64,000 nucleotides of DNA from Phycicoccus elongatus Lp2 (GTDB taxonomy: Bacteria > Actinomycetota > Actinomycetes > Actinomycetales > Dermatophilaceae), in contig NZ_HF570956.1 of assembly GCF_000367525.1 (NCBI RefSeq), positions 277,108 to 341,107 of the forward strand, in the 5' to 3' direction. The position numbers and the translations under genes were made by a program. Of the stretch, positions 1 to 64,000 are shown one piece after another. Positions within the stretch are counted from its first letter, which is position 1. Each line of letters opens with the position of its first letter. Under the pieces are notes generated by a model. That model worked only from the letters and a program-made list of their open reading frames with translations, did not search any database and was not told where the DNA came from.

Positions 1-115
1 GCGCATGTGACATGCCCCCGTGGGTGGCGCAACTGCAGACGCCCCGACACCCCCTAACCCCCTTCGGGCGGCGGTCAGCAACCACGGCGGCGTTGGCTGT
101 GCCACGCTGGCTGGC

Positions 116-1252
116 ATGGATCTGCCCCGCGCCGAGATCGACCCCGATGGCCTGCTCGAGTTCTCCGTGGTCTTCACGGACCGCTCCCTCAACCACATGT
201 CGGCCCGCTTCACCAGGGCCATGCAGTCGCTCCTGTCGACCCTGCGGGAGACGTATGCCGCGCAGGCCGTCGCGCTCATCCCCGGCGGTGGCAGTTGTGC
301 CATGGAGGCGGTCGCGCGACAGCTCGCCGGCGGCAAGGACGTCGTCGTCGTCCGCAACGGCCTCTTCTCGTTCCGCTGGTCGGCCATCCTCGAGGCGGGC
401 CGAATCGCGGCCGAGGTCACCCTGTGCCAGGCGCAGCCCGTCGATGACTCACCACACAGCGCATGGGTGCCGGCCCCGATCGACGAGGTCGAGAAGACCA
501 TCGCGCAGGTGAGGCCGGGCGTCGTCTTCGCCCCGCACGTCGCGACAGCCGCCGGGATGTTGCTCCCGGACGACTACGTGCGCCGGCTCGCGGCGGCAGT
601 TCACGCCGTGGGTGGCGTGCTCGTCCTCGACTGCGTCGCCTCCGGTGCCCTGTGGGTCGACATGCAGCAGCTCGACATCGACGTGCTCATCTCGGCACCT
701 CAGAAGGGCTGGAGCGGCACGCCGGCGACGGGCTATGTGCTGCTCAGTGAGCACGGACGGGCGGCCGTCGAGGCCTCGACCTCGAGCAGCTTTGCCCTCG
801 ATCTCAAAGCCTGGCTCGGGATCGCTGACGCCTATGTCGAGGGCCGCACCCCGTATCACGCCACCCTGCCGACCGACTCGATCCTGGCCAACGCGGCCGT
901 CGCCGAGGAGACCGTGGCACGCGGGCTGGACAAGCTCGAGGCGGCGCAGCTCGAGTTGGGCGAGGCGGTGCGGGCGAGGCTGGCCGATCGCGGCTTCGCT
1001 TCGGTCGCGGCCCCGGAGTATGCCGCGGCCTCCGTCGTCGTCGTCCACACCGACGACCCAGCCCTCCAGTCCGGCGCTGCCTTCAGGCAGGTCGGCGTCC
1101 AAGTGGCCGCCGGCGTGCCACTCCAATGCGGCGAACCCGACTCGTGGTCCACCTTCCGACTCGGACTCTTCGGGCTCGACAAACTCGATGACGTCTCCGG
1201 CACCATCGAACGCCTCGAGCACGCTCTCGACCGGGCCACGACGGGCGGCTGA
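116..1252 (+). CDS. Class V PLP-dependent aminotransferase
   Basis: 378-residue protein of the class V aminotransferase fold (serine-pyruvate/alanine-glyoxylate aminotransferase group), a cytosolic enzyme using pyridoxal phosphate. Visible landmarks are an N-terminal small-domain segment, a glycine-rich cofactor-phosphate region around PGGGSCAMEA, the VLDCVASGAL stretch holding the Asp that contacts the pyridine ring, and the likely Schiff-base lysine in SAPQKGWSG (about residue 197). I chose the ATG at 116 because homology begins there; the frame is open further upstream but low in complexity. The substrate cannot be read from sequence. It is followed by a separate MarR gene with its own promoter-like region. 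Confidence 0.85.
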   Translation: MDLPRAEIDPDGLLEFSVVFTDRSLNHMSARFTRAMQSLLSTLRETYAAQAVALIPGGGSCAMEAVARQLAGGKDVVVVRNGLFSFRWSAILEAGRIAAEVTLCQAQPVDDSPHSAWVPAPIDEVEKTIAQVRPGVVFAPHVATAAGMLLPDDYVRRLAAAVHAVGGVLVLDCVASGALWVDMQQLDIDVLISAPQKGWSGTPATGYVLLSEHGRAAVEASTSSSFALDLKAWLGIADAYVEGRTPYHATLPTDSILANAAVAEETVARGLDKLEAAQLELGEAVRARLADRGFASVAAPEYAAASVVVVHTDDPALQSGAAFRQVGVQVAAGVPLQCGEPDSWSTFRLGLFGLDKLDDVSGTIERLEHALDRATTGG

Positions 1253-1310
1253 CCTCCCGGGTGGCCTCGAGCACCCGGCCGACCGGACGTCAGTCCACCG
1301 CAGACCAAAG

Positions 1311-1344
1311 GTTGTCAGGTCAACAAACGGGCTACACTCAGGCG
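1311..1344 (+). promoter_or_regulatory. Promoter/operator ahead of marR
   Basis: A short dyad (GTTG, 6 bp, CAAC) overlaps a TTGTCA hexamer at 1312. TACACT at 1333 could be a -10 box, leaving almost no leader before the ATG at 1345. Such overlap fits MarR autorepression. The 15-bp spacer is short, so the exact boxes are uncertain. Confidence 0.35.
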
Positions 1345-1851
1345 ATGAGCACCCGCTGGCTGGACGCCGAGGAACTGGCGACCTGGGTGCGCCTCGTGGC
1401 CGTCACCGAGTTGCTTCCCAGCACCCTGGACCAGCAATTGCGCCGGGACGCCAGCCTCACCCATTTCGAGTATTTGGTCCTCGCCATGCTCTCCGAGGAC
1501 CCCGGTCACACCCTCCAGATGTCCGCTCTGGCCCAGCGCACGAACGCCACGCTGCCGCGCCTGTCTCATGTCGTGCGGCGCCTCGAGGACCGCGGCTTCG
1601 TCGACCGCACGCGCAACAGCACCGATGCCCGCGCCACGAACGCCCATCTCACCGAGGCCGGGCTCGCCCACCTGGTCGACTCGGCTCCCGGTCACGTCGA
1701 GATCGTCCGCGAGAAGATCTTCGACGTCCTCACCCCGGAGCAGGTCACCCAACTCGGCGCCATCACCACCGCCCTACTCGACGCGCTGGACCCCGAGGGC
1801 CGCATGACCGGCCACACCATCGGTAGTCACCGCCCATCATCCAAGGAGTGA
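1345..1851 (+). CDS. MarR-family transcriptional regulator
   Basis: 168-residue winged-helix protein of the MarR family, normally a dimeric DNA-binding repressor responding to small phenolic or other ligands. The order is typical: N-terminal dimerisation helices, then the HTH (LQMSALAQRTNATLPRLSHVVRRLEDRGFVDR, recognition helix about residues 68-85), the beta-wing with the D-A-R motif (NSTDARATNAHLT), and C-terminal dimer helices. Its last codons overlap the ribosome-binding site of the downstream dehydrogenase, so the two are probably co-transcribed. The dehydrogenase or its substrate may be its regulatory partner. Confidence 0.88.
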   Translation: MSTRWLDAEELATWVRLVAVTELLPSTLDQQLRRDASLTHFEYLVLAMLSEDPGHTLQMSALAQRTNATLPRLSHVVRRLEDRGFVDRTRNSTDARATNAHLTEAGLAHLVDSAPGHVEIVREKIFDVLTPEQVTQLGAITTALLDALDPEGRMTGHTIGSHRPSSKE

Positions 1852-1856
1852 GTCCC

Positions 1857-2804
1857 ATGGAGCCGGAGGGCCCAGCCGAGCACCGAGTCGCCGTCGTTGG
1901 CGCCCTCATGCCCTTCTTCCGGGACTGGCTCGCCGATCGGTATGCCGCGGCGTCGGTCGCAGACATCCCTGACCCTGCCGCGGTGGCCGTGGCGGTCGTC
2001 GGCCCCGGCCCCACCATCGGCGCCACTGAGATGGACGCCCTCCCGGGGCTCGAAGCGATCACCGTCTATGGGGTCGGCTACGACAACGTCGACGTCGCCG
2101 AGGCAGCTCGGCGCGGGATCGTGGTCTCGCACACCCCGGACGTCCTCGACGACGCTGTCGCCGACCTCACCGTCGCCCTCGTCCTCGATGTCCTTCGCGG
2201 AGTCACGGCGGCCGACCGGTTCGTCCGATCCGGGAAATGGGCTGCCGGAGAACGGTTCCCGTTGACTCGCGAGGTCGGCCGCACCCGGGTCGGAATCCTG
2301 GGTCTGGGTCGGATCGGCAGCGCCACGGCCGAACGCCTCAGCGCCCTGGGCGCCGTCATCACCTATCACTCCCGCTCCCCGAAGGACGTCCCCTGGGCGT
2401 ATGCCGCGACACCAGTCGATCTCGCCCGCCTCAGTGATGTCGTGGTCGTCCTCACACCAGGCGGAGACGGCACCCGACACCTCGTCAACCGCGACGTCCT
2501 CGACGCGCTCGGCCCGGACGGCTTCCTCGTCAACGTCGCTCGCGGCTCGGTCGTCGACGAGGACGCGCTCGTGGAGGCCCTCGCCGAGCACCGGATCGCC
2601 GGCGCCGGACTCGACGTCTTCGCCGACGAACCCCACGTTCCGGAGCGGCTCCTGACCCTCGACAACGTCGTGCTGACCCCCCACATCGCCAGCGCCACGG
2701 TGGCGACACGGGAGGCGATGGCCCGGCTCGTCATGGACAACATCGACGCTCATCTGGCTGGCCGACCGCTGGTCACCCCGGTCCCCGAAATGGGGCGAGC
2801 ATGA
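1857..2804 (+). CDS. D-2-hydroxyacid dehydrogenase (NAD(P)-dependent)
   Basis: 315-residue member of the D-isomer-specific 2-hydroxyacid dehydrogenase family, interconverting 2-keto and D-2-hydroxy acids in the cytosol. The Rossmann motif GILGLGRIGS lies near residues 144-153. The catalytic Arg is in NVARGSVVDEDAL, the Glu in DVFADEP and the His in LTPHIAS. A GTG at 1848 is in frame, but AAGGAG at 1843-1848 sits correctly for the ATG at 1857, so that start is preferred. It follows marR directly. The specific substrate (glyoxylate, hydroxypyruvate or phenylpyruvate-like) is not determinable. Confidence 0.88.
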   Translation: MEPEGPAEHRVAVVGALMPFFRDWLADRYAAASVADIPDPAAVAVAVVGPGPTIGATEMDALPGLEAITVYGVGYDNVDVAEAARRGIVVSHTPDVLDDAVADLTVALVLDVLRGVTAADRFVRSGKWAAGERFPLTREVGRTRVGILGLGRIGSATAERLSALGAVITYHSRSPKDVPWAYAATPVDLARLSDVVVVLTPGGDGTRHLVNRDVLDALGPDGFLVNVARGSVVDEDALVEALAEHRIAGAGLDVFADEPHVPERLLTLDNVVLTPHIASATVATREAMARLVMDNIDAHLAGRPLVTPVPEMGRA

Positions 2805-3143
2805 CCGAGATCCCGTTCCCCCGCACCAGTCGACCCTCGCGTCGGAGCCGTGGCCGGTGGACGGGTCTCGCTGGCGATGCTCGACCTCTTCGGGGAGGTC
2901 ACCGGCGTTGACCCGGTCCTGTGGGGTCCCTCTATCGCCGGCTACGGCGAACTGACCCTCTACGGCCTGGCCGAGAGCCCCGACGCGCTTCTCCTCCTCG
3001 ACCGGCTCGGCCGGCACACGCTCAGCGTCGCGTGCGTCTACATCCCTCGGCTCGAGGACGTCGATGACGCCGTCTTGCGCGACCTCGTAACCCTGGCGCG
3101 GGCCACCAACGGCCCCGACGGAGCCAGCGACGCGACCTGCTGA
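2801..3143 (+). pseudogene. DUF1801-family gene, frameshifted and internally shortened
   Basis: The ATG at 2801 overlaps the dehydrogenase stop as ATGA, as expected of a coupled gene, but that frame dies at 2918. The recognisable DUF1801 (YdhG-like) sequence is in another frame from about 2850: LDLFGEVTGVDPVLWGPSIAGYG, then LDRLGRHTLSVACVYIPRLEDVD. The usual middle segment (roughly YRYASGREGDWPLVGFSPRK in relatives) is missing between GYG and LTLYG. I read this as a decaying gene with a frameshift near 2830 and a small deletion. A short functional product starting at GTG 2850 is the alternative. Confidence 0.55.
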
Positions 3144-3204
3144 GCGGCCTCCCGGCGGTCACCGGCCACCACCGGGCGGTCGCTGACCGGCTTACGCTGG
3201 CGAG

Positions 3205-4605
<1,401 letters not shown>

Positions 4606-4619
4606 GTGAGGATGACTGC

Positions 4620-5267
4620 ATGACAGCGCATGACGATCACCGCCGGTTCGACGACCTCGCGGCGGAGTGGGACAGCCGGCCTCATGCGCGGGAGCGCGCC
4701 GACATGATCGCGGCGGCGATCCGGGACACTGTGCCGTTGTCGCCCGCGATGCGTGTGCTCGAGGTCGGCGGCGGCACGGGATTGCTCAGCCGCGCCTTGG
4801 TCGACGACATCGGCACGGCCGTCGTCACGGACGTCTCGGGCGCAATGGTGGACGTCGCCGGCGAGATGCTCGCGGATCCCGCGTATGCCGGGTGGTCCGC
4901 CCGCCGGCTCGACATCGAGCACGATGACCTGCCGGACGAGACCTTCGACCTCGTCCTGAGCCAACTCGCGCTGCACCACATGGGCGACGTGCCGGGCGTC
5001 ATCGGGCGACTGGCCGCGTTGCTGACACCCGGTGGTTGGGCCGCGCTCGCCGACTTGGAGCACGACGCCGACGGTGGCTTCCATCGGCACGTCCACGGCT
5101 TCAGCGGTCACCATGGCTTCAGCCGCGAGGACCTGGGTCGGTGGCTGACGGCGGCGGGCCTCGTCGAGGTCACCGTGGGCGACGCCGGGTTCGACGTCAA
5201 AGAGGTCGAGGGTGAGGAGCGGCGGTTCCCGTTGCTCCTGGCGGCCGGCCGTCGACCCTCCCCCTGA
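4620..5267 (+). CDS. Class I SAM-dependent methyltransferase
   Basis: 215-residue Rossmann-type methyltransferase. Motif I (VLEVGGGTGLLSRAL) is near residues 45-58, an acidic residue follows in VVTDVSGAMVDVA, and motif II/III is FDLVLSQLALHHMGDV. The C-terminal part (LADLEHDADGGFHRHVHGFSGHHGFSREDL) resembles UbiE/COQ5-like small-molecule methyltransferases. The ATG at 4620 is preceded by GAGG. The methyl acceptor is unknown, and the 14-bp gap to fumC suggests co-transcription rather than a metabolic link. Confidence 0.82.
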   Translation: MTAHDDHRRFDDLAAEWDSRPHARERADMIAAAIRDTVPLSPAMRVLEVGGGTGLLSRALVDDIGTAVVTDVSGAMVDVAGEMLADPAYAGWSARRLDIEHDDLPDETFDLVLSQLALHHMGDVPGVIGRLAALLTPGGWAALADLEHDADGGFHRHVHGFSGHHGFSREDLGRWLTAAGLVEVTVGDAGFDVKEVEGEERRFPLLLAAGRRPSP

Positions 5268-5294
5268 TCCGCGCTGGGAGCGCCGGGCGGGGAG

Positions 5295-8048
5295 TCATCT
5301 CGGCGACCGCACTCGCTCATCGGGACGGTCTCGATCCATCTGGGCGAGCGATGCGGCTGCCCTGCGTGCGGAGGGAGATGACGGCACCGGCCAGTGACCG
5401 TTGAGGTGACGCCGCACGGCTCCGATGCGGGCGCGAGTGATCTGGCGCCGCACCCCCCAGAGGGCCAACCCGAAGGTGAGACCGGCGGCCGCCCGACCCC
5501 ATGCGCTGTCTCCCAGCTCGGACCACGGCGTCACCGCCGATGATTCCAGGAACGCGAAGACCTCGAAGTGTGTGATGTAGATGTAGAGGCTTGCGCCCGC
5601 CAGCGCACTGGCGGGCGCCACGAGCCGCCGGGGCAGTGCGAGCGCAGGCAGGGACACCAGGACCAGGACGCCGGCAATGATGACCAGCTCGCGGTGCCGG
5701 TCCGCGAAGTACCCCACCATGCCGGCCAGGAAGAGTCCCGCGACGAGAAGTCGTTCCCAGCGGCGGCGGACCAGCGCAGCGGCCCAGCCAATGGCGAAGA
5801 GCCAGAGCACTGCCGGTGCCGATTCGTGCACCGTGGGGTCGGTCAGGTCCAGGGGCCCCCACCGCAGGGCCAGGGCGACGATGACCACGGCGAGGCTGAT
5901 GCGCATGGGTGACCTGGTGCAGAGCCGATGGACGGCCGGGATGGACAGCAGGCCCAGGACCGCAAGGGTGATCCAGAAGAGCGCCTCGATGAACCACAGG
6001 GAGGAGCGGATGCCCCACACATCGGGACCGAACACCCAGTTGAGCAAGACGAAATTGGGCCACGCGTAACGATCCATGACAACGGTCGCCAGGGTCACCC
6101 AGGCGACAGTGGGAATCACCAGGCGAGCCAGACTGTGGAACACCGCCGTCGCGCGTTCCCTCCGGGACGGTTGGGCTGCGAGGAATCGACCGAAGTTGAA
6201 CCCGGCGACCGCCAGGAGGATGTGGGCACCCCCCAGGATCTTGATGACGTCGGCGTGTTCGAGCACGATCAGCACAATGGCCACCGCGCGCAGGACGATG
6301 GTCGTGTCCACCTGCGCGAACCGGCCCGAGGCCCGACGCGTCCGCCGACCGGAGGCAAGTTCGGACACGCTCAGGCGCTGCCAGTCCTTCGGCACCTGAC
6401 CGAGCACCTGCTCGAGTCGCACGGAGACTTCGACATAGGACAGCGAGTCTCCGTGCAGAGCCACGAAGCTGGCGTCTGGTCTGACGTCGGCCACACCCAG
6501 GCACGAGGCATAGATCTCGGTGACCGCTTTGAGCCGACGAGAAGCGGACGCGTCCGCGCGCGACCGAGGGCTGTGGCGATCCGCGCGACCCGAACCCTCC
6601 GATGCCACGTCGGCGTGGTGCACCGGAGGCGACGGGGATCCATCGAAGAGGGCGCGCGCGGTGACACGATCCGGCTTGCCGCTGTCGGTTCGAGGGAGCG
6701 CCGGCGCGAGGAGGACGCGGATCCGATGCGGCGGGAGGCCGGCCACTTCGGCGATGGCGCGACGGGTCTCCCCCACGTCGATGGTCGGTCGATCTTCGAC
6801 CAAGGCATGCAGATCGTGGGTGCCTGCGGTGACGAGGGCCGTGACCCCTCGTCGGGCCAAACTGCTCTCGAGCCAGGCCAGGTCGATGCGGAGCCCGGCG
6901 ATCTTCACGAAGTCCGATCCTCGACCCAGGATCTCCAGGGTGCCATCGGGGTGGCGTCGCGCCAGATCACCAGTGGCGAGATCGGAGACGGCGGCCCCGA
7001 GTGCCAGGTCGGCCTTGGAGAGAGCATGGCCGAGCATGACTCCTCGGCCCGAAACATGGATCTCCCCCACCTCGCCCGGAAGCGCCACGCGACCCTCGGT
7101 GCGCAGTTCCACCTGGGTGTGGGCAATGGGGCGACCAACCCGATCGGGGTGCCGCACTGCTTCGTGCGGGGCGGAGACCGAGATGCGGGCCGTCGCCTCG
7201 GTCTGGCCATACATGAGCCGAAGGTCCCACCCTTCCTCGTGGCCACGCGTGCCCCACTCTCGGGCGACGGCGGGGTCGAGGCGGCCACCTGCTTGGGTGA
7301 CCTGGCGCATGGCCAGGAGTTGTCCTGGAGACCGTCCGGCGGCCGTCAACAGGTCGAAGGTGTGCGGCACGGCGCTCAGGGTGGTCACGCCAGCCCTCGA
7401 CATCTGCTGCCAGAGAACGGAATCCGTGACCGAACGCGCCGTCAGGACGACACTGGCACCCACCGCCAGATGCGTGTGGAGGACCGACAGTCCATAGCAG
7501 TAGCTGAGGGGCAGAGTCGTCACGGCGACGTCCTCGGCACGAATACCGAGCGCATCGACGATTCCCTCCGTGTTGGCCATCAGGTTGTCGAAGGAGAGGC
7601 GGACCAGACGCGGACTGCTGGTCGATCCGGAGGTCGTCATGAGCAGTCCGAGATCAGGGTGCAGCTCATGACGGGAACGCCGCCGCAGGTGCTCCACCTG
7701 CCATCCGCTTCGGGTGCGACCGGCGATCGAGTCCGGGTCGTAGCGCTGCCGGAACCCCGCCCCACGGCCGGGCGGAATGAGGGCGACAACATGGCCGGCT
7801 CGGGCTGCCCCGAGCCAGGAGGCCACCGCATCGATCGTCGCGACCGGCTCGAAGTGCACCAGCCGACGACTCGGACCCATCGCGGTCCACTGCTCGGTGG
7901 CCCGGTCGACCAACTGGGTCATCGCGTCGTAGGTGATGGTTCGGTTTCCCTCACGAAGGGCAGGCCGGTGGCCGTGGCGGGTCAGGCCGGAGACGAACCG
8001 CTCGGCCGGTGCCCCGGTGGAGGCGTCCTCGATCATCCCCGCACTCAT
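5295..8048 (-). CDS. Adenylation / carrier / acyltransferase-3 membrane fusion protein
   Basis: About 917 residues with three fused modules. (1) An ANL adenylation domain, about residues 1-475: P-loop TTSGSTSSP, YGQTEA, TGDLA, hinge GSDFVKIAGLRI, and the catalytic Lys in PRTDSGKPDR. (2) A phosphopantetheine carrier domain with GDSLS, about residue 535. (3) A polytopic acyltransferase-3 (OafA-like) domain starting LRAVAIVLIVLEHADV, with about ten hydrophobic segments. The implied role is to activate an acid, load it on the internal carrier and hand it to the membrane domain for transfer to an envelope acceptor, compressing DltA-DltC-DltB logic into one chain. ATG 8048 is the first ATG; an upstream TTG at 8093 is less likely. 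The substrate is unknown. Confidence 0.85.
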   Translation of the reverse strand: MSAGMIEDASTGAPAERFVSGLTRHGHRPALREGNRTITYDAMTQLVDRATEQWTAMGPSRRLVHFEPVATIDAVASWLGAARAGHVVALIPPGRGAGFRQRYDPDSIAGRTRSGWQVEHLRRRSRHELHPDLGLLMTTSGSTSSPRLVRLSFDNLMANTEGIVDALGIRAEDVAVTTLPLSYCYGLSVLHTHLAVGASVVLTARSVTDSVLWQQMSRAGVTTLSAVPHTFDLLTAAGRSPGQLLAMRQVTQAGGRLDPAVAREWGTRGHEEGWDLRLMYGQTEATARISVSAPHEAVRHPDRVGRPIAHTQVELRTEGRVALPGEVGEIHVSGRGVMLGHALSKADLALGAAVSDLATGDLARRHPDGTLEILGRGSDFVKIAGLRIDLAWLESSLARRGVTALVTAGTHDLHALVEDRPTIDVGETRRAIAEVAGLPPHRIRVLLAPALPRTDSGKPDRVTARALFDGSPSPPVHHADVASEGSGRADRHSPRSRADASASRRLKAVTEIYASCLGVADVRPDASFVALHGDSLSYVEVSVRLEQVLGQVPKDWQRLSVSELASGRRTRRASGRFAQVDTTIVLRAVAIVLIVLEHADVIKILGGAHILLAVAGFNFGRFLAAQPSRRERATAVFHSLARLVIPTVAWVTLATVVMDRYAWPNFVLLNWVFGPDVWGIRSSLWFIEALFWITLAVLGLLSIPAVHRLCTRSPMRISLAVVIVALALRWGPLDLTDPTVHESAPAVLWLFAIGWAAALVRRRWERLLVAGLFLAGMVGYFADRHRELVIIAGVLVLVSLPALALPRRLVAPASALAGASLYIYITHFEVFAFLESSAVTPWSELGDSAWGRAAAGLTFGLALWGVRRQITRARIGAVRRHLNGHWPVPSSPSARRAAASLAQMDRDRPDERVRSPR

Positions 8049-8125
8049 CGTGGGGAATGACCCTAGTGGCGTCCCTCCTCCGCTGTGAGGCAATTGGTCG
8101 ATACCACGCCGTCTAGGCTGACCGC

Positions 8126-8467
8126 GTGCACCGGATCTTCAACACCGCCGTCGCGGACGTCTACCCGCACTACGTCACCAAGGTGACCAAGAAGGGGCGC
8201 ACCGAGGCCGAGCTCACCGAGGCCGTCGAATGGCTGACCGGCTTCGACGAGCCCACCTTGCGGCGACACCTGTCGGACCGCACGAGCTTTGCCGACTTCT
8301 TCGCTGCCGCTGACCTCAATCCGAAGTCCGCCCTCCTCACCGGATCGGTCTGTGGCGTGCGGATCCAGGAGGTCGAGGACCCGCTCATGCGCCAGATCCG
8401 CTACCTCGACAAGCTCGTCGACGACCTGGCCAAGGGCAAGCCGATGGCCAAGGTTCTCCCGGCCTGA
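8126..8467 (+). CDS. DUF2200 family protein
   Basis: 113-residue small protein matching the DUF2200 family: HRIFNTAVADVYPHYVTKVTKKGRTEAELTEAVEWLTGF, then SFADFF, LNPKSALLTGSVCGVRIQEVEDPLMRQIRYLDKLVDDLAKGKPM. The length is normal for the family. No biochemical function is established. The GTG start at 8126 follows TAGGCT at 8114 by a few bases, suggesting a leaderless transcript. It is divergent from the large acyltransferase fusion and shares the 77-bp spacer with it. Confidence 0.88.
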   Translation: MHRIFNTAVADVYPHYVTKVTKKGRTEAELTEAVEWLTGFDEPTLRRHLSDRTSFADFFAAADLNPKSALLTGSVCGVRIQEVEDPLMRQIRYLDKLVDDLAKGKPMAKVLPA

Positions 8468-8476
8468 CCCGGCAGC

Positions 8477-9502
8477 TCAAGGGCAGATCACGGCTTGACC
8501 GCGTAGTTCCCCACGCTGCATGGCGGTCAGGGCACGACTCGCCTCGGCCAGTCCGACGATGCGATCAATGGACGGCACGATGGTGCGCGTCGAAATCTCC
8601 TCGGCGAGTTGGGCGCACCCCTGCGAAGTGGTGCGGGAGAAGAACCAGCCCAGCTCACGTCGGGTGAAGCGGTTGGCGATGGAGGCCCAGAAGTTGCGTT
8701 GGATGCCGCCGAGCATCGGCCCTCCCCCTTCACCGCCGACGATGACGAGCCGACCCTCGGGCCTCAGGGCAGAGCGCAAGCGACCCACCGAGCGATTGCC
8801 GCCGATGTCGATGATGAGGTCGAAAGGGTCACCCATCTGAGCCAATGAGGTCGTCCGGTAGTCGACCGTCCGATGGGCCCCGAGGCCGGCGACGAACTCC
8901 GTCTTGGCCCCACTGCAGGCCGCCGTCACCTCGGCCCCGTGGCGAGCAGCCAGCTGGACCGCGAAACTGCCCACGGCCCCTGACCCGCCGAGGACGAGCA
9001 CGCGCTCGCCCTTCTGAACGCGCCCCTGCGTCACCACAGCGCCCAGTGCGGTCAGACCCGACACCCCGATCGTCGACGCCTCGACATCACTGACCGACTC
9101 CGGGGTGGTGGCCACGGTGGCCACGTCGGCGACCGCGAACTCCGCCAAGGACCCCGCCGCGGTGCCGAACACCCGGTCGCCCGCGGCATACCCACTCACG
9201 CCCTCACCGACGGCGACGACCTGCCCGGCGACCTGCTGACCGAGAACCGGCTGGCGAGGGCGCCGCAGGCCGAAGGCGGCCCGCGCGGCATACGGAAGGC
9301 CGGTCAGCAGGTGCAGGGTCGCCCGGTCGAGTCCGGCTGCGGCCACCTTGACGAGGACTTCACCCGGGCCGGGGTCAGGGCGCGGCACCTGCTCGATGTC
9401 CACCACCTCCGGTCCGCCGTAGACGCGTCGAGTAACCGCCCGCATGGTCGTCGGCAGGTCCGGCTCGACGGTCACCGAGGACTCCTGGGATGAGGGGGGC
9501 AT
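8477..9502 (-). CDS. NAD(P)-dependent zinc-less quinone oxidoreductase-like protein (MDR superfamily)
   Basis: 341-residue medium-chain dehydrogenase/reductase. An N-terminal GroES-like domain (MRAVTRRVYGGPEVVDIEQVPRPDPGPGEVLVKV) is followed by a Rossmann domain with VLVLGGSGAVGSFAVQLA (about residues 160-177). It lacks the structural-zinc cysteines, fitting the quinone oxidoreductase/reductase branch that reduces quinones or enals with NADPH. ATG 9502 is preceded by AGGAGG on the minus strand. It is divergent from a TetR gene 84 bp away, a classic arrangement in which TetR represses both. Confidence 0.87.
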   Translation of the reverse strand: MPPSSQESSVTVEPDLPTTMRAVTRRVYGGPEVVDIEQVPRPDPGPGEVLVKVAAAGLDRATLHLLTGLPYAARAAFGLRRPRQPVLGQQVAGQVVAVGEGVSGYAAGDRVFGTAAGSLAEFAVADVATVATTPESVSDVEASTIGVSGLTALGAVVTQGRVQKGERVLVLGGSGAVGSFAVQLAARHGAEVTAACSGAKTEFVAGLGAHRTVDYRTTSLAQMGDPFDLIIDIGGNRSVGRLRSALRPEGRLVIVGGEGGGPMLGGIQRNFWASIANRFTRRELGWFFSRTTSQGCAQLAEEISTRTIVPSIDRIVGLAEASRALTAMQRGELRGQAVICP

Positions 9503-9527
9503 GAACGGCCTCCTGAAGCCATACAAA

Positions 9528-9552
9528 GTAAGGTTTGGTACCGTAGCATTAC
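9528..9552. promoter_or_regulatory. Imperfect palindrome in the oxidoreductase/TetR divergent spacer
   Basis: GTAA and TTAC arms flank a central GGTACC palindrome in a 25-bp AT-richer patch between the two divergent starts. The position fits a TetR operator covering both promoters. The arms are imperfect, so this is only a candidate. Confidence 0.35.
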
Positions 9553-9586
9553 GCCGTAAGAAATGGCAATCGCGAGAGGAATCCCT

Positions 9587-10237
9587 GTGCCAGCGCGCAA
9601 GCTCACCCCGCAGGCCGTCGTCACGACAGCACTCGCCCTCGCCGACCGGCACGGCCTCGAGGCTCTGACCATGCGCGGGCTGGCCAGGGAGCTCGGCGTC
9701 GAGGCGATGTCGCTCTACCACCACTTCGCGAGCAAGGACGCCCTCCTCGACGCCATGGTCGACCGGGTGTATGCCGCGATCCTCCTTCCCGAGGCCAGCG
9801 GCCAATGGCGCGCGGAGTTGCGCCGTCGATCGGTCTCGGTCCGACAGGTCCTCCACGCCCACCCCTGGGCGCTTCCGCTGATGGAGTCCCGGCGTGCCCC
9901 GGGGCCGGCGAACCTGGCCTATCACGAGGCGAACATCGCCTGTCTGCGCGCGGCGGGTTTCACTCCGGAGCAGGTGGCACGTGCCTATGCCATCGTCGAC
10001 GCGTTCGTCTACGGCTTCGTCCTCCAGGAGGCGACGCTGCCCTTCGAGAGCGGCGACGAGGCGGCCGCCATGATCGAGCAGGACGCCTTCGGTGAGGCCC
10101 TCGCGTCCTACCCCAACATGGTGTGGTTCACGCAGGAGGTGATCCTCGTGCCGGGGTACTCGTTCACCCGCGAGTTCGAGCCGGGGCTCGACCTCGTCCT
10201 CGACGGGATTCAGTCGCGGCTCTCCAGCGCGGACTGA
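9587..10237 (+). CDS. TetR/AcrR-family regulator
   Basis: 216-residue TetR protein. The N-terminal HTH spans about residues 1-60 (LTPQAVVTTALALADRHGLEALTMRGLARELGVEAMSLYHHFASKDALLDAMVD). An all-helical ligand domain with the TetR_C-type pattern of TetR-like AcrR proteins follows. GTG 9587 is preferred over in-frame ATG 9563 because GAGAGGA lies six bases before it and homology begins right after. It is divergent from the quinone-oxidoreductase gene, its likely target. Confidence 0.88.
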   Translation: MPARKLTPQAVVTTALALADRHGLEALTMRGLARELGVEAMSLYHHFASKDALLDAMVDRVYAAILLPEASGQWRAELRRRSVSVRQVLHAHPWALPLMESRRAPGPANLAYHEANIACLRAAGFTPEQVARAYAIVDAFVYGFVLQEATLPFESGDEAAAMIEQDAFGEALASYPNMVWFTQEVILVPGYSFTREFEPGLDLVLDGIQSRLSSAD

Positions 10238-10342
10238 CGTCGCTGGAACAGATCCCGCACGCAACCACAAGCACTCCTGTAGCCGGGTGCGAGTTGAGTT
10301 CCCTCGGCCCGCGCTGTCGGCGTGAACCCGGCGTGCGGAGCG

Positions 10343-11272
10343 TCAGGTCGGGAGACCGAGCGAGGTGAGGAAGTCGTCGACGGCGCTCGTCAAGGGTCCA
10401 GCGACGCCGACCTGGCTGTCGATGTCACCATGCGACATATCGATCGGCAGGACCGTCGCGGTGGAGCCGTGAGCGCGGACAGCCGCACCGAAGGCGTCCG
10501 CCTGAGGACACGCCTCTGCTCGATTCGAGCCGCAGACGAGCAGCACTGGCTCCGGCGTTCCCGAGAGGACCAGGGTCGGCGAAGCCTCGCGCTGCAGCAC
10601 CTCGTCCTGGCCGAAGGCGTCGTCGTAGAGGGCCGGATGGGGACCGTTCATGATCTGCGGCACGTCGTAGGCAGCGCTGTCCAGGGCGATCGTGCCGAGC
10701 CAGGGCGCCGCCCCGGCCCCCTCGCGATAGCCCGGATCGGCGGTCACCAAGGACACCAGATGGGCACCGGCCGAATGGCCCATCAACACGATCCGACTCG
10801 GATCCCCACCCCAAGCGCTCGCCTCGGACTGCACGAACGACAGCGCAGCCGCGACATCGTGGGCCTGGGCCAGCGGGTCCACCTCGGGTGAGAGACGGTA
10901 GTTGATGGAGACGACGAGGTAGCCGGCTGGCACATAGTGCGCCACCTTGTTCTTCACAACACCCGGGTTGGCCTTGTCACCGCGGCGCCAACCTCCGCCA
11001 TGGACCATGACGAGGATCGGGGCGTGCTGGGCATCAGCCGGCCGGTGGACATCGAGCCGCTGGGCGGGGTCGGAGCCGTAGGCGAGGTCACGGAGCACCT
11101 CGACTCCCGGCGGGCCGGCCACCTCGCCACGTGGATGGTTGCCACCACAGGCCGAGAGCAGGACGCCGACGACCGCCGCGAGGAGGAGGGCGCGAATCCG
11201 CCCGCCCGCTCGACCCCCGGTCTGCACGGTGCCCTGCACCCGGCCCATCCTGGCTGCGCCGCGTTCGGACAA
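10343..11272 (-). CDS. Lipoprotein alpha/beta hydrolase (HSL/BD-FAE-type esterase)
   Basis: 309 residues. A basic N-terminus and hydrophobic stretch end in a lipobox-like LLSAC (about residues 38-42), so the mature enzyme is probably anchored outside the membrane. The hydrolase domain has the oxyanion motif VHGGGWRRGD, the nucleophile GHSAGAH, a later acidic residue near EPVLLVCG and the catalytic His in DMSHGDID. This is the hormone-sensitive-lipase / bacterial-esterase group acting on ester bonds; the substrate is unknown. The gene is single, with about 100 bp of empty sequence on its 3-prime side. Confidence 0.83.
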   Translation of the reverse strand: MSERGAARMGRVQGTVQTGGRAGGRIRALLLAAVVGVLLSACGGNHPRGEVAGPPGVEVLRDLAYGSDPAQRLDVHRPADAQHAPILVMVHGGGWRRGDKANPGVVKNKVAHYVPAGYLVVSINYRLSPEVDPLAQAHDVAAALSFVQSEASAWGGDPSRIVLMGHSAGAHLVSLVTADPGYREGAGAAPWLGTIALDSAAYDVPQIMNGPHPALYDDAFGQDEVLQREASPTLVLSGTPEPVLLVCGSNRAEACPQADAFGAAVRAHGSTATVLPIDMSHGDIDSQVGVAGPLTSAVDDFLTSLGLPT

Positions 11273-11451
11273 CCTGCGAGGCAGATCAAGGATTCCTGAA
11301 AGCCATCAAGGGATGTCGAGGCGGCGAAGCGCCGGGATCGTCGCCGCCCGAGGGCGCCGCCGGGATGATCGCTCGAGGCGGGCGGACGGCCTGACCTGAG
11401 CCCCTGCGGAGCATGGGTCCCCGAACGGCCACGGCTTCGCGGCATACCCCC

Positions 11452-12495
11452 TCACCTCGGCCGTCCCGACCGCAGGGGCAGGCGGGCGACGATCTCGCCC
11501 TCCTCGATCTCGCCCGTCGGCACGAACCCGACGGACCGGTAAAGGGGTTCGGGCGAGCCCTTCCCCGGCACCCAACTCGTCTCGACCCACTCGTGCCCGT
11601 CCGCGCGCATCTGCTCGATCCACTCGGTGAGCACACGTCGGCCGATGCCTCGCTGCTGGTGGCGCCGGTCGACGAGGAAGCGCCAGAGGTAGGGGCCGTT
11701 CTCGGAGTACATGAGGAAGCCGACCGGCTCACCGTCGGCCTCGATGCCGCGCAGGATCGGGATGAGCGGCTTGCCGTGACGATCGCCGTGGAAGAGGGCG
11801 TCGACATAGGAGTTGTGGACGCTCGCGACGAACCGGTTCTGCGACGTGTGCACCGCGACCCGTGCGTAGGTCAGGTGGTTGTCATCGGTGATCTCGACGA
11901 GTCGGATCTGCGTTGGCGGGGTTCGTGGCCGGCTGCGCCAATCGCGCCACTCCTGGGCGGTCATCGAGTAGTTGAGGTTGTCGTCCCACGCGCCGCGCCA
12001 CCAGTAGGAATCCCGGGTGAGCGACTCGAAGGTCATGCCCAGCCGCTCGATCAGGCGCTGACTGGCGAGATTGTCCTTGGAGAGTTCGGCTTGGATCCGG
12101 TGGATGCCGTGATGGCCGACGAGGTGCGCGAGGAGCGCGTCGACCGCCTCGTGGGCGATCCCGCGGCCCTGCGCGGCCGGGATCAGGGTGAAGCCGATCT
12201 CGGCGATGCCACCCTGCTCGTGGATCCCGACGTAGACATCGCCGACGAGTTCGCCGTCCAGCTCGATCGCGACCTGGTGATGGCCGCCGGCCGCGACGTC
12301 GGTGAGGCCCTCGTGGGCCGCGACCAGAGCCCGCGCCCGGGACTCCGGATAGGGCAGGTCCCAGTCTTGCAGCGCGTTGACGTCGGGATCATTTCGGTAT
12401 GCCGTGAGCGTCTCGACGTCCTCCTCCCGGACGAAGCGCAGCACCAGTCGATCGGTCCGCATCGGGAAGGGACCGCCGGGCTGGACATCGCTCAT
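11452..12495 (-). CDS. Tandem GNAT N-acetyltransferase
   Basis: 347 residues with two GCN5-type acetyltransferase domains. The first is RimJ/RimL-like (RTDRLVLRFVREEDVETL, acetyl-CoA loop IPAAQGRGIAHEAVDALLAHL, then NLASQRLIERLGM). The second starts about residue 190, with LVDRRHQQRGIGRRVLTEW and a GFVPTGEIEEGE ending. Both domains keep the R/Q-x-x-G-x-G/A loop, so both may bind acetyl-CoA. ATG 12495 follows GAGG. The targets are unknown. Confidence 0.85.
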   Translation of the reverse strand: MSDVQPGGPFPMRTDRLVLRFVREEDVETLTAYRNDPDVNALQDWDLPYPESRARALVAAHEGLTDVAAGGHHQVAIELDGELVGDVYVGIHEQGGIAEIGFTLIPAAQGRGIAHEAVDALLAHLVGHHGIHRIQAELSKDNLASQRLIERLGMTFESLTRDSYWWRGAWDDNLNYSMTAQEWRDWRSRPRTPPTQIRLVEITDDNHLTYARVAVHTSQNRFVASVHNSYVDALFHGDRHGKPLIPILRGIEADGEPVGFLMYSENGPYLWRFLVDRRHQQRGIGRRVLTEWIEQMRADGHEWVETSWVPGKGSPEPLYRSVGFVPTGEIEEGEIVARLPLRSGRPR

Positions 12496-12592
12496 CGCCT
12501 CAGAGTCCTCCCGAAGTGCAGTGCCGGGCAACCGAATTTCGTCACACCCGCTCGGCGACCGTGGCAGGCAGTCGGCCTCTACGATGCCCGCC

Positions 12593-12766
12593 ATGACGAG
12601 CAGCGCTGCGGAGGAGCACGCCGAAGCGACGGCCGAGGAGCCAGCAACGGAGGGTGAGCGCAACGACTGGCTCGAGTTGTTCTGCGACCTCGTCGTCGTC
12701 GCGGCCGTCGCCGTTCTCACCGAGGGCCCTGGCCGAGTTGCCGACGGCCGGCTGAGATGTGCATGA
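12593..12766 (+). pseudogene. Truncated LtrA-like (low temperature requirement A) N-terminus
   Basis: A short frame starting MTSSAAEEHAEAT carries NDWLELFCDLVVVAAVAVLTEG, which resembles the first transmembrane helix of LtrA-family membrane proteins (WLELFFDLVFV-type). The sequence then degenerates and stops just before the antitoxin gene. The rest of the roughly 400-residue family length is absent. It looks like the stump left when the toxin-antitoxin pair and neighbours arrived. Confidence 0.5.
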
Positions 12767-12784
12767 AGTGCTACATTTGCGCAC

Positions 12785-13045
12785 GTGCCGACCATTGCTT
12801 CGCGGGACCTGCGCAACCACACCTCCACCGTCCTTGACGGTGTGGCTCGGGGCGAGGTCTACACCGTGACGGTCCACGGGCGCCCCGTGGCAGAGTTGCA
12901 CCGCGTCAGCAGTCAGCGCCGACCCGCTGTGCCCAAGGACGAGGTGCTCGCCCTGCTCGATAGACAACGCCCCGATGCCGCGCTGGCGGCGGACATGGCG
13001 TGGATCTCCGAGGGCACGACGGACGATCTCGGCGACCTGGGGTGA
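12785..13045 (+). CDS. Phd/YefM-type antitoxin (VapB-like)
   Basis: 86-residue antitoxin. The N-terminal Phd/YefM fold (MPTIASRDLRNHTSTVLDGVARGEVYTVTVHGRPVAEL) binds operator DNA. The acidic, probably disordered C-terminus (ADMAWISEGTTDDLGDLG) would wrap the toxin. It overlaps the PIN toxin by four bases (GTGA), so translation is coupled. The pair is expected to be autoregulated, and an imperfect GTGC/GCAC dyad lies just upstream (about 12756-12781). Confidence 0.9.
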   Translation: MPTIASRDLRNHTSTVLDGVARGEVYTVTVHGRPVAELHRVSSQRRPAVPKDEVLALLDRQRPDAALAADMAWISEGTTDDLGDLG

Positions 13046-13449
13046 CGACGACTCCGACACGAGGGCTCCTCGACACGAGCGTCTGGATCTCCGCCGAGCT
13101 GGGCCGCACCATTTCTCGTGAACTCCTCCCGGACGAAGCCGTGGTCAGTGTCATCACCATTGCCGAGTTGCAGGCCGGCGTCCTCGCAGCCGGCGACAGC
13201 ATCTCGCGCTCGCGGCGGCTCGACACCTTGCAGGTGGCACTCGACACCGAGGTGCTCCCCGTTGACGTCCGCGCCGCCCAAGTGTGGGCCGAACTGCGGG
13301 TCCGGTTGCGCGACGCCGGGCGGCGAGCGAACGTCAATGACCTGTGGATCGCGGCCATCGCCATTGCCAATGACCTTCCCGTCATCAGCCAGGACGACGA
13401 CTTCGACGCGCTGAGCGAGTTGGGCGCACTCGACGTCATCAAGGTGTGA
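13042..13449 (+). CDS. PIN-domain toxin (VapC family)
   Basis: 135-residue PIN nuclease with the VapC acidic residues: Asp in LLDTSVWI (about residue 10), Glu in TIAELQAGV (about 43), Asp in NVNDLWIAAIA (about 95) and Asp in ISQDDDFDAL. VapC toxins cleave tRNA or rRNA in a magnesium-dependent way when freed from antitoxin. The start is GTG 13042, overlapping the antitoxin stop. The pair is complete and probably active, since no catalytic residue is missing. Confidence 0.9.
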   Translation: MTTTPTRGLLDTSVWISAELGRTISRELLPDEAVVSVITIAELQAGVLAAGDSISRSRRLDTLQVALDTEVLPVDVRAAQVWAELRVRLRDAGRRANVNDLWIAAIAIANDLPVISQDDDFDALSELGALDVIKV

Positions 13450-13800
13450 ACCTCGGGGTGTCGAGGCTCCGGGCGGATAGCGATTCGTTGCGGGTTTCGT
13501 GGTCCACACCGCGTTACTTGGTATGCCGTGAGCGAGCGAATCTCGGCCCTCCCCCTTGGCCTGCTGGCCGGGTGATCGAGCCCGGGTCGCCGGTCGCCGG
13601 TCGTCGGCCGAGCATGCCTGCCCAGGAGCCCGGCCGCATCGGCGGGCAGTGACCGAAAGCTCACTATTGGTGAGTTTGTGTGGGCGCGACGGCGACACCC
13701 GGATCGTGGCTGACGCTTGCCGCCCGCGTCACGGGCGTTCAACTCATCCGCCGTGCCATGGATACCGGGCGGCCGCATCCGGGCGTTCCCTGACGCACGT
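13450..13800. other. Intergenic stretch with small dyads
   Basis: No credible gene in about 350 bases. It contains GGTATGCCGTGAGCGAGCGA at 13522, a motif form seen repeatedly in this genome, and a dyad CTCAC-TATTG-GTGAG (about 13674-13688) flanked by AAA and TTT. At the right edge ACGCAC-GTTCAG-GTGCGT overlaps the stop of the minus-strand response regulator and could terminate it. Confidence 0.4.
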
Positions 13801-14448
13801 TCAGGTGCGTTTGGTGTCGTAGGCCCACATCGCGATCTCGACCCGGTTCCGGGCGCCGAGCTTGGCCATCAATGAGGCGACATGGGACTTGACCGTGCTC
13901 AGGCTCACGTAGAGCTCGCGGGCGATCTCCGCATTCGTCCAGCCTCGCGCGACGAGCACGAGCACCTCTTCCTCACGCTCGGTGAGCGGGTCGATGGGTT
14001 GAACCGGCGCCGCGGGGGCCCGGTCAGCAAAGGTGGCGAGGAGCCGGCGAGTGACGTTGGGGGCGATCAGCGCATCCCCGGCGGCCGCCGCGTGGATGGC
14101 CTGCACGAGGAGTTCGGGCCCGGCGTCCTTGAGCAGGAAGCCGCGCGCGCCCGCCCGCAGGGCCCCGAGGACGTACTCGTCGAGGTCGAACGTCGTGATG
14201 ACGACGACGGCGATGGGGTCCGTGACGTCCGGTCCGGCCACCCGCCGGGTCACCTCGACGCCGTCGAGCCCGGGCATCCGGATGTCGACGAGCAGGACGT
14301 CGGGACGCAGTCGGCGGGTGAGGTCGAGGGCTTGTATGCCGTCGGCCGCCTCTCCGACCACCTCCAGCGCCGGGTACGCGCCGAGGATCATGACGAGCCC
14401 GGCGCGGACGAGGTCCTGGTCGTCGGCAACGACAACGCGAATGGTCAT
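13801..14448 (-). CDS. NarL/FixJ-family response regulator
   Basis: 215 residues. The receiver domain has acidic pocket VVADDQDLV, phospho-acceptor Asp in VLLVDIRMPGLDG (about residue 54) and Lys in GFLLKDAG. The LuxR-type HTH is at the C-terminus (LTEREEEVLVLVARGWTNAEIARELYVSLSTVKSHVASLMAKL). It is phosphorylated by the histidine kinase encoded immediately upstream, with which it overlaps by ATGA. The target promoter is not visible. Confidence 0.92.
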   Translation of the reverse strand: MTIRVVVADDQDLVRAGLVMILGAYPALEVVGEAADGIQALDLTRRLRPDVLLVDIRMPGLDGVEVTRRVAGPDVTDPIAVVVITTFDLDEYVLGALRAGARGFLLKDAGPELLVQAIHAAAAGDALIAPNVTRRLLATFADRAPAAPVQPIDPLTEREEEVLVLVARGWTNAEIARELYVSLSTVKSHVASLMAKLGARNRVEIAMWAYDTKRT

Positions 14449-15584
14449 GGCAGCGCGTCCACGGGCAGCACGGCCTCGACGACCCAGCCGCCCTCGGGTG
14501 CAGGCCGGGCTGTGAGGGACCCGCCGAGGAGTTGGGCGCGTTCGGCCATGCCGAGCAGCCCGAAACCGGCTTGGGGCGTCGCGCCGGACTGGGTGAGGCC
14601 GTCGTCGGTGACGCGCAACCGGATGGTTGCTCCCTCCCGTCGCACGTCGATCGCGACGCGTGTCGGGCTCGACGCGTGCCGCAGGGCATTGGTCAAGGAT
14701 TCCTGCGCGAGCCGGTAGAGAGCGGTGTCGACCGGGCGGGAGAGTGGGTTCAAGGAGCCCACGAGGGTGACCTCGACAGTGGGGGTCGCATCGGCACGGG
14801 CGAGGGCCGGGAGGTCCGCGATCCCCGGCGCGGGGGCATAGTCGACGACCTCGTCGTCTCGCAGGACCCGGACCACGGTCCGCATCTCGGCAAGGGTTCG
14901 CGAGGCCTCCGCCTCGATGGCCGCGAGGACCTCGACGGCCCGATCGGGCTGCATCCGCGCGACGACACCGCCAGCCTGTGCCTGCACCGCGATGGCGGAC
15001 ACATGGTGGGCGATGGTGTCGTGGAGGTCGCGCGCCAGGGCAACGCGCTCTTCGTTGCGGATCTCGAGTCGCTCGCGATCGCGCGCGTCTGCGCGATACC
15101 GGAAGGCCGCCGCGAGAGCGACGACGCAGAGCAGGAGGGCGCTCCCGCCAACGACGTCCGCCCGTCCCGCGGACGTCGCATACATGCCGAGTGCCGTGAT
15201 GATCGCGACGTATGCCGTCCCGACGGCGATCTCCCCGCCGGAGCCCCAGCGCGCCAAGGAGTAGAGCAGGGCCAGGACGGCCATCAGGGCCCAGAGGTCG
15301 AGCGCACCGGGGTCCATCGTCAGTTCGAGGACAGAGAGCAGACCGGCCAGGCCCCAGCCGACGAGTGTCGCCAGGAGGGGGTGCTGTCGCCGCCAGAGCA
15401 AGGCAGGCGCGAGGGCCAGGCCGATCACGGCGAGCAGCGGTCGCCAGGCCAGCCCCGGACGGAAGGCAACCTCGACGAGGACAGCCACGGCATACACACC
15501 CACAAGGAGGCGGTCGAGCGCACCGGCCGGTGGCACCACGGCCGGCCGCGGCTCGCGCCAGAGGGGTCGCCGGTTGGTGGGCAC
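14445..15584 (-). CDS. DesK-like sensor histidine kinase (HisKA_3)
   Basis: 379 residues, GTG start. An N-terminal membrane domain of several hydrophobic helices is followed by the HisKA_3 dimerisation box with phospho-His in RDLHDTIAHHVSAIAVQAQ (about residue 190). A short HATPase_c domain follows (N box ALRHASSPTRV, G box AGFGLLGMAERAQLLGG). Such kinases sense membrane or envelope conditions. It forms an overlapping operon with its NarL-type regulator. Confidence 0.9.
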   Translation of the reverse strand: MPTNRRPLWREPRPAVVPPAGALDRLLVGVYAVAVLVEVAFRPGLAWRPLLAVIGLALAPALLWRRQHPLLATLVGWGLAGLLSVLELTMDPGALDLWALMAVLALLYSLARWGSGGEIAVGTAYVAIITALGMYATSAGRADVVGGSALLLCVVALAAAFRYRADARDRERLEIRNEERVALARDLHDTIAHHVSAIAVQAQAGGVVARMQPDRAVEVLAAIEAEASRTLAEMRTVVRVLRDDEVVDYAPAPGIADLPALARADATPTVEVTLVGSLNPLSRPVDTALYRLAQESLTNALRHASSPTRVAIDVRREGATIRLRVTDDGLTQSGATPQAGFGLLGMAERAQLLGGSLTARPAPEGGWVVEAVLPVDALP

Positions 15585-15744
15585 GGGCTGAGCCTAGGGC
15601 TCGGCGAACGGCCGCGGATCGGCCCAAAGAACGAGATCGACGTCGTGCTATCGGCCAGGCGGATCCGGGCCACGCGACCGAGGCGTGCGGCGCCGATGTC
15701 GGCGAGCGTTGCGGCACATATCCACCTCACCCAAGGAGACCACG

Positions 15745-16224
15745 ATGACCGTCAGTCACCCACCCATAGCGTTGGACGACCAGCCGATGTCGGTGCGGGC
15801 CAAACTCGCTGCCGCGTGGGCTGCCTTCATGTGCCTCTACATCTACGTCGACGTCCTGGGTTTCTACGCGCCCGGTGCCGTGTCCGGCATCCTCAAGGGC
15901 CAAGTGCACACCTTCGACATCACTGAAGGGTTCTTCATGGCCGCTCTGACGGCAGCAGCGGTGCCGATCATGATGCTCGTGCTGTCGGCCGCCCTACCGG
16001 CCCGAGCGGCCCGCCGGACGAACCTCGGCGTGGCCACCCTGCTCATGCCGTGGATGGCGTTCAACGTGACCGGTGGCCAGTGGCCCTTCTACTACGGACT
16101 TGGCTTCGCCCTCGAACTCATCGTGCTGGCCTTCATCCTTCGCTCGGCCTGGACCTGGCCCCTCACGGTCTCGCCGGCGGTCTCCCGTCGTCAGCCCGCG
16201 TCGCCCCCGATCGGTATGCCGTGA
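15745..16224 (+). CDS. DUF6326-like four-helix membrane protein
   Basis: 159 residues with about four hydrophobic segments: MCLYIYVDVLGFY, ITEGFFMAALTAAAVPIMMLVL, LGVATLLMPWMAFNV and YGLGFALELIVLAFIL. Pattern and length fit the DUF6326 membrane family, whose function is unknown. ATG 15745 follows a strong AAGGAG. It overlaps the next gene by GTGA at the motif GGTATGCCGTGA, so the pair is translated together. Confidence 0.7.
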   Translation: MTVSHPPIALDDQPMSVRAKLAAAWAAFMCLYIYVDVLGFYAPGAVSGILKGQVHTFDITEGFFMAALTAAAVPIMMLVLSAALPARAARRTNLGVATLLMPWMAFNVTGGQWPFYYGLGFALELIVLAFILRSAWTWPLTVSPAVSRRQPASPPIGMP

Positions 16225-16916
16225 GGGCCGAGCGAGCCGTCGGCGCGACGGCGATCGCCCTGGTGGTGTCCGTGATCATCCAGAACGTGGTCCTCGCGTC
16301 CGGTGCGCCGACCTACAGCGATCCGATGACGCAGGTCCTCACCTTCCACTCGGAGCATCGGGGTCTCGTCACGCTGGCCGTCGGGTTGGAGGCGCTCAAC
16401 GTGCCCCTGCTCCTGGGGTTCGTGACCGGCTTGCACGGGCTGGTCACGCGCCGCGGGCGGTCGGGCTTGGGTGGGTCGCGGCTGGCCGTGGCTGCGGCCG
16501 CGACGGCGTCTTCGGGGTTCGTCCTCTACGCCGTCCTGTGGATGGGAGTCGTGCTCTCCGCGCGCGATCTCACCTCGCCGACGGACACTCTCGAGGTCAT
16601 CTGGCGCATGCATGCCGCCGCCTTCGGATTCGCGCTTGCCGCCCTGGGGGCCACCTTCGCTGGGGCCGCGTGGGCAGCGAGTGCGAGCGGGTTGACGTGG
16701 GGGTGGCAGCGAGTCCTGGGTCTCTTCGGGGGTGGACTGATGCTCGTGGCGGGCGTGGCGAGCGGGGCTGTCGCAGAGGGCTCCCCGGTCGTCTTCGTGG
16801 GGGTGGCAGGCTTCGGCATCTGGGTCGTGTGGCTCGTGGCGATTGGCCTTCGGCTCTTGCGGACTCGGCCGGCGCACCGGTCCGGTCAGGCGACCGTCCT
16901 CTCGGGCGTGGCCTGA
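16221..16916 (+). CDS. Unidentified multi-pass membrane protein
   Basis: 231 residues with about six hydrophobic segments (for example ATAIALVVSVIIQNVVLA and FVLYAVLWMGVVL). I do not recognise the family; the layout (SDPMTQVLTFHSEHR, then IWRMHAAAFGFALAALG) is reminiscent of small DUF4386-like proteins. GTG 16221 is chosen because it overlaps the upstream stop by four bases. Its coupling to the DUF6326 gene suggests a shared membrane role. Confidence 0.6.
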   Translation: MRAERAVGATAIALVVSVIIQNVVLASGAPTYSDPMTQVLTFHSEHRGLVTLAVGLEALNVPLLLGFVTGLHGLVTRRGRSGLGGSRLAVAAAATASSGFVLYAVLWMGVVLSARDLTSPTDTLEVIWRMHAAAFGFALAALGATFAGAAWAASASGLTWGWQRVLGLFGGGLMLVAGVASGAVAEGSPVVFVGVAGFGIWVVWLVAIGLRLLRTRPAHRSGQATVLSGVA

Positions 16917-16947
16917 CGACCGGCGGCCCCGGGACCCAGCAGGGCAC

Positions 16948-17853
16948 TCACTGAGTGCCGATGAACCGGCCGACGAGGTCGCGGCGGCTCGCGACCCCGA
17001 ACTTGCGGAAGATGGACTTCAGGTGATCCTGAACCGTGTGCGGCGACAGGACGAGGGCCTTGGCGATCGCCGCGGTCGATGTTCCCTGGAGCACGAGGTC
17101 AGCGACCTCCTGCTCGCGTCGGGTGAGTCCGAAGGCGCCGGTGGCCAGAGGGAACAGTTCGACGGCGCTCGTCGCAGTGACGCTGAGCACGACGCTGGCC
17201 CCGTCCGACAACGGAGCCGCCCGAATCGTCACCCAGCGGCCCGTGGTGTCCCTGGTCCGAACCATCGCCGCCGGAGCGCCACTGCGCACGGAACCGACGA
17301 CGCTCAACATGCTGGTCGGGAGATCCCCGTGGTCGAGGCCGCCGAGGTCATCGATGGCGGCCAGCCCGGCGCTCGAGGCCTGGAAACCTGAGGCGGTCAC
17401 CATGATGACGGCCGGCGCCTGGATCCAGCGGTCGTTGCCCTCGACAGGAGCCCCGTGGAAAAGGCTGTGCCGCAACCCATCCACGACGGTGGGAATCATT
17501 CGGCGTAGGACATCCCGGTCACTGTGACTGAACGGCGCCTCACCGCGATCCCGGTGCATGGCCAGACCGGCCCACAGCAGACCGTCGCCGGTGAAGGCGA
17601 TGCGGAGTTCGTCGATGGCGCCGAGTCGAGGCTCCAGAAAGTCGGCGAATCGATGGCACGTCTCAGGTCGACCGTCGGTGTCGAGCCACAAGGAGCCCAC
17701 CGGATCAGCGCCGATGGCGAAGTAGTCGAACCCGGCGGCGGCGCGGGCCCCGGTCGGGGTCCAGGCGCAGTCCCAGCTGGGGCCCGCCAGCGGGGCGGTC
17801 CAGGACCACCCCCGCAAGGTGACCGTCCTCGTGGAACTCGACGGCGACGGCAT
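16948..17853 (-). CDS. LuxR-family regulator, 5-prime end replaced by VOC sequence
   Basis: The C-terminal 60 residues are a clear LuxR HTH (FGLTRREQEVADLVLQGTSTAAIAKALVLSPHTVQDHLKSIFRKFG). Before it, from about 17704 downward, is a GAF-like sensor region (SLWLDTDGRPETCHRFADFLE, then APVIMVTASGFQASSAG). The first 50 residues of the open frame are not regulator sequence: ARAAAGFDYFAIGA belongs to the VOC protein encoded upstream in another frame. The original regulator start has therefore been lost by deletion. It may still be made as a hybrid, or be a pseudogene. Confidence 0.6.
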   Translation of the reverse strand: MPSPSSSTRTVTLRGWSWTAPLAGPSWDCAWTPTGARAAAGFDYFAIGADPVGSLWLDTDGRPETCHRFADFLEPRLGAIDELRIAFTGDGLLWAGLAMHRDRGEAPFSHSDRDVLRRMIPTVVDGLRHSLFHGAPVEGNDRWIQAPAVIMVTASGFQASSAGLAAIDDLGGLDHGDLPTSMLSVVGSVRSGAPAAMVRTRDTTGRWVTIRAAPLSDGASVVLSVTATSAVELFPLATGAFGLTRREQEVADLVLQGTSTAAIAKALVLSPHTVQDHLKSIFRKFGVASRRDLVGRFIGTQ

Positions 17854-17944
17854 ACCCGAGTCGGGAGGCGTACCAGGCGATCGACCGCGTGAGGTCGGTG
17901 ACGGGCAGCTTGAGATGGTGGACGCCGTCCAGGGTGGGGATCAT
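17704..17944 (-). pseudogene. VOC/glyoxalase-family protein, truncated and frameshifted
   Basis: Begins convincingly as a VOC (glyoxalase/dioxygenase superfamily) protein: MIPTLDGVHHLKLPVTDLTRSIAWYASRLGY, then AGVVLDRPAGGPQLGLRLDPD. After LDPD the homology shifts frame to ARAAAGFDYFAIGA and then ends abruptly in LuxR-regulator sequence. About half of the usual 120-130 residues are missing. Its ATG overlaps the stop of the upstream mycothiol-enzyme-like gene, so it was once the second gene of that operon. Confidence 0.65.
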
Positions 17945-18603
17945 CGAGTGCCTCCAGAGGGTCGTGGGATGGAGCGAAGGCGAGCAGTGCCTTCGCCGTC
18001 GAGCCGGTCGAGCGCGGGATCGGCGCGTCCGGTGATGAGCAGCAGCAGGTCGCCCAACCGGCCCTGGACGCGCGCCCCGTCGGGGTCGCCGACATCGACC
18101 GGGGCGTCGGTGGCGATCAGGTGCATGCCGCGCATCCGCCGGCGGGCGTGGAAGGGCCACCCCATCGACCAGACCCGGCGGAAGCCGGCCACCGCGGCGT
18201 CGGTCGGCATGGGTCGCTCGATGCCCAGCGGGATGGTGATGTCCTGCCCGTGCACGAGCAGGTCCATGAGCAGGTTGTCGGGGTTCGTGACTCGGGGCAC
18301 GGCCCGGGAGGCAGCGACGCGACGCAATCCTGCGGCGATCTCCTCGGTGGGTCGTTGGGCGTAGTCGACGGCGATCGCAGCCGCGGCCTCCCACAGGTGG
18401 CCGTGCGCCCGGACGAGGGCGGCGACGAGGGTGGACATGCTCGGCTCCGGGACCGGGCTCATCGCCACGTGCGCGGCGACGTCTCTGACCCGCCAACGCT
18501 CACACAGCGACTGCGTCTCCCACTGGGCCGAGGTGAGGGAGTCGAGCAGATCAGCCAGGCTCAGCCGCTCGCGTTCCACGTCCTGCCAGCGTGTCTCATC
18601 CAT
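17941..18603 (-). CDS. Maleylpyruvate isomerase N-terminal / DinB-like mycothiol-dependent family protein
   Basis: 220 residues of the actinobacterial family (TIGR03086-like) with the DinB four-helix fold: ERERLSLADLLDSLTSAQWETQSLCERWRVRDVAAHV carries the first conserved His, and NLLMDLLVHGQDI carries the second. Relatives bind a metal and use mycothiol as cofactor in isomerisation or detoxification. ATG 18603 is supported by GGAGGG upstream. It is divergent from marR, with a clear operator between them. Confidence 0.78.
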   Translation of the reverse strand: MDETRWQDVERERLSLADLLDSLTSAQWETQSLCERWRVRDVAAHVAMSPVPEPSMSTLVAALVRAHGHLWEAAAAIAVDYAQRPTEEIAAGLRRVAASRAVPRVTNPDNLLMDLLVHGQDITIPLGIERPMPTDAAVAGFRRVWSMGWPFHARRRMRGMHLIATDAPVDVGDPDGARVQGRLGDLLLLITGRADPALDRLDGEGTARLRSIPRPSGGTR

Positions 18604-18618
18604 CTCGCCCTCCACATG

Positions 18619-18637
18619 TAGTAAGAATATCTGACTA
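18619..18637. promoter_or_regulatory. MarR-type operator palindrome
   Basis: TAGTAAG, 5 bp, CTGACTA: seven-base arms with one mismatch, in the AT-rich spacer between the divergent DinB-like gene and marR. Size, symmetry and location are typical of a MarR-dimer site controlling both directions. Confidence 0.6.
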
Positions 18638-18674
18638 GTGTGTGGTGCGATTCGACGACGTGCAAGGGGTTTTC

Positions 18675-19145
18675 GTGGACAGTCCGGGCCTGGGTGTGCT
18701 GCTGTTCCTTCCCTACCGTCACCTGGAGGACCGGGTGCTCGCCGCCGTACGCGCCGCAGGGCATCCCATCACCCTGGCCCAGGCCCGGGTCTTCCAACGT
18801 GTCGACCCTGGCGGATCGAGGCTGACCACCCTGGCCCGGTCAGCCCAGGTGACCAAACAGACCGCCGGACACCTGGTCGACGAGCTCGAAGCGGCCGGCT
18901 ACCTCGCCCGGACCCCCGATCCTCACGACGCCCGGGCGCGACTCATCCGCATCACCAGCAGGGGCCGCGAGGTCATCGCCGTCGCCGCGCCCGTCCAAGC
19001 GGCGATCGAGGCCGAGTGGGCCGCGCACCTCGGCGCCCGCAGGATGCAGCAACTCACCGCTGCGTTGCTCGCGTTGCGCGCGATCACCGACCCGTACGCC
19101 GATGACGTCTCGCAGGGTGGCGTCAGTCGCCGGACGCGGGACTGA
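18675..19145 (+). CDS. MarR-family regulator
   Basis: 156 residues from GTG 18675 (AAGGGG upstream); an in-frame GTG at 18642 would add 11 residues but has no ribosome-binding site. The HTH is SRLTTLARSAQVTKQTAGHLVDELEAAGYLART with a DPHDARARLIRIT wing. It is the likely repressor of the divergent DinB-like/VOC operon through the palindrome at 18619. Confidence 0.85.
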   Translation: MDSPGLGVLLFLPYRHLEDRVLAAVRAAGHPITLAQARVFQRVDPGGSRLTTLARSAQVTKQTAGHLVDELEAAGYLARTPDPHDARARLIRITSRGREVIAVAAPVQAAIEAEWAAHLGARRMQQLTAALLALRAITDPYADDVSQGGVSRRTRD

Positions 19146-19399
19146 TGCCCCTACTCCGTGTCAAGGGGGCGGAGCGTTCCACTCGGAGGCTGGCATGGGC
19201 GTTCATCCAGCACGCTCAGCACTGCTCGATCACCTCGAACGGCACCGCAGCCCGTCCATCCGCAGCGCGGCCATCGCCGACATCGTCGGCCGGAATATCG
19301 TCCAGCGCAGGCAAGGCGGCAGCCCGGCGGGCTGCTCGAACACCGCCGATCCGGCTGCGGGCCGGCTCCCACCATCGATCTCGGACCGGCGCACCCACT

Positions 19400-19570
19400 T
19401 GCGCACCGTTTCGGGTGACCCACCCCGAGCTCGGCCCCGACCGACCGGATCGCTTCGAACTCGGAGGGGTACTCATCCCGCTGCTCCAGCACCAACCGGA
19501 CAGCACACTCCCGAAACTCCAAGGAGTACTTCGACGGACGTCCATGACCTGCATCCTTCCAACGGATCAG
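19400..19570 (-). mobile_element. IS3-family OrfA remnant
   Basis: The minus strand encodes GRPSKYSLEFRECAVRLVLE, then EYPSEFEAIRSVGAELGVGH, the characteristic N-terminal HTH of an IS3-family OrfA transposase. Homology then breaks into another frame (expected PETVRKWVRR reads PKRCASGCAG) and no OrfB follows. It is a dead fragment marking an old insertion between marR and the NAD(P)-binding gene. Confidence 0.7.
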
Positions 19571-19800
19571 GTCTCCGGACTCGCCGGGAGGTGTCACACC
19601 GAAGCCATCGACTGGGCCGCCGTAGGACACGTCACCGACGACGACATGGCCCCCTACAGCGGATGGTGACGATGGCCCCTCGCCATGAAGCGGGTGGCTT
19701 CCAAACCCAAGGCGTCGGGCACTCTCGGCGGAAAGGGGCGCCTGCATGTGCGCGGTTCGCTCTTGGATGCTGGAACATCTGGGCCTGGGCGGTGGTTGAC

Positions 19801-19819
19801 GAGTCAGTCCGACTGATTC
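19801..19819. promoter_or_regulatory. Palindromic operator upstream of the NAD(P)-binding gene
   Basis: GAGTCAGT-CCG-ACTGATTC: eight-base arms with one mismatch, directly after a TTGAC hexamer and 15 bp before the ATG at 19834. It looks like a repressor site on the promoter, but no cognate divergent regulator survives; the neighbouring position is occupied by the IS3 scar. Confidence 0.5.
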
Positions 19820-19833
19820 ACCAGTAGAGGAGC

Positions 19834-20478
19834 ATGCTCGTGGCCACCATCGTTGTCTTCGGCGGGACCGGGTACACCGGCGGCAGTGTTGTTCGGGAGG
19901 CGGCCGCGCGAGATCACCACGTTATCTCCGTCAGCCGGTCAGAGCCCCAGGAACCCGTGGATGGCGTGCGCTACGAGGTCGGCAGCGTCTCCGAGGTCGC
20001 GGCCCGCGTCGTGCCGGGCGCCGATGTCGTCGTCGCGGCGCTCTCCCCGCGCGGTGACATGGCCGGCCGTCTCGTCGAGGTGTACGGCGAGCTGGCCCGA
20101 CTATCGGCCCAATCCGGTGCGCGCTACCTGCAGATCGGCGGCTTCAGCTCGCTGCGACCCGGGCCGGGCCTGCCGCGGGTCGTCGAGGGTGAGATCCCGG
20201 AGCAGTACCGGGCCGAGGCCCTGGAGGGTGAGGCCACCCGGGTGATGCTCGCGGAGCAGGCGCCCGAGGAACTCGACTGGCTCTTCATCAGCCCCGCTGG
20301 TGGCTACGGTTCGTTTGCCCCGGGCGAGCGCACCGGTACCTACCGGGTCGGCGACGAGATCGCCTTGTTCGACGCCGACGGGAACTCGAACATCTCCGGT
20401 GCCGACTTCGCTCTCGCCATCGTCGACGAGATCGAGAACCCGCGTCATCACCGAGAGCACATCGGCATCGCTTACTGA
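19834..20478 (+). CDS. NAD(P)H-binding SDR-type protein
   Basis: 214 residues with an extended-SDR Rossmann start (ATIVVFGGTGYTGGSVVREAAARDH), VVVAALSP in strand 4, YLQIGGFSSL, and a substrate segment PAGGYGSFAPGERTGTY. It resembles the small NAD(P)-dependent reductases often paired with HxlR or TetR regulators. GAGGAG precedes ATG 19834. A redox role on a small carbonyl or quinone is plausible but not shown. Confidence 0.8.
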   Translation: MLVATIVVFGGTGYTGGSVVREAAARDHHVISVSRSEPQEPVDGVRYEVGSVSEVAARVVPGADVVVAALSPRGDMAGRLVEVYGELARLSAQSGARYLQIGGFSSLRPGPGLPRVVEGEIPEQYRAEALEGEATRVMLAEQAPEELDWLFISPAGGYGSFAPGERTGTYRVGDEIALFDADGNSNISGADFALAIVDEIENPRHHREHIGIAY

Positions 20479-20694
20479 CCACTCGCCCAGGTGCCCGCTA
20501 CCCGCGGCGTGCACGACCTCCTACTCCGCAGCACCGCGCCGCGGGCGAAGCTACGACCCCGGCGAAGGCCGCGGGATTCGCCGCCTGCGCCCAGGCGGCC
20601 AGCACCCGGCGGAAAGCCGCGGGTCCGCACGCACGGCCGTCCATCTCAGCGTGAGTCCCTAGCGCTCAGCGGCGGCGGGCAGGCATCCAGGATC

Positions 20695-21059
20695 ATGACC
20701 TTCACACGCGGGTACGCCCTCACGTCCAGTGACTCGCTACACGAGTCCGAGGACGAAGTGGTCATCGTGATCGAAGGCGAACTCGACGACCAGGTAGGCC
20801 ACGACCGGGAGCCTTGACCTGGGGCGGGATGCTGTGGTTTCCCCGGCGAGTGCCCCATGCCGTGGCGAACCTGAGCCAGGAACCGTGCCGTTGCATCACC
20901 GTCGTGACCCCCAGCGGTATCGAGTACTTCTTCCGCGGTCAGCGTGACTACCTCACCTCAGTTCCGGCTGGCCATCTTCCCGACCCACAACGTCTCGCGG
21001 CCGTCCCCGGCGCCGACCTGCGTCGCGTCGTCGGCCCGCCGCTCACCGCACGTAACTAA
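20695..21059 (+). pseudogene. Cupin-domain protein, frameshifted
   Basis: Two halves of one cupin lie in different frames. The first is MTFTRGYALTSSDSLHESEDEVVIVIEGELDDQVG, ending at a stop at 20817. The second is WGGMLWFPRRVPHAVANLSQEP, then ITVVTPSGIEYFFRG. Together they give cupin motifs 1 and 2 (DEVVIVIEGEL; MLWFPRRVPHAVAN). A frameshift near 20800 separates them. Relatives are single-domain cupins of about 120-150 residues, so this copy is probably inactive. Confidence 0.6.
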
Positions 21060-21121
21060 CGCCCAGATCGCGTCAACATCGGCAGCACTCCGCCCTTGTC
21101 CCACCGGCCGCGATCCAACAG

Positions 21122-21391
21122 GTGGTCGGAACACCACCCTGGTTGACGGCATTGGCGCACACGCTCCCCAACGACCTCGCCCTCCACGGACCCGACTGGA
21201 CGCCGCCCCGACCCGGCACCGCACCCCCGGACAAGCGCGTCGTCATCCTCGTCGGAAGCAACAGCCCTCAGTGGTTCCACGCCACCGCCCACGCTGCCGC
21301 CGACGCCTATGCCGCCACCACCACGATGCTGCCCGGCCAGGACCACAACATCCTCTGGCAGCCCCAAGACCTCGTCCCCCACCTCACCTGA
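21122..21391 (+). pseudogene. Alpha/beta-hydrolase C-terminal remnant
   Basis: The 89-residue frame reads LAHTLPNDLALHGPDWTPPRP, then VVILVGSNSPQWFHATAHAAADAYAATTTMLPGQDHNILWQPQDLVPHLT. This matches the last third of small alpha/beta hydrolases: the strand before the acid residue, then the catalytic His in GQDHN. The nucleophile half is absent, so it is a truncated remnant. Confidence 0.5.
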
Positions 21392-21446
21392 CCGGGCGCA
21401 TCCGCTCATGCCTCTGTGAGCGCGTTCATAGTCTGAGACGACCTGC

Positions 21447-21507
21447 TTTGCACACCTCGCCGTATGTGCCCCCGTCGTGCAAACTAGCCCGCCCGGCGGT
21501 GTGCAAA
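21447..21507. repeat. Inverted TTTGCACACC / GGTGTGCAAA pair
   Basis: A perfect ten-base inverted repeat with a 41-bp interval, plus a third half-site GTGCAAAC at 21478. It sits in the gene-free 230 bases between the hydrolase remnant and the response regulator end. Its role is unknown; it could be the operator of a lost gene. Confidence 0.4.
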
Positions 21508-21623
21508 CTGCGGCCGAGGTGATGGTCGCCCTCGAGGCGGCCCGCGTCCTGGGGCTGCGCTCCTCCTGAGTCGGTATGCCGTGGGGTCGCCTCCCGGCGT
21601 CCGTCACCCGATGACCCCTGCGC

Positions 21624-22265
21624 TCAACTCCGACTGCCCACGAAGGCCTCATGCAGCAGCAGCGCCAGCGCCGTCCGATTCGGCTGGTCGAGCTTGCGGA
21701 GCAGCGAGGTCAGGTGATTCTTCACCGTGCCTTCGGCGACGACGAGGTCCGCGGCGATCTCCGGATTGGTCATCCCGCGGGCGACCCGCTCGGCGACCGC
21801 CCGCTCGGTCCGGGTCAGCAGCGCGAGGGGATCCTCGGCCCCCGCTGACGGCGCCGCACCACCGAGAGCGACGCGAGCCACTCGTGGGTCGATGACCAGC
21901 TCACCGCGCTCGGCCGCCCAGATGCCCTCGGCCAAGCGCTCGGGAGAGACGTCCTTGAGCAGGAAGCCGGCCGCCCCGGCACCCAACGAGCCCCGCACCA
22001 CGTCCGGCTCGTCGAAGGTCGTCAGCACCAACACCGGCAGCAACGGATGCCGGTCTCGGCAGGCGGCGACCAACGACGGACCGTCCATGCGCGGCATACG
22101 GGCATCGGTGACGACCACGTCGGGGAGGAGACGCGGGATGACGGCCAAGGCCTCCTCACCATCGCCGGCCTCGCCCACGACCTCGATGCCGTCCACGGTG
22201 CTGAGCAGCATCCGCAGGCCGCGGCGCAGCAGTTGCTGATCGTCGACGACGAGGACCTTCGTCAT
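21624..22265 (-). CDS. NarL/FixJ-family response regulator
   Basis: 213 residues. Receiver: VLVVDDQQLL, acceptor Asp in VVVTDARMPRMDG (about residue 53) and Lys in GFLLKDVS. The HTH is TRTERAVAERVARGMTNPEIAADLVVAEGTVKNHLTSLLRKL. It overlaps the kinase gene by ATGA. The likely target is the repeated GGGTCA site ahead of the kinase and the divergent CPBP protease. Confidence 0.92.
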   Translation of the reverse strand: MTKVLVVDDQQLLRRGLRMLLSTVDGIEVVGEAGDGEEALAVIPRLLPDVVVTDARMPRMDGPSLVAACRDRHPLLPVLVLTTFDEPDVVRGSLGAGAAGFLLKDVSPERLAEGIWAAERGELVIDPRVARVALGGAAPSAGAEDPLALLTRTERAVAERVARGMTNPEIAADLVVAEGTVKNHLTSLLRKLDQPNRTALALLLHEAFVGSRS

Positions 22266-23410
22266 GCCGACTCCTTGGGCAGATGCGCGCGCAACCGGAA
22301 TCCGTCCGGGCTCCACCCGGCGTCGATGTCACCGCCGAGTCGCGTGGCCCGCTGGGTGAGGGAGCGCAGGCCATAACCCGTGGCCACCTCGGCGTCGCCT
22401 GTCTCGGGGGCGCTGCCGTCGTCGGTGAGAGTCAGAGTCAGCCCATCGGCGTGGACCACGACAAGGTCGACTCGGCGAGCTCCCCCGTGCCGCAACGCAT
22501 TGGTAAGTCCCTCCTGCACGACCCGCAGGCAGAAGAGGGCGCGCTCGCGATCGAGCGGTTGCTCCGCGCCGAGGGTGGTGACGCTGACCTCGAGCCCGGT
22601 GCCGCGAAAGGCATCAGCGACGGCCTCGAGGGCGGCAGTGCCGGTGAGGGACCCGACCGGGACCGGGTCCAGCGCTCGCACCCAGACCCGCATCCGGTCC
22701 AGGGCCACGGCGGACAGGTCGCGAGCACGGCCGACCTCCTCCCACGCGGCGTGCGGATCACGGGTGCGCATGCGGTCGGCGAAGTCGAGACCCATTTGGA
22801 TCGCGGTCAGCTGGTGCCCGAGTCCGTCGTGCAGGTCGCCGGCCGAGCGGGCCCGCTCCTGGGCGAGGACGAGGTCCTTCTCGCTGTCGAGGGAGGCGCG
22901 CAACTCCGCGAGCAGGCGGGCGTTCTCGCGCCGAGACTGGTCGGTCTCGCGCACGAGTTGGGCGATGAGCAGGCCCAGTGCGAGCAGGACCAGCACGCCG
23001 ATGCTCTGGGGCACGATGTCCTCGAGGGGGCGGCGATAGGCCACGGCCATGACGAGGACCAGCCCGATGACCAGGGCAGCCACGGCAGCCAGACCGGCCA
23101 GGGACCCGTGTTCGACGATGAGCACGATGAGGGCGACGAAGAAGAGCGGCAGCCCGCTCGGGCCGTCGCCGACGAGTGCCACCACGAAGGCGCAACTGAC
23201 GAGGACGAGCACGGCTCGGTCGGCCGCACCGTCGTGCCGTCGCCAGGTCACCCAAGCACCGACGGCCGCCAGCACCGCCAGCGCGACGGCGACCCCTCGT
23301 CCCCACGACATCTCGAGGCCGACGTCGAGCGCCATGAGGAGCGCCAGGGCAGCGCTCACGCCGAAGAGCAGGTCCAGCATGAGCCGGGCGCGCTTCGAGA
23401 TGTTGAGCAT
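22262..23410 (-). CDS. DesK-like sensor histidine kinase
   Basis: 382 residues with about six N-terminal hydrophobic helices, HisKA_3 phospho-His in RSAGDLHDGLGHQLTAIQMG (about residue 195) and a compact HATPase (ALRHGGARRV, then GYGLRSLTQRATRLGG). ATG 23410 is preferred to the in-frame ATG 23461, because starting at 23461 would place the operator-like repeat inside the coding region. It is coupled to its regulator and divergent from a CPBP protease. Confidence 0.88.
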   Translation of the reverse strand: MLNISKRARLMLDLLFGVSAALALLMALDVGLEMSWGRGVAVALAVLAAVGAWVTWRRHDGAADRAVLVLVSCAFVVALVGDGPSGLPLFFVALIVLIVEHGSLAGLAAVAALVIGLVLVMAVAYRRPLEDIVPQSIGVLVLLALGLLIAQLVRETDQSRRENARLLAELRASLDSEKDLVLAQERARSAGDLHDGLGHQLTAIQMGLDFADRMRTRDPHAAWEEVGRARDLSAVALDRMRVWVRALDPVPVGSLTGTAALEAVADAFRGTGLEVSVTTLGAEQPLDRERALFCLRVVQEGLTNALRHGGARRVDLVVVHADGLTLTLTDDGSAPETGDAEVATGYGLRSLTQRATRLGGDIDAGWSPDGFRLRAHLPKESA

Positions 23411-23445
23411 GTCTGTGAGCCTAGGTGCGCGGGACCCGGTCGGAC

Positions 23446-23487
23446 CCGTGACCAGGGTCATGGGTCACGGTCGTGGAGTCGTGACCC
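23446..23487. promoter_or_regulatory. Compound GGGTCA/TGACCC operator
   Basis: CCGTGACC (23446-23453) and GGTCACGG (23463-23470) form a perfect eight-base inverted repeat. GGGTCA also repeats in tandem within and beside the right arm, and GTGACCC recurs at 23481. It lies between the divergent kinase and CPBP genes, so binding here could control both. The cognate NarL-type regulator is the obvious candidate. Confidence 0.5.
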
Positions 23488-23529
23488 GGGGGTCTGGGGC
23501 GCGCGCAGCGACCCGACGACGCTGGAGGC

Positions 23530-24408
23530 ATGACCAACAACGACACCCGGACCCAGCCCGACGCTCCCGCCACGACCCGCTTCCCGCGCTGGCCTCTCTG
23601 GGCCCGCGTCCTGCTGGCACCGCTCATCATGCTCATCGCGGCGTTGTCTCCGCTCCTGCCGCAGTCGCCGCTCTACTTCTTCCCCGACGCCGCCAAATGG
23701 CTCAACGACCCGGCCAATGCGGTGGGCTCGGCCCCGCTCCTCCTCACGCTCGCCTTCCCCACCGTCGCGGCCCTCTTTCTCGTCTGGCTGGCCATGACCC
23801 GGCTCCAGGGGCGGCCGCTTCGCGACGCCGGCGCACTGTGGACGCGCGCCTCGTTCGGCCTCCTCGGGGTCGGCCTGGCGCTCTCCTTCGCCGTCACCTT
23901 TGCAACAGCACTGCCCTTCCAGAGCAGTGCGCGCGGTGTGGAGGACATCGGGTCGCCGCTCTGGGTGGGCGTTCTGGCGGCCGTCGTGCGCGGCGTCTTC
24001 ATGCAGGGCTTCCCTGAGGAACTCGTCATGCGCGGTTGGCTGATGCAGGTCCTGCGTGATCGCCCGCTCGTCGCCGTCGCCGTCTCCACGGTCATTTTCG
24101 GTGTCCTGCACTACTTCTCGTCCGGCGGCCAGGAGTCCGCGGGCGAGCGCGTGGTCTACCTGCTCAACCCGACGGCCTTCGGCTTCTGCGCTGCCGCGTT
24201 CGTCCTGCTGACCCGGTCCATCTGGCCGGCCGTCGGCATCCACGCCGGGATGCACTTGGCCCACCTGGCCGGGGCGCTGATGGGGGTGGCCTTCGAGTCG
24301 CCGACGATCTGGATCACCAGTGCGATCGGGTATGCCGTGGCCGGAGTCGTCGTGCTGGTGCTGTGGCACCGCCGAGGCCGGTCCACGGAGGTCGTCATCG
24401 ACCGCTGA
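23530..24408 (+). CDS. CPBP-family intramembrane metalloprotease
   Basis: 292 residues, seven or eight hydrophobic segments. The CPBP (Abi/CAAX prenyl protease-like) motifs are intact: EELVMRGWLMQVL (motif 1, Glu-Glu and Arg), FGVLHYFS (motif 2 His) and VGIHAGMHLAH (motif 3 His). The family includes prenyl-protein proteases and bacteriocin-immunity proteins; the substrate here is unknown. It is divergent from a two-component system across an operator-like repeat, suggesting envelope-stress control. Confidence 0.87.
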   Translation: MTNNDTRTQPDAPATTRFPRWPLWARVLLAPLIMLIAALSPLLPQSPLYFFPDAAKWLNDPANAVGSAPLLLTLAFPTVAALFLVWLAMTRLQGRPLRDAGALWTRASFGLLGVGLALSFAVTFATALPFQSSARGVEDIGSPLWVGVLAAVVRGVFMQGFPEELVMRGWLMQVLRDRPLVAVAVSTVIFGVLHYFSSGGQESAGERVVYLLNPTAFGFCAAAFVLLTRSIWPAVGIHAGMHLAHLAGALMGVAFESPTIWITSAIGYAVAGVVVLVLWHRRGRSTEVVIDR

Positions 24409-24422
24409 CCCGGCCCAACGAT

Positions 24423-24470
24423 CAAGGCGAGGTATGCCGTGGAGCTGAGTCCGCGGCATACCTCGCCTTG
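24423..24470. terminator. Bidirectional hairpin with the GTATGCCG word
   Basis: Perfect 17-bp inverted repeat: CAAGGCGAGGTATGCCG (24423-24439) and its complement (24454-24470), loop 14 nt. It lies between convergent genes, so it can end transcription from both sides. No long U-run follows. It shares its core with the hairpin at 29529. Confidence 0.75.
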
Positions 24471-24493
24471 TGTCTTGATTTGGGAAGGGGTCC

Positions 24494-24727
24494 TTACTTA
24501 CCGCAGTCGTTCTGGACGACGGAGAACGGCACGGAGTCGGCCTTGCCGGTGGAGAACTCCATGTTCTTCTTCCACATGTCCTCGTCGATCGAGGTGAGGA
24601 AGGAGTCGTGGCCCTCCTCCCAGATCTGGGTGGCGACCTTGGCGTCGATGGACAGGTTCTTCTGGAGCAGGGCGATGGCCTTGTCCTTGTTGGCCTTGTC
24701 GTTGATCCAGGTGACGGCTTCCTTCAT
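24494..24727 (-). pseudogene. C-terminal remnant of an ABC-transporter substrate-binding protein
   Basis: The 77-residue frame EAVTWINDKANKDKAIALLQ, then NLSIDAKVATQIWEEGHDSFLTSIDEDM matches the last part of NitT/TauT (NMT1-like) periplasmic binding proteins. There is no signal peptide or binding lobe and no upstream coding continuation, so the gene is cut at 24727. Its stop lies just after the terminator hairpin. Confidence 0.6.
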
Positions 24728-24729
24728 CG

Positions 24730-24828
24730 CTCAACACCTGGTACGACGACGTCGACGACGCCCTGGCGCGTCTCGGCTTCCCGCCCAACCGCAAGCCGGG
24801 GCAGCTCGGTTTCCTGATGCACGCCTGA
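24730..24828 (+). pseudogene. Orphan C-terminal coding remnant
   Basis: An open frame without a start reads LNTWYDDVDDALARLGFPPNRKPGQLGFLMHA and stops at 24826-24828. Codon use looks genuine but I cannot name the family. It abuts, on the opposite strand, the truncated binding-protein remnant, so both lost their 5-prime ends at the same junction near 24728. Confidence 0.45.
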
Positions 24829-24856
24829 TCCAGGGATCAGACTGAGGAGACGAGTG

Positions 24857-26209
24857 ATGACGTCGGTCACCGAGGCAGCCCCCGTGGCTGCCGATGACAC
24901 GGTGCCGAACCAGGCGCCGGGGAAGAAGTCCCGATTCTTCCCCGGTCTGGTGTTCGGCCTGACCTTCGCGCTGCTCCTGTCGGACTACATGTCCCGTCAG
25001 GTGCTCGCGGCAGTCTTCCCCCTCCTCAAGGCGGAGTGGGGTCTCACCGACACCGAGCTCGGCACGCTCAACAGCGTCGTCGCCCTCGCGGTCGGACTGC
25101 TCGCTGTGCCCTTGTCCGTCCTGGGTGACCGCTTCGGCCGGGCCCGGGCGATCGTCGGCATGGCAACCCTGTGGAGCTTGGCGACGCTGGCGTCGGCCTG
25201 GGCGTCGAACTATGGCGAGCTGCTCGTGGCTCGCATCATTGTCGGTGTCGGTGAGGCCGCCTACGGCAGCATCGGTCTGGCCGTCGTCTTCCTCGTGTTC
25301 AAGCCTCACCTGCGCTCGACCCTCTCCGGGGCCTTCCTCGGTGGTGGCGCCTTCGGCTCCGTCATCGGTGTCGCCCTCGGTGGCGTCATCGCGATGCGCT
25401 TCGGCTGGCGCCACGCCTTCATCGTCATGGGTGTCATCGGCCTGGTGCTCGCGGTCATCTACGCCTTCACCATCACCGAGAAGAAGCTCCGGGACCACGC
25501 CATCCCGGACGCCGCCGCCAAATTGGAGCCGACGACCAAGAAGCTCATGACCAAGGCGCGCTTCAAGACCCTCTTCTCCACACCTGCCGTCGTCATGGCC
25601 TACCTGGGCAGTGGCCTGCAGTTGTTCATGACCGGCACCCTGCTCGCCTGGCTGCCGAGCTTCTTCAACCGCACCTACGGCATGACCCCGGACCGTGCGG
25701 GCAAGGTCGCTGCGCTCTTCCTGCTCCTCCTCGGCGTGGGCATGATCGGCACCGGCATCATCAGCGACCGGGTCAGCAAGGTGGTCACGGTGCGCAAGTG
25801 GACCACGTCTATCGTGTACTCCATTGTGAGCCTGATCTTCCTCGTCGCCGCCTTCTCGTTTGGCCCGTGTGCCCTCCAGCTCACGCTGCTCGCCGTCGGC
25901 GCCTTCTTCGTCTCCGGTCCCGCGGGGCCGGCCGGGGCGATGGTCGCGGCCCTGACCACCCCCTCCATCCGGGCGACTGCCTTTGCCACGTTGGCCCTGG
26001 CCAACAATGTCCTCGGCCTGGCCCTGGGTCCGATCGTGACCGGTCGCATCGCCGACTCCATCGGCCTGGCCGACGCCCTGCGTCTCGTGCCGTGGGTGGG
26101 ACTGCTCGCGATCACCGCGCTGGTCATCGGCTGGCGCACCCACCACTCGAGCCTGGCCAAGCTCGGCCTGGCCCCCGACGTCCGTCGAGTCAAGGGAGAG
26201 ATCCGATGA
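24857..26209 (+). CDS. Major facilitator superfamily transporter
   Basis: About 450 residues with twelve predicted membrane helices. The MFS loop 2-3 signature is present (GDRFGRARAIVG), with a related motif after helix 8 (SDRVSKVVTVRK). It resembles the anion:cation symporter / sialate-type branch (LSDYMSRQVLAAVFPLLKAEWGLTDTELG). GAGGAG precedes both GTG 24854 and ATG 24857. It overlaps the next hydrolase gene by ATGA and heads a four-gene run to the acyl-CoA ligase, so an organic-acid substrate is a reasonable guess. Confidence 0.85.
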   Translation: MTSVTEAAPVAADDTVPNQAPGKKSRFFPGLVFGLTFALLLSDYMSRQVLAAVFPLLKAEWGLTDTELGTLNSVVALAVGLLAVPLSVLGDRFGRARAIVGMATLWSLATLASAWASNYGELLVARIIVGVGEAAYGSIGLAVVFLVFKPHLRSTLSGAFLGGGAFGSVIGVALGGVIAMRFGWRHAFIVMGVIGLVLAVIYAFTITEKKLRDHAIPDAAAKLEPTTKKLMTKARFKTLFSTPAVVMAYLGSGLQLFMTGTLLAWLPSFFNRTYGMTPDRAGKVAALFLLLLGVGMIGTGIISDRVSKVVTVRKWTTSIVYSIVSLIFLVAAFSFGPCALQLTLLAVGAFFVSGPAGPAGAMVAALTTPSIRATAFATLALANNVLGLALGPIVTGRIADSIGLADALRLVPWVGLLAITALVIGWRTHHSSLAKLGLAPDVRRVKGEIR

Positions 26210-26778
26210 CCCTCGTCCTCGTGCCCGGTCTGCGCGGATCCGCACCGGATCACTGGCAGGAGCACCTCGCCCAGCGCGCCGATGCCGTCCACCTGCGCAC
26301 CGACCGCGGCCCCCTCGACCTCGATGCCCGCGTCGCGGACCTGGACGAGGCGGTGACGTCGGTCGACCGGCCGATCATCATCGCTCACAGCGCGGGAGTG
26401 CTGACGCTCCTGCACTGGGCGGCGCGAGCCCCTCGGTCCGTCACGTCCAAGGTCCTCGAGGCCCTCCTCGTGACACCGCCGACGCTCAATGCCGAACTGC
26501 CGCCGGTCTATCCGCGGCTGACCGAGCTGGCCGACCACGGCTGGCTCCCGGTGCCCACGCAGGCCCTGCCGTTCCCGGCCACTGTCGGGCTGAGCGATGA
26601 CGACCCGCTCGGCCCGGCCGGCGAGGTCCGCGACCTCGCCGCTGACTGGGGAGCCGTCGTCGTCGAGCTCGGCGCTGTCGGCCACGCGAACCCGGCGTCG
26701 GGCCACGGACCCTGGCCGGCGATGGACACCCTCGTCGAGGCCACGCTGCGCGAGTACTTCACCGAGGTGGACGCGTGA
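26206..26778 (+). CDS. RBBP9/YdeN-family serine hydrolase
   Basis: 190 residues. The family start VLVPGLRGSAPDHWQEHL, nucleophile elbow IAHSAGVLTLL (about residues 62-66), acidic GLSDDDPLGP and catalytic-His segment GAVGHANPASGHGPWP all match RBBP9/YdeN hydrolases. The ATG overlaps the transporter stop. Physiological substrates of the family are poorly known. Confidence 0.85.
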   Translation: MTLVLVPGLRGSAPDHWQEHLAQRADAVHLRTDRGPLDLDARVADLDEAVTSVDRPIIIAHSAGVLTLLHWAARAPRSVTSKVLEALLVTPPTLNAELPPVYPRLTELADHGWLPVPTQALPFPATVGLSDDDPLGPAGEVRDLAADWGAVVVELGAVGHANPASGHGPWPAMDTLVEATLREYFTEVDA

Positions 26779-26803
26779 GCAAGGCGGGACGGGCGCGGCC
26801 ACC

Positions 26804-27913
26804 GTGCCGGCTCCCGCTCCCACGACCGACGCCTCGGGCGGTGCGACTGCTCCGATCAGCCCGACTGCTCCGGACGCGGTGACCCCCGCCGGTCGCGGTC
26901 CGAAGCTGCCGACCCGTCTGGCTTGGGTGCCCGGTGTCGCGCTCTCCTTCGCCGTGGCGCTCGCCGCCCTCGCGCTGCACCGCGCGGTCCCCATGGTCAA
27001 TGCGGTGCTCGTGTGCATCATCCTCGGCGCCCTCGCGGGCAACCTGATCCGCATCCCCGCGACCTTCGCCCCCGGCTTGGCCATGTCCGCCCGGCGAGTC
27101 CTGCGGATCGGCATCGTCATCCTGGGTCTGCAGCTGTCCCTGACCCAGATCGCCGCCCTCGGCCCGGGCATGTTGATCGTCGTCGTGGCCGTCGTCGGCG
27201 GCGGGATCCTCGGCACGCTGGCCATTGGGCGACTCCTGCGGGTGCCCATGGCTCAGCGGCTGCTCATCGCCACCGGCTTCTCGATCTGTGGCGCGGCGGC
27301 CGTCGCCGCGGTCGAGGGGACCATCGACCGCGAGGACGAGGACGTCGCGGCCTCCATCGCCCTCGTCGTCCTCTTCGGGACGCTGATGATCCCGCTGATC
27401 CCCCTGCTCGTCGGGCTCCTGTCGATGGACATCCACAGCGGTGGCCTGCTCGCCGGTGCCGCCACCCACGAGGTGGCCCAGGTCGTCGCCATCGGATCGC
27501 TGCTCGGGCCGGATGCCGTCGGAGCCGCTGTCGTCGTCAAGCTCGCTCGTGTCGCGCTCCTCGCGCCGGTCGTCGTCACCGTCGGCTGGGCCGTCGCTCG
27601 CGGCCGTGCCCGGGTCGCCGACCAGGGCGGCAGTGCAACGCGTGCGACCAAGAAGCCGCCGATCATCCCCCTCTTCCTCGTCGGCTTCCTCGCGGCGTCC
27701 GTCATCGCGACGGTCTTCAGCCCGAGCGCGGGGGTGCTGCACCTGGCCTCCAGCGTGCAGAGCCTGTGCCTGGGCGCGGCGATGTTCGCCCTTGGCATCT
27801 CGGTGCGTGTCTCCATCCTGCGCAACCTCGGCCCACGCCCGCTCGTCCTGGGCTTCCTGTCCACCCTGCTGGTGCTCGTGATCGCGCTGACCGGCATCGC
27901 TCTGGTCGCCTGA
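26804..27913 (+). CDS. YeiH/UPF0324 family membrane protein (putative sulfate exporter family)
   Basis: 369 residues from GTG 26804. A low-complexity Pro/Thr/Ala N-terminus precedes about ten membrane helices, with family landmarks GALAGNLIRIPATFAPGLAMSARRVLRIGIVILGLQLSL, ATGFSICGAAAVAAVEG and GAATHEVAQVVAIGS. Members are annotated as putative sulfate exporters; direct evidence is thin. It follows the hydrolase by 25 bp. Confidence 0.83.
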   Translation: MPAPAPTTDASGGATAPISPTAPDAVTPAGRGPKLPTRLAWVPGVALSFAVALAALALHRAVPMVNAVLVCIILGALAGNLIRIPATFAPGLAMSARRVLRIGIVILGLQLSLTQIAALGPGMLIVVVAVVGGGILGTLAIGRLLRVPMAQRLLIATGFSICGAAAVAAVEGTIDREDEDVAASIALVVLFGTLMIPLIPLLVGLLSMDIHSGGLLAGAATHEVAQVVAIGSLLGPDAVGAAVVVKLARVALLAPVVVTVGWAVARGRARVADQGGSATRATKKPPIIPLFLVGFLAASVIATVFSPSAGVLHLASSVQSLCLGAAMFALGISVRVSILRNLGPRPLVLGFLSTLLVLVIALTGIALVA

Positions 27914-27988
27914 CCCACTCGCACCACCTGCTCGTCTGCTTCCTCCCCTCCTCTCTCGCAACGGATGCATCGAAAGGCTCCACCCACC

Positions 27989-29494
27989 ATGAGCAATCTC
28001 GCTGCCAACCTCACCTCCACCGCGGCGGCCTCACCGCAGGCGCCCGCCCTTCGCCTGGGCGACGTCATCGTCACCTTCGCCGAGTTGCAGGAGCAGGCCG
28101 CGCGCGTCGCTGCCGTTCTGGACTCCCGTGGCGTCGGCGTCGGTGACCGGGTCGCCATGATGCTGCCCAACGTGCTCGCCTTCCCGGCGATCTTCTACGG
28201 CATCCTGCGTGCCGGCGCGATCGCCGTGCCCCTCAACCCGCTGCTGAAGTCCGGCGAGGTCGAGTACATGCTGCGCGACTCCGGCGCCGGCCTGCTCTTC
28301 GGCTGGGAGGCCATGGGTCAGGACGCCAGCGCAGGGGCTGCGGCCGCCGCCGCGGACGTCATTCTCATCGGTGACGCGGGCCTGGCCCCGGTCATCGAGG
28401 GCGTGACCCCGGCCGGTGCGCCCGTGGACCGCGCCGACGACGACACGGCCGTCATCCTCTTCACCTCCGGCACGACCGGCCACCCCAAGGGCGCCGAGCT
28501 CACGCACCACGGCCTCGACAGCAACCAGTCGCTCACCGTCCGCACCCTCATCAACCTCACCGCGGACGACGTCGTCATGGGCTGCCTGCCGCTCTTCCAC
28601 ATCTTCGGACTCACGACCGGGCTCAACGCGGCCATCGGTGCGGGCGCCTGCCTGACGATGCTCCCGCGCTTCGACCCGCGCGCCGCCCTCGACATCCTCG
28701 CCGGGCACAACGTCACCGTCTTCGAAGGCGTGCCGACCATGTACTCGGCCATGCTCGCCGCCGCCGGCGACGACGAGATCTCCATCCCCGACCTGCGCAT
28801 CTGCGTCAGCGGTGGATCGGCCCTGCCCGTGCGCGTGCTCGAGGAGTTCGAGGAGCGTTTCGGCTGCATCATCCTCGAGGGCTACGGCCTGTCCGAGACC
28901 TCTCCGGTCGCCTCCTTCAACCACCCCGACCGCGACCGCAAGCCCGGCTCGATCGGCACCCCGGTCGAGGGCGTCGAGATGCGCCTCGTCGACGACGAGC
29001 GTCGCCCGGTCGCGGAGGGTGAGCCCGGCGAGATCCAGATCCGGGGCGCCAACGTCATGAAGGGCTACTGGGGTCGCCCGGATGCCACGGCCTTGGCCAT
29101 CGACGCGGACGGTTGGTTCTCCACCGGTGACATCGCCACCCGCGACGAGGAGGGCTACTACCGGATCGTCGACCGCAAGAAGGACCTCATCCTCCGCGGC
29201 GGTTACAACGTCTACCCGCGTGAGGTCGAGGAGGTGCTGCACCAGCACCCGTCGGTCGCCGAGGCCGCCGTCGTCGGTGTCCCGCACGACAGCCTCGGCG
29301 AGGAGGTCGCTGCGGCGGTCGCGCTCAAGCCGGGCAAGGAGGCCACGCCCGAGGAGCTCACCGAGTTCGTCCGTGACCGGATCGCGGCCTACAAGTACCC
29401 CCGCCACGTCTGGATCGTCGACGCGCTCCCCAAGAGCGCGACCGGCAAGATCCTGCGCCGCGAGGTGCGCGCCACGACTCACGCCGAGTCCTGA
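27989..29494 (+). CDS. Acyl-CoA synthetase (long-chain fatty acid-CoA ligase type)
   Basis: 501-residue ANL-family ligase making acyl-CoA from an acid, ATP and CoA. All core motifs are intact: P-loop ILFTSGTTGHPKGAEL (about residues 155-170), GYGLSETSP, the adenylate-binding GWFSTGDIATRDEEGYYRIVDRKKDLILRGGYNVYPREVEE, and the C-terminal catalytic Lys in KSATGKILRREV. Chain-length preference is not predictable. It ends the MFS-hydrolase-YeiH-ligase run, followed by a strong hairpin. Confidence 0.9.
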   Translation: MSNLAANLTSTAAASPQAPALRLGDVIVTFAELQEQAARVAAVLDSRGVGVGDRVAMMLPNVLAFPAIFYGILRAGAIAVPLNPLLKSGEVEYMLRDSGAGLLFGWEAMGQDASAGAAAAAADVILIGDAGLAPVIEGVTPAGAPVDRADDDTAVILFTSGTTGHPKGAELTHHGLDSNQSLTVRTLINLTADDVVMGCLPLFHIFGLTTGLNAAIGAGACLTMLPRFDPRAALDILAGHNVTVFEGVPTMYSAMLAAAGDDEISIPDLRICVSGGSALPVRVLEEFEERFGCIILEGYGLSETSPVASFNHPDRDRKPGSIGTPVEGVEMRLVDDERRPVAEGEPGEIQIRGANVMKGYWGRPDATALAIDADGWFSTGDIATRDEEGYYRIVDRKKDLILRGGYNVYPREVEEVLHQHPSVAEAAVVGVPHDSLGEEVAAAVALKPGKEATPEELTEFVRDRIAAYKYPRHVWIVDALPKSATGKILRREVRATTHAES

Positions 29495-29525
29495 TCGGTC
29501 GGGCCCTTCGGCCCGACCCACCGTC

Positions 29526-29571
29526 AAGGGCGAGGTATGCCGTGTGTCCGCACACGGCATACCTCGCCTTT
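29526..29571. terminator. Bidirectional hairpin sharing the GGCGAGGTATGCCG core
   Basis: An 18-bp perfect stem (29529-29546 with 29551-29568) closed by TCCG, extended by A/T pairs and one G-U at the base and followed by TTT. It separates the convergent ligase and deoR genes. Its arms share the 14-base word GGCGAGGTATGCCG with the terminator at 24423. Confidence 0.8.
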
Positions 29572-29580
29572 GGTCTCGGC

Positions 29581-30540
29581 TCAGTCCCGGCCGAGGCCGT
29601 GGCGGCGCGCGTACTCCAGGATCCCCTGTGCCGCAGCGGAATCGGTGGCCAGATGGGTGATGAAGCCGGCGGCCAGGGCGACGGCAAGGGCCTTGGACTT
29701 CACCCGCCCCCCGGCGATGCAGACGCGCCGCTCAATGGCGCTCAGGTCGGCCAGGGGCAGGGCGACGGTGCGGTCATCGAGGTCGGGAAGGCAGATCCGA
29801 CCGGAGTCGTCGTAGAACCGGGAGAAGATGTCGCCGGCCGCGTGGCGGGACAGGTGTTCCCGTTCGGCGGGGGTGAAGTAGTCGAGGGCGAAGAGGGTCG
29901 AGTCCGGGGCGATGTGACCCACCGTGAAGGCCGCCGTCGAGACCTGCCTGCCCATCTCGAGGACGAGTTGGATTTGACGCTCCTGCTCGAGGGCGCGCAC
30001 CGTCTCGACATGCTCGAGGTAGACCGGGATGTGCAGGGTGCGCGGATAGGCGTTGAAGGCGGCGCAGAAGAGGGACATCGTTTCGTACTCACGGGTGCGC
30101 TTGGGTTGCAGCGGCACGCCGCCCTTGAGCTCGACGATCTCGACGCCGTCGCGGGCCGTCGTTGCGAGGTGTTGCGCCACCGCATACATGCTCTCGCCCC
30201 ACGAGAGTCCCAGGTGCTCGCCATCGCGCACGAGACCCTCGATCAGAGTGGCCCCGACGCGGCCCAGGGCATCCAGGGGCGCGAGCGGGTCGACCGGCCC
30301 CGCCGCGACACGCACCTCGGCCAGGCCGAAGCGCCGGGCGATCTGGTCACCGAGGTCGGAGGCGATCTCGCGCGGATCGTGGACGTCGATCGTGACGAAG
30401 CGAAGGTCCTTGGCGGTCTGGATCAGCTTGGAGACGGTGGGGCGTGAGACCCCGAGTTGCTGGGCCACCTCGTCCTGGGACAGGCCACGGACGTAGTAGA
30501 GCTTGGCCGCGTCGAGCGCCTGTTGCTCGCGTGCATCCAT
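29581..30540 (-). CDS. SorC/DeoR-type deoxyribonucleoside regulator
   Basis: 319 residues. N-terminal HTH: LYYVRGLSQDEVAQQLGVSRPTVSKLIQTAKD. C-terminal sugar-binding domain of the SorC family with GLSWGESMYAVAQHL, VELKGGVP and RRVCIAGGRVKSKALAVAL. Relatives sense deoxyribose-phosphate and repress deo genes. It is divergent from deoC, with repeated GAACATTCGT sites in between, which supports direct control. Confidence 0.85.
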   Translation of the reverse strand: MDAREQQALDAAKLYYVRGLSQDEVAQQLGVSRPTVSKLIQTAKDLRFVTIDVHDPREIASDLGDQIARRFGLAEVRVAAGPVDPLAPLDALGRVGATLIEGLVRDGEHLGLSWGESMYAVAQHLATTARDGVEIVELKGGVPLQPKRTREYETMSLFCAAFNAYPRTLHIPVYLEHVETVRALEQERQIQLVLEMGRQVSTAAFTVGHIAPDSTLFALDYFTPAEREHLSRHAAGDIFSRFYDDSGRICLPDLDDRTVALPLADLSAIERRVCIAGGRVKSKALAVALAAGFITHLATDSAAAQGILEYARRHGLGRD

Positions 30541-30559
30541 CGCTGATCCTCCCGGTCTG

Positions 30560-30648
30560 GAACATTCGTCACCCTAGCATTTGACGTTTGTTCTATGGCG
30601 CTCCTATGCTGATTGAACATTCGTGCAGCCCTTCATGGACATTCGTTC
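30560..30648. promoter_or_regulatory. deo operator array and deoC promoter
   Basis: Four half-sites: GAACATTCGTC (30560), inverted GACGTTTGTTC (30583), GAACATTCGTG (30615) and GGACATTCGTTC (30637). The first two form an inverted repeat with 9 of 11 matching bases. TTGACG (30582) and TATGCT (30605), about 17-18 bp apart, form a plausible deoC promoter lying among them. The arrangement suits a tetrameric SorC-type repressor bridging sites. Confidence 0.7.
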
Positions 30649-30691
30649 CGCTGAAGTCCGTCGTTGCACGAAGGCCAGGAAAGGAAGCGCC

Positions 30692-31345
30692 ATGACCGCT
30701 CACGCCAACGTCGCCCAGCTCATCGACCACACCCTCCTCAAGCCCGACGCCACGACCGCCGACATCGAGCGCCTCGTCGCCGAGGCCGCCGACCTGGGCA
30801 CCTACTCGGTGTGCGTCTCCCCGAACCTCCTCCCTTTGGCCGATGCGCGCGGTCTCAAGGTCGCGACCGTGTGTGGCTTCCCCTCGGGCGCCCACCGCGC
30901 CGACGTCAAGGCTTTCGAGGCTGCAGCGTCGGTGCGCGATGGCGCGGACGAGATCGACATGGTCATCGACCTGGCCAAGCTCAAGTCCGGAGACATCGCC
31001 GGCACCGAGGCCGAGATCCGCGCCGTCCGCGAGGCCTGCCCGGCCCCGGTCGTGCTCAAGGTCATCATCGAGTCCGCGACCCTGACCGACGACGAGATCG
31101 TCGCCGCGTGCCGCGCCAGCGAGGCTGCCGGTGCCGACTTCGTCAAGACCTCGACCGGCTTCCACCCCGCCGGTGGTGCCACGGTCCACGCTGTCGAGTT
31201 GATGGCGAAGACCGTCGGTGGTCTACTGGGCGTCAAGGCCTCCGGGGGAGTGCGCACCGGTGCGGACGCGCTCGCCATGATCGAGGCCGGGGCCACGCGT
31301 CTCGGGGTCTCGGGGTCGCGCGAGGTCCTGGCCGGGCTGGCCTGA
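30692..31345 (+). CDS. deoC: Deoxyribose-phosphate aldolase
   Basis: 217 residues, class I aldolase splitting 2-deoxyribose-5-phosphate to glyceraldehyde-3-phosphate and acetaldehyde in nucleoside catabolism. Motifs: [34 protein letters not shown] (catalytic Asp), [13 protein letters not shown] (Schiff-base Lys about residue 120) and FVKTSTGF (second active-site Lys). AGGAAAGGAAG precedes ATG 30692. It lies between deoR and an MFS gene, likely its transport partner. Confidence 0.96.
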
Positions 31346-31393
31346 GCAGCGCCCGCGGACCTTCGACCACGTCACCCAGAACGGACAACCGAC

Positions 31394-32857
31394 ATGACCT
31401 CCTATGACAGCAGTTCATCCGGTGCCGCTGATGCGCCCGCATCGCCGGCCTCCAGTGCGCCCGCCCAGGACAACCCGAAGCGCGCCGTGCCGGTGCTGCT
31501 CGGCCTCTTCGTCTTCTCCCTGATCGTCGACTCGGCCTTCCGCTTCACGTCCAAGCCGATCGCCGACGACCTCGGCCTCTCGGTCACGACCGTCAGTCTG
31601 CAGACGACGCTGGCGGGCATCATCATTGGCGTCGGTGCGGTGGTCTACGCGACCCTCGCCGACTCGATCAGCATGCGCAAGATCCTCCTCGCGGCGATCG
31701 CCATGATCTGTGCCGGCTCGCTCATCGGCTTCGCCTTCCGCGAGAACTGGTCGATGATCCTCACTGGTCGGATCATCCAGACGTCCGGTCTGGCCGCCGC
31801 CGAAACGCTCTACGTCATCTACGTGACGAAGTATCTCTCCAAGGAGGATCGCCGCACCTACCTCGGGTTCTCCACCAGCGCCTTCCAGCTCGCCATGCTC
31901 GTCGGCATCCTGACCACGGGCTACATCTCCACCTACATCAGCTGGAGCGTGCTCTTCCTCGTCCCGCTGCTCTCGGTGCTCGCCGTGCCCAGCGTCCTGA
32001 AGACCGTGCCGGACCACCAGCTCAGCGGGTCCCGCCTGGACGTCTTCGGCATCGTGCTCATCGCGGCGCTCGCGACCAACGTGATGCTCTTCCTGCAGAA
32101 CTTCAACTGGTGGTTCATGGTGCCGGTCGTCATCTCGATCGCGCTGCTGTGGTGGCACATCTCCTCGCACACCAACGTCCTGGTCGACCGGGCCTTCTTC
32201 GCCGACCGGCGGTATGTGTCGATGTTGCTCGTCGTCTTCATCCTCTATTCGGTGCAGCTCGCCTACATCTTCATGTTCCCGTTCATGGTGTCCGAGCTCT
32301 ACGGGATCTCCTTCGACAACATCTCCCTGCTGACCGTGCCGGGTTATGCGTGCGCCGTCGTCGTGGGTGCCTTGAGCGGCAAGATCGGTGAGCGCCTCTC
32401 GGTGCGGTCCACGATCACGCTGGCGATGGTGCTCATCGTGGCCTCGCTGCTGATCCCGGCGGTGTTCGTCACGACGTCCGTGGTGCCCTTCGTCCTCTCG
32501 ATGGTCGTCTTCGGGTCCGGGTTCGCCCTGATGTACGCGCCGTTGGTGGCGACGGCCATCCGCGAGATCACGCCGGAGCGCTCCGGCGTGGCCATCGGGT
32601 TCTACAACCTCACGATCAACGTCGCCGTCTCGGTCGGGATCGCCTACACCGCCAAGTTGCTCGACCTCAAGCCGTCCCTGTTCGACGGCATCGTCAGCAC
32701 GCCCGACGGCTTCGACCCGAGCTTCTCGAACGTCCTGGTCATCGTCGCCGTCGTCGCGCTTTTGGGTCTGGTGGTCTATCGGGTCGCCTCGTCGCTGCTG
32801 GCTCGCGCCGACCGTGCGGCCGGCCGCCCGGTCGAGACCGCTGCGCTCGACGGCTGA
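31394..32857 (+). CDS. MFS transporter, probably for deoxyribonucleosides
   Basis: 487 residues with an Ala/Ser-rich cytoplasmic N-terminus and about fourteen hydrophobic segments (SLIVDSAFRFTSKPIADDLGLSVTTVSLQTTLAG, then LPLLSVLAVPSVL, a long loop and VSELYGISFDNISLLTVPGYA). The overall layout is that of DHA2-like MFS proteins. It starts 48 bp after deoC. I infer nucleoside or deoxyribose uptake purely from this context; export cannot be excluded. Confidence 0.82.
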   Translation: MTSYDSSSSGAADAPASPASSAPAQDNPKRAVPVLLGLFVFSLIVDSAFRFTSKPIADDLGLSVTTVSLQTTLAGIIIGVGAVVYATLADSISMRKILLAAIAMICAGSLIGFAFRENWSMILTGRIIQTSGLAAAETLYVIYVTKYLSKEDRRTYLGFSTSAFQLAMLVGILTTGYISTYISWSVLFLVPLLSVLAVPSVLKTVPDHQLSGSRLDVFGIVLIAALATNVMLFLQNFNWWFMVPVVISIALLWWHISSHTNVLVDRAFFADRRYVSMLLVVFILYSVQLAYIFMFPFMVSELYGISFDNISLLTVPGYACAVVVGALSGKIGERLSVRSTITLAMVLIVASLLIPAVFVTTSVVPFVLSMVVFGSGFALMYAPLVATAIREITPERSGVAIGFYNLTINVAVSVGIAYTAKLLDLKPSLFDGIVSTPDGFDPSFSNVLVIVAVVALLGLVVYRVASSLLARADRAAGRPVETAALDG

Positions 32858-32887
32858 CGCCCTCGATCGCCGCACCCGCCCGACGTC

Positions 32888-32915
32888 GGGGCCCTCGCCA
32901 GGGGGTGAGGGCCCC
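32888..32915 (+). terminator. Hairpin after the deo operon
   Basis: GGGGCCCTC and GAGGGCCCC form a perfect nine-bp stem with a 10-nt loop, 30 bp after the transporter stop, followed by CTATG rather than a U-run. Confidence 0.5.
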
Positions 32916-32949
32916 TATGTCTGGAGCGCACGCCCTGACGTGAATACGT

Positions 32950-32964
32950 GATGACGTAATCATC
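32950..32964. promoter_or_regulatory. GATGA-CGTAA-TCATC palindrome ahead of the HTH gene
   Basis: Perfect five-base arms, five bases before the ATG at 32970. The position fits autoregulation by the ArsR-like product. Confidence 0.4.
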
Positions 32965-32969
32965 GACAC

Positions 32970-33884
32970 ATGACCAAGGACGTCCTGGCCGACCTCGAAC
33001 GCAGACTCGCCCGCCTCGAGGCTCGCGTGGAGGGGTCCGTGGGGCCACCGGCATCTCACCGGACCGGCCCCCTGGCGCCCGACGCCGAGACATTCTGGGC
33101 GCGCAACGGATTGATCGAGCGCCATGCCACGGCCGAGCACTCCGCGACACCAGCCGGGGCCGTCATGATCCTCGGGGCGATCGATCTGCCGGCCGGCCAG
33201 CAGGCCCAGTGGCAGGAGGGCGCAGCCGCCGAGGACCTCCTCGACGACCCGTGGGAGCTGGCTGCGGACGCACTCCAGGCGCTCGGCCACCCGGTGCGAC
33301 TGCGCCTGCTCCAGGAGGTGCTGCGTGGGCGCGCCACCGCACGCGACCTGGCCGACCTCGAGGGCCTCGGCACGACCGGGCAGGTCTATCACCACCTGCG
33401 CCAACTCGTGGCTGCCGGGTGGCTGCGCGCCCGGGCCGGCGGACAGCACGAGGTGCCCGCCGAGCGACTCGTCCCGCTGCTGACGACGATCGTGGGAGCC
33501 CGACGATGTCCTCGCTCAAGCGCACCGTCGCGTCCCTGCAGGGGTGGTGTACCCGCCTCTTCCTTCTTGGCATCGTCCTCGCCCCTGGTCCTGGACGTGC
33601 CCTTCTGGATCGACCTCCCGGCGCTGGCCGTCCTGCTCACCCTGTCTCTCGTCCGGGCCCCGCGGCGCGACGACCACCCGCCGGTGGCCGTGGCTTGCCC
33701 CTCACCGGGCGCTGGGCCGCACTCAACTCTCCCGCCGACACGGTGCCGAGTCACGGCATACGGGCTTATGGCCAAGCGTTCGCGATCGACATCGCCCACC
33801 CGCGCCCCGCGGACTTCTCCACGCGGATCAGCTGGGGCCTGCGGCAACGTAGGGACTCGACGTCGTCCACGCGCCACGAGGTGA
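32970..33884 (+). CDS. ArsR-like HTH regulator running on into broken downstream sequence
   Basis: The first about 178 residues form a coherent regulator: a coiled N-terminus (TKDVLADLERRLARLEARV), a middle sensory part (VMILGAIDLPAGQQAQWQEG) and a winged helix (DALQALGHPVRLRLLQEVLRGRATARDLADLEGLGTTGQVYHHLRQLVAAGWLRA). The expected stop near 33507 is missing and the frame continues through the remains of an M23 peptidase to 33884. In relatives, this regulator type immediately precedes and overlaps such a peptidase. The DNA-binding part may still work. Confidence 0.68.
   Translation: MTKDVLADLERRLARLEARVEGSVGPPASHRTGPLAPDAETFWARNGLIERHATAEHSATPAGAVMILGAIDLPAGQQAQWQEGAAAEDLLDDPWELAADALQALGHPVRLRLLQEVLRGRATARDLADLEGLGTTGQVYHHLRQLVAAGWLRARAGGQHEVPAERLVPLLTTIVGARRCPRSSAPSRPCRGGVPASSFLASSSPLVLDVPFWIDLPALAVLLTLSLVRAPRRDDHPPVAVACPSPGAGPHSTLPPTRCRVTAYGLMAKRSRSTSPTRAPRTSPRGSAGACGNVGTRRRPRATR
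33505..33865 (+). pseudogene. M23-family metallopeptidase remnant, multiple frameshifts
   Basis: The pieces alternate frames. MSSLKRTVASLQGWCTRLF starts at 33505. A membrane segment (LVLDVPFWIDLPALAVLLTLSLVRAPRR) lies in the regulator frame. GRWAALNSPADTVPSHGIRAYGQAFAID, then IAHPRPADFSTRISWGLRQR, returns to the first frame. That last piece is the characteristic start of the M23 peptidase domain of an actinobacterial membrane-anchored family. The zinc ligands that should follow are deleted at the junction near 33850. Confidence 0.65.
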
Positions 33885-34059
33885 GGACGAGGCGCGAGGT
33901 GGTCAGGACGACGGCACGCTGCAGTCGGTCCGGCTCAGGCTCCACGTCCAGAAGTCTCGCAGGCCCTGGTCGCGCCGCGGCGCCACGCATGGGGGCCAAC
34001 CGACGCTCGTCCGTGAACCGCACGCTCAGCATCGTGGCGCGCCAGCGGATCGCAACCAC
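33856..34059 (-). pseudogene. Possible GNAT acetyltransferase N-terminal stub
   Basis: The minus strand reads LSVRFTDERRLAPMRGAAARPG, then VLTTSRLVLTSWRVDDVESL, where the last part looks like the start of a RimJ/RimL-type GNAT (RLxLxxWRxDDxxxL). It breaks at about 33856, where the M23 fragment ends on the other strand. Short and uncertain. Confidence 0.35.
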
Positions 34060-34165
34060 TCGGACGTCGGCAAAGTCAGTTTGCGCCGCCGCCGCAGGTG
34101 ACGATCATGGGCTGGCGAACGTCACCTCGACCGAGTCGACCACTGGTGCGCCGGGCCCTGATGTC

Positions 34166-35044
34166 GTGACGAAGTTGCTTGCCGATCAGGCTCCGCACCT
34201 GGCCGACCTGCCCGTCCGAGCGAGCAGTGCATCAGGCAGCAGCAACTGGGTCTTTCGCCTGGGGGACGAGATGGCCGTGCGGTTGCCCCGAGCGGACCGG
34301 TACGTCCCTGACCTCCTCAAGGAGATCCGCTGGCTGCCCCACCTCGCCCCCCACCTGGCCGCGCCCGTTCCTGAAGTCATCGCCTCCGGTGACGCGACCC
34401 GGGCGTTCCCTCGCCCCTGGGCGGTCCTGTCCTGGATTCCCGGCAAATCGCCGGGAACGCTGGACCAGGTGCAGCAGGCAAGACTTGCCCAGAGCCTCGG
34501 CGTCTTCCTGCAGAGCCTCCACGCAGTCGAGACGACCAGCGCCCCGCACGGCGCCGACGCGTGGGGATACCGGTGTGGCGAGCCGGTCACGGACGTGATC
34601 GACGGCTGGGCCGAGCAGGCGGCAACGGACCTGGCGGACCTCTTCGACCCGGATCGCGTCCGCGAAGCCTGGCGTCGGCTTCGCCGAGTCCCGCCCGCCA
34701 CCCAACCCGCGTGTTGGGTGCACACCGACCTGTCCGCCGAGAACCTCCTCACCCACCGCGACGGACGCCTAGCAGGAGTGATCGACTTCGGCGGCATCGG
34801 CATCGGCGACCGGTCCGTGGACCTGCTGTACGCGTGGAGCCTGCTCGATGCACCAGCTCGTGACCGCCTGCGCGTCGCGTCCGGGTCGGACGAGGCCACC
34901 TGGGTCAGAGCCCGAGCCTGGGCCTTCGTCGGGCCTGGACTCGCGACCATCGCCCAATATCGCCACACCATGCCTGCCAGAACGAGCCGCCTGATCGCCA
35001 TGGTCGAGGCCGTTGCGGGCGAGGTTGATGTCGACCTGCGTTGA
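34166..35044 (+). CDS. Aminoglycoside phosphotransferase (APH) family kinase
   Basis: About 292 residues with the APH/choline-kinase fold: substrate/nucleotide lobe SSNWVFRLGDEMAVRLPRADRYVPDLLKEIRWLPHLAPHL, hinge PWAVLSWIPG, catalytic loop CWVHTDLSAENLL (His-x-Asp) and metal Asp in GVIDFGGIGIGDRSVDL. The frame stays open upstream, and relatives have about 15 more residues before LLADQ, so GTG 34166 is the best visible start but the true N-terminus may have been replaced at the graveyard junction. Substrate unknown; a resistance role is not implied. Confidence 0.78.
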   Translation: MTKLLADQAPHLADLPVRASSASGSSNWVFRLGDEMAVRLPRADRYVPDLLKEIRWLPHLAPHLAAPVPEVIASGDATRAFPRPWAVLSWIPGKSPGTLDQVQQARLAQSLGVFLQSLHAVETTSAPHGADAWGYRCGEPVTDVIDGWAEQAATDLADLFDPDRVREAWRRLRRVPPATQPACWVHTDLSAENLLTHRDGRLAGVIDFGGIGIGDRSVDLLYAWSLLDAPARDRLRVASGSDEATWVRARAWAFVGPGLATIAQYRHTMPARTSRLIAMVEAVAGEVDVDLR

Positions 35045-35121
35045 CCTGAGATGCCCGGATGTCGGCCACGGGCATACGTCGATGCCGTTGGCGTCGGCTG
35101 CGCGGAGCGATACCCGTACTG

Positions 35122-35431
35122 AATCGCCCCGGGTCTGGTGGAGGCTCTCAATCCATGGAGGATGAGAGTCATGGCAGCACCCAAGAAGTACAGCGATGAG
35201 TTGCGTGAGCGCGCGACGCGGATGGCTGTGGAGTTGAGGCAGGACCCGGCGACCAGGCCAGGTGCGATTTCTCGAGTAGCCGGCCAGCTCGGTATGCACC
35301 CCGAGACGTTGCGCAACTGGGTCCGGCAAGCCGAGGTCGACGGCGGCACCCGGGCGGGCACCACGACCAGTGACGCGCAGCGGTTGGTGGAGTTGGAGCG
35401 GGAGAACCGTGAACTGCGTCGGGCCAACCAC
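35122..35431 (+). mobile_element. IS3-family element, left end and truncated orfA
   Basis: TGAATCGCCCCGGG near 35122 resembles the terminal repeat of actinobacterial IS3 elements. OrfA starts at ATG 35171 (MAAPKKYSDELRERATRMAVELRQ, then LGMHPETLRNWVRQAEVDGG and the leucine-zipper VELERENRELRRAN) and is cut near 35430. No orfB or right end remains. The neighbouring IS30 fragment begins at the break, so one element inserted into or deleted the other. Confidence 0.75.
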
Positions 35432-35769
35432 ATGGCGGATTCAAGCGGTGGGCGCAAAGAACTCTGCGAGTTCTCTGATGGTGTCAGATAGCCCAGCGTC
35501 TTGCGGGGGCGTCCGTTGAGGCTGTCCTGGATCGCGTCCAACTCCTCGCGGCTGACCGTGCTCAGGTCGGTGCCTTTGGGCAGGTACTGGCGCAGCAGGC
35601 CGTTGGTGTTCTCGTTGCTCCCCCGCTGCCAGGGCGAGTGGGGATCGCAGAAGTAGATCGGGATTCCTGTGGCGATGGTGAACGCGGCGTGCTTGGACAT
35701 CTCCGCGCCTTGGTCCCAGGTGATCGTTCGGATCAACGAGGACGGCAGCTTGCTGATTGCGGCGCACAT
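35432..35769 (-). mobile_element. IS30-family transposase C-terminal fragment
   Basis: The minus strand encodes ITWDQGAEMSKHAAFTIATG, IPIYFCDPHSPWQRGSNENTNGLLRQY, then PKGTDLSTVSREELDAIQDSLNGRPRKTLGYLTPSE: the catalytic core end of IS30 transposases, with the conserved Asp of TWDQGAEM and Glu of SNENTNG. The last residues shift frame (RELAEFFAPTA continues in another frame). The N-terminal half is missing beyond 35769. Confidence 0.78.
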
Positions 35770-35780
35770 CGCGGCCTACG

Positions 35781-35990
35781 GATGGTCGAGGTCATCCCGC
35801 CGGACCGGGAGGCGGTCGGCGACCGGCCCTCGTGGAGTGGACCGAGCTGTCGGGGCACCTGCCGCGCGTGCAGGCGGCACTGCGTGCCCACGCGACCCAG
35901 GTGACGGTCGACGGGGCGGATGTCGTGCACGTCGGCGGTCAGCGCGAGCCGATCGTCACGCGCGTGGGCCTGCGGCCGGTCGCGACCTGA
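35781..35990 (+). pseudogene. Orphan C-terminal fragment (PIG-L deacetylase-like tail?)
   Basis: Reading VEWTELSGHLPRVQAALRAHATQVTVDGADVVHVGGQREPIVTRVGLRP with a stop at 35988. The ALRAHATQVTV stretch resembles the tail of actinobacterial PIG-L/MshB-type deacetylases, but this is a weak match on a short piece. A preceding bit (MVEVIPPDREAVGDR) lies in another frame. It abuts the IS30 fragment. Confidence 0.3.
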
Positions 35991-36088
35991 AGACGGCGCC
36001 TGTCCAACACTCAGGGTCACCCTGAGCGGTCCCTGATCCGACCCGGATCTCGGTGCTGATCGCCGACCTCGCGTGGCGTGGCGCCCAT

Positions 36089-36121
36089 AGCGTTCCCTTC
36101 CCATACCTGGAAAGGAACGCT
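36089..36121 (+). promoter_or_regulatory. Stem-loop covering the ribosome-binding site of the CPBP gene
   Basis: AGCGTTCC (36089-36096) pairs with GGAACGCT (36114-36121). The inner TTCC/GGAA extends it to about 12 of 13 pairs around the loop CATACCT. The Shine-Dalgarno GGAAAGGA (36109-36116) is inside the right arm, three bases before ATG 36124. Folding in mRNA would hide it. A DNA operator is the alternative. Confidence 0.6.
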
Positions 36122-36123
36122 TC

Positions 36124-36939
36124 ATGTCCCCATCCGCCGCCCCTGGCCTCGGCGAGAACAGTTCGGGCGCAGACCGTCGCCCGGAGACAATCCCTCAATA
36201 CTCGGCGGGCCGCATCCTCGGCCTGTGGGCGGCCGTCACCGCACCGATGGGGCTGTTGGCCTTCGTCGTGGCCCCCTTGATGGCTCCGCATGTCGGGCTG
36301 CACCGCGGCCTCCTGCACTGGATCCTCATGGTCGTGGGCATGGCGTGGCAGTGCGTCCTCTCGATCATGCTCCTTCGACGGGAAGGACCCATGGACTGGG
36401 TGGCGGTGCGACAGCGCATCTGGCTCAACGGTCCCCGGGATCCCGGCACCGGTCAGGCACGCGCACGCCTGTGGTGGTGGGTCGTTCCCGCCATCGCAGC
36501 CAACGTTCTTCTCGGCTTCGCCGCCGATCCACTCGTCTCCCTGTGGTCACGACTGACCGGGCTGGAGGAGCCCGCGTGGGCCAGCATCACTGCACTGGCG
36601 CAACCGGAGTTCGTCGGTCAGTGGTGGATCGTGGGTCTCGCCCTCGTCAGTTCCGCCTTCAACTACGTGCTCGGTGAGGAGCTCTTCTTCCGCGGGATCC
36701 TCCTGCCCCGGATGGAGAAGGCCTTCGGACGGTGGGACTGGGTCGTCAACACGCTGCTCTTCGGGCTCTACCACGTGCACAAGATCTGGTTCTGGCCGGC
36801 GATGGTGATGAGTTCATTCGGCATCGTCTGGGCGGCCCGGCGCTACCGGAGCCTGTGGATGTCGATCGCCGTCCACGGTGTGGAGAGCCTCTTCGTCATC
36901 GTGGTCCTCGCAGTCGTCGCCGGCTGGTGGATGCCCTGA
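36124..36939 (+). CDS. CPBP-family intramembrane metalloprotease
   Basis: 271 residues, about seven hydrophobic helices. CPBP motifs: LGEELFFRGILLPRME (Glu-Glu, Arg), FGLYHVHKIW (His) and IAVHGVES (His-containing helix, compare motif 3). Distinct in sequence from the protease at 23530. The start is supported by AAAGGA, which is itself buried in the stem-loop described above. Substrate unknown. Confidence 0.85.
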   Translation: MSPSAAPGLGENSSGADRRPETIPQYSAGRILGLWAAVTAPMGLLAFVVAPLMAPHVGLHRGLLHWILMVVGMAWQCVLSIMLLRREGPMDWVAVRQRIWLNGPRDPGTGQARARLWWWVVPAIAANVLLGFAADPLVSLWSRLTGLEEPAWASITALAQPEFVGQWWIVGLALVSSAFNYVLGEELFFRGILLPRMEKAFGRWDWVVNTLLFGLYHVHKIWFWPAMVMSSFGIVWAARRYRSLWMSIAVHGVESLFVIVVLAVVAGWWMP

Positions 36940-37138
36940 GCTGCGCAGGACGCAAGGGTTCACGTCTCATGGGGCTGGAGGGACTACGCGAGCATGACAA
37001 GGATGCCGCGCCCCCCTCGGTCGCTACCCCTCGCAACGGGGCAGCCATGGCCCTGGCCGGCCGCGCGGCATACGGATCAGGTCGCGGCGGATGGGATGGC
37101 GAGGGGAGCGCGGGACGAGAGAAGAGCGGGTTGTGTGT

Positions 37139-37195
37139 GCGCACGAGGAATTCACGGATCGTGCGCGGGAAGGGGTTTGAGCACGATCCGTGAAT
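37139..37195. other. Two mutually exclusive hairpins between convergent genes
   Basis: Stem A: GCGCACGA (37139-37146) with TCGTGCGC (37159-37166). Stem B: ATTCACGGATCGTGC (37150-37164) with its perfect complement (37181-37195), loop 16 nt. They share 37159-37164, so only one can form. No U-run follows. The rest of 36940-37236 shows no gene. It may be a bidirectional terminator; the alternative pairing is unusual. Confidence 0.55.
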
Positions 37196-37236
37196 CCGCC
37201 CCGGCACGCACCCGTCCGGTGGCCGGCATGGCGACG

Positions 37237-38211
37237 TTAGGCCTCACTCAGGTTTCGGAGCCGATGCTCGTCGTCGCTGGTAAGTCCGGTGTGGCGTGGC
37301 TCGCTTCGTTCCTGCTCGTAGTTAAGCGCGGCTGTCAGGGTCTGCTCCAGCGGGCGCGTGTCCAGCCCTCGGGCTCGTGCTCGCGTGGTGTCAAGGGTCG
37401 CGAAGTAGCGCCAGGACGGGTCGTCGATCCACAGGGGAAGTGAAGAAGGCCCCATCCACGAGGAGATCCCGGCCTCCTTCAGAGCGTCGTCAGGAACAGC
37501 CATGGCTGGGACCGAGCTCCCGGCCACGGATTGCGCAAGAGCCAGAACAGCGCTCAGCGTTGTCGTGACACCGGTGGCGTTGAAGGTGCCAACCGTTCGC
37601 TGCTCCGCACAGGTGAGCAGCCAAGCAGCGAGATCCTCGACATCGATGAGAGCGACGGGGAAGCTGAGGTCGGGCGGGACGAAGACTTCGGGACCAGAAG
37701 GATTGGCGAATCGCCAGGGGTAGTAGCCGCTGCGACCGGACCAGTCGCCGGCCCCGCCGATGAGCCCCGATCGGATGATCGTGTGGCTGGGATAGCGAGC
37801 ACGCACGGCGTCTTCGCAGGCCACCTTGGCCGACCCGTACTCCGTCATGTCTGCCATGACGTCGCCCCCCAAGGGCTCCACGGTGGGACTGTCCTCGTCT
37901 TGCTCGAGACGGTCGAAAGCCCTGTAGACGTTCAGCGAAGAAACGAAGACCCAGTGAGTCGCATCCAGCTCCCGAACTGCTCTGCGGGCCTGGCCCGGTT
38001 GCCGCGTCAGATCAATCACGGAGTCCCAACGATGCCGTGACACCACCGACAGCGCATCGTCGCGCTCACGATCCCGCGAGATGAAGGCGGCCCCGTCAGG
38101 CACCTCCGCGCTACCCCGCGCCAAGCAGGTCAGGTCATGGCCTCGAGCAATCGCCTGACTCGCAATGGCACTCCCCAAGAACACCGTTCCACCGAGCAAG
38201 AGGATCTTCAC
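37237..38211 (-). CDS. NAD-dependent epimerase/reductase (extended SDR)
   Basis: 324 residues from GTG 38211, preceded by GGTGGAGGAC. Rossmann start KILLLGGTVFLGSAIASQAIARGHDLTCLARG, then HWVFVSSLNVY (the SSxxxY-type active-site region; YGSAKVACEDAV carries the Tyr-x3-Lys-like pair) and ALIDVEDLAAWLLTCAE. This is the CSP41/isoflavone-reductase-like SDR group acting on a sugar or small metabolite. A homology-free in-frame extension to 38436 was discarded. Confidence 0.83.
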   Translation of the reverse strand: MKILLLGGTVFLGSAIASQAIARGHDLTCLARGSAEVPDGAAFISRDRERDDALSVVSRHRWDSVIDLTRQPGQARRAVRELDATHWVFVSSLNVYRAFDRLEQDEDSPTVEPLGGDVMADMTEYGSAKVACEDAVRARYPSHTIIRSGLIGGAGDWSGRSGYYPWRFANPSGPEVFVPPDLSFPVALIDVEDLAAWLLTCAEQRTVGTFNATGVTTTLSAVLALAQSVAGSSVPAMAVPDDALKEAGISSWMGPSSLPLWIDDPSWRYFATLDTTRARARGLDTRPLEQTLTAALNYEQERSEPRHTGLTSDDEHRLRNLSEA

Positions 38212-38601
38212 GTCCTCCACCTTCCGGCCTCCCTGCCCGGGTCGCAAGCATGATCGCTGTGGGCGGACGCCTGCACCCCGGCACTGAACGGACTTGTGAC
38301 CCCGACCCTGGGCAGGAGGCCCGAGCCCAGCCGAGTCGAGCCGGGAGCTACTCGATCGCCTCGTCCGCGCTCCGCGCTCTCTCGACCCAGATGATTCACA
38401 AGTCAGCGAACTCAACGCCTTCATCGCCCACCTCACTCACCTGAGCTAGACCATGGCGGCGGGGGCCAGACTCGCAGTCGAATCGCTACTGCTGGGCGAC
38501 GAACGCGCGTAGCGAGACCGTGGGAGACCACGCCGACGAACGACCAGCCTGCTTGGATCCGAGGCGGCCAACGAGTGGACAAGACCTGGTGAACAGAGAC
38601 A
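38212..38601. other. Gene-free spacer before repeat element A
   Basis: No credible coding frame or strong signal; base composition is slightly lower in GC than the flanking genes. It marks the start of the accessory half of the window. Confidence 0.4.
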
Positions 38602-38750
38602 CATAACGTGATGTGCAGTCCGACGGCCCTGTCACAACCTCTGGACATACCTGTCGAGATGCAGCTAAGACTGCACGATGTCGTGCTGGGTACTCTGCAC
38701 AACTCGGCCCGTCGGCTGGGGCCTTGCAAGATCGCCTTCGAGCAACCGGG
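38602..38750 (-). repeat. Hairpin-element family, copy A (left arm lost)
   Basis: Carries the conserved right arm TGTCGAGATGCAGC at 38652, TACTCTGCA 39 nt later (38691) and TGCAAG 34 nt after that (38725). The complementary left arm is replaced by CAACCTCTGGACATAC. The distal side has CATAAC (38602) and a segment shared with copy E (CAGTCCGACGGCCCTGTCA). It lies 155 bp past the 3-prime end of minus-strand copA. Confidence 0.75.
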
Positions 38751-38905
38751 GAGCGTCTACGTACTCTATGCGCTCTATGCGCGGCAGAAGAGTGCGTTCC
38801 TCGCAGCCAACTCGCCGTCGTGAACGACCTGCGAATAGTCGCCGGGGTGACAGTCCGCCAACGGTTCTTCTGGCCTGACGCGCCAGTCCTCAAGGTTGCT
38901 GAGCG

Positions 38906-41266
38906 TCAGTCGATGGATTGTGCGCGAAGGCGTAGGGCGTTGGTGATGACGCTGACGCTGGATAGGGCCATGGCGGCCGCGGCGATGATGGGTGAGAGCA
39001 GGAGCCCGAAGACGGGGTAGAGGACGCCGGCGGCGATGGGGATGCCGAGTGCGTTGTAGACGAAGGCGAAGAAGAGGTTCTGTCGGATGTTGGCCATCGT
39101 TTTCGCTGAGAGGTTTCGGGCTCGCACGATGCCGGTGAGGTCGCCTTGGAGGAGGGTGACGCCGGCGCTTTCGATGGCGACGTCGGTGCCGGTGCCCATG
39201 GCGATGCCGACGTCGGCGGCGGCGAGGGCGGGGGCGTCGTTGACGCCGTCGCCGGCCATGGCAACGACGTGGCCCAGGCTGCGGAGCCTGATCACGATGT
39301 CGCTCTTGTGGTCGGGCAGGACTTCGGCCTCGACCTGCTCGATCCCCAGGGTCGCGGCGACGGCTTGGCCGGTCACCCGGTTGTCGCCGGTGAGCATGAC
39401 GACGTGGATGCCGTCCGCACGCAGTGTTTTGAGGGCGTCGGGGGTGGTGGCCTTGATGGGGTCGGCGATGGCGAAGAGTCCGGCGAGCTGGTCGTCGATA
39501 CCGATGTAGATGACGGTGGCGCCGTCGCCGCGCAGGTGGTCGGCCCTCTCCCGGACGTCGGTGCTGTCGATGCCGTGTGAGTCCAGGAAGGTGGCGCTGC
39601 CCAGGGCAACCCGGTGCCCGTCGACGACACCTTGGGCGCCGCGACCGACGGGTGAGTCGAAGTCGGTGACGTCGGGAACATCGAGGCTTCGGGTCGTGGC
39701 GGCCTCGACGATCGCCAGGGCCAGTGGGTGTTCGGAGGCGCGTTCAACCCCGGCGGCAAAGCGGAGCAGGTCGTCCTGGGAGTGACTACCGGTGGCGACG
39801 ATGTCGGTCACGGTGGGTCGGCCTTCAGTGAGGGTGCCGGTCTTGTCGACGACGAGGGTGTCGACCTTCTCCATCCGCTCGAGCGCCTCGGCGTTCTTGA
39901 TCAGCACGCCTAGTCCCGCGCCGCGTCCGACTCCGACCATGATCGACATGGGTGTGGCCAGTCCGAGTGCGCAGGGGCACGCGATGATCAGCACGGCGAC
40001 GGCAACGACGAGGGCGTGTGCCAGTTTGGGGTCGGGTCCGACCAGGCCCCACACGATGAACGCGATGACGGCGATGACGATGACGACGGGCACGAAGATG
40101 CCGGCGACCTTGTCGGCCATCCTCTGGATGGGTGCGCGGGAGCGTTGCGCTTCTGAGACCATGGCCACGATCCGGGCCAGCATGGTGTCGATGCCGACCT
40201 TTTCGGCTTCCATCATCAGCGCGCCGCTGCCGTTGATGGTGCCGCCGATGACGGGGTCGCCGGTGGTCTTGGTGACCGGCATCGACTCGCCGGTGACCAA
40301 GGACTCATCGACGGCGGAACGGCCATCGATGACGGTCCCGTCGACGGGGACGGCTTCGCCCGGGCGGACGCGGAGCCGGTCGCCGCGCTGGACGGCGTCC
40401 AGGGGGATCTCTTCGTCGTCGCCGCTGTCGGTGATGCGGCGGGCCGTCTTGGGGCTGAGGTCGAGCAGTGCCTTGATCGCCCCGGAGGTTTGCTCGCGGG
40501 CCCGCAGCTCGAGCACTTGGCCGAGGAGGACCAAAGTGGTGATGACGGCGGCGGCCTCGAAGTAGACGTCGACGGTGCCGTCGTCGCTGCGGAAAGAGGT
40601 GGGGAAGATCCCCGGCGCGAGTGTCGCGACGAGGCTGAACAGCCAGGCGATGCCGGTGCCCATCGCGATCAGGGTGAACATGTTGAGGTTACGGGTCCGG
40701 ACCGAGGCCCAGCCGCGCACGAAGAAGGGCCAACCCGCCCAGAGCACGACCGGCGTGGCCAGGAGCATTTGCGCCCACACCGACGCGGTGGCCGGGATCA
40801 GGTCGTGCAGCCACGGGACGAAGTGGCGGCCCATCTCGAGAATGACGATAGGGATGGTCAACGAAGTGGCGACCCAGAAGCGGCGGGTCATGTCGGCCAG
40901 TTCCGGACTTGGCCCGGTGTCGGCGGTCACGGTGACCGGTTCCAGGGCCATCCCACAGATCGGGCACGACCCGGGGCCGAGTCGGCGGATCTCGGGATGC
41001 ATCGGGCAGGTCCACTCCGCGACCTCACCCTGCACTGGCGAGGTCGCGGGGGGGATGCCGCTTGGGGCGCCGACGGCTTGGACATACGCGGACGGGTCCT
41101 GCTGGAACCGGTCGCGGCACCTCTGGGAGCAGAAGTGGTATGCCGTGCCGTCGTGCTCGAGGGTCAGCACGCTCTCGCGGTCGACGTCCATCCCACAGAC
41201 GGGGTCGGTCGCGCCCGGTCGGGTGGGCACGTTGTCGTGTGGGGCGAGGTGGTGTTCGTGCTGCAT
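38906..41266 (-). CDS. copA: Copper-exporting P1B-type ATPase with YHS and metal-binding N-terminus
   Basis: 786 residues. The His-rich start ([12 protein letters not shown]) leads to a YHS domain ([34 protein letters not shown]), then a heavy-metal-binding zinc-ribbon-like domain ([26 protein letters not shown]) in place of classic HMA repeats. Eight-helix core: CPC ion site [12 protein letters not shown], phosphorylation [15 protein letters not shown] and [10 protein letters not shown]. It pumps copper out of the cytoplasm at the expense of ATP. CAGGAGC precedes ATG 41266. It is the last gene of the minus-strand copper block; repeat copy A follows. Confidence 0.93.
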
Positions 41267-41328
41267 GTCCGCTGCTCCTGACGTGGCGCTCGGGATGCCC
41301 CTGAAATGCAGGGCCGGGATCGTGTGGG

Positions 41329-41436
41329 TCAGCGTCGGCTGGCGGAGTAGCTGGCCTCGGTGACCGCGCGGATGACGTCTGCGTCGTCGACCGGGAGATC
41401 GCTGATGATCGTGAGTTCGCCGTTGGCGCGGTGGTC
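41329..41436 (-). pseudogene. HMA-domain (copper chaperone-like) C-terminal remnant
   Basis: The minus strand reads [32 protein letters not shown] and stops at 41329. This is the last beta-alpha unit of a CopZ-type heavy-metal-associated domain. The CxxC-bearing first half is gone, since it abuts the stop of the next small gene. A copper chaperone gene was evidently deleted here. Confidence 0.5.
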
Positions 41437-41715
41437 TCAGTGTTTGGGTTGGTTGTTGCCGTGGTTCATCCAAGCCATCATCAGGCCCATCATGAGCAGG
41501 CAGCCGGCGGCGTAGATGAGCCCGCCGAGGCCGAGGCGGCCGGTGGCGATCAGGGCACCGACGAGCAGCACCATGGGCAGGCACATCAGCCACATGAGCC
41601 AGTGCTGGCGGGCGCCGTGGTGCGCGTGTGGGGCCTGGGTGTCTTCGGCGGCGGGCGTGTTGGTCGGTGTGGTGAAGGCGGCGTACTCGTCGGGGTGTCG
41701 GGTCGAGTGGTTCAT
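41437..41715 (-). CDS. Small His/Met-containing membrane protein (DUF2933-like)
   Basis: 92 residues: a hydrophilic N-terminus with His residues ([12 protein letters not shown]), then two hydrophobic helices rich in Met ([39 protein letters not shown]). The layout resembles the DUF2933 proteins common in copper clusters. AAGGAGC precedes the ATG. Function unknown; a role in copper handling is inferred from composition and neighbours. Confidence 0.65.
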
Positions 41716-41831
41716 CGTTCCGCTCCTTGGGTGTCTTCCCGGGCGGGTGCCTGGGTGTTCTCAGCCTGCGCAGCTGTTGCCGAGGTGGGGCCGTGGTGGC
41801 GTGAAGGTCTGGTCAAGATCGCGTCGCCGGA

Positions 41832-42755
41832 TCATGGCAAGAGGTTCTCGGTGGTGGTGCCGCCATCGAGGGTGCGCAAGACCTTGCTGTCGGCGACGAC
41901 GACGATCTCGAGGCCCCCGTCGCTGCCGCGCCGCGCGTGCAGCGCCTCGGCAGGGCCGATGCGTGTGGGGTTGAGACTCCAGGTGGCTCCGGCGTCGCTG
42001 CTGACGCCCAACTGGCCGGTTGTGGTGGCGATGACGATGGTCTTCTCGTCGGCCCAGGTGACGAGCAGGGCGGTCCCGGGCGGGGACAGTGGTCGCCAGG
42101 TGCTGCCGGTGTCGCTGCTGGCCAGGAGCCCGGCTTCGGTGGTGGCGAGCAGGGCCCCCGAGGTGGGGGCCGCAGCCAGCGTGCGCGGCGGAGCCGGGAT
42201 CGAGCGGGTGGTCCACGTCGTGCCGTCGGTGCTCGACCGAAGGACACCGTCGAAGCCGACCACCGCGGCAGGGCCCGCGGTCAGGGCGTGGAAGTCGGAC
42301 TGGCCGCCGCGGGAGGCCACTCGCCAGGTTCGGCCGGTATCGGTGGAGGTGATGAGTCCGACCGGCTGTGGAAGATCGACCCCGGCGCCGGGGTGTCCGG
42401 AGGCGTAGTAGGTGCCGTCGGGGGCGACGGCAAACCCCATCAGGTCGATGACCTGGCCGTTCTGAACCAACTCGCCGTTGACGTGGCGGAAGAGTCCTTC
42501 GTGGGTGGCCAGGAGGAGTTCCCCGGAGTTGGGGTCGCGGGCCACGGCGTGGATGTGGGTGATCGCCACGGGAGGCCGGCTCGACGAAGTCTCCGCCGGG
42601 GACGTGGCCGCGGCCGTGGCGGCGGGCGCTATGGCAGGGGACCCGCCGCGTGCCGAGGGGGTGGCGGTGCCCGGGGAACCACAAGCGGTCAGCACGGCCA
42701 TTGTCGCGAGGGCGCTACCGGCGAGGAGGAGCCGACGGCGGGCGCGGGTGCTCAC
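41832..42755 (-). CDS. F510_1955-type beta-propeller lipoprotein
   Basis: 307 residues from GTG 42755. Arg-rich start, hydrophobic stretch and lipobox LTACG (about residue 24), then an Ala/Ser/Thr linker and sialidase/BNR-like repeats (TSTDTGRTW, SSTDGTTW, ASSDTGSTWRPLS, SSDAGATW) that build a beta-propeller; it opens with THIHAVARDPNSGELLLATHEGLF. This family recurs beside multicopper oxidases. It overlaps the oxidase by GTGA. Likely extracytoplasmic; its biochemical role is unknown. Confidence 0.8.
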   Translation of the reverse strand: MSTRARRRLLLAGSALATMAVLTACGSPGTATPSARGGSPAIAPAATAAATSPAETSSSRPPVAITHIHAVARDPNSGELLLATHEGLFRHVNGELVQNGQVIDLMGFAVAPDGTYYASGHPGAGVDLPQPVGLITSTDTGRTWRVASRGGQSDFHALTAGPAAVVGFDGVLRSSTDGTTWTTRSIPAPPRTLAAAPTSGALLATTEAGLLASSDTGSTWRPLSPPGTALLVTWADEKTIVIATTTGQLGVSSDAGATWSLNPTRIGPAEALHARRGSDGGLEIVVVADSKVLRTLDGGTTTENLLP

Positions 42756-44272
42756 GTCGCGTACTCCAGCGCGATCATCATGCCGGCCTCGGCGTGGTAG
42801 ATGTTGTGGCAGTGGATCATCCAGTCGCCGGCGTTGTCGGCGTCCAGGTCGATCGCGAAGGACTGCATCGGCGCCATGAGGACGGTGTCCTTGCGCAGCC
42901 CGGAGGGCAGGGCGAAGGTGTGCCCGTGTAGGTGCAGCGGGTGGGTCATCATCGTCTGGTTCGTGGCGTTGATCCGCAGCCGCTGGCCAGCCTTGACGGT
43001 CAGTGGTTCGTTCTCCCCGAACTTGGCACCGTTCATGCCCCATTGGTAGGGCTTCATCGAGCCTTGCAGCGCCAGGTCCACGGTGGCATCCGGGGCCCTG
43101 TCCGGTAGTTTCGCGGACTCCGCCGGCCGCAGCTGGGAGCCGATGAGGACCTGCCCGGACAGCTCCGCCGGAGCGGCGTCGACGGCGGGCGCGCTGCCGC
43201 TGCCGGTGCGGACCACCGCGATCGCCTGGCCGCCGCTGGTTTTGCCGAACGGGCGGGCCACGAGCGGGAACACGCCGTCGCCGAGGGTGACGATCGCGTC
43301 ATAGCGTTCACCCATCCCGATGTAGAACGCGCCGACCTCGGTCGGTTCGACGGCGTGGCCGTCACTGTGGGTGATCGTCAGCCGGTGTCCGCCAAGCGTG
43401 ACGGTGAAGATGGTGTCAGAGGCGGCATTGATGACGCGCAACCGGATCCGCTGACCCGGCTTGGCGGTCAGGACATCGGGGTCGGTGGGTGGTTTGCCGT
43501 TGATCAGGAAGAACGGGTAGGTCACGTCCCCGGCATCTCCCCACGGGGGCGTCCCCATCGACATTCCGCCCATCGACCCATGGTCCATGCCGCCCATCGA
43601 CCCGTGGTCCATCCCGCCCATGCCGCCGGAGGAGGCGGGGCCGCCGTCGGCGATGAGTTTCTTGAGGACGTCATCGGGTGTGGTGCCGGTGCCGTCGATC
43701 CAGTCATCGAGGACGACGATCCACTCGGCGTCATAGTCGCCGGCTTCGTTCGGGTCGTCGATGATCATCGGTGCGTACAGGCCTCGGTCGAGCTGGACCC
43801 CGACGTGGGGGTGGAAGAAGTAGGTGCCCGGGTCAGGTGCGGTGAACTCGTACACGTATTTGGTTCCGGAGCTGATCGGGTCCTGGGTCAGGCCGGGCAC
43901 GCCGTCGGCGGCGTTGCGCAGCCGGATCCCGTGCCAGTGGATCGTGGTGTCGGCCGGGAGCTGGTTGTCCAGGGACACCCGCAGGAAGTCCCCGGCAGTG
44001 GCCCGGACCAGCGGCCCGGGGAGGGTCCCGTCGTACGCCCAGGTCGACACGGTTCGACCGCCGAGGTCGAGACTGACCGGCTTGGCCACCAAAGTCTTCT
44101 CGACGAGACGTTGGCTCGGGGAGGGGGAGAGCGGGGCCGGGGCGCCGAAGGTGCGCGACGGCATACCTGCCTTCCCCGGCGCCGGTGTGGTGCATGCCGC
44201 CACGGTGGCGGTGGCGGCGATGCCGAATCCGCCGAGGAGGATGTTGCGTCGCGAGAGCAGGGGGGAGGTCAT
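42752..44272 (-). CDS. Multicopper oxidase, exported
   Basis: 506 residues. The Tat-like signal SRRNILLGGFGIAATATVAAC combines twin Arg and a possible lipobox. Three cupredoxin domains carry all copper motifs: TTIHWHGI, YFFHPHVG, HPLHLHGHTF and HCHNIYHAEAGM (Met as axial ligand). A tandem MDHGSMGG repeat with other Met/His (about residues 230-255) forms a copper-binding loop as in CueO. Such enzymes oxidise Cu(I) to Cu(II) outside the cell. It is operonic with the propeller lipoprotein. Confidence 0.92.
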   Translation of the reverse strand: MTSPLLSRRNILLGGFGIAATATVAACTTPAPGKAGMPSRTFGAPAPLSPSPSQRLVEKTLVAKPVSLDLGGRTVSTWAYDGTLPGPLVRATAGDFLRVSLDNQLPADTTIHWHGIRLRNAADGVPGLTQDPISSGTKYVYEFTAPDPGTYFFHPHVGVQLDRGLYAPMIIDDPNEAGDYDAEWIVVLDDWIDGTGTTPDDVLKKLIADGGPASSGGMGGMDHGSMGGMDHGSMGGMSMGTPPWGDAGDVTYPFFLINGKPPTDPDVLTAKPGQRIRLRVINAASDTIFTVTLGGHRLTITHSDGHAVEPTEVGAFYIGMGERYDAIVTLGDGVFPLVARPFGKTSGGQAIAVVRTGSGSAPAVDAAPAELSGQVLIGSQLRPAESAKLPDRAPDATVDLALQGSMKPYQWGMNGAKFGENEPLTVKAGQRLRINATNQTMMTHPLHLHGHTFALPSGLRKDTVLMAPMQSFAIDLDADNAGDWMIHCHNIYHAEAGMMIALEYAT

Positions 44273-44291
44273 GGTGCCTTTCACGGTGGGG

Positions 44292-44534
44292 TCAGTGGCC
44301 ATCAACGATCAGGCGGCGTCGTTGCTCGTACTCCTCGACGCTCACCTCGCCGCGCGCCAGGGATTCCTTGAGCAGCGTCAACGGATCGGGGCGATCCATG
44401 CCGCCCCCCTGCCGATTCCGGGCCGGGAGCAGGGCGCGGACCACCAGGACCACGGCGATCCAGAACGTCAGGGTTCCGGCGGCCATCAGCAGCCACATCC
44501 ACCAGCCCATGCCGTACCCGTTGCCCCACATCAT
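44292..44534 (-). CDS. SHOCT-domain small membrane protein
   Basis: 80 residues: a Trp/Met/Gly-rich start (MMWGNGYGMGWWMWLLM), one or two membrane helices (FWIAVVLVVRALLP), and a C-terminal SHOCT motif (DPLTLLKESLARGEVSVEEYEQRRRLI). AGGAGA precedes the ATG. It lies 19 bp before the oxidase and probably starts the copper operon. SHOCT proteins are thought to be oligomerisation or membrane adaptors. Confidence 0.82.
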   Translation of the reverse strand: MMWGNGYGMGWWMWLLMAAGTLTFWIAVVLVVRALLPARNRQGGGMDRPDPLTLLKESLARGEVSVEEYEQRRRLIVDGH

Positions 44535-44552
44535 CGGTGCTCTCCTGACCCT

Positions 44553-44587
44553 GTCCTGCCCGCCTCATGAGGAGAGGCGGACAGGAC
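44553..44587. promoter_or_regulatory. Large inverted repeat in the copper divergent region
   Basis: GTCCTGCCCGCCTC (44553) and GAGGCGGACAGGAC (44574) pair with one mismatch around a 7-nt loop, between the minus-strand copper genes and the plus-strand two-component pair. A second dyad GTGACC/GGTCAC lies at about 44595-44622. These are candidate operators for the adjacent OmpR-type regulator. Confidence 0.5.
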
Positions 44588-44704
44588 CACTGTCCGTGGG
44601 TGACCTCAAGGCCCGGCCGTGGTCACGTTGAGATTTGACGAAGATCGTCCCCTGAGAAGGCCGGGAGTGGACGAGGTTCGCTCTTGAGCCGGGAGACTGA
44701 GGCG

Positions 44705-45430
44705 GTGAGCACGAACCCCACACCACCACCGGCAAGGGTGCTGGTCATCGAGGACGAGACCACGCTGGCCGGGCTGATCGCCGCCTACCTGTCCCGGGCC
44801 GGGTACGCCACGACGACCGTCCACACCGGGCCCGACGGGGTGCAGGCCGTGCGCGAACACGCCCCCGACGTCGTCATCCTCGACCTGGGGTTGCCCGGGC
44901 TGGATGGCATCGAGGTATGCCGCCAGATCCGAACCTTCTCCGACTGCTACGTCATTGTCGTCACCGCCCGCAAGGACGAGGTCGACACCCTCATCGGCCT
45001 GTCCGTGGGCGCGGACGACTACGTCACCAAACCGTTCAGCGTCCGCGAACTCCTCGCCCGCGTCCAGACCGTGCTGCGCCGCCCCCGGACCGGGTCCACG
45101 AGCGCATCAGAGACCCCGAGCAGCGAACCGATCCGAGTGGTCGGGGCACTCCGTGTTGACCCCAACGGTCATCGCGTCCACCTGGCCGACACCGAGGTGG
45201 CCCTCACTCCGACGGAACGGGACCTCCTCATCACGCTGGCTCGACGACCCACGATGGCCTTCACCCGTCGCCAGCTCATTGACGTCATCTGGGGAACCGA
45301 CTGGGTCGGGGACGAGCACCTCGTCGATGTCCACGTTGCCCACCTGCGCCGCAAACTCGGCGACGACCCCGACACCGGCCGCTACGTCACGACCGTGCGA
45401 GGCATCGGCTACCGGATGGGACAAGGATGA
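44705..45430 (+). CDS. OmpR-family response regulator
   Basis: 241 residues from GTG 44705. Receiver: VLVIEDETTLAGL, acceptor Asp in VVILDLGLPGLDG (about residue 60), and Lys in VTKPFSVREL. Winged helix: VALTPTERDLLITLARRP, then RQLIDVIWGTDWVGDEHLVDVHVAHLRRKLGDDP. Divergence from the copper genes makes it their likely copper-responsive activator. It overlaps the kinase by ATGA. Confidence 0.92.
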   Translation: MSTNPTPPPARVLVIEDETTLAGLIAAYLSRAGYATTTVHTGPDGVQAVREHAPDVVILDLGLPGLDGIEVCRQIRTFSDCYVIVVTARKDEVDTLIGLSVGADDYVTKPFSVRELLARVQTVLRRPRTGSTSASETPSSEPIRVVGALRVDPNGHRVHLADTEVALTPTERDLLITLARRPTMAFTRRQLIDVIWGTDWVGDEHLVDVHVAHLRRKLGDDPDTGRYVTTVRGIGYRMGQG

Positions 45431-46542
45431 CCACCACCCACAGTCCCTCGTCGACCGGCCTCGCGACCAGGCTGCTGGCCGGGCAGGCCATCGTCCTGGT
45501 GGCCGGCGCGCTGACCGTGGGACTGGTCGCAGCCGTCATCGGACCCCCGATCTTCCACCAGCACCTTCTCGAAGCCGGACACCAGCAGAACTCCCCCGAG
45601 CTCGTGCACATCGAGATGGCCTACCGCGACTCATCCCTCATCTCCGTTGGGATCGGTCTGCTCATCTCGCTGCTCGCCGCAGGCGCCGTCACCTGGTTCC
45701 TCACCCGCCGACTGCGCCGCCCCCTCGAGCAAGTCACCCACGCGGCCCGCGAACTGACCATGGGGCACTACGCCATCCGCGTCCCTGCGATCGCTGCCGG
45801 CACCGAACTCGAAACCCTCGCCGCAGCCTTCAACACCATGGCGGCCCGACTCGACAGCGTCGAAGACACCCGTCGCAGAATGCTCTCGGACCTGGCCCAC
45901 GAACTCCGCACCCCCATCGCCACCATCAGCGCGTACCACGAAGGCCTCCACGACGGCGTAACCAGCCTCGGTCCCGAGTCCAGGGCCGCACTGGAGGAAC
46001 AGACCCAACGGCTGGCCCGTCTCGCCGACGACATCGACGAAGTCTCCACCGCAGAGGAAGGCCGACTTGCGCTCGACCTCCGCAGCCACCATGTCACCGA
46101 CCTGCTCTGGGCAGCCCACGACGGCATGCGCGACGCCTATGCCGCCAAAGGCATCAACCTCATCGTCGAGACCTCGACTACCGCCGGCCTCGACATCCAC
46201 GTCGATCGCCACCGGATCGGCCAGGTTCTCGCCAACCTGCTGAGCAACGCCCTACGACACACCCCGCCCGGTGGGACCGTCACGCTGACCGGTCACAGCA
46301 GCCCTCACCACACGACTCTCACCGTCACCGACGACGGAGACGGAATGACCCCCGAACAACTCCAGCACGCCTTCGAACGCTTCTACCGAGCGGACTCCGC
46401 CCGCACGCACGACCGCACCGGCTCAGGCATCGGCCTGACGATCAGCCGGGCCATCATCAACGCCCACGGCGGCAGCCTCACCGCAGCCAGCAAAGGCACG
46501 GACCAAGGCAGCACGCTCACCATCAACCTGCCTACCCCGTAG
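45427..46542 (+). CDS. HAMP-type sensor histidine kinase
   Basis: 371 residues: two membrane helices (about 20-42 and 75-95) flank a short extracytoplasmic sensor containing His residues (IFHQHLLEAGHQQN). HAMP, HisKA with phospho-His in LSDLAHELRTPIATIS (about residue 160), and HATPase N/G boxes (NLLSNALRHTPPGG, DDGDGM, GSGIGLTISRAI) follow. The small His-bearing sensor loop and the adjacent copper genes suggest metal sensing. Confidence 0.9.
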   Translation: MTTTHSPSSTGLATRLLAGQAIVLVAGALTVGLVAAVIGPPIFHQHLLEAGHQQNSPELVHIEMAYRDSSLISVGIGLLISLLAAGAVTWFLTRRLRRPLEQVTHAARELTMGHYAIRVPAIAAGTELETLAAAFNTMAARLDSVEDTRRRMLSDLAHELRTPIATISAYHEGLHDGVTSLGPESRAALEEQTQRLARLADDIDEVSTAEEGRLALDLRSHHVTDLLWAAHDGMRDAYAAKGINLIVETSTTAGLDIHVDRHRIGQVLANLLSNALRHTPPGGTVTLTGHSSPHHTTLTVTDDGDGMTPEQLQHAFERFYRADSARTHDRTGSGIGLTISRAIINAHGGSLTAASKGTDQGSTLTINLPTP

Positions 46543-46559
46543 CGGCACCAGGTCGCTGT

Positions 46560-46790
46560 CCGCCCGGCGCGAGGCGGTTGGGAAGGTTCGACGGCGCGGC
46601 TCCGACGCGGGCGTGCAGCCGGCCTTTGATGCGGCCCTCCGGGACGCCGCATCTCCACCCGGCTGCCTCCGCCCGGGCGGCGTACCAGACACGCACGTCG
46701 GGGTCGTCGAGGCGGTAGAGCAGAACCATGACGTGGCCCCACGGCAATTGCGCAGCAGCTGCTGCGCAATTGGGGTCCGTAGGCAACCGC
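46560..46790 (-). pseudogene. DUF1016/YhcG nuclease-family fragment, copy 1
   Basis: The minus strand reads DPNCAAAAAQLPWGHVMVLL, YRLDDPDVRVWYAARAEAAGW, then GRIKGRLHARVGAAPSN: the middle of a YhcG-like (PD-(D/E)XK/DUF1016) protein around its AAQLPWGH motif. The N-terminal helix domain and the nuclease domain are absent. Nearly the same piece, cut at the same places, recurs at 63435. Confidence 0.65.
46599..46779. repeat. 181-bp direct repeat, copy 1, with 28-nt perfect palindrome
   Basis: By hand alignment it matches 63435-63615 at all but five positions, without gaps. At one end (46745-46772) it has CAATTGCGCAGCAG followed immediately by its exact complement. Confidence 0.9.
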
Positions 46791-46862
46791 GGAGAGTCAG
46801 TCACGGCTTGCCCACGCAAAGGCCATCGATCCATAATGTCGGGGTAGAAAATGCGGCGGAGG

Positions 46863-47013
46863 CATAACACGACGTTAATGTTTCATGGAAACCGCGTTTG
46901 TGAAATCTTCGCTGCATCTCGACAACATCTGTCGAGATGCAGTCAAGATTGCACGACCGTATGCGGCGTACTCTGCACCATCGGTCGAACTTGAAGACGT
47001 CGTGCAAGAGCCG
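46863..47013 (-). repeat. Hairpin-element family, copy B
   Basis: Left arm 46905-46924 and right arm 46930-46949 pair with two mismatches around ACATC. TACTCTGCA starts 39 nt after the right-arm start (46969), and TGCAAG 34 nt later (47003). A second stem, TTGCACGAC (46949) with GTCGTGCAA (46999), is perfect here. CATAAC at 46863. It ends 54 bp past the stop of the minus-strand nitroreductase-like gene. Confidence 0.85.
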
Positions 47014-47066
47014 CTGGGCTCACCAAAGGTGACGAGAACTCTCTCTCCGGCTTCACCTTGGAACAG

Positions 47067-47525
47067 TCACTCGCGTTGGAGGCGGACCATCGGCAGCACG
47101 TCCGGCGCAGTGCCCGTGGCCTCCTTGATAGCTCCGCGCAGCCTGTCCCATGCCCTCGGATGCTCGGCTTGGTAGCGCGATAGAACGGCCTGCGAGTCCG
47201 CTTGGCTCAATGGTGTGGCTCGTGCTGCACGTCGACCGTCTCGCCCCAAAGTCACGAAGCAGTCTGGGTGGGCAACCAAGTTCCTATACCACTGCGCACG
47301 TTCGCCAAAGCCGCTGACCAGGACGAAGGTGTCGACCCCCTCGCGCTGAACGACTTCCAGACAGACGTACCGAGGCTCACCGGTCTTCCGACCGACATGT
47401 TCGAGCATCAGAACTCGAGGTCCGAGCAGCCACCCCAGCCCATGGCGGTACAGCCAGATGGGCGAGCGGACCAGCCTTCGGTTGCGGAGCGCTCGGGCAA
47501 CCCAGCGGTCAACCATCTGAGCCAT
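47067..47525 (-). CDS. Deazaflavin (F420)-dependent nitroreductase-family protein
   Basis: 152 residues of the Ddn/Rv3547 family: WLYRHGLGWLLGPRVLMLEHVGRKTGEPRYVCLEVVQREG, VLVSGFGERAQWYRNLVAHPDCFVTLG, and a conserved basic end. These split-barrel proteins use F420 to reduce quinones or nitro compounds. ATG 47525 is preferred; the open frame extends to 47606 without homology. It is followed by repeat copy B. Confidence 0.83.
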   Translation of the reverse strand: MAQMVDRWVARALRNRRLVRSPIWLYRHGLGWLLGPRVLMLEHVGRKTGEPRYVCLEVVQREGVDTFVLVSGFGERAQWYRNLVAHPDCFVTLGRDGRRAARATPLSQADSQAVLSRYQAEHPRAWDRLRGAIKEATGTAPDVLPMVRLQRE

Positions 47526-47654
47526 CGTTCGAGAGTACGCGCCCGACTCGTGCACGGTGCGCCCTCTCTGGGCCGTTATCCCGCGTGGAGTCACCGGCGC
47601 GGCCACGGCCCGCTGCCCTCACCGCTCGCGGCCGACCGCACGAGGTGCCGCGGT

Positions 47655-48374
47655 CTAGGGAACCGCGGGGGAGCGCCGGGTGAGCATCCGGGCGACCATG
47701 CCGAAGGTGACGACGGCAGAGGCCAGTCCCACGATGCCGGCGGGGAGGCCACCCACGGTGCCGGTGACGGCGAAGACGACGGCTGCCACCGGGACCCAGA
47801 TGGGGAGCAGCCGGGCGCGCCTCAATCCCCAGGTGAGGAGGATCGGACCCAACGTCATGCCGGCGATGAAGGCGATGATGACGAGGACGAACAAGGGGTA
47901 GCTGTTGGACGCGTCCTCCATGGCGGTCACGGCGCTCATGGGTGCCCCGGACGTGCCGTCGATGGCCGCCATCCCATAGAAGGCCAGGGCATGGGCCACC
48001 GACGCCACGAGCCCGAGGGCGACGAGGAAGGCACCCACTCGGATCGTGCGTTGGCCGCGGGTGGCCGGGTCGCCGGTCGAGGCCGTGACCTGGGGGTGAT
48101 AGAGGATCCTCAGGATGCCCGGCAGCATCGCGAGCGACCCTAGGGTGACCGCAAGACCGAGGGCCAGCCACAGGCCGGAGTGGGCCTGGACGCGACGGAC
48201 CATGTCGGGGATGCCGGTCACCTCGTCGTCGGGGAGGACGAGTCGACGACCGAGGTCACCGGCAGCGAAGGCGATCGCCCCGACGAGGAGTGCGAGAGCC
48301 GTGGTGCCAGCCGAGCCGGGGTAGTCGACGCGCCGTGCCGCCGATGCCGTGGTGGAGGAGGTTTCGGTGTCCAT
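47655..48374 (-). CDS. Unidentified membrane protein
   Basis: 239 residues with about seven hydrophobic helices (ALALLVGAIAFAAG, LWLALGLAVTLGSLAMLPGIL and others). Met and Gly residues sit in helices (AFYGMAAIDGTSGAPM). I cannot name the family; it resembles DUF4386-like proteins. GAAAGG precedes ATG 48374. It is divergent from a two-component system, which may regulate it. Confidence 0.6.
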   Translation of the reverse strand: MDTETSSTTASAARRVDYPGSAGTTALALLVGAIAFAAGDLGRRLVLPDDEVTGIPDMVRRVQAHSGLWLALGLAVTLGSLAMLPGILRILYHPQVTASTGDPATRGQRTIRVGAFLVALGLVASVAHALAFYGMAAIDGTSGAPMSAVTAMEDASNSYPLFVLVIIAFIAGMTLGPILLTWGLRRARLLPIWVPVAAVVFAVTGTVGGLPAGIVGLASAVVTFGMVARMLTRRSPAVP

Positions 48375-48569
48375 GACACGCCTTTCGTTGGTGATGTGGT
48401 GGTGCTGCCTCCACGGTGCGGCGACGACGTGGCAGTACACATCGCCCAGTGGGGCCCCTGCGAGCAACCCTTTGGGCCAGGGCCGGGAGGCCGTCATCCG
48501 CACGATGGCGCACACCTCTCATCACATCGGCCGAGCCGCTCCGCCGACCGTGAGGCGTACGCTCGATGG

Positions 48570-49712
48570 GTGCACGGGTCATCGAACTCGTGGCGCTCAC
48601 GCCGCATCCGTGGCGTCCCCGTCATCGATCTGACCCTCGCATCGGCCCTCGGTGCGGTGGCGATCATCGGTGCCCTACGCCATGAACCGCCCGAGGGGCC
48701 GGACCTGCTCACCCTCCCCGTGGCCGTGGTCATGTGCGGCGCCCTCAGCCTGCGCCGCATCCACCCGTTCGCCATGGCCGTGCTCGTCTCCGTGCCGGCC
48801 CTTGTGCAAGCCCTGGTGTCGGTGTCCCCGGGGGCGTTGTGGGCGCTGGCGGTGTACCTCGTGGCCACCGTGTCGGTCGCGACCCACGACACCGAGGCTC
48901 GCGCGGCCGCCGGGGGCGGCCTGCTCCTGGTTTCGCTCTTCCTCCAGGAGTGGCTTGACCACGGCACGGACTACGTCTTCATCGTCCTCGTCTTCGGCGG
49001 TGCCTGGCTGATCGGTCGTGGCCTCAACGCCTGGACCACGCGCGCGCTCAGCGCGGAGACCACGAGCAGCGAGACGGCCCGACTGGCCGTCGCCGAGGAA
49101 CGCCTGCGGGTCGCCCGAGAACTGCACGACGTCGTCGCCCACTCGCTCGGGGTGATCGCCGTCCAGTCCGAGGCCGCCGACGCCCTCCTGGAGCGCGACC
49201 CGACCCTGGCCCGGGCATCGGTCCAAGCCGTCCGATCGAGCGCGCGGGGTGCCCTCGACGAGATGCGCCAACTGCTCGGGGTCCTCCGAGCGGAGCCCGA
49301 CGGCCTCCCACTCGAACCACAACCGCGACTGGCCGGACTGGCCCAGCTGGTCGACTCGTTCACGGCCGCAGGTCTTCGGGTTGCCCTGACCCAGTCGACA
49401 CGACCCGCGCACCTGCGGCCCGGACTGGACCTCACGGCATTCCGGATCGTCCAGGAGTCCCTCTCGAACGTCCTTCGCCATGCCGGGCCGGTCCCCGTGA
49501 GCGTATCCGTGACCGTGGCCGGGGACGCTCTCGTCGTCGAGGTCCGCAACGCGTCCAGTGCCCCGGGCCCTCGACGTCTGCCGGGGACAGGCCTCGGCCT
49601 GATCGGGCTCCGGGAGCGGGTCCAGGCCCTCGACGGGACGCTCGTCCACGGACCTGACGGCAGCGGATTCCGTGTCACCGCAACGCTTCCACTGAGCGGG
49701 AGCACAGCGTGA
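48570..49712 (+). CDS. DesK-like sensor histidine kinase
   Basis: 380 residues from GTG 48570; TACGCT at 48559 suggests a leaderless transcript. N-terminal membrane helices, then HisKA_3 with phospho-His in RVARELHDVVAHSLGVIAVQSEAAD (about residue 190) and HATPase (NVLRHAGPVPVS, GTGLGLIGLRERVQALDG). It overlaps its regulator by GTGA. It may control the divergent membrane protein. Confidence 0.88.
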   Translation: MHGSSNSWRSRRIRGVPVIDLTLASALGAVAIIGALRHEPPEGPDLLTLPVAVVMCGALSLRRIHPFAMAVLVSVPALVQALVSVSPGALWALAVYLVATVSVATHDTEARAAAGGGLLLVSLFLQEWLDHGTDYVFIVLVFGGAWLIGRGLNAWTTRALSAETTSSETARLAVAEERLRVARELHDVVAHSLGVIAVQSEAADALLERDPTLARASVQAVRSSARGALDEMRQLLGVLRAEPDGLPLEPQPRLAGLAQLVDSFTAAGLRVALTQSTRPAHLRPGLDLTAFRIVQESLSNVLRHAGPVPVSVSVTVAGDALVVEVRNASSAPGPRRLPGTGLGLIGLRERVQALDGTLVHGPDGSGFRVTATLPLSGSTA

Positions 49713-50404
49713 TCCGGGTGGTGATCGCCGATGACCAGGCCTTGGTGCGGGACGGGTTCTCGCTCATCCTCAACCTCGAGGAAGACATCGACGTCGTCGC
49801 GGTGGCCGGTGACGGCCGCCAATGCCTGCGGGAGGTCGCGCGGACCCGCCCGGACGTGGTCCTCATGGACATCCGGATGCCGGTCCTCGATGGGATCGCC
49901 GCGACCGAGGAGATCATGCGATCGGGGGCGAGCGCGCGGGTGCTCATCCTCACGACATTCGACCTCGACGTCTACGTCTATCGCGCGCTGCGCGCCGGTG
50001 CCTCGGGGTTCCTTCTCAAGGACGTGCCGCGACAGCAGTTGGCCGCGGCGGTTCGGATCGTCGCTGACGGAGGATCCGTCGTCGGACCGGCCATCACGCA
50101 ACGCCTCATCGAGCACTTCGTCGGCCGACCGCCCGTGGGCAACCCGCTGCCACCGACCCTGAGGCGACTGACCGTCCGCGAGAGCGAGATCCTGCGAGCG
50201 CTCGCGCAGGGCCGGTCCAACCGGGAACTCGCGCGAGCGCTCGCCCTATCCGACGCCACGGTCAAGACCCACGTCGCGACGATCCTCGCCAAACTCGGAG
50301 TGCGGGACCGGCTCCAGGCGGTGGTCCTCGCCTACGAGTCGGGTTTCGTCCAGCCGGGACGGGTGGACGACGCCAACAGCCCGGGTGGTCCCGACGCGCG
50401 ATGA
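49709..50404 (+). CDS. NarL/FixJ-family response regulator
   Basis: 231 residues, GTG start. Receiver VVIADDQALVRDG, acceptor Asp in VVLMDIRMPVLDG (about residue 54) and Lys in GFLLKDVP. HTH: LTVRESEILRALAQGRSNRELARALALSDATVKTHVATILAKL. Third kinase/regulator pair of this type in the window. Confidence 0.92.
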   Translation: MIRVVIADDQALVRDGFSLILNLEEDIDVVAVAGDGRQCLREVARTRPDVVLMDIRMPVLDGIAATEEIMRSGASARVLILTTFDLDVYVYRALRAGASGFLLKDVPRQQLAAAVRIVADGGSVVGPAITQRLIEHFVGRPPVGNPLPPTLRRLTVRESEILRALAQGRSNRELARALALSDATVKTHVATILAKLGVRDRLQAVVLAYESGFVQPGRVDDANSPGGPDAR

Positions 50405-50450
50405 GTCACGACGCCGCGACCTCGCCGCATCTGGACAGCTGAACCAGCCT

Positions 50451-50683
50451 CATAACTGAAGGCGCTCAACGCGCCCGAGATGCATATCCTCGGGCAATTC
50501 TTAGAATCAACTGCCGTTCTTACAAGATTGAGCGCATCTCGACACTGCCGCCGCCTCCTAGAAAGAGGAGGGGGCAATCATGTCGAGATGCAGCGAAGAC
50601 TCCACGAACTCAGGCGGCGTACTTTGCAGAAATCGTCCCGATCAGTGGGGTCGTGCAAGTTCGCCCCGAGCAGCCGGGAGAGC
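50451..50683 (-). repeat. Hairpin-element family, copy C (expanded loop)
   Basis: GCATCTCGACA (50534) pairs with TGTCGAGATGC (50581) around a 36-nt insert that itself folds (CCTCCT with AGGAGG). TACTTTGCA begins 39 nt after the right-arm start (50620), and TGCAAG 34 nt later (50654). CATAAC at 50451. It ends 76 bp past the stop of the minus-strand GNAT gene. Downstream GTTCGCC...CGAGCA matches copy A. Confidence 0.8.
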
Positions 50684-50758
50684 CCAAATCCTCCATGCGG
50701 CAGAGTCGGGCATGTGTGTGACCTCGTACCCTTACAGGCTCATCACAGGGCGTGTTCC

Positions 50759-51358
50759 TCAAGGACTGACCATCTTCCGCATCACCCAGCGCCACTTCGC
50801 GATCTTGCGTTCCCGGCTGAACCCAAACGCGGCATAGAGCGATTCCGGCCCGGTGTGAAAGTAGGAGCCTCTCTGCGGAGCGCGGTCCTCGACTTGTTCT
50901 GGGTATGACTCCACGAGTCCCCCGCCGGCGGCCCTGATCTCCTCGAGTGCACGTGCCACAGCGGCATGAGCAACACCTTGGTTGCGGTGGCCCCTGCCGG
51001 TGAAGATGCACCCGATTCTCCAATCTGGTAGGGACTGGGCATCCTTGGCGTACGCCTTGGCGTTCTGGATCGTAGGCAGTTCGGCTGGACTTCCGAATTG
51101 GCACCAGCCGACGCAGTCGTCCCCCTCATAGACCAGGACCTGATGGACGGTGCCCTTGCGGACATGTTCGTGCTTGGCCTCCTCGTTCGCGCCACGGCTC
51201 GTTCGGGAGAGACCTTCGGGATGAAAGCCCATGCACCAGCATCCGCCCCAGACGCCGTTGTTGTCTTCCACCAGACGAGCGAAGTCATCCCAGGTCTCAA
51301 CGGTGAGCAGGCGAGTCGTGTACTCGGGAATCTCGCGTTCGGTGCCCATGACGACCAT
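50759..51358 (-). CDS. GNAT-family N-acetyltransferase
   Basis: 199 residues: TRLLTVETWDDFARLVEDNNGVWGGCWCMGFHPEG, HVRKGTVHQVLVYEGDDCVGWCQFGSPAELPTI, acetyl-CoA loop GRGHRNQGVAHAAVARALEEI and a GFSRERKIAKWRWVMRK end. Several Cys/Trp residues in the N-terminus are typical of this subgroup. ATG 51358 or 51349. It is a single gene enclosed between repeat copies C and D, like a one-gene cassette. Substrate unknown. Confidence 0.83.
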   Translation of the reverse strand: MVVMGTEREIPEYTTRLLTVETWDDFARLVEDNNGVWGGCWCMGFHPEGLSRTSRGANEEAKHEHVRKGTVHQVLVYEGDDCVGWCQFGSPAELPTIQNAKAYAKDAQSLPDWRIGCIFTGRGHRNQGVAHAAVARALEEIRAAGGGLVESYPEQVEDRAPQRGSYFHTGPESLYAAFGFSRERKIAKWRWVMRKMVSP

Positions 51359-51562
51359 CGTGCCGGGCCCTTCATTTTGTAGGCAAGCACACGGTCGCTT
51401 CTCTCCGCACTCTGCCCGATTGTTGGGGTTGCCGAATGCACTCAACTCGGCAGTACAGCGAGATGCCGCACGAGAAGCGGACCGGCGGAAGACGGGCTCC
51501 GGCCTACTGCAACGGTGTAGCGGCAGCACGCCCGAGCATCGCATCGCGGCAATACAGCATTA
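51359..51562. other. Spacer upstream of the GNAT gene
   Basis: No credible gene. The minus-strand frame of the GNAT gene stays open to 51544 but shows no homology. It contains the probable GNAT promoter region; I see no strong boxes. Confidence 0.35.
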
Positions 51563-51694
51563 AAACGCCACTACTCCAGTCTTCGCTGCATCTCGACACG
51601 ACAACAACAACTGTCGAGATGCAGCGAAGACTGCAGGGGCACGTGCGTTCTACTTGGTACAGATCGGCCTATCCGGTGAGGTCGTGCATGATCG
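51563..51694 (-). repeat. Hairpin-element family, copy D (perfect 22-bp stem)
   Basis: CAGTCTTCGCTGCATCTCGA plus CA (51577-51598) pairs perfectly with 51612-51633 around a 13-nt CAA-rich loop. TACTTGGTA starts 39 nt after the right-arm start (51651), and TGCATG 34 nt later (51685). The distal side has CATTAAAAC (51559) instead of CATAAC. It ends 118 bp past the stop of minus-strand kdpE. Confidence 0.85.
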
Positions 51695-51811
51695 AACCCG
51701 ACCGCTGGACCGCCCCGCACTCTCTTTGGCAAATCGGGCCTCCCGGGCTGTTGCGGACGGACATCGCGTGGATGACCATTTCGTGGCCCTCGCCTCGAGT
51801 CCGGCACGGAC

Positions 51812-52501
51812 TCACGGGTCGAGCCGATAGCCCAGACCGGGTTCGGTGATCAGGTGTCGAGGTCGCCCGGGGGCGGGCTCGAGTTTGCGGCGGATTTGGT
51901 TGGCGAAGACGCGAAGGTAGTTGGATTCGCGACCGTAGCCAGGCCCCCAGACCGCTTTGAGGAGCGCCTCGTGCGGAACCAGCCGGCCCGGCTGCCGTGC
52001 CAGCGTCGTGAGGATCCGCCATTCGGTCGGGGTGAGATGCACATGCTTGTCACCGTCGGTCAGACGGGCGCTCATGGTCGTGAAGTCCAACCTGAAGGCG
52101 TCGCACGTGAACGCCGGCGCAGGGCCGACCGCATCCCCGGTGCCACGGCGCAGGGCAACTCGCACACGGGCCATGAGCTCGTCGGCGCCAAAAGGTTTGG
52201 TGACGTAGTCGTCCGCCCCCTCGTCGAGCGCCTCGACCTTGTCGTCGGACTGCTGACGAGCGGACAGGACGATGACCGGAACTTTGCTCCTTCGACGCAG
52301 TCGGCGAAGGACCTCCACCCCGTCGATGTCGGGCAACCCCAGGTCCAGAATGACCAGATCGGGGGTCTCCTCGTCGGCCGCCGCCAGAGCGTCCCGTCCT
52401 GACCCCACCGTCTCCACCTCGTAGCCGCGCGCCCGAAGGTTGATTCGCAGGGTGCGCTGGATGGCCGGGTCGTCCTCGACGACGAGGATCCGATCGGTCA
52501 T
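51812..52501 (-). CDS. kdpE: KDP operon response regulator
   Basis: 229-residue OmpR-family regulator: RILVVEDDPAIQRTL, acceptor Asp in LVILDLGLPDIDG (about residue 53), VTKPFGADEL, and a winged helix ending REPAPGRPRHLITEPGLGYRL-type (VFANQIRRKLEPAPG). With KdpD it induces kdpFABC under potassium limitation. It overlaps kdpD by ATGA and is the last gene of the operon; repeat copy D lies beyond. Confidence 0.95.
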   Translation of the reverse strand: MTDRILVVEDDPAIQRTLRINLRARGYEVETVGSGRDALAAADEETPDLVILDLGLPDIDGVEVLRRLRRRSKVPVIVLSARQQSDDKVEALDEGADDYVTKPFGADELMARVRVALRRGTGDAVGPAPAFTCDAFRLDFTTMSARLTDGDKHVHLTPTEWRILTTLARQPGRLVPHEALLKAVWGPGYGRESNYLRVFANQIRRKLEPAPGRPRHLITEPGLGYRLDP

Positions 52502-55029
52502 GGTCGCTCCCCCGAACCGGATGGCGCCTCGGCAGGGGACCGACTCGGCAGGGTGACGACCATGGTCAGCCCACCTCCAGGCGTGTCCTCCGCATCGACC
52601 GTGCCGCCCATCGCGTCGGTCAACCCGCGAGCGACGGCCAGACCCAACCCGACACCGTCGCCTGCGGGTGAGTCGCCGAGCCGTTGGAAGGGCTGGAACA
52701 TCTGCTCCCGCTTGCCTTCGTCCAGCCCCGGTCCTGAGTCGACGACCCGGATCTCGACGGTGTCGCCGAGCCCACTGGTCGTGATCCGGACCGGCGCGCC
52801 CGGGGGTGAGTGACGCAGGGCATTCTCAAGGAGGTTTCCCAGAACTCGCTCGAGGAGCCCTGCGTCGGCGTGGAGCCAGCGCGCGGTGGGCGAGATCTCC
52901 CAGAGCACCAGCCTCGGGTCGGTCAGGGTGGCTGCCGTGTGGGGGATGGCGTCGGCGAGGTCGATGGTTCGGGGCCGCGCGACGAGTGCACCGACCTGCA
53001 GGCGGGACATGTCGAGCAGGTTGCCGACGAGGGCGTCGAGGCGGTCGGCGGACTCCTCGATGATGCTCTCCAACTCGGCCTCGTCGTCAGCCGAGAAGTC
53101 CACTTCATCGCTGCGCAAGCTGCCGATGGCCGCCTTGATCGAGGCCAAGGGCGTGCGCAGATCATGAGAGACGGCCGAAAGCAGGGCGGTCCGGGCGCGG
53201 TTGTCGCGGGCCAGCGATTCGGCGTCCCCGGCCGAGCGTTGCAGGGCTCGGCGATGCAGGATGGCGGCGGCATGGGCGGCGTACGCGGCAAGCAGCCTCT
53301 GGCGGTCGGCCGCAGGTGGCGGCCCGAGGAGGACCAGATCGTGGTCGTCGTTGACCTTCTCGATTGTGGGTGCTGCAGAGGCCGTGTCCGAGGCGTACGA
53401 CTCGGTCGCGTCGACGACCTCAGGCTCGCGATGCTCCTTGGTCGACCGGCGGATGATGGCCGCCGAGGACGCACCGAACATGTCGACCGCCCGACGGAGG
53501 AGCACCGCCATCTGATCCGTGGACCCAAGCAGGGTGTGGGTGAGCTCGGCCAGGGCTGCGGACTCTTGTTGCGCCTCGATCGCCGCGTCGGCCCGACGTG
53601 CGCTGCGATGCACCACGGTGGAAACAATGGCCGCGATCGCGACGAAGACGAAGAGCGCCACGACGTGTTCGGGGTCGCCGATGGTGAGGGTCTGTAGGGG
53701 CGGGGTGAAGAACCAGTTGATCAGCAAGGAGGCCACCACGGCCGAGGCGATGGCTGGCCACATTCCGCCGACCACGGCCACACCCACGACCGCCAACAGG
53801 TAGACGAGCACGATGAGGGGGAGGCCCACGTCGTACGGGCTGAAACTCAGCACAGCGCTCAGCAGGGCTGGCAGCACCAGGGCGAGCACTGCTCCCAGCC
53901 GGACGCGGTCAGCCGAGAGAGCACCGACAGGCCGGGGGGCGGTACCTCGGCCGGTGCGAGGTTGCGTCACGACGAGGACATCGATGCTGCCGCTTTCGGC
54001 AATGACCGATTCGCCGATGCTTGCTCTGATGGCACGGCGCCATGGGGGCCGGCGGCTGGCACCGATGACGATCTGGGTGGCATTCAGACCGCGCGCAAAG
54101 TCCAGAATGGCCGGTGCAGCAGCCTCGCCGGTCACGGTGTGGAACGTACCCCCGAGTTCCTCTGTGAGCGTCCGCAGCTCGGCGACCTCGGGCAGCGAGG
54201 GACCGGCGAGCCCGTCCTGTCGAGCGACATAGACCGCGTGCAACTCGCCTCCGGCGCCGCGGGTGGCGATCCGCGCGCCGCGCCGCAGCAGGCCGGCGCT
54301 CTCTGGCCCTCCCGAGATCCCGACGACCACGCGTTCACGCGTCGGCCACGTGCCAGTGATGCCGTGGCCCTCCCGGTATTCCTCGACCGCTTCTTCGACT
54401 CGATCGGCCAACCACAGGAGAGCGAGTTCGCGGAGCGCGCCGAGGTTGCCGACGCGGAAGTAGTTGGACAGCGCCGCATCGATCTTCTCGGCCTTGTAGA
54501 TGTTGCCGTGGGCCATCCGTCGACGCAGTGACTCCGGTGACATGTCGACGAGCTCGATCTGGTCGGCCGAGCGCACCACCTGATCGGGCACGGTCTCCTG
54601 CTGGACGATGCCTGTGATCGCGGTGACCGCGTCGTTGAGCGACTCCAGATGCTGGATGTTGACCGTCGAGATGACGTCGATACCTGTATCGAGGAGCTCC
54701 TCGATGTCCTGCCATCGCTTCTCGTGGCGTGAGCCCGGTGCGTTGGTGTGGGCGAGTTCGTCGACGAGCGCGACCTTTGGCGCTCGGGCGAGGACGGCGT
54801 CGAGGTCCATCTCCTCGAAGGTGGCCCCCCGGTAGACCACGGTCCGACGGGGGATGACCTCAAGCCCTTCGAGCATGCTCATGGTGTGAGGCCGGCCATG
54901 GGTCTCGCACAGCGCGACGACGACGTCGGTGCCGCGCTTGGCGCGGCGCACTCCCTCGGAGAGCATGGCGACGGTCTTGCCGACACCGGGTGCAGCGCCC
55001 AGGTAGATCCTCAGCCGACCGCGACCCAT
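52498..55029 (-). CDS. kdpD: Potassium/osmotic sensor histidine kinase
   Basis: 843 residues in standard order: KdpD N-terminal domain with Walker A (IYLGAAPGVGKTVAML) and Walker B-like (ALVDELAHTNAPGSRHEKRWQDIEELL); Usp domain (about 220-360, VVGISGGPESAGLLRRG); four helices (about 385-480); GAF; then HisKA with phospho-His in LLSAVSHDLRTPLASIKAAIG and HATPase (NLLENALRHSPPGAP, GVGLGLAVARGL). Length is typical. It starts 11 bp after kdpC. Confidence 0.96.
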   Translation of the reverse strand: MGRGRLRIYLGAAPGVGKTVAMLSEGVRRAKRGTDVVVALCETHGRPHTMSMLEGLEVIPRRTVVYRGATFEEMDLDAVLARAPKVALVDELAHTNAPGSRHEKRWQDIEELLDTGIDVISTVNIQHLESLNDAVTAITGIVQQETVPDQVVRSADQIELVDMSPESLRRRMAHGNIYKAEKIDAALSNYFRVGNLGALRELALLWLADRVEEAVEEYREGHGITGTWPTRERVVVGISGGPESAGLLRRGARIATRGAGGELHAVYVARQDGLAGPSLPEVAELRTLTEELGGTFHTVTGEAAAPAILDFARGLNATQIVIGASRRPPWRRAIRASIGESVIAESGSIDVLVVTQPRTGRGTAPRPVGALSADRVRLGAVLALVLPALLSAVLSFSPYDVGLPLIVLVYLLAVVGVAVVGGMWPAIASAVVASLLINWFFTPPLQTLTIGDPEHVVALFVFVAIAAIVSTVVHRSARRADAAIEAQQESAALAELTHTLLGSTDQMAVLLRRAVDMFGASSAAIIRRSTKEHREPEVVDATESYASDTASAAPTIEKVNDDHDLVLLGPPPAADRQRLLAAYAAHAAAILHRRALQRSAGDAESLARDNRARTALLSAVSHDLRTPLASIKAAIGSLRSDEVDFSADDEAELESIIEESADRLDALVGNLLDMSRLQVGALVARPRTIDLADAIPHTAATLTDPRLVLWEISPTARWLHADAGLLERVLGNLLENALRHSPPGAPVRITTSGLGDTVEIRVVDSGPGLDEGKREQMFQPFQRLGDSPAGDGVGLGLAVARGLTDAMGGTVDAEDTPGGGLTMVVTLPSRSPAEAPSGSGERP

Positions 55030-55039
55030 GACGCCATTC

Positions 55040-55612
55040 TCACCGATCGAGGCGCGCGGCCAGGGCGGCGTTGAGTTCGGTCACGTTGACCGTGGCGTTC
55101 CCGATGAAACCGAGAGCGGGGTATGCCGTGTGCTCACCCACCATCGTCTCCAGGTCGGCCATGGGCAGGGCGGTCGCCGCCGCTATCCGTGGAAGCTGCC
55201 ACGCGGCATACGCCGGACTGATGTGCGGGTCGAGTCCGGAGGAGGAGGCGGTGAGTGCGTCGGCTGGGATCGGCCCGGTCGCGTTCGGGTTGGCAGCGCG
55301 AAGGGTTGCCTCGCGTTCGGACACGGCTGCCGCCAGCCGGACGTCGCCCGGGCCCAGGTTGCTGCCGCCGCTCGTGGCGCCGGAGGCATCGGAGGCCGAG
55401 GGACGGCCTTGGAACAGGCGCGGATCGGTGACCGCCTGCCCGAGCAGTGCCGAGCCGACGACCTTTCCCTGCACGGAGATCAGGGATCCGTCGGCACGGC
55501 CCGGCGCGAGTCTCCCGATGGCGAGCACGACGGCCGGGTAGCCGATGCCAAGGATCACGGTGAGGACAAGGAGCAGCTTCGCGGCGGCGATGGTGGGGCG
55601 CAGGAGGGACAT
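55040..55612 (-). CDS. kdpC: K+-transporting ATPase, KdpC subunit
   Basis: 190 residues. One N-terminal membrane helix (TIAAAKLLLVLTVILGIGYPAVVLAIG), then a soluble extracytoplasmic domain with GSALLGQAVTDPRLFQGRPSASD, SGLDPHISPAYAAWQLPRIA and LETMVGEHT, all family hallmarks. It stabilises the KdpA-KdpB complex and aids ATP/K+ coupling. The gap to kdpB is one base. Confidence 0.96.
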   Translation of the reverse strand: MSLLRPTIAAAKLLLVLTVILGIGYPAVVLAIGRLAPGRADGSLISVQGKVVGSALLGQAVTDPRLFQGRPSASDASGATSGGSNLGPGDVRLAAAVSEREATLRAANPNATGPIPADALTASSSGLDPHISPAYAAWQLPRIAAATALPMADLETMVGEHTAYPALGFIGNATVNVTELNAALAARLDR

Positions 55613-55613
55613 G

Positions 55614-57701
55614 TCAGGCCATTCCGGGGAGCAGGGAGACGAGGAGGTCGATGACCTTGATCCCGACGAAGGGAGCGATCAGGCCGCCAAGCCCGTAGAC
55701 GAGCAGGTTGCGACGCAACATCGCGGTGGCGCTCAGCGGCCTGTAGGCAACGCCCCTGAGCGACAACGGAATCAGGGCGACGATGATGAGCGCGTTGAAG
55801 ATGACGGCCGCGAGCATGGCCGACTTCGGACTGGACAGACCCATGACGTTGAGCGCGGCCAGGCCCGGGAAGATGCCGACAAACATCGCCGGGATGATCG
55901 CGAAGTACTTCGCGACGTCGTTGGCGATCGAGAAGGTCGTCAGCGCCCCACGGGTGATGAGCAGCTGCTTGCCGATGCCCACGATGTCGATGAGCTTCGT
56001 CGGGTCGGAGTCGAGATCGACCATGTTTCCGGCCTCCTTGGCCGCGGACGTGCCGGTGTTCATCGCGACCCCGACGTCGGCCTGGGCCAGCGCGGGCGCG
56101 TCGTTGGTGCCGTCGCCAGCCATGGCGACGAGGCGACCGCCCTGCTGCTCCGCTTTGATGAGACGCATCTTGTCTTCGGGGGTGGCTTCGGCCAAGTAGT
56201 CGTCGACTCCGGCCTCGGCGGCGATGGAGGCTGCGGTCAACGGGTTGTCGCCGGTGATCATCACCGTGCGAATTCCCATCTCCCGCAGCTGATCGAAGCG
56301 TTCGCGCATCCCGGGCTTCACCACATCCTTGAGGAAGATCACCCCCAACTGGCGCGGCGGCATACCCACGTCTTGCACGGCGACCACGAGCGGCGTGCCA
56401 CCGGCCCGGCTCACGGTGTCGACGGCCTCGTCGACGTCGTGGGCCATGTGTCCCGCCTCGGCGTGCACCCATGCCGCCACGGCCGAGCCGGCACCCTTGC
56501 GCACCCGCGAGCCATCGGGCAAGTCGACCCCCGACATGCGGGTCTGGGCCGTGAAGGGCACGAATTCGGCTCCGGTGCGCAGCAACTCGGGGGTCGAGGT
56601 GATGTCGGCGGTGAAACCTTGCGCCAGCGCGTAGTCGACGATGGAGCGCCCCTCGGGGGTCTCGTCGGCGAGGGAGGAGAGGTATGCCGCGCGCAACAGT
56701 TCGGTGCGATCGACACCGGCCACCGGGAGGACGTCGGCCGCCTGACGGTTGCCGAATGTGATCGTGCCGGTCTTGTCGAGCAGCAGGGTCGAGACGTCGC
56801 CAGCGGCCTCGACGGCTCGTCCGGACATGGCCAGGACGTTGCGTTGCACCAGCCGGTCCATCCCGGCGATGCCGATGGCCGAGAGCAGTGCCCCGATGGT
56901 CGTGGGGATGAGGCAGACAAGCAGCGCGACGAGGACCACGAGGTGGAGCCGGTCGCCGGAGTAGATCGCCATTGGCTGCAACGCCATGACGGCGAGCAGG
57001 AAGATGATCGTCAGCACGGTGAGCAGGATCGAGAGGGCGACCTCGTTGGGCGTCTTCTGCCGGGCCGCACCCTCGACGAGGGCGATCATTTTGTCGATGA
57101 AGCTCTCGCCCGGCTTGCTCGTGATCTGCACGACGATCCGGTCCGAGAGCACGGTCGTCCCGCCCGTCACGGCGCTGCGGTCGCCACCGGACTCGCGGAT
57201 CACGGGCGCGGATTCGCCGGTGATGGCGGACTCGTCGACGGTGGCCACCCCCTCGACGACATCGCCGTCGCCGGGGATGACCTGCCCGGCCTCGACGACG
57301 ACGCGGTCGCCGACCTTGAGGTCCTGCCCCGAGATCTGCTCCTCGGAGCCGTCAGCGAGCAGTCGTCGCGCAGCCGTGTCCACGCGGGTCTGCCGCAGGG
57401 ACGCGGCCTGGGCCTTGCCGCGCCCCTCGGCGATCGCCTCGGCGAGGTTGGCGAAGATCAGGGTCGCCCAGAGCCAGAGCGTGATCAAAACAGAGAAGAC
57501 GCTCGAGTCGAGGACGGAGAGGACGGTCGTCAGGACCGATCCCACCCACACGACGAAGATGACCGGCTGACGGACCAGGTGGCGCGGGTCGAGCTTGACG
57601 AGGGCCTGCGGGAGGTTCTCCCAGGCCGTGGTGCCCAACGACTTCCGCGGCGCGGCCGGGTGGATGTGCTTGTCAGGGACGTGGTCGGTCAAGGCAGTCA
57701 T
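55614..57701 (-). CDS. kdpB: K+-transporting ATPase, KdpB catalytic subunit
   Basis: 695-residue P1A-type ATPase. Motifs: [23 protein letters not shown], phosphorylation site [13 protein letters not shown] (Asp about residue 305), KGAGSAV in the nucleotide domain, [10 protein letters not shown] and [16 protein letters not shown]. It powers high-affinity K+ import through KdpA. It overlaps kdpA by ATGA. Confidence 0.97.
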
Positions 57702-59344
57702 GAGAGGGCCTCCGCGAGGGGCCCGAGGGCCAAGGACGGGAAGAAGGTCAGGCCGGCCAGCAAGAGCACGATCCCGACGAGGAGCACCCCGAAGATGGGC
57801 GTGTGCGTGGGCATGGTGCCCGCGGTGACCGGTCGGCGGAGTTGACTGGCCAGGGCGCCGGCCAGGGCCAGGGTGAGGACGATGATCCCGAATCGGGCGA
57901 GGAACATCACCGCGCCGAGCGACAGGTTGAGCCACGGCTGGTCGGCGGATAGCCCCGCGAAGGCGGAGCCGTTGTTGTTGCCTGCCGAGGAGAAGGCGTA
58001 GAGCATCTCGCTCAGCCCGTGCGGGCCGTCCGCGAGCATCGCCGCTCGGGCGCTGGGTAGTAGGAGGGAGATCGCGGTCCCGGTGAGGACGAGGGTCGGC
58101 ATGATGATGGAGGCCAACGCGGCATACGTGATCTCCTTGCGGCCCACGGTCTTGCCGAGCAACTCCGGGGTCCGGCCCACCATGAGCCCGGCGATGAAGA
58201 CCGTGATGATCGCCAGCACGAGCATCCCGTAGAGCCCGGTTCCGACACCTCCGGGCGAGACCTCTCCCAGCATCATGTTGAGCATGAGCATGCCTCCGCC
58301 GAGCGGGCTGTAGCTCTCGTGCATCGAGTTGACCGCGCCCGTCGAGGTCGCCGTCGTGGCCGTGCCGAAGAGGGCTGACCAGGCGATTCCGAAGCGTTCT
58401 TCCTTTCCTTCCATCGACCCGGTAGCCAGTGTCGAGGCGGCAGTCTCGGACCACGTGGTCAGCAGCGCTGCACCGGCGAAGAGGACGGCCATCACCGCTG
58501 CGACGAGTCGGCCTTGACGACGGTCGCCGACCATGAGTCCGTAGGTGCGGGTCAAGGCGAAGGGGATGAGCAGGACGAGGACGATCTCGAGCAGGTTGGT
58601 CCAGGCGTTGGGGTTCTCGAAGGGGTGGGCCGAGTTGGCGTTGAAGAATCCGCCACCGTTGGTGCCCAGCATCTTGATCGCCTCTTGGGAGGCAACCGGC
58701 CCGCCCGGGATGGTCTGGGGGCCGCCGGTGAGGGTCTGGACGACGGAGGGAGCGTTGAGGTTTTGGATCACTCCGCCGAGGATCAGCAGGAGGGCGGCCA
58801 CCGTGGCGATCGGGAGCAGGACCCGCACGCTGCCGCGGGTCAGGTCGACCCAGAAGTTGCCGACGCGGTCGGCGCCGGCCCGCGCGAGACCTCGCACCAG
58901 GGCGATGGCGACGGCGAGGCCGGTCGCGGCGGAGACGAAGTTCTGGACCGTCAGGCCCAGCATCTGGACGGTGTGACCGGCACCGGCCTCACCGGCATAC
59001 GACTGCCAGTTCGTGTTCGTCGTGAAGCTGATGGCGGTGTTGAGCGCGCCGTGCCAGGTCTGGGAGCGGCCGAAGGACCACGGGAGCCAGCCCTGGACGA
59101 GGATGAGGAGCCAGAGGGCGACCACCGAGACAACCCCGAAGGCGACGACGGAGATCGCGTAGACACTCCAGCGTTGCTCGGTGTTGGGGTCGACGCCGAC
59201 GATGCGGTAGATCGCGCGCTCGACCCGCCAGTGCCGCTCGTCGGTGAAGACGCGGTGGAGCCAGGTGGCCAAGGGGTACCCGAGGACCGCGACGATCACA
59301 CCCACGGTCGCCAGTGCGAGGACGGTTTGAAGGAGGGGGCTCAT
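57698..59344 (-). CDS. kdpA: K+-transporting ATPase, KdpA channel-like subunit
   Basis: 548 residues, ten helices, four SKT/KtrB-like pore repeats: [34 protein letters not shown], the segment ending [16 protein letters not shown], and [13 protein letters not shown]. It supplies the selectivity filter of the Kdp importer. The start is ATG 59344, 3 bp after the kdpF stop. Confidence 0.97.
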
Positions 59345-59347
59345 CGG

Positions 59348-59434
59348 TCAGAACCGTTCCGGGCAGAGCAGGGCATAGAACAGGTAGCCGAGAAGGGCCA
59401 GGCCGATGACTGCGGCCACGAGGTCTTCGATCAC
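59348..59434 (-). CDS. kdpF: K+-transporting ATPase, small KdpF subunit
   Basis: 28-residue single-helix peptide from GTG 59434: IEDLVAAVIGLALLGYLFYA, then a short LLCPERF end, the usual KdpF pattern. It stabilises the KdpABC complex in lipid. It is too short for most gene finders, but position (immediately before kdpA) and sequence are decisive. GGTGAG lies directly before the GTG. Confidence 0.88.
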   Translation of the reverse strand: MIEDLVAAVIGLALLGYLFYALLCPERF

Positions 59435-59485
59435 CTCACCATGCAACCTCGCGGCGCCTGCCCGCGCGTCGGAGGTGACGAGTCC

Positions 59486-59686
59486 ATGACGGATCTTGAC
59501 GCAATCCTGACGACCCCGGCGCAGCCAACCGGCGCGGGCCGGTTTGCCTACGTCAGGCTGGGATTACGAGTGGAACGGCGCTTCATCGTCGATGGGGACC
59601 AACTGACAGCCCACTGTCCTCCGGGAAGTGATCTCGGCGCCGGATTGGCACATAACGTGACGTCCAGTCCGACGCCCCTGTCATAA
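59486..59686 (+). CDS. Short unidentified ORF cut by repeat copy E
   Basis: A strong ribosome-binding site (GGAGGTGA, 7 bases before ATG 59486) starts TDLDAILTTPAQPTGAGRFAYVRLGLRVERRFIVDGDQLTAHCPPGSDLG. The frame enters the repeat element at about 59651, so the last dozen residues are element sequence. I do not recognise the protein. It probably represents the 5-prime part of a gene truncated when the element arrived. Confidence 0.4.
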   Translation: MTDLDAILTTPAQPTGAGRFAYVRLGLRVERRFIVDGDQLTAHCPPGSDLGAGLAHNVTSSPTPLS

Positions 59687-59827
59687 CGCGACGTTTATGT
59701 TTCATGCAAACCGCGTTTGTGAAATCTTCGCTGCATCTCGACACATCTGTCGAGATGCAGCCAAGACTGCGCGAGGGTGCGCGGGGCACTCTGCACACGC
59801 GGCTGCCCGGGAGAGGTCGTGCAAGGA
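59651..59827 (-). repeat. Hairpin-element family, copy E (longest, composite)
   Basis: Left arm 59725-59743 and right arm 59748-59766 pair with one mismatch around CATC. CACTCTGCA starts 39 nt after the right-arm start (59787), and TGCAAG 33 nt later (59820). The distal side holds CATAAC twice (59651, 59682): the outer unit matches copy A, the inner one (to TTTCATG, AAACCGCGTTTGTGAAATC) matches copy B. It ends 55 bp past the stop of minus-strand ietS. Confidence 0.85.
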
Positions 59828-59881
59828 TGCCTGTGTTGGCATGTGGGCAAGCCGCGCAGGGCGACCGGGTTCGGGCTGCAG

Positions 59882-62221
59882 TCAGGCGCGGAGGCGCACG
59901 CGGGTCGGCAAGCGAAGTTCCTGCCGCAAGATCTGGTGCAAATCAGCGGTCGCGAGTTCGCGGTCTTCGAGCGTGGCCGCGAGGGCATAGCTCTGTTGCT
60001 CATAGTTTGCGTCACCCCGAGCCCAGGTCTGAGCCTTGTGAGTGACGGCGATGTGGAAGGTCTCATTGTCGTTCACGAACGAGTTGTGCCCGACCCAAGC
60101 GCGGAGCTGCAGTGTGCTGTGCGTGAACGTGTTCACGCCTGGTCGGAGGTTCAGTCTTCGGCGGTCGTTGATCAGATCGTTCGGATCGTCGGGGTCTTGT
60201 CGCTGCAGAATCTCGGCAAGCTCATCAGGATCGATGTCCCGGTACACGTTGAACTTCATGGTCCCGGCGAGATACTCCCGCCGCTGGCGCCGAACAGGTG
60301 GGTCGAATGCAAGGGCAACGCTGATAACGCGATCGCGCCGACTCCCTTGCCGAAAGGCCTCGGGGATCGGCATCGGGTGGATCTGAACCGTGTCGACTGG
60401 CATAGCGCCGTCGTAGGTCATCGTCACTCGTCTGGCATCGCTTGATGTCGCTCTGTGGACGTCCGGCAGGCCCAATCCGTATACGCGGTTTCGGCGATGC
60501 AGTTCGGACAGGCTGGCCGCCGGAGGGGTCTGTGCCGAGCCCGCTGCGAGCAGGGCCCTGACCAAGTTTCCTGAGGCGTCAGGGTAGGAGTAGGCGATAT
60601 CGGCCGCCACCCTGGCCACCGCTGGGGCGGCATAGCTGGTCCCATTCACCGTCGCGAAAATCTGGCCACCGGACCCTCTCGTCGACGTGCTGATGAGCGA
60701 GGCGCCCAAGTCGTTCTGCACGATGTTTCCGGTGTCGGACACGACGAGGTTGCCACCGTAATGCGTAACGTCCGGCTTGTTGGCTCGTTTCGAGTTGGTC
60801 CCTAGGCCAGGCCCAGTCCTGCTAAAAGGTGCAGCCTCGTCGGCATCGGCAGCTGCCTGCCAGCCAAAACGTCCATGAAGTTCAGCCGGTGCCCCACTAA
60901 GAGCGAGCGCTCCGACGGTCACAGCCAAGGCAGCTGGACCCGGCTCCGACAAACGATGCTCGGGCGCGAAAAAGAACTCCGGCTTGTCGTCGATTACATG
61001 GTGCCCGCTTGGAGTTCGGGCCGAAAGGTCGGCAGGAGCATTCCCAGTGGGAAGAACCACGACGATGCCCAGCTCACGAATCAGATCGTCAATCGTCTCA
61101 GTGAGTGGACCGAGATGGAGGTCGTTGAACGGCTCTGAGTAGCCGACGGAGAGGTTGAAGATCCTCACCCCATGAGTGCCGTGGAGGTGACGGATGGCGC
61201 CTTCGACCAGATCGTGGGGAGCTGCGTAAGTCGCGAACCGCGGCGCGCGGTCTGGACGCGAGGGATCCGGTTCAAGGATGCGAACGACCCGGACACTCCC
61301 GACAGCAGCCGAGATCGGCAGCGCATCCCGAAGCTCTTCATGCAGGCCGGGGAGGAGAACTCGCCCGACCACTTCCGTGCCATGAGTGCCGCGCTGCTGC
61401 CACTGGTAGGCAGGGGGCGCTAGAGACTCGTCCGACACAACCAGTCCACTCAGCAGCGGGTGCGCTGACTCGGGGGAGTCGTCGAGTACCCCGACCACCT
61501 CGCTGACTACCTCCGACCGAGAGGTTGTTGAGATGTCGAGGTTCCTCCAGTCGCGGAAGTCCAAGAACGGGACCGGAGGTGTACGCACCAACTCGACTAC
61601 CGAGGTGTTCAAGAGGTCATCGAGCCCAGTGGAAGAGACACTTACCCTCAGATAGCTGCGTCTCGCCGACACAGATCGAAGCAGGACCCGGCCGGCATTC
61701 TGAGCCAAGATCTGCTCAACGCTGCGGGTACGCCGTTCAGCTTCGCTATACGTTCCACTGGGCCAGATGATGACGTCGAGCGTGTGCTGGCTCAGGCGTC
61801 CGTCGAGGTCGGCGATGCCGGGTCCGGAGCGGTCGGCGGGGCCGTAAGGTTCGATGTCGTCGATCTGGTTGAAGAAGGTCCGCATCTCTCCTGTGCGGAC
61901 GTACCGCTCGATTGCCTGCTCCAGCGAAGAGCCCTGATCGCTCGCGAGCACAAAGTAGGTGTAGTCGACTGTCTCACCCAGAACCTGCAGTCCGCGTCCC
62001 TCAAACGAAGAATCCTCTGGTCGTGCACCCGCCTTGATCTTGAAGACGAGGTCAGGGTCCACGCCAGCGTTCAACTGGCGCGGCGCGCGGGCAGTCTGCA
62101 GTTGCTGACGTAGGTGCGCACCGTGCTGGCCACGCTGACGGTTCGGCGAACCGCCGCCTGCGGGACTTGAACGTCGCGACTGCAGCGGACGAGGGTTCGG
62201 CAGCAAGAGGTGTTCGGGCAT
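59882..62221 (-). CDS. ietS: Subtilisin-like (S8) serine protease of an IetAS-type pair
   Basis: 779 residues. An N-terminal region of about 220 residues, then an S8 peptidase with the complete triad: Asp in SEVVGVLDDSPESAHP, His in RGTHGTEVVGRVL and Ser in NGTSYAAPAVARVAADIA. There is no signal peptide, so it is cytoplasmic, unlike secreted subtilisins. The Cys-poor C-terminal 170 residues are beta-rich (KFNVYRDID...). It begins 4 bp after an AAA ATPase gene. Paired AAA ATPase/S8 protease genes are known as IetAS, first linked to plasmid stability and later to phage defence. Confidence 0.82.
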   Translation of the reverse strand: MPEHLLLPNPRPLQSRRSSPAGGGSPNRQRGQHGAHLRQQLQTARAPRQLNAGVDPDLVFKIKAGARPEDSSFEGRGLQVLGETVDYTYFVLASDQGSSLEQAIERYVRTGEMRTFFNQIDDIEPYGPADRSGPGIADLDGRLSQHTLDVIIWPSGTYSEAERRTRSVEQILAQNAGRVLLRSVSARRSYLRVSVSSTGLDDLLNTSVVELVRTPPVPFLDFRDWRNLDISTTSRSEVVSEVVGVLDDSPESAHPLLSGLVVSDESLAPPAYQWQQRGTHGTEVVGRVLLPGLHEELRDALPISAAVGSVRVVRILEPDPSRPDRAPRFATYAAPHDLVEGAIRHLHGTHGVRIFNLSVGYSEPFNDLHLGPLTETIDDLIRELGIVVVLPTGNAPADLSARTPSGHHVIDDKPEFFFAPEHRLSEPGPAALAVTVGALALSGAPAELHGRFGWQAAADADEAAPFSRTGPGLGTNSKRANKPDVTHYGGNLVVSDTGNIVQNDLGASLISTSTRGSGGQIFATVNGTSYAAPAVARVAADIAYSYPDASGNLVRALLAAGSAQTPPAASLSELHRRNRVYGLGLPDVHRATSSDARRVTMTYDGAMPVDTVQIHPMPIPEAFRQGSRRDRVISVALAFDPPVRRQRREYLAGTMKFNVYRDIDPDELAEILQRQDPDDPNDLINDRRRLNLRPGVNTFTHSTLQLRAWVGHNSFVNDNETFHIAVTHKAQTWARGDANYEQQSYALAATLEDRELATADLHQILRQELRLPTRVRLRA

Positions 62222-62225
62222 CGCG

Positions 62226-63200
62226 TCACCAGGGCCGCGCGGTTATGCCTGGCATCGCCCGATCCACGTCCTGGGCCATCACGACGGCTGAATTTCGCAA
62301 GAGCGCATTCCGCCGGGCATCGATAACTAGCTTCTCCGCCGCCGCGTGCGGTCGACCCTTCAATGCGCTGGCATATCGGTTGATCTCAAGGCCCGAGTGC
62401 GCGACCCCCTTCAGGCGCAACCTGAGGACCTGCCGGATTTGGTGCACCGTCGGCAGCCCGAAGGTGAGCACCTCATCGAAACGCCGCCATAGCGCCTCGT
62501 CGAGCAGTGCTGGGTGGTTCGTGGCGGCAAGCAGCAAGCTTGGGCCACGGTAACGATCCGTCATTTGGAGGAAAGCACTGACGACTCGCTTCATCTCGCC
62601 GTGCTCTGACGCGTCGTCGCGCGACCGGCCCAACGCATCGAACTCATCGAACAGGACCACAAATGGCGCTTGGTCGGCATACTCGAAAATTCGGCGGAGA
62701 TTGCTCGAAGTCTCCCCCAAGTACGAGGAGACGACCGCATCCAGCCTGACCATCAGAAGCGGTCGCCCCAACTCGACTGCGATGGCCTCCGCCGCTGTTG
62801 TCTTGCCACATCCGGGCGGTCCCTGAAGGAGAAGGCGCTGGCGTCGCGGCAGGCCGGCAGCATCCAAGGCTGGCCACTGGCGGACTTCTTCGACGACGTT
62901 CTCCAAAACCAAAGAGACGGCATCTTGCAGGACGAGGTCTTCCAAGAGGTGCTCCGGCTCGCGAACCTCCCCTAGGTCCCACTCGCCTTCCCGGTCCTTC
63001 GGGGGTGCGGGGACCACGATCGTCGAGCCGGGATCGAGCGAGCCACCGCCGGCAACGAGGAGCTTCTGCAGGTCACGGGCAAGCGCGTTGTGGTGCTTGG
63101 CCTGCTCTTCCTCAATAATCTCCATCGCGGCACGACGGAAGGCCAACTCGTCTCGCGCATGGAACGCGCGGAAGATCTCCTTCAACTGTCGGCCGGCCAC
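62226..63200 (-). CDS. ietA: AAA-family ATPase of an IetAS-type pair
   Basis: 324 residues from GTG 63200. An N-terminal helical part (about 1-105) precedes an AAA+ core: Walker A LLQGPPGCGKTTAAE, Walker B APFVVLFDEFDALGRSRDD, sensor-1 LLAATNHPALLD and Arg finger RRFDEVLTF. It resembles the small proteasomal-type AAA ATPases found next to subtilases. It presumably controls or delivers substrate to the protease encoded 4 bp downstream. The Ser-protease and ATPase active sites are both intact. Confidence 0.83.
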   Translation of the reverse strand: MAGRQLKEIFRAFHARDELAFRRAAMEIIEEEQAKHHNALARDLQKLLVAGGGSLDPGSTIVVPAPPKDREGEWDLGEVREPEHLLEDLVLQDAVSLVLENVVEEVRQWPALDAAGLPRRQRLLLQGPPGCGKTTAAEAIAVELGRPLLMVRLDAVVSSYLGETSSNLRRIFEYADQAPFVVLFDEFDALGRSRDDASEHGEMKRVVSAFLQMTDRYRGPSLLLAATNHPALLDEALWRRFDEVLTFGLPTVHQIRQVLRLRLKGVAHSGLEINRYASALKGRPHAAAEKLVIDARRNALLRNSAVVMAQDVDRAMPGITARPW

Positions 63201-63434
63201 GCTCCCATCCTAGAGATGGGGTCAGACTGGGCAGGGACCTCGTAGTGGTGGTGTGTTGAACGTCGATGGCTCGGTCGATACTGGCATCCCCGCTTGGCGC
63301 GAGGACGCGCTTGTCCGCAGGCTCGGTGGGGATGGCGGTGAGGTCGTGCAGGCACTGCTTCGTGGGGCCGGCGCCGAGTGATTTCCCGCACACGGTGGCG
63401 GCGCGGACCCGGCGGAGGTGGAGTTCGAGGGCAC
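63201..63434. other. Spacer upstream of ietA with unidentified coding-like sequence
   Basis: Minus-strand frames read for example ALELHLRRVRAATVCGKSLG and TEPADKRVLAPSGDASID, with plausible codon use, but I recognise no family. No start or promoter is clear. It may be the decayed remainder of a gene joined to the YhcG fragment. Confidence 0.3.
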
Positions 63435-63615
63435 GCTCCGACGCGGGCGTGCAGCCGGCCTTTGATGCGGCCCTCCAGGACACCGCAGCTCCACCCGGCG
63501 GCCACCGCCCGGGCGGCGTACCAGACACGCACGTCGGGGTCGTCGAGGCGGTAGAGCAGAACCATGACGTGGCCCCACGGCAATTGCGCAGCAGCTGCTG
63601 CGCAATTGGGGTCCG
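63435..63615. repeat. 181-bp direct repeat, copy 2, with 28-nt perfect palindrome
   Basis: Gapless match to 46599-46779 with five differences by hand alignment. The palindrome is at 63581-63608. Same orientation as copy 1. Confidence 0.9.
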
Positions 63616-63640
63616 GCGACTCTCGGGCGACGGTGTGCAT
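63435..63640 (-). pseudogene. DUF1016/YhcG nuclease-family fragment, copy 2
   Basis: Reads PDPNCAAAAAQLPWGHVMVLL, YRLDDPDVRVWYAARAVAAGW, then GRIKGRLHARVGA. Same segment and same cut points as the copy at 46599, with different flanking sequence on both sides. Confidence 0.65.
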
Positions 63641-63893
63641 GGACTGCAGTCTCGATCTAGAACTCAGCGATCCGAGGTCGGTCCTCCATGCGTCGATGGG
63701 TCCCTTGGGTGTCGGGATCGCACTCGGATGAACACCTCACGCATTGGATCGTCCTCGGTCCTACGAGGTTAGCCCCGAGCTATGCCTGCGGCATCAGAAC
63801 TCCGGCATCCTCGATGCCAAGGGGGCGCCCGCTTGGTCGCTGGCAAGAGCATGTGGGCCGTTAAGGCCAGGTAGGGAGAAGTGCCTCGGCGAG
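63616..63893. other. Gene-free spacer
   Basis: No coding frame or clear signal seen in these 278 bases beyond short dyads. Confidence 0.35.
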
Positions 63894-64000
63894 TCAGTGG
63901 TAGCCGTAGGGGCTCCAGCCCTTCATGTGCGGCTGGAGTTCGTCGGGCGTTGCCTGGATCCTGCGGATGATGTTGAGGTCGCCGTTAAGCGGGTCGACGC
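63894..64000 (-). CDS. C-terminus of an unidentified gene running off the right edge
   Basis: The minus strand ends VDPLNGDLNIIRRIQATPDE, LQPHMKGWSPYGYH and stops at 63894-63896. The conserved-looking MKGWSPYGYH ending suggests a real family, but I cannot name it. The remainder lies outside the window. Confidence 0.5.
   Translation of the reverse strand, partial: VDPLNGDLNIIRRIQATPDELQPHMKGWSPYGYH

Follow-up and report, generated by a model that had tools for sequence, protein, structure and literature searches.

Why two near-identical fragments of one gene, each with a perfect palindrome, flank a block of accessory genes is the question raised by the window analysed here, a 64,000-nt stretch of the Phycicoccus elongatus Lp2 genome. 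The initial annotation had reported a gapless, direct-orientation match of 181 bp with five differences and a perfect 28-nt palindrome in each copy, and both observations hold. Positions 46599-46779 and 63435-63615 align as described, with all five differences within positions 43-70 of the 181, and the exact palindrome CAATTGCGCAGCAGCTGCTGCGCAATTG is present at 46745-46772 and at 63581-63608. The block between the fragments (46780-63434) contains a kdp operon, assigned by eye and by kdpB similarity, ietAS, whose presence was confirmed for both IetS and IetA, and other ORFs. Both fragments are minus-strand relics of the YhcG/DUF1016 family (PF17761 plus PF06250), a widespread and poorly characterised nuclease family that is a defence candidate in PADLOC (PDC-S02, models matched by both intact YhcG members tested). 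Copy 1 (46562-46779) extends from just upstream of the palindrome to beyond the end of DUF1016_N (AAPSNLPNRLAPG) and, with 29.7 and 31.1 bits over PF17761 positions 82-137, lies just under the DUF1016_N cut-off of 32.8 bits, which is passed by copy 2 (63435-63661; 43 bits, positions 65-137).

The two copies had also been described as cut at the same two points of a YhcG gene, identical truncation being taken to mean that the fragment itself had moved. Comparisons with intact YhcG proteins (tblastn) and with PF17761 contradict this. Copy 1 runs on past the left edge of the 181 bp to 46562-46571, towards the YhcG C-terminus, and copy 2, cut at its 63435 side, runs on past the right edge to 63640 (tblastn) or 63661 (PF17761), reaching nearer to the N-terminus (MHTVARESPDP). 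The truncation points thus differ between the copies, the 181 bp being only their overlap, and the argument for a moving fragment fails. In both copies, tblastn homology to intact YhcG proteins ends near the end of DUF1016_N, and a domain search of copy 1 did not find the C-terminal PD-(D/E)XK nuclease domain, so the window holds relics and no YhcG gene. Both relics retain the site but have lost the helix that would read it and the nuclease. No further DUF1016_N match was found elsewhere in the genome, and the two palindromes are therefore orphan sites. A search of the complete 3.17-Mb single-contig genome, as suggested in the initial annotation, returned these two copies and no third; of the other three matches of the 181-bp query, two are the palindromes read on the opposite strand and one covers 29 nt (E 5e-4).

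Relative to a minus-strand gene, the left copy comes from further 3′ and the right copy from further 5′. Insertion into a single older yhcG fragment, accompanied by duplication of 181 bp, would produce this arrangement, and as direct repeats the copies could in principle recombine. A different reading is that the 181-bp fragment is a moving unit, its end marked by the palindrome, and that the pair brackets a mobile 17-kb block. Two near-identical direct copies do flank the block and their differences are clustered, as after recombination of two alleles, but the differing truncation points partly refute this reading, the genome has only two copies, and none of the 142 plasmid records that match the block has over 80% of it in one place (all 15 best of the 142 cover the kdpB region). 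Other genomes also contain the left Cu/histidine-kinase module, which in the three closest copies examined is followed by other sequence and not by yhcG. The right flank has no match at E 1e-20 in 183 other family genomes, and the searches yielded no empty site. Neither the searches of family genomes for an empty site nor the plasmid records gave any sign of the block moving as a unit. The 181-bp query matched 51 of 186 family genomes at E 0.001 or better, mostly over short, chance-level stretches, and the better matches (L006-L010) were inspected for YhcG genes; the exact palindrome had no matches in viral contigs. On sequence evidence, the palindrome is native to YhcG/DUF1016 genes and is not the end of a mobile element. 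Its descent from intact YhcG genes means that it does not point to a mobile end, and we consider the moving fragment very unlikely.

Most genes of the YhcG/DUF1016 family carry an intragenic palindrome at a fixed codon position, and the genes that do so span bacteria and archaea and many phyla. Gene sets were restricted to ORFs with both anchors and to one row per identical site region, which reduced 203 aligned ORFs to 179 rows; the 80 genome-contig loci are the top-ranked of 583 that were confirmed, L127 and L085 contribute two rows each, and window copy 2 (L001) is in each of the 119-, 172- and 179-gene sets. At the homologous codons, the inverted repeat outscores 48 or more of 50 synonymous shuffles in 165 of 179 distinct genes; the 14 that fail include L053, L127, L206, L220, L247, L251 and L058, and one failing row is a second, misaligned ORF of L085. 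Fifty-two of the 58 genes from loci drawn by the PF17761 profile alone pass the shuffle test, with the site reached by at most 2 of 50 shuffles. For 119 genes, the mean site score is 11.07 versus 4.82 in synonymous shuffles, all 100 shuffles are beaten in 97, and scores of at least 8 are found for 104 of the 119 sites versus 14 of 1,485 other same-length regions of the same genes. It is at the level of DNA, and not through the protein sequence, that the palindrome is maintained, and protein-level repeats as its cause are ruled out by the synonymous shuffles. Where a gene has no extra units, the Trp codon of L(S/P)W.H follows 18 nt after the centre of the palindrome, a distance found in 71 of 78 scored short-region genes (81 such genes in all). 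A clade with L.REI.W at first seemed palindrome-free (L053, L043); most further members carry one. Rickettsia palindromic elements, some of which occur in coding sequence (accessible part of PMC4316617), and REP sequences are also short palindromes, but unlike these the YhcG site is not dispersed. The consensus of one subtype is present at 23 sites in 28 genomes, with 0-2 in each, and 16 of the 17 consensus-site loci opened are in DUF1016 ORFs, which rules out a dispersed REP-like or Rickettsia-type element.

The arms of the palindrome covary, with 1.0-1.6 bits of mutual information at positions 3, 4 and 6-9, and the central 3 nt are weakly coupled. Paired changes in both arms number 114 and one-arm changes 57 in 63 non-overlapping gene pairs, in a few of which the unit used is plainly something other than the site (L100, L130, L258, L227). 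Near-perfect stems with a weakly coupled centre would also fit an mRNA hairpin, functioning in translation pausing, as an RNase III site or through binding of YhcG to its own mRNA. The non-Watson-Crick pairs are 31 G.T versus 35 A.C in one set and 26 versus 29 in another, from a unit detector that needs pairing and is biased to paired arms equally for G.T and A.C. There is no G.U excess, and an RNA hairpin as the main constraint was rejected on these counts. Alternatively, template switching in replication might keep an old, functionless palindrome symmetric. Joint arm changes even among close relatives and within E. coli are consistent with such self-correction, but the rarity of other strong palindromes in the same genes and a position and register that are fixed across phyla argue against it.

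DUF1016_N is predicted to fold like the DNA-binding domain of ParB/Noc. The top twelve structure matches of the N-terminal model are all ParB/Noc/Spo0J (Z 9.6-7.4, 93-104 aligned residues, rmsd 2.2-3.6) and the next fold has Z 6.5, on a scale on which mostly helical models may reach Z 8-13 by chance. With the whole model, Foldseek identified ParB and Noc chains at E 0.05-0.13 and probability 0.97-0.99; with the N-terminal model alone, the best E was 0.56, and a sequence search of the PDB gave a best E of 0.03, which is not credible. PF17762 (HTH_ParB) matches 7 of 40 members at E ≤10 (best E 1.2e-4), the first member scoring 16.3 bits and not reaching the cut-off of 22.6. A C-terminal PD-(D/E)XK nuclease domain is present in all 40 intact members, and there is no ParB N-terminal/CTPase-domain family among the 23 families that they match. 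Structure comparison of the model likens the nuclease domain to EndoMS and other PD-(D/E)XK enzymes, and the VIA-align list for this part also has EndoMS/NucS, McrBC, Can2/Card1 and FokI.

Bases of the half-site vary in concert with residues of the ParB/Noc-like HTH encoded by the same gene, the best-paired unit of multi-unit genes being used for covariation, coupling and prediction. Arg75 pairs with G in 59 of 62 cases, and Glu78 with C in 43 of 43. Outside the columns encoded by the palindrome itself, coupling reaches z 11.8 for column 75 with base 7 and 9.5 for column 78 with base 8, with 3.4 for the best nuclease-domain column. In 83 sister pairs, the three best of 2,128 tests are column 102 with base 3, column 75 with base 7 and column 78 with base 8 (unadjusted p of 4e-12, 6e-11 and 4e-7, respectively), and the first nuclease-domain column has 1.3e-4. 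Prediction was evaluated in 55 later-drawn genes, 54 from Bacteroidota and cyanobacterial genomes, phyla with a few members in the training set, plus L200, without which the figures barely change. Residue 75 is the best predictor of base 7 among 298 columns, and base 7 was correct in 41 of the 55 (baseline 20), base 5 in 50 (baseline 38) and base 4 in 38 (baseline 10); for base 8 unrelated columns do almost as well (0.74 versus 0.78). Column 102 predicted base 3 weakly (17 of 55, baseline 8) and column 130 did better (38 of 53), while column 79 failed for base 6 (28 of 55, baseline 31), which is best predicted by column 43, no HTH surface residue. Self-correction by template switching predicts no coupling to HTH residues encoded ~30 nt or more away, and we give it almost no credence. 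The coupling is to DNA-facing residues and obeys Arg-G and Glu-C logic, a further point against the mRNA hairpin. Recognition of a cruciform only, first considered because the nuclease resembles a Holliday resolvase (a likeness drawn in the accessible part of PMC1189080), was dropped because the half-site bases follow the reader residues.

These patterns make it very probable that a YhcG dimer binds the palindrome within its own coding sequence, with one HTH per half-site, which would be why both arms change together. ParB/Noc (Spo0J) with parS/NBS resembles YhcG in predicted fold and in having a palindrome read by helix residues. YhcG differs from ParB in having no matched ParB CTPase-domain family and in its fusion to a PD-(D/E)XK nuclease; unlike parS, its site varies from gene to gene, is ~25-29 nt long and is inside the gene of its own reader. 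One parS lies within spo0J of B. subtilis. YhcG column 102 and ParB residue 201 presumably share one L-S-x-(G/S)-H motif, on an alignment by eye with the Caulobacter sequence. In ParB, R173 makes contact with G1, and base pair 6 is under the control of residue 201 (accessible part of PMC7383237).

That the putative binding represses transcription of the nuclease gene we regard as an evenly balanced proposition. Repression would occur by an RNA polymerase roadblock, or jointly with promoter sites where these are present; if binding represses the reader's own gene, operator and reader would then travel together, as one cassette, in horizontal transfer. Nine extra cognate-like sites are present in 7 of 172 loci, versus none for one shuffled half-site each, and recognised extra sites are located upstream of 4 of the 172 genes. 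Autoregulation gains from these upstream sites but, as they are found at four genes only, autoregulation at the promoter is not general. Copies outside coding sequence also argue against the mRNA hairpin, which we judge highly improbable.

If correct, an intragenic site with a readable residue-to-base code provides a handle on what YhcG binds, natural sets of readers and sites that have evolved together, in which shifts of ParB-type specificity can be studied, and a regulation of the family that becomes testable with reporters in E. coli. The palindrome is also a case in which a constraint on nucleic acid shapes protein sequence throughout a family. In the literature searched, with few subscription papers and with bioRxiv outside its scope, no report was found of a palindrome in YhcG/DUF1016 genes, and YhcG and DUF1016 are unmentioned among the matches listed for the part of the broader literature that was screened for these names. 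The accessible parts of PMC1189080, PMC4316617, PMC1913061, PMC11341870 and PMC7967276 have no mention of an intragenic palindrome or a reader code. As far as accessible, PMC7967276 reports an antisense RNA that overlaps the 5′ region of yhcG and describes no palindrome there, and yhcG is unnamed in the main text of the E. coli inverted-repeat map PMC6060812.

Several units are present in 61 genes and, with all units counted for reader fit, the later units often misfit the reader. When six couplings are used rather than two, 52 of the 61 have a first unit that beats or equals the others (first-minus-others 30 positive, 9 negative). Eleven E. coli alleles, from 4,417 genomes with a match, were read. 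The first unit is CGC in all seven K75/R78 alleles, with one change in the left arm in K-12, and GTG in all four R75/W78 alleles. The alleles differ by a swapped reader-plus-palindrome cassette, with ends that are 95-99% identical, and two E. coli truncation junctions fall at the third unit. The cassette swaps and junctions, the EndoMS-like nuclease domain and window copy 1, which ends 7 nt from its own palindrome, could all reflect a self-target that YhcG cuts or recombines, with cassette exchange, copy control or gene conversion as the outcome in place of repression. Cutting the sole recognised site would, however, harm the host gene, and extra sites are located upstream of genes. Palindromes draw breaks even without an enzyme, and we think a self-target unlikely. 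Under the preferred reading, in which YhcG binds its intragenic site, we suggest tentatively, and with considerable doubt, that YhcG genes are self-contained specificity cassettes, in which helix and cognate site, ~30 nt apart within a single coding sequence, are swapped jointly between alleles and extra tandem units record other specificities. In three of the four R75/W78 E. coli alleles examined, the second unit carries the CGC half-site of the K75/R78 type. Through non-cognate sites of this kind, an allele might control a rival allele or come under its control.

The two 181-bp segments flanking the 17-kb accessory block (46599-46779 and 63435-63615) align without gaps in direct orientation, as the initial annotation had reported, with 5 differing positions, all inside 28 nt. 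Each carries an exact 28-nt palindrome and both are parts of DUF1016_N (PF17761), the N-terminal domain of the YhcG/DUF1016 nuclease family, and a search of the 3.17-Mb genome for further copies found no third. The annotation also had both fragments cut at the same two points of the gene, and this does not hold. With intact YhcG proteins as queries, homology of the first copy extends beyond the left edge, to 46562-46571, and that of the second beyond the right edge, to 63640 (63661 by profile). By these alignments, the 181 bp is the overlap between two relics with different truncations. The gene is on the minus strand, the left relic being its more C-terminal and the right its more N-terminal part. 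The DUF1016_N profile has no other match in the rest of the Lp2 genome at E 0.001. The window palindromes are orphans, relics of intragenic YhcG sites. They lack a single central base, measuring 28 nt versus 29 nt in the intact actinobacterial gene L007, and similarly even-centred units make up 16 of the 204 detected.

In intact genes, an inverted repeat is present at homologous codons, between the motifs MR.FY..P and L(S/P)W.H. Over 119 unique genes the site scores a mean of 11.07, versus 4.82 after their codons are shuffled synonymously. In 97 genes it outscores each of its 100 shuffles, and in 112 no other region of that length examined in the gene scores as high. To guard against sampling bias, the DUF1016_N profile was used to draw 60 more loci from two phyla, those to which a Flavobacteriales and a Nostoc genome belong. 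Of the resulting 179 genes, 138 score at least 8, 144 beat all 50 shuffles and in 165 no more than two shuffles reach the site; the corresponding numbers for the 58 genes of the profile-drawn loci are 33, 43 and 52. One of the 14 rows (of 179) that failed the shuffle test is a misaligned second ORF. Of 78 short-region genes scored, 71 have the palindrome centre 18 nt upstream of the Trp codon. A consensus search of 28 genomes for the commonest site subtype located 23 sites, with none in 11 genomes; 16 of the 17 opened loci have the consensus within DUF1016 ORFs, and this subtype is private to the YhcG/DUF1016 family where sought.

With one unit (a single palindrome of the site region) taken per gene, in 175 of the 179 genes, and counting from the centre, the arms pair at frequencies of 0.85-0.98 at positions 3-9. 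Were the arms independent, the values at positions 3, 4 and 6-9 would be 0.32-0.45; mutual information there amounts to 1.0-1.6 bit. A comparison of 63 non-overlapping nearest pairs of genes shows 114 positions that changed on both arms with pairing kept versus 57 that changed on one arm; a further 26 changed on both arms and are not paired in both, and 496 are unchanged. Mismatches of the G.T type are about as frequent as A.C, and a constraint at the DNA level is therefore favoured over an RNA stem.

The palindrome is very probably bound by a ParB/Noc-like HTH in the DUF1016_N domain of the protein that it helps encode. In an AlphaFold2 model of one whole member (mean pLDDT 79.5, pTM 0.44), residues 31-152 matched ParB/Noc/Spo0J DNA-binding domains (Z up to 9.6) and the C-terminal part PD-(D/E)XK nucleases (EndoMS/NucS, Z 11.7). 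For the N-terminal domain modelled alone (pLDDT 93.5, pTM 0.81), the top twelve entries are ParB/Noc/Spo0J (Z 9.6 to 7.4), with other folds from 6.5 downward; Foldseek E-values were weak (best 0.56), and Pfam HTH_ParB was matched by 7 of 40 proteins, the one score examined being under its cut-off. In the models, the palindrome-encoded segment folds as short helix and coil; it follows the recognition helix and precedes that of L(S/P)W.H.

Coupling between protein alignment columns and half-site bases was computed in 172 genes, leaving out columns 91-98 because the palindrome itself encodes them and their coupling is trivial. Column 75 with base 7 (z 11.8) and column 78 with base 8 (z 9.5) lead, followed by 105 with 4 (z 6.6) and 102 with 3 (z 6.3); the best nuclease-domain column reaches z 3.4. 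Arg75 occurs with G in 59 of 62 cases, and other residues there mostly with C or T; with Glu78 the base is C in 43 of 43, with aromatic or small residues at 78 it is mostly T, and with Lys, Gln and Arg it is more often G, Arg and Lys being mixed in short-region genes. Such preferences resemble protein-DNA chemistry. Across 83 non-overlapping sister pairs, residue and base change together at 102-3, 75-7 and 78-8 (unadjusted p 4e-12, 6e-11 and 4e-7), the top three of 2128 column-base tests. When 117 genes of earlier loci were used to predict 55 later-drawn genes, the strongest predictors among 298 columns were column 75 (base 7), column 78 (base 8), column 79 (base 5), column 105 (base 4) and column 130 (base 3). 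Column 102 predicted base 3 weakly, and for base 6 column 79 failed and column 43 did best. With training genes held below 50% identity, bases 7, 8 and 3 (the last from column 102) were correct in 131, 127 and 125 of 172 genes (baselines 61, 78 and 26). By comparison with the Caulobacter ParB sequence, column 102 would share its L-S-x-(G/S)-H motif with residue 201. In the ParB/Noc DNA-binding domain, base 1 is set by residue 173 and base pair 6 by residue 201 (PMC7383237). Bases 9-8-7 of the window half-sites are G-C-G, as in actinobacterial genes with Arg75 and Val78 (L007, L037, L039); residues 75-79 of the recognition helix are missing from both relics, each of which begins downstream of them.

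Two to four units were found by the strict detector in 61 genes. The first is the best or equal-best fit to the reader (columns 75 and 78) in 57, including 38 ties; where scores differ, it is above the average of the remaining units in 26 genes and below it in 4. A yhcG match is present in 4417 of 5426 E. coli genomes. Of 11 alleles read, seven are K75/R78 with first unit CGC (K-12 with one change in the left arm) and four are R75/W78 with first unit GTG. Except for one frameshifted allele, with its first part out of register, and one truncated allele, they are 95-98% identical to K-12 yhcG over the first 240 nt and 96-99% over the last 700 nt. Three of the R75/W78 alleles have as second unit CGC, which belongs to the other type; the fourth has CTC there on both arms, a symmetric double change within the species. 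In K-12 yhcG (5828-6955 of locus L071), Arg replaces the conserved Trp of the six other in-frame alleles read (PLPR versus PLPW) and one base of the first unit is altered, so the laboratory allele may be impaired.

Nine further copies of a gene's own site were found in 7 of 172 loci; a control with one shuffled half-site for each gene gave none. In four genes they lie upstream: three are ~110-210 nt before the first ATG in L212, one, exact over 22 scored bases, is 28 nt before the ATG in L200, and one each is 148 and 57 nt before the annotated start in L039 and L037. In E. coli K-12, a site of the same palindrome type (L071 6982) is 27 nt past the yhcG stop codon, between yhcG and nanQ, and in L076 and L216 the additional site is intragenic, 60 nt ahead of the main region. 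Upstream sites are expected of an autorepressor, and YhcG may repress its own gene; an operator inside yhcG would let control move together with the gene. Self-cleavage or recombination by YhcG at its own palindrome is a possible alternative to autorepression. Truncated E. coli yhcG genes are of two kinds: one joins IS1 at query base 385, and the other loses its 3′ part at base 406 (L188 3501; L187 and L189 3906). Both breakpoints are at the third palindromic unit, which suggests breakage at palindromes. In four Deinococcus and Aeromonas plasmid records (H81, H83, H99, H100), genes annotated as DNA methyltransferase or type I restriction-modification overlap the DUF1016 matches or lie beside them.

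The way the relics are arranged would be consistent with the block having inserted into a single, older yhcG fragment and duplicated 181 bp of it, but the relatives searched yielded no empty site. Among 183 other family genomes, none matches the right flank. On the left is a Cu/histidine-kinase module that three relatives share at 94-97% identity; in them, the shared end point near 46549 is followed by other sequence, not yhcG. By eye from ORFs, 38906-46549 encodes a heavy-metal P-type ATPase, a multicopper oxidase and a two-component module, the right part being the portion conserved in those three family genomes; it ends ~13 nt from the first relic and has no long match in two other genus genomes. 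Hairpin elements of one family, with arms CTGCATCTCGACA/TGTCGAGATGCAG and common flanks, are present at 38651-38700, 46863-47014, 50581-50628, 51580-51635 and 59682-59825, with a further member right of the window at the equivalent of 80678-80740. A genome search (E 0.001) confined the family to one ~42-kb stretch, as though linked to a single island or to a series of insertions into it. Just right of the window, L035 6759-13914 (~65.8-72.9 kb in window coordinates) encodes a TniB ATPase and two TniQ proteins, one over and one under the Pfam cut-off, adjoined by a 736-aa protein that by eye resembles a transposase and has no Pfam match; this is probably a Tn7/Tn5053-like transposon adjoining the second relic.
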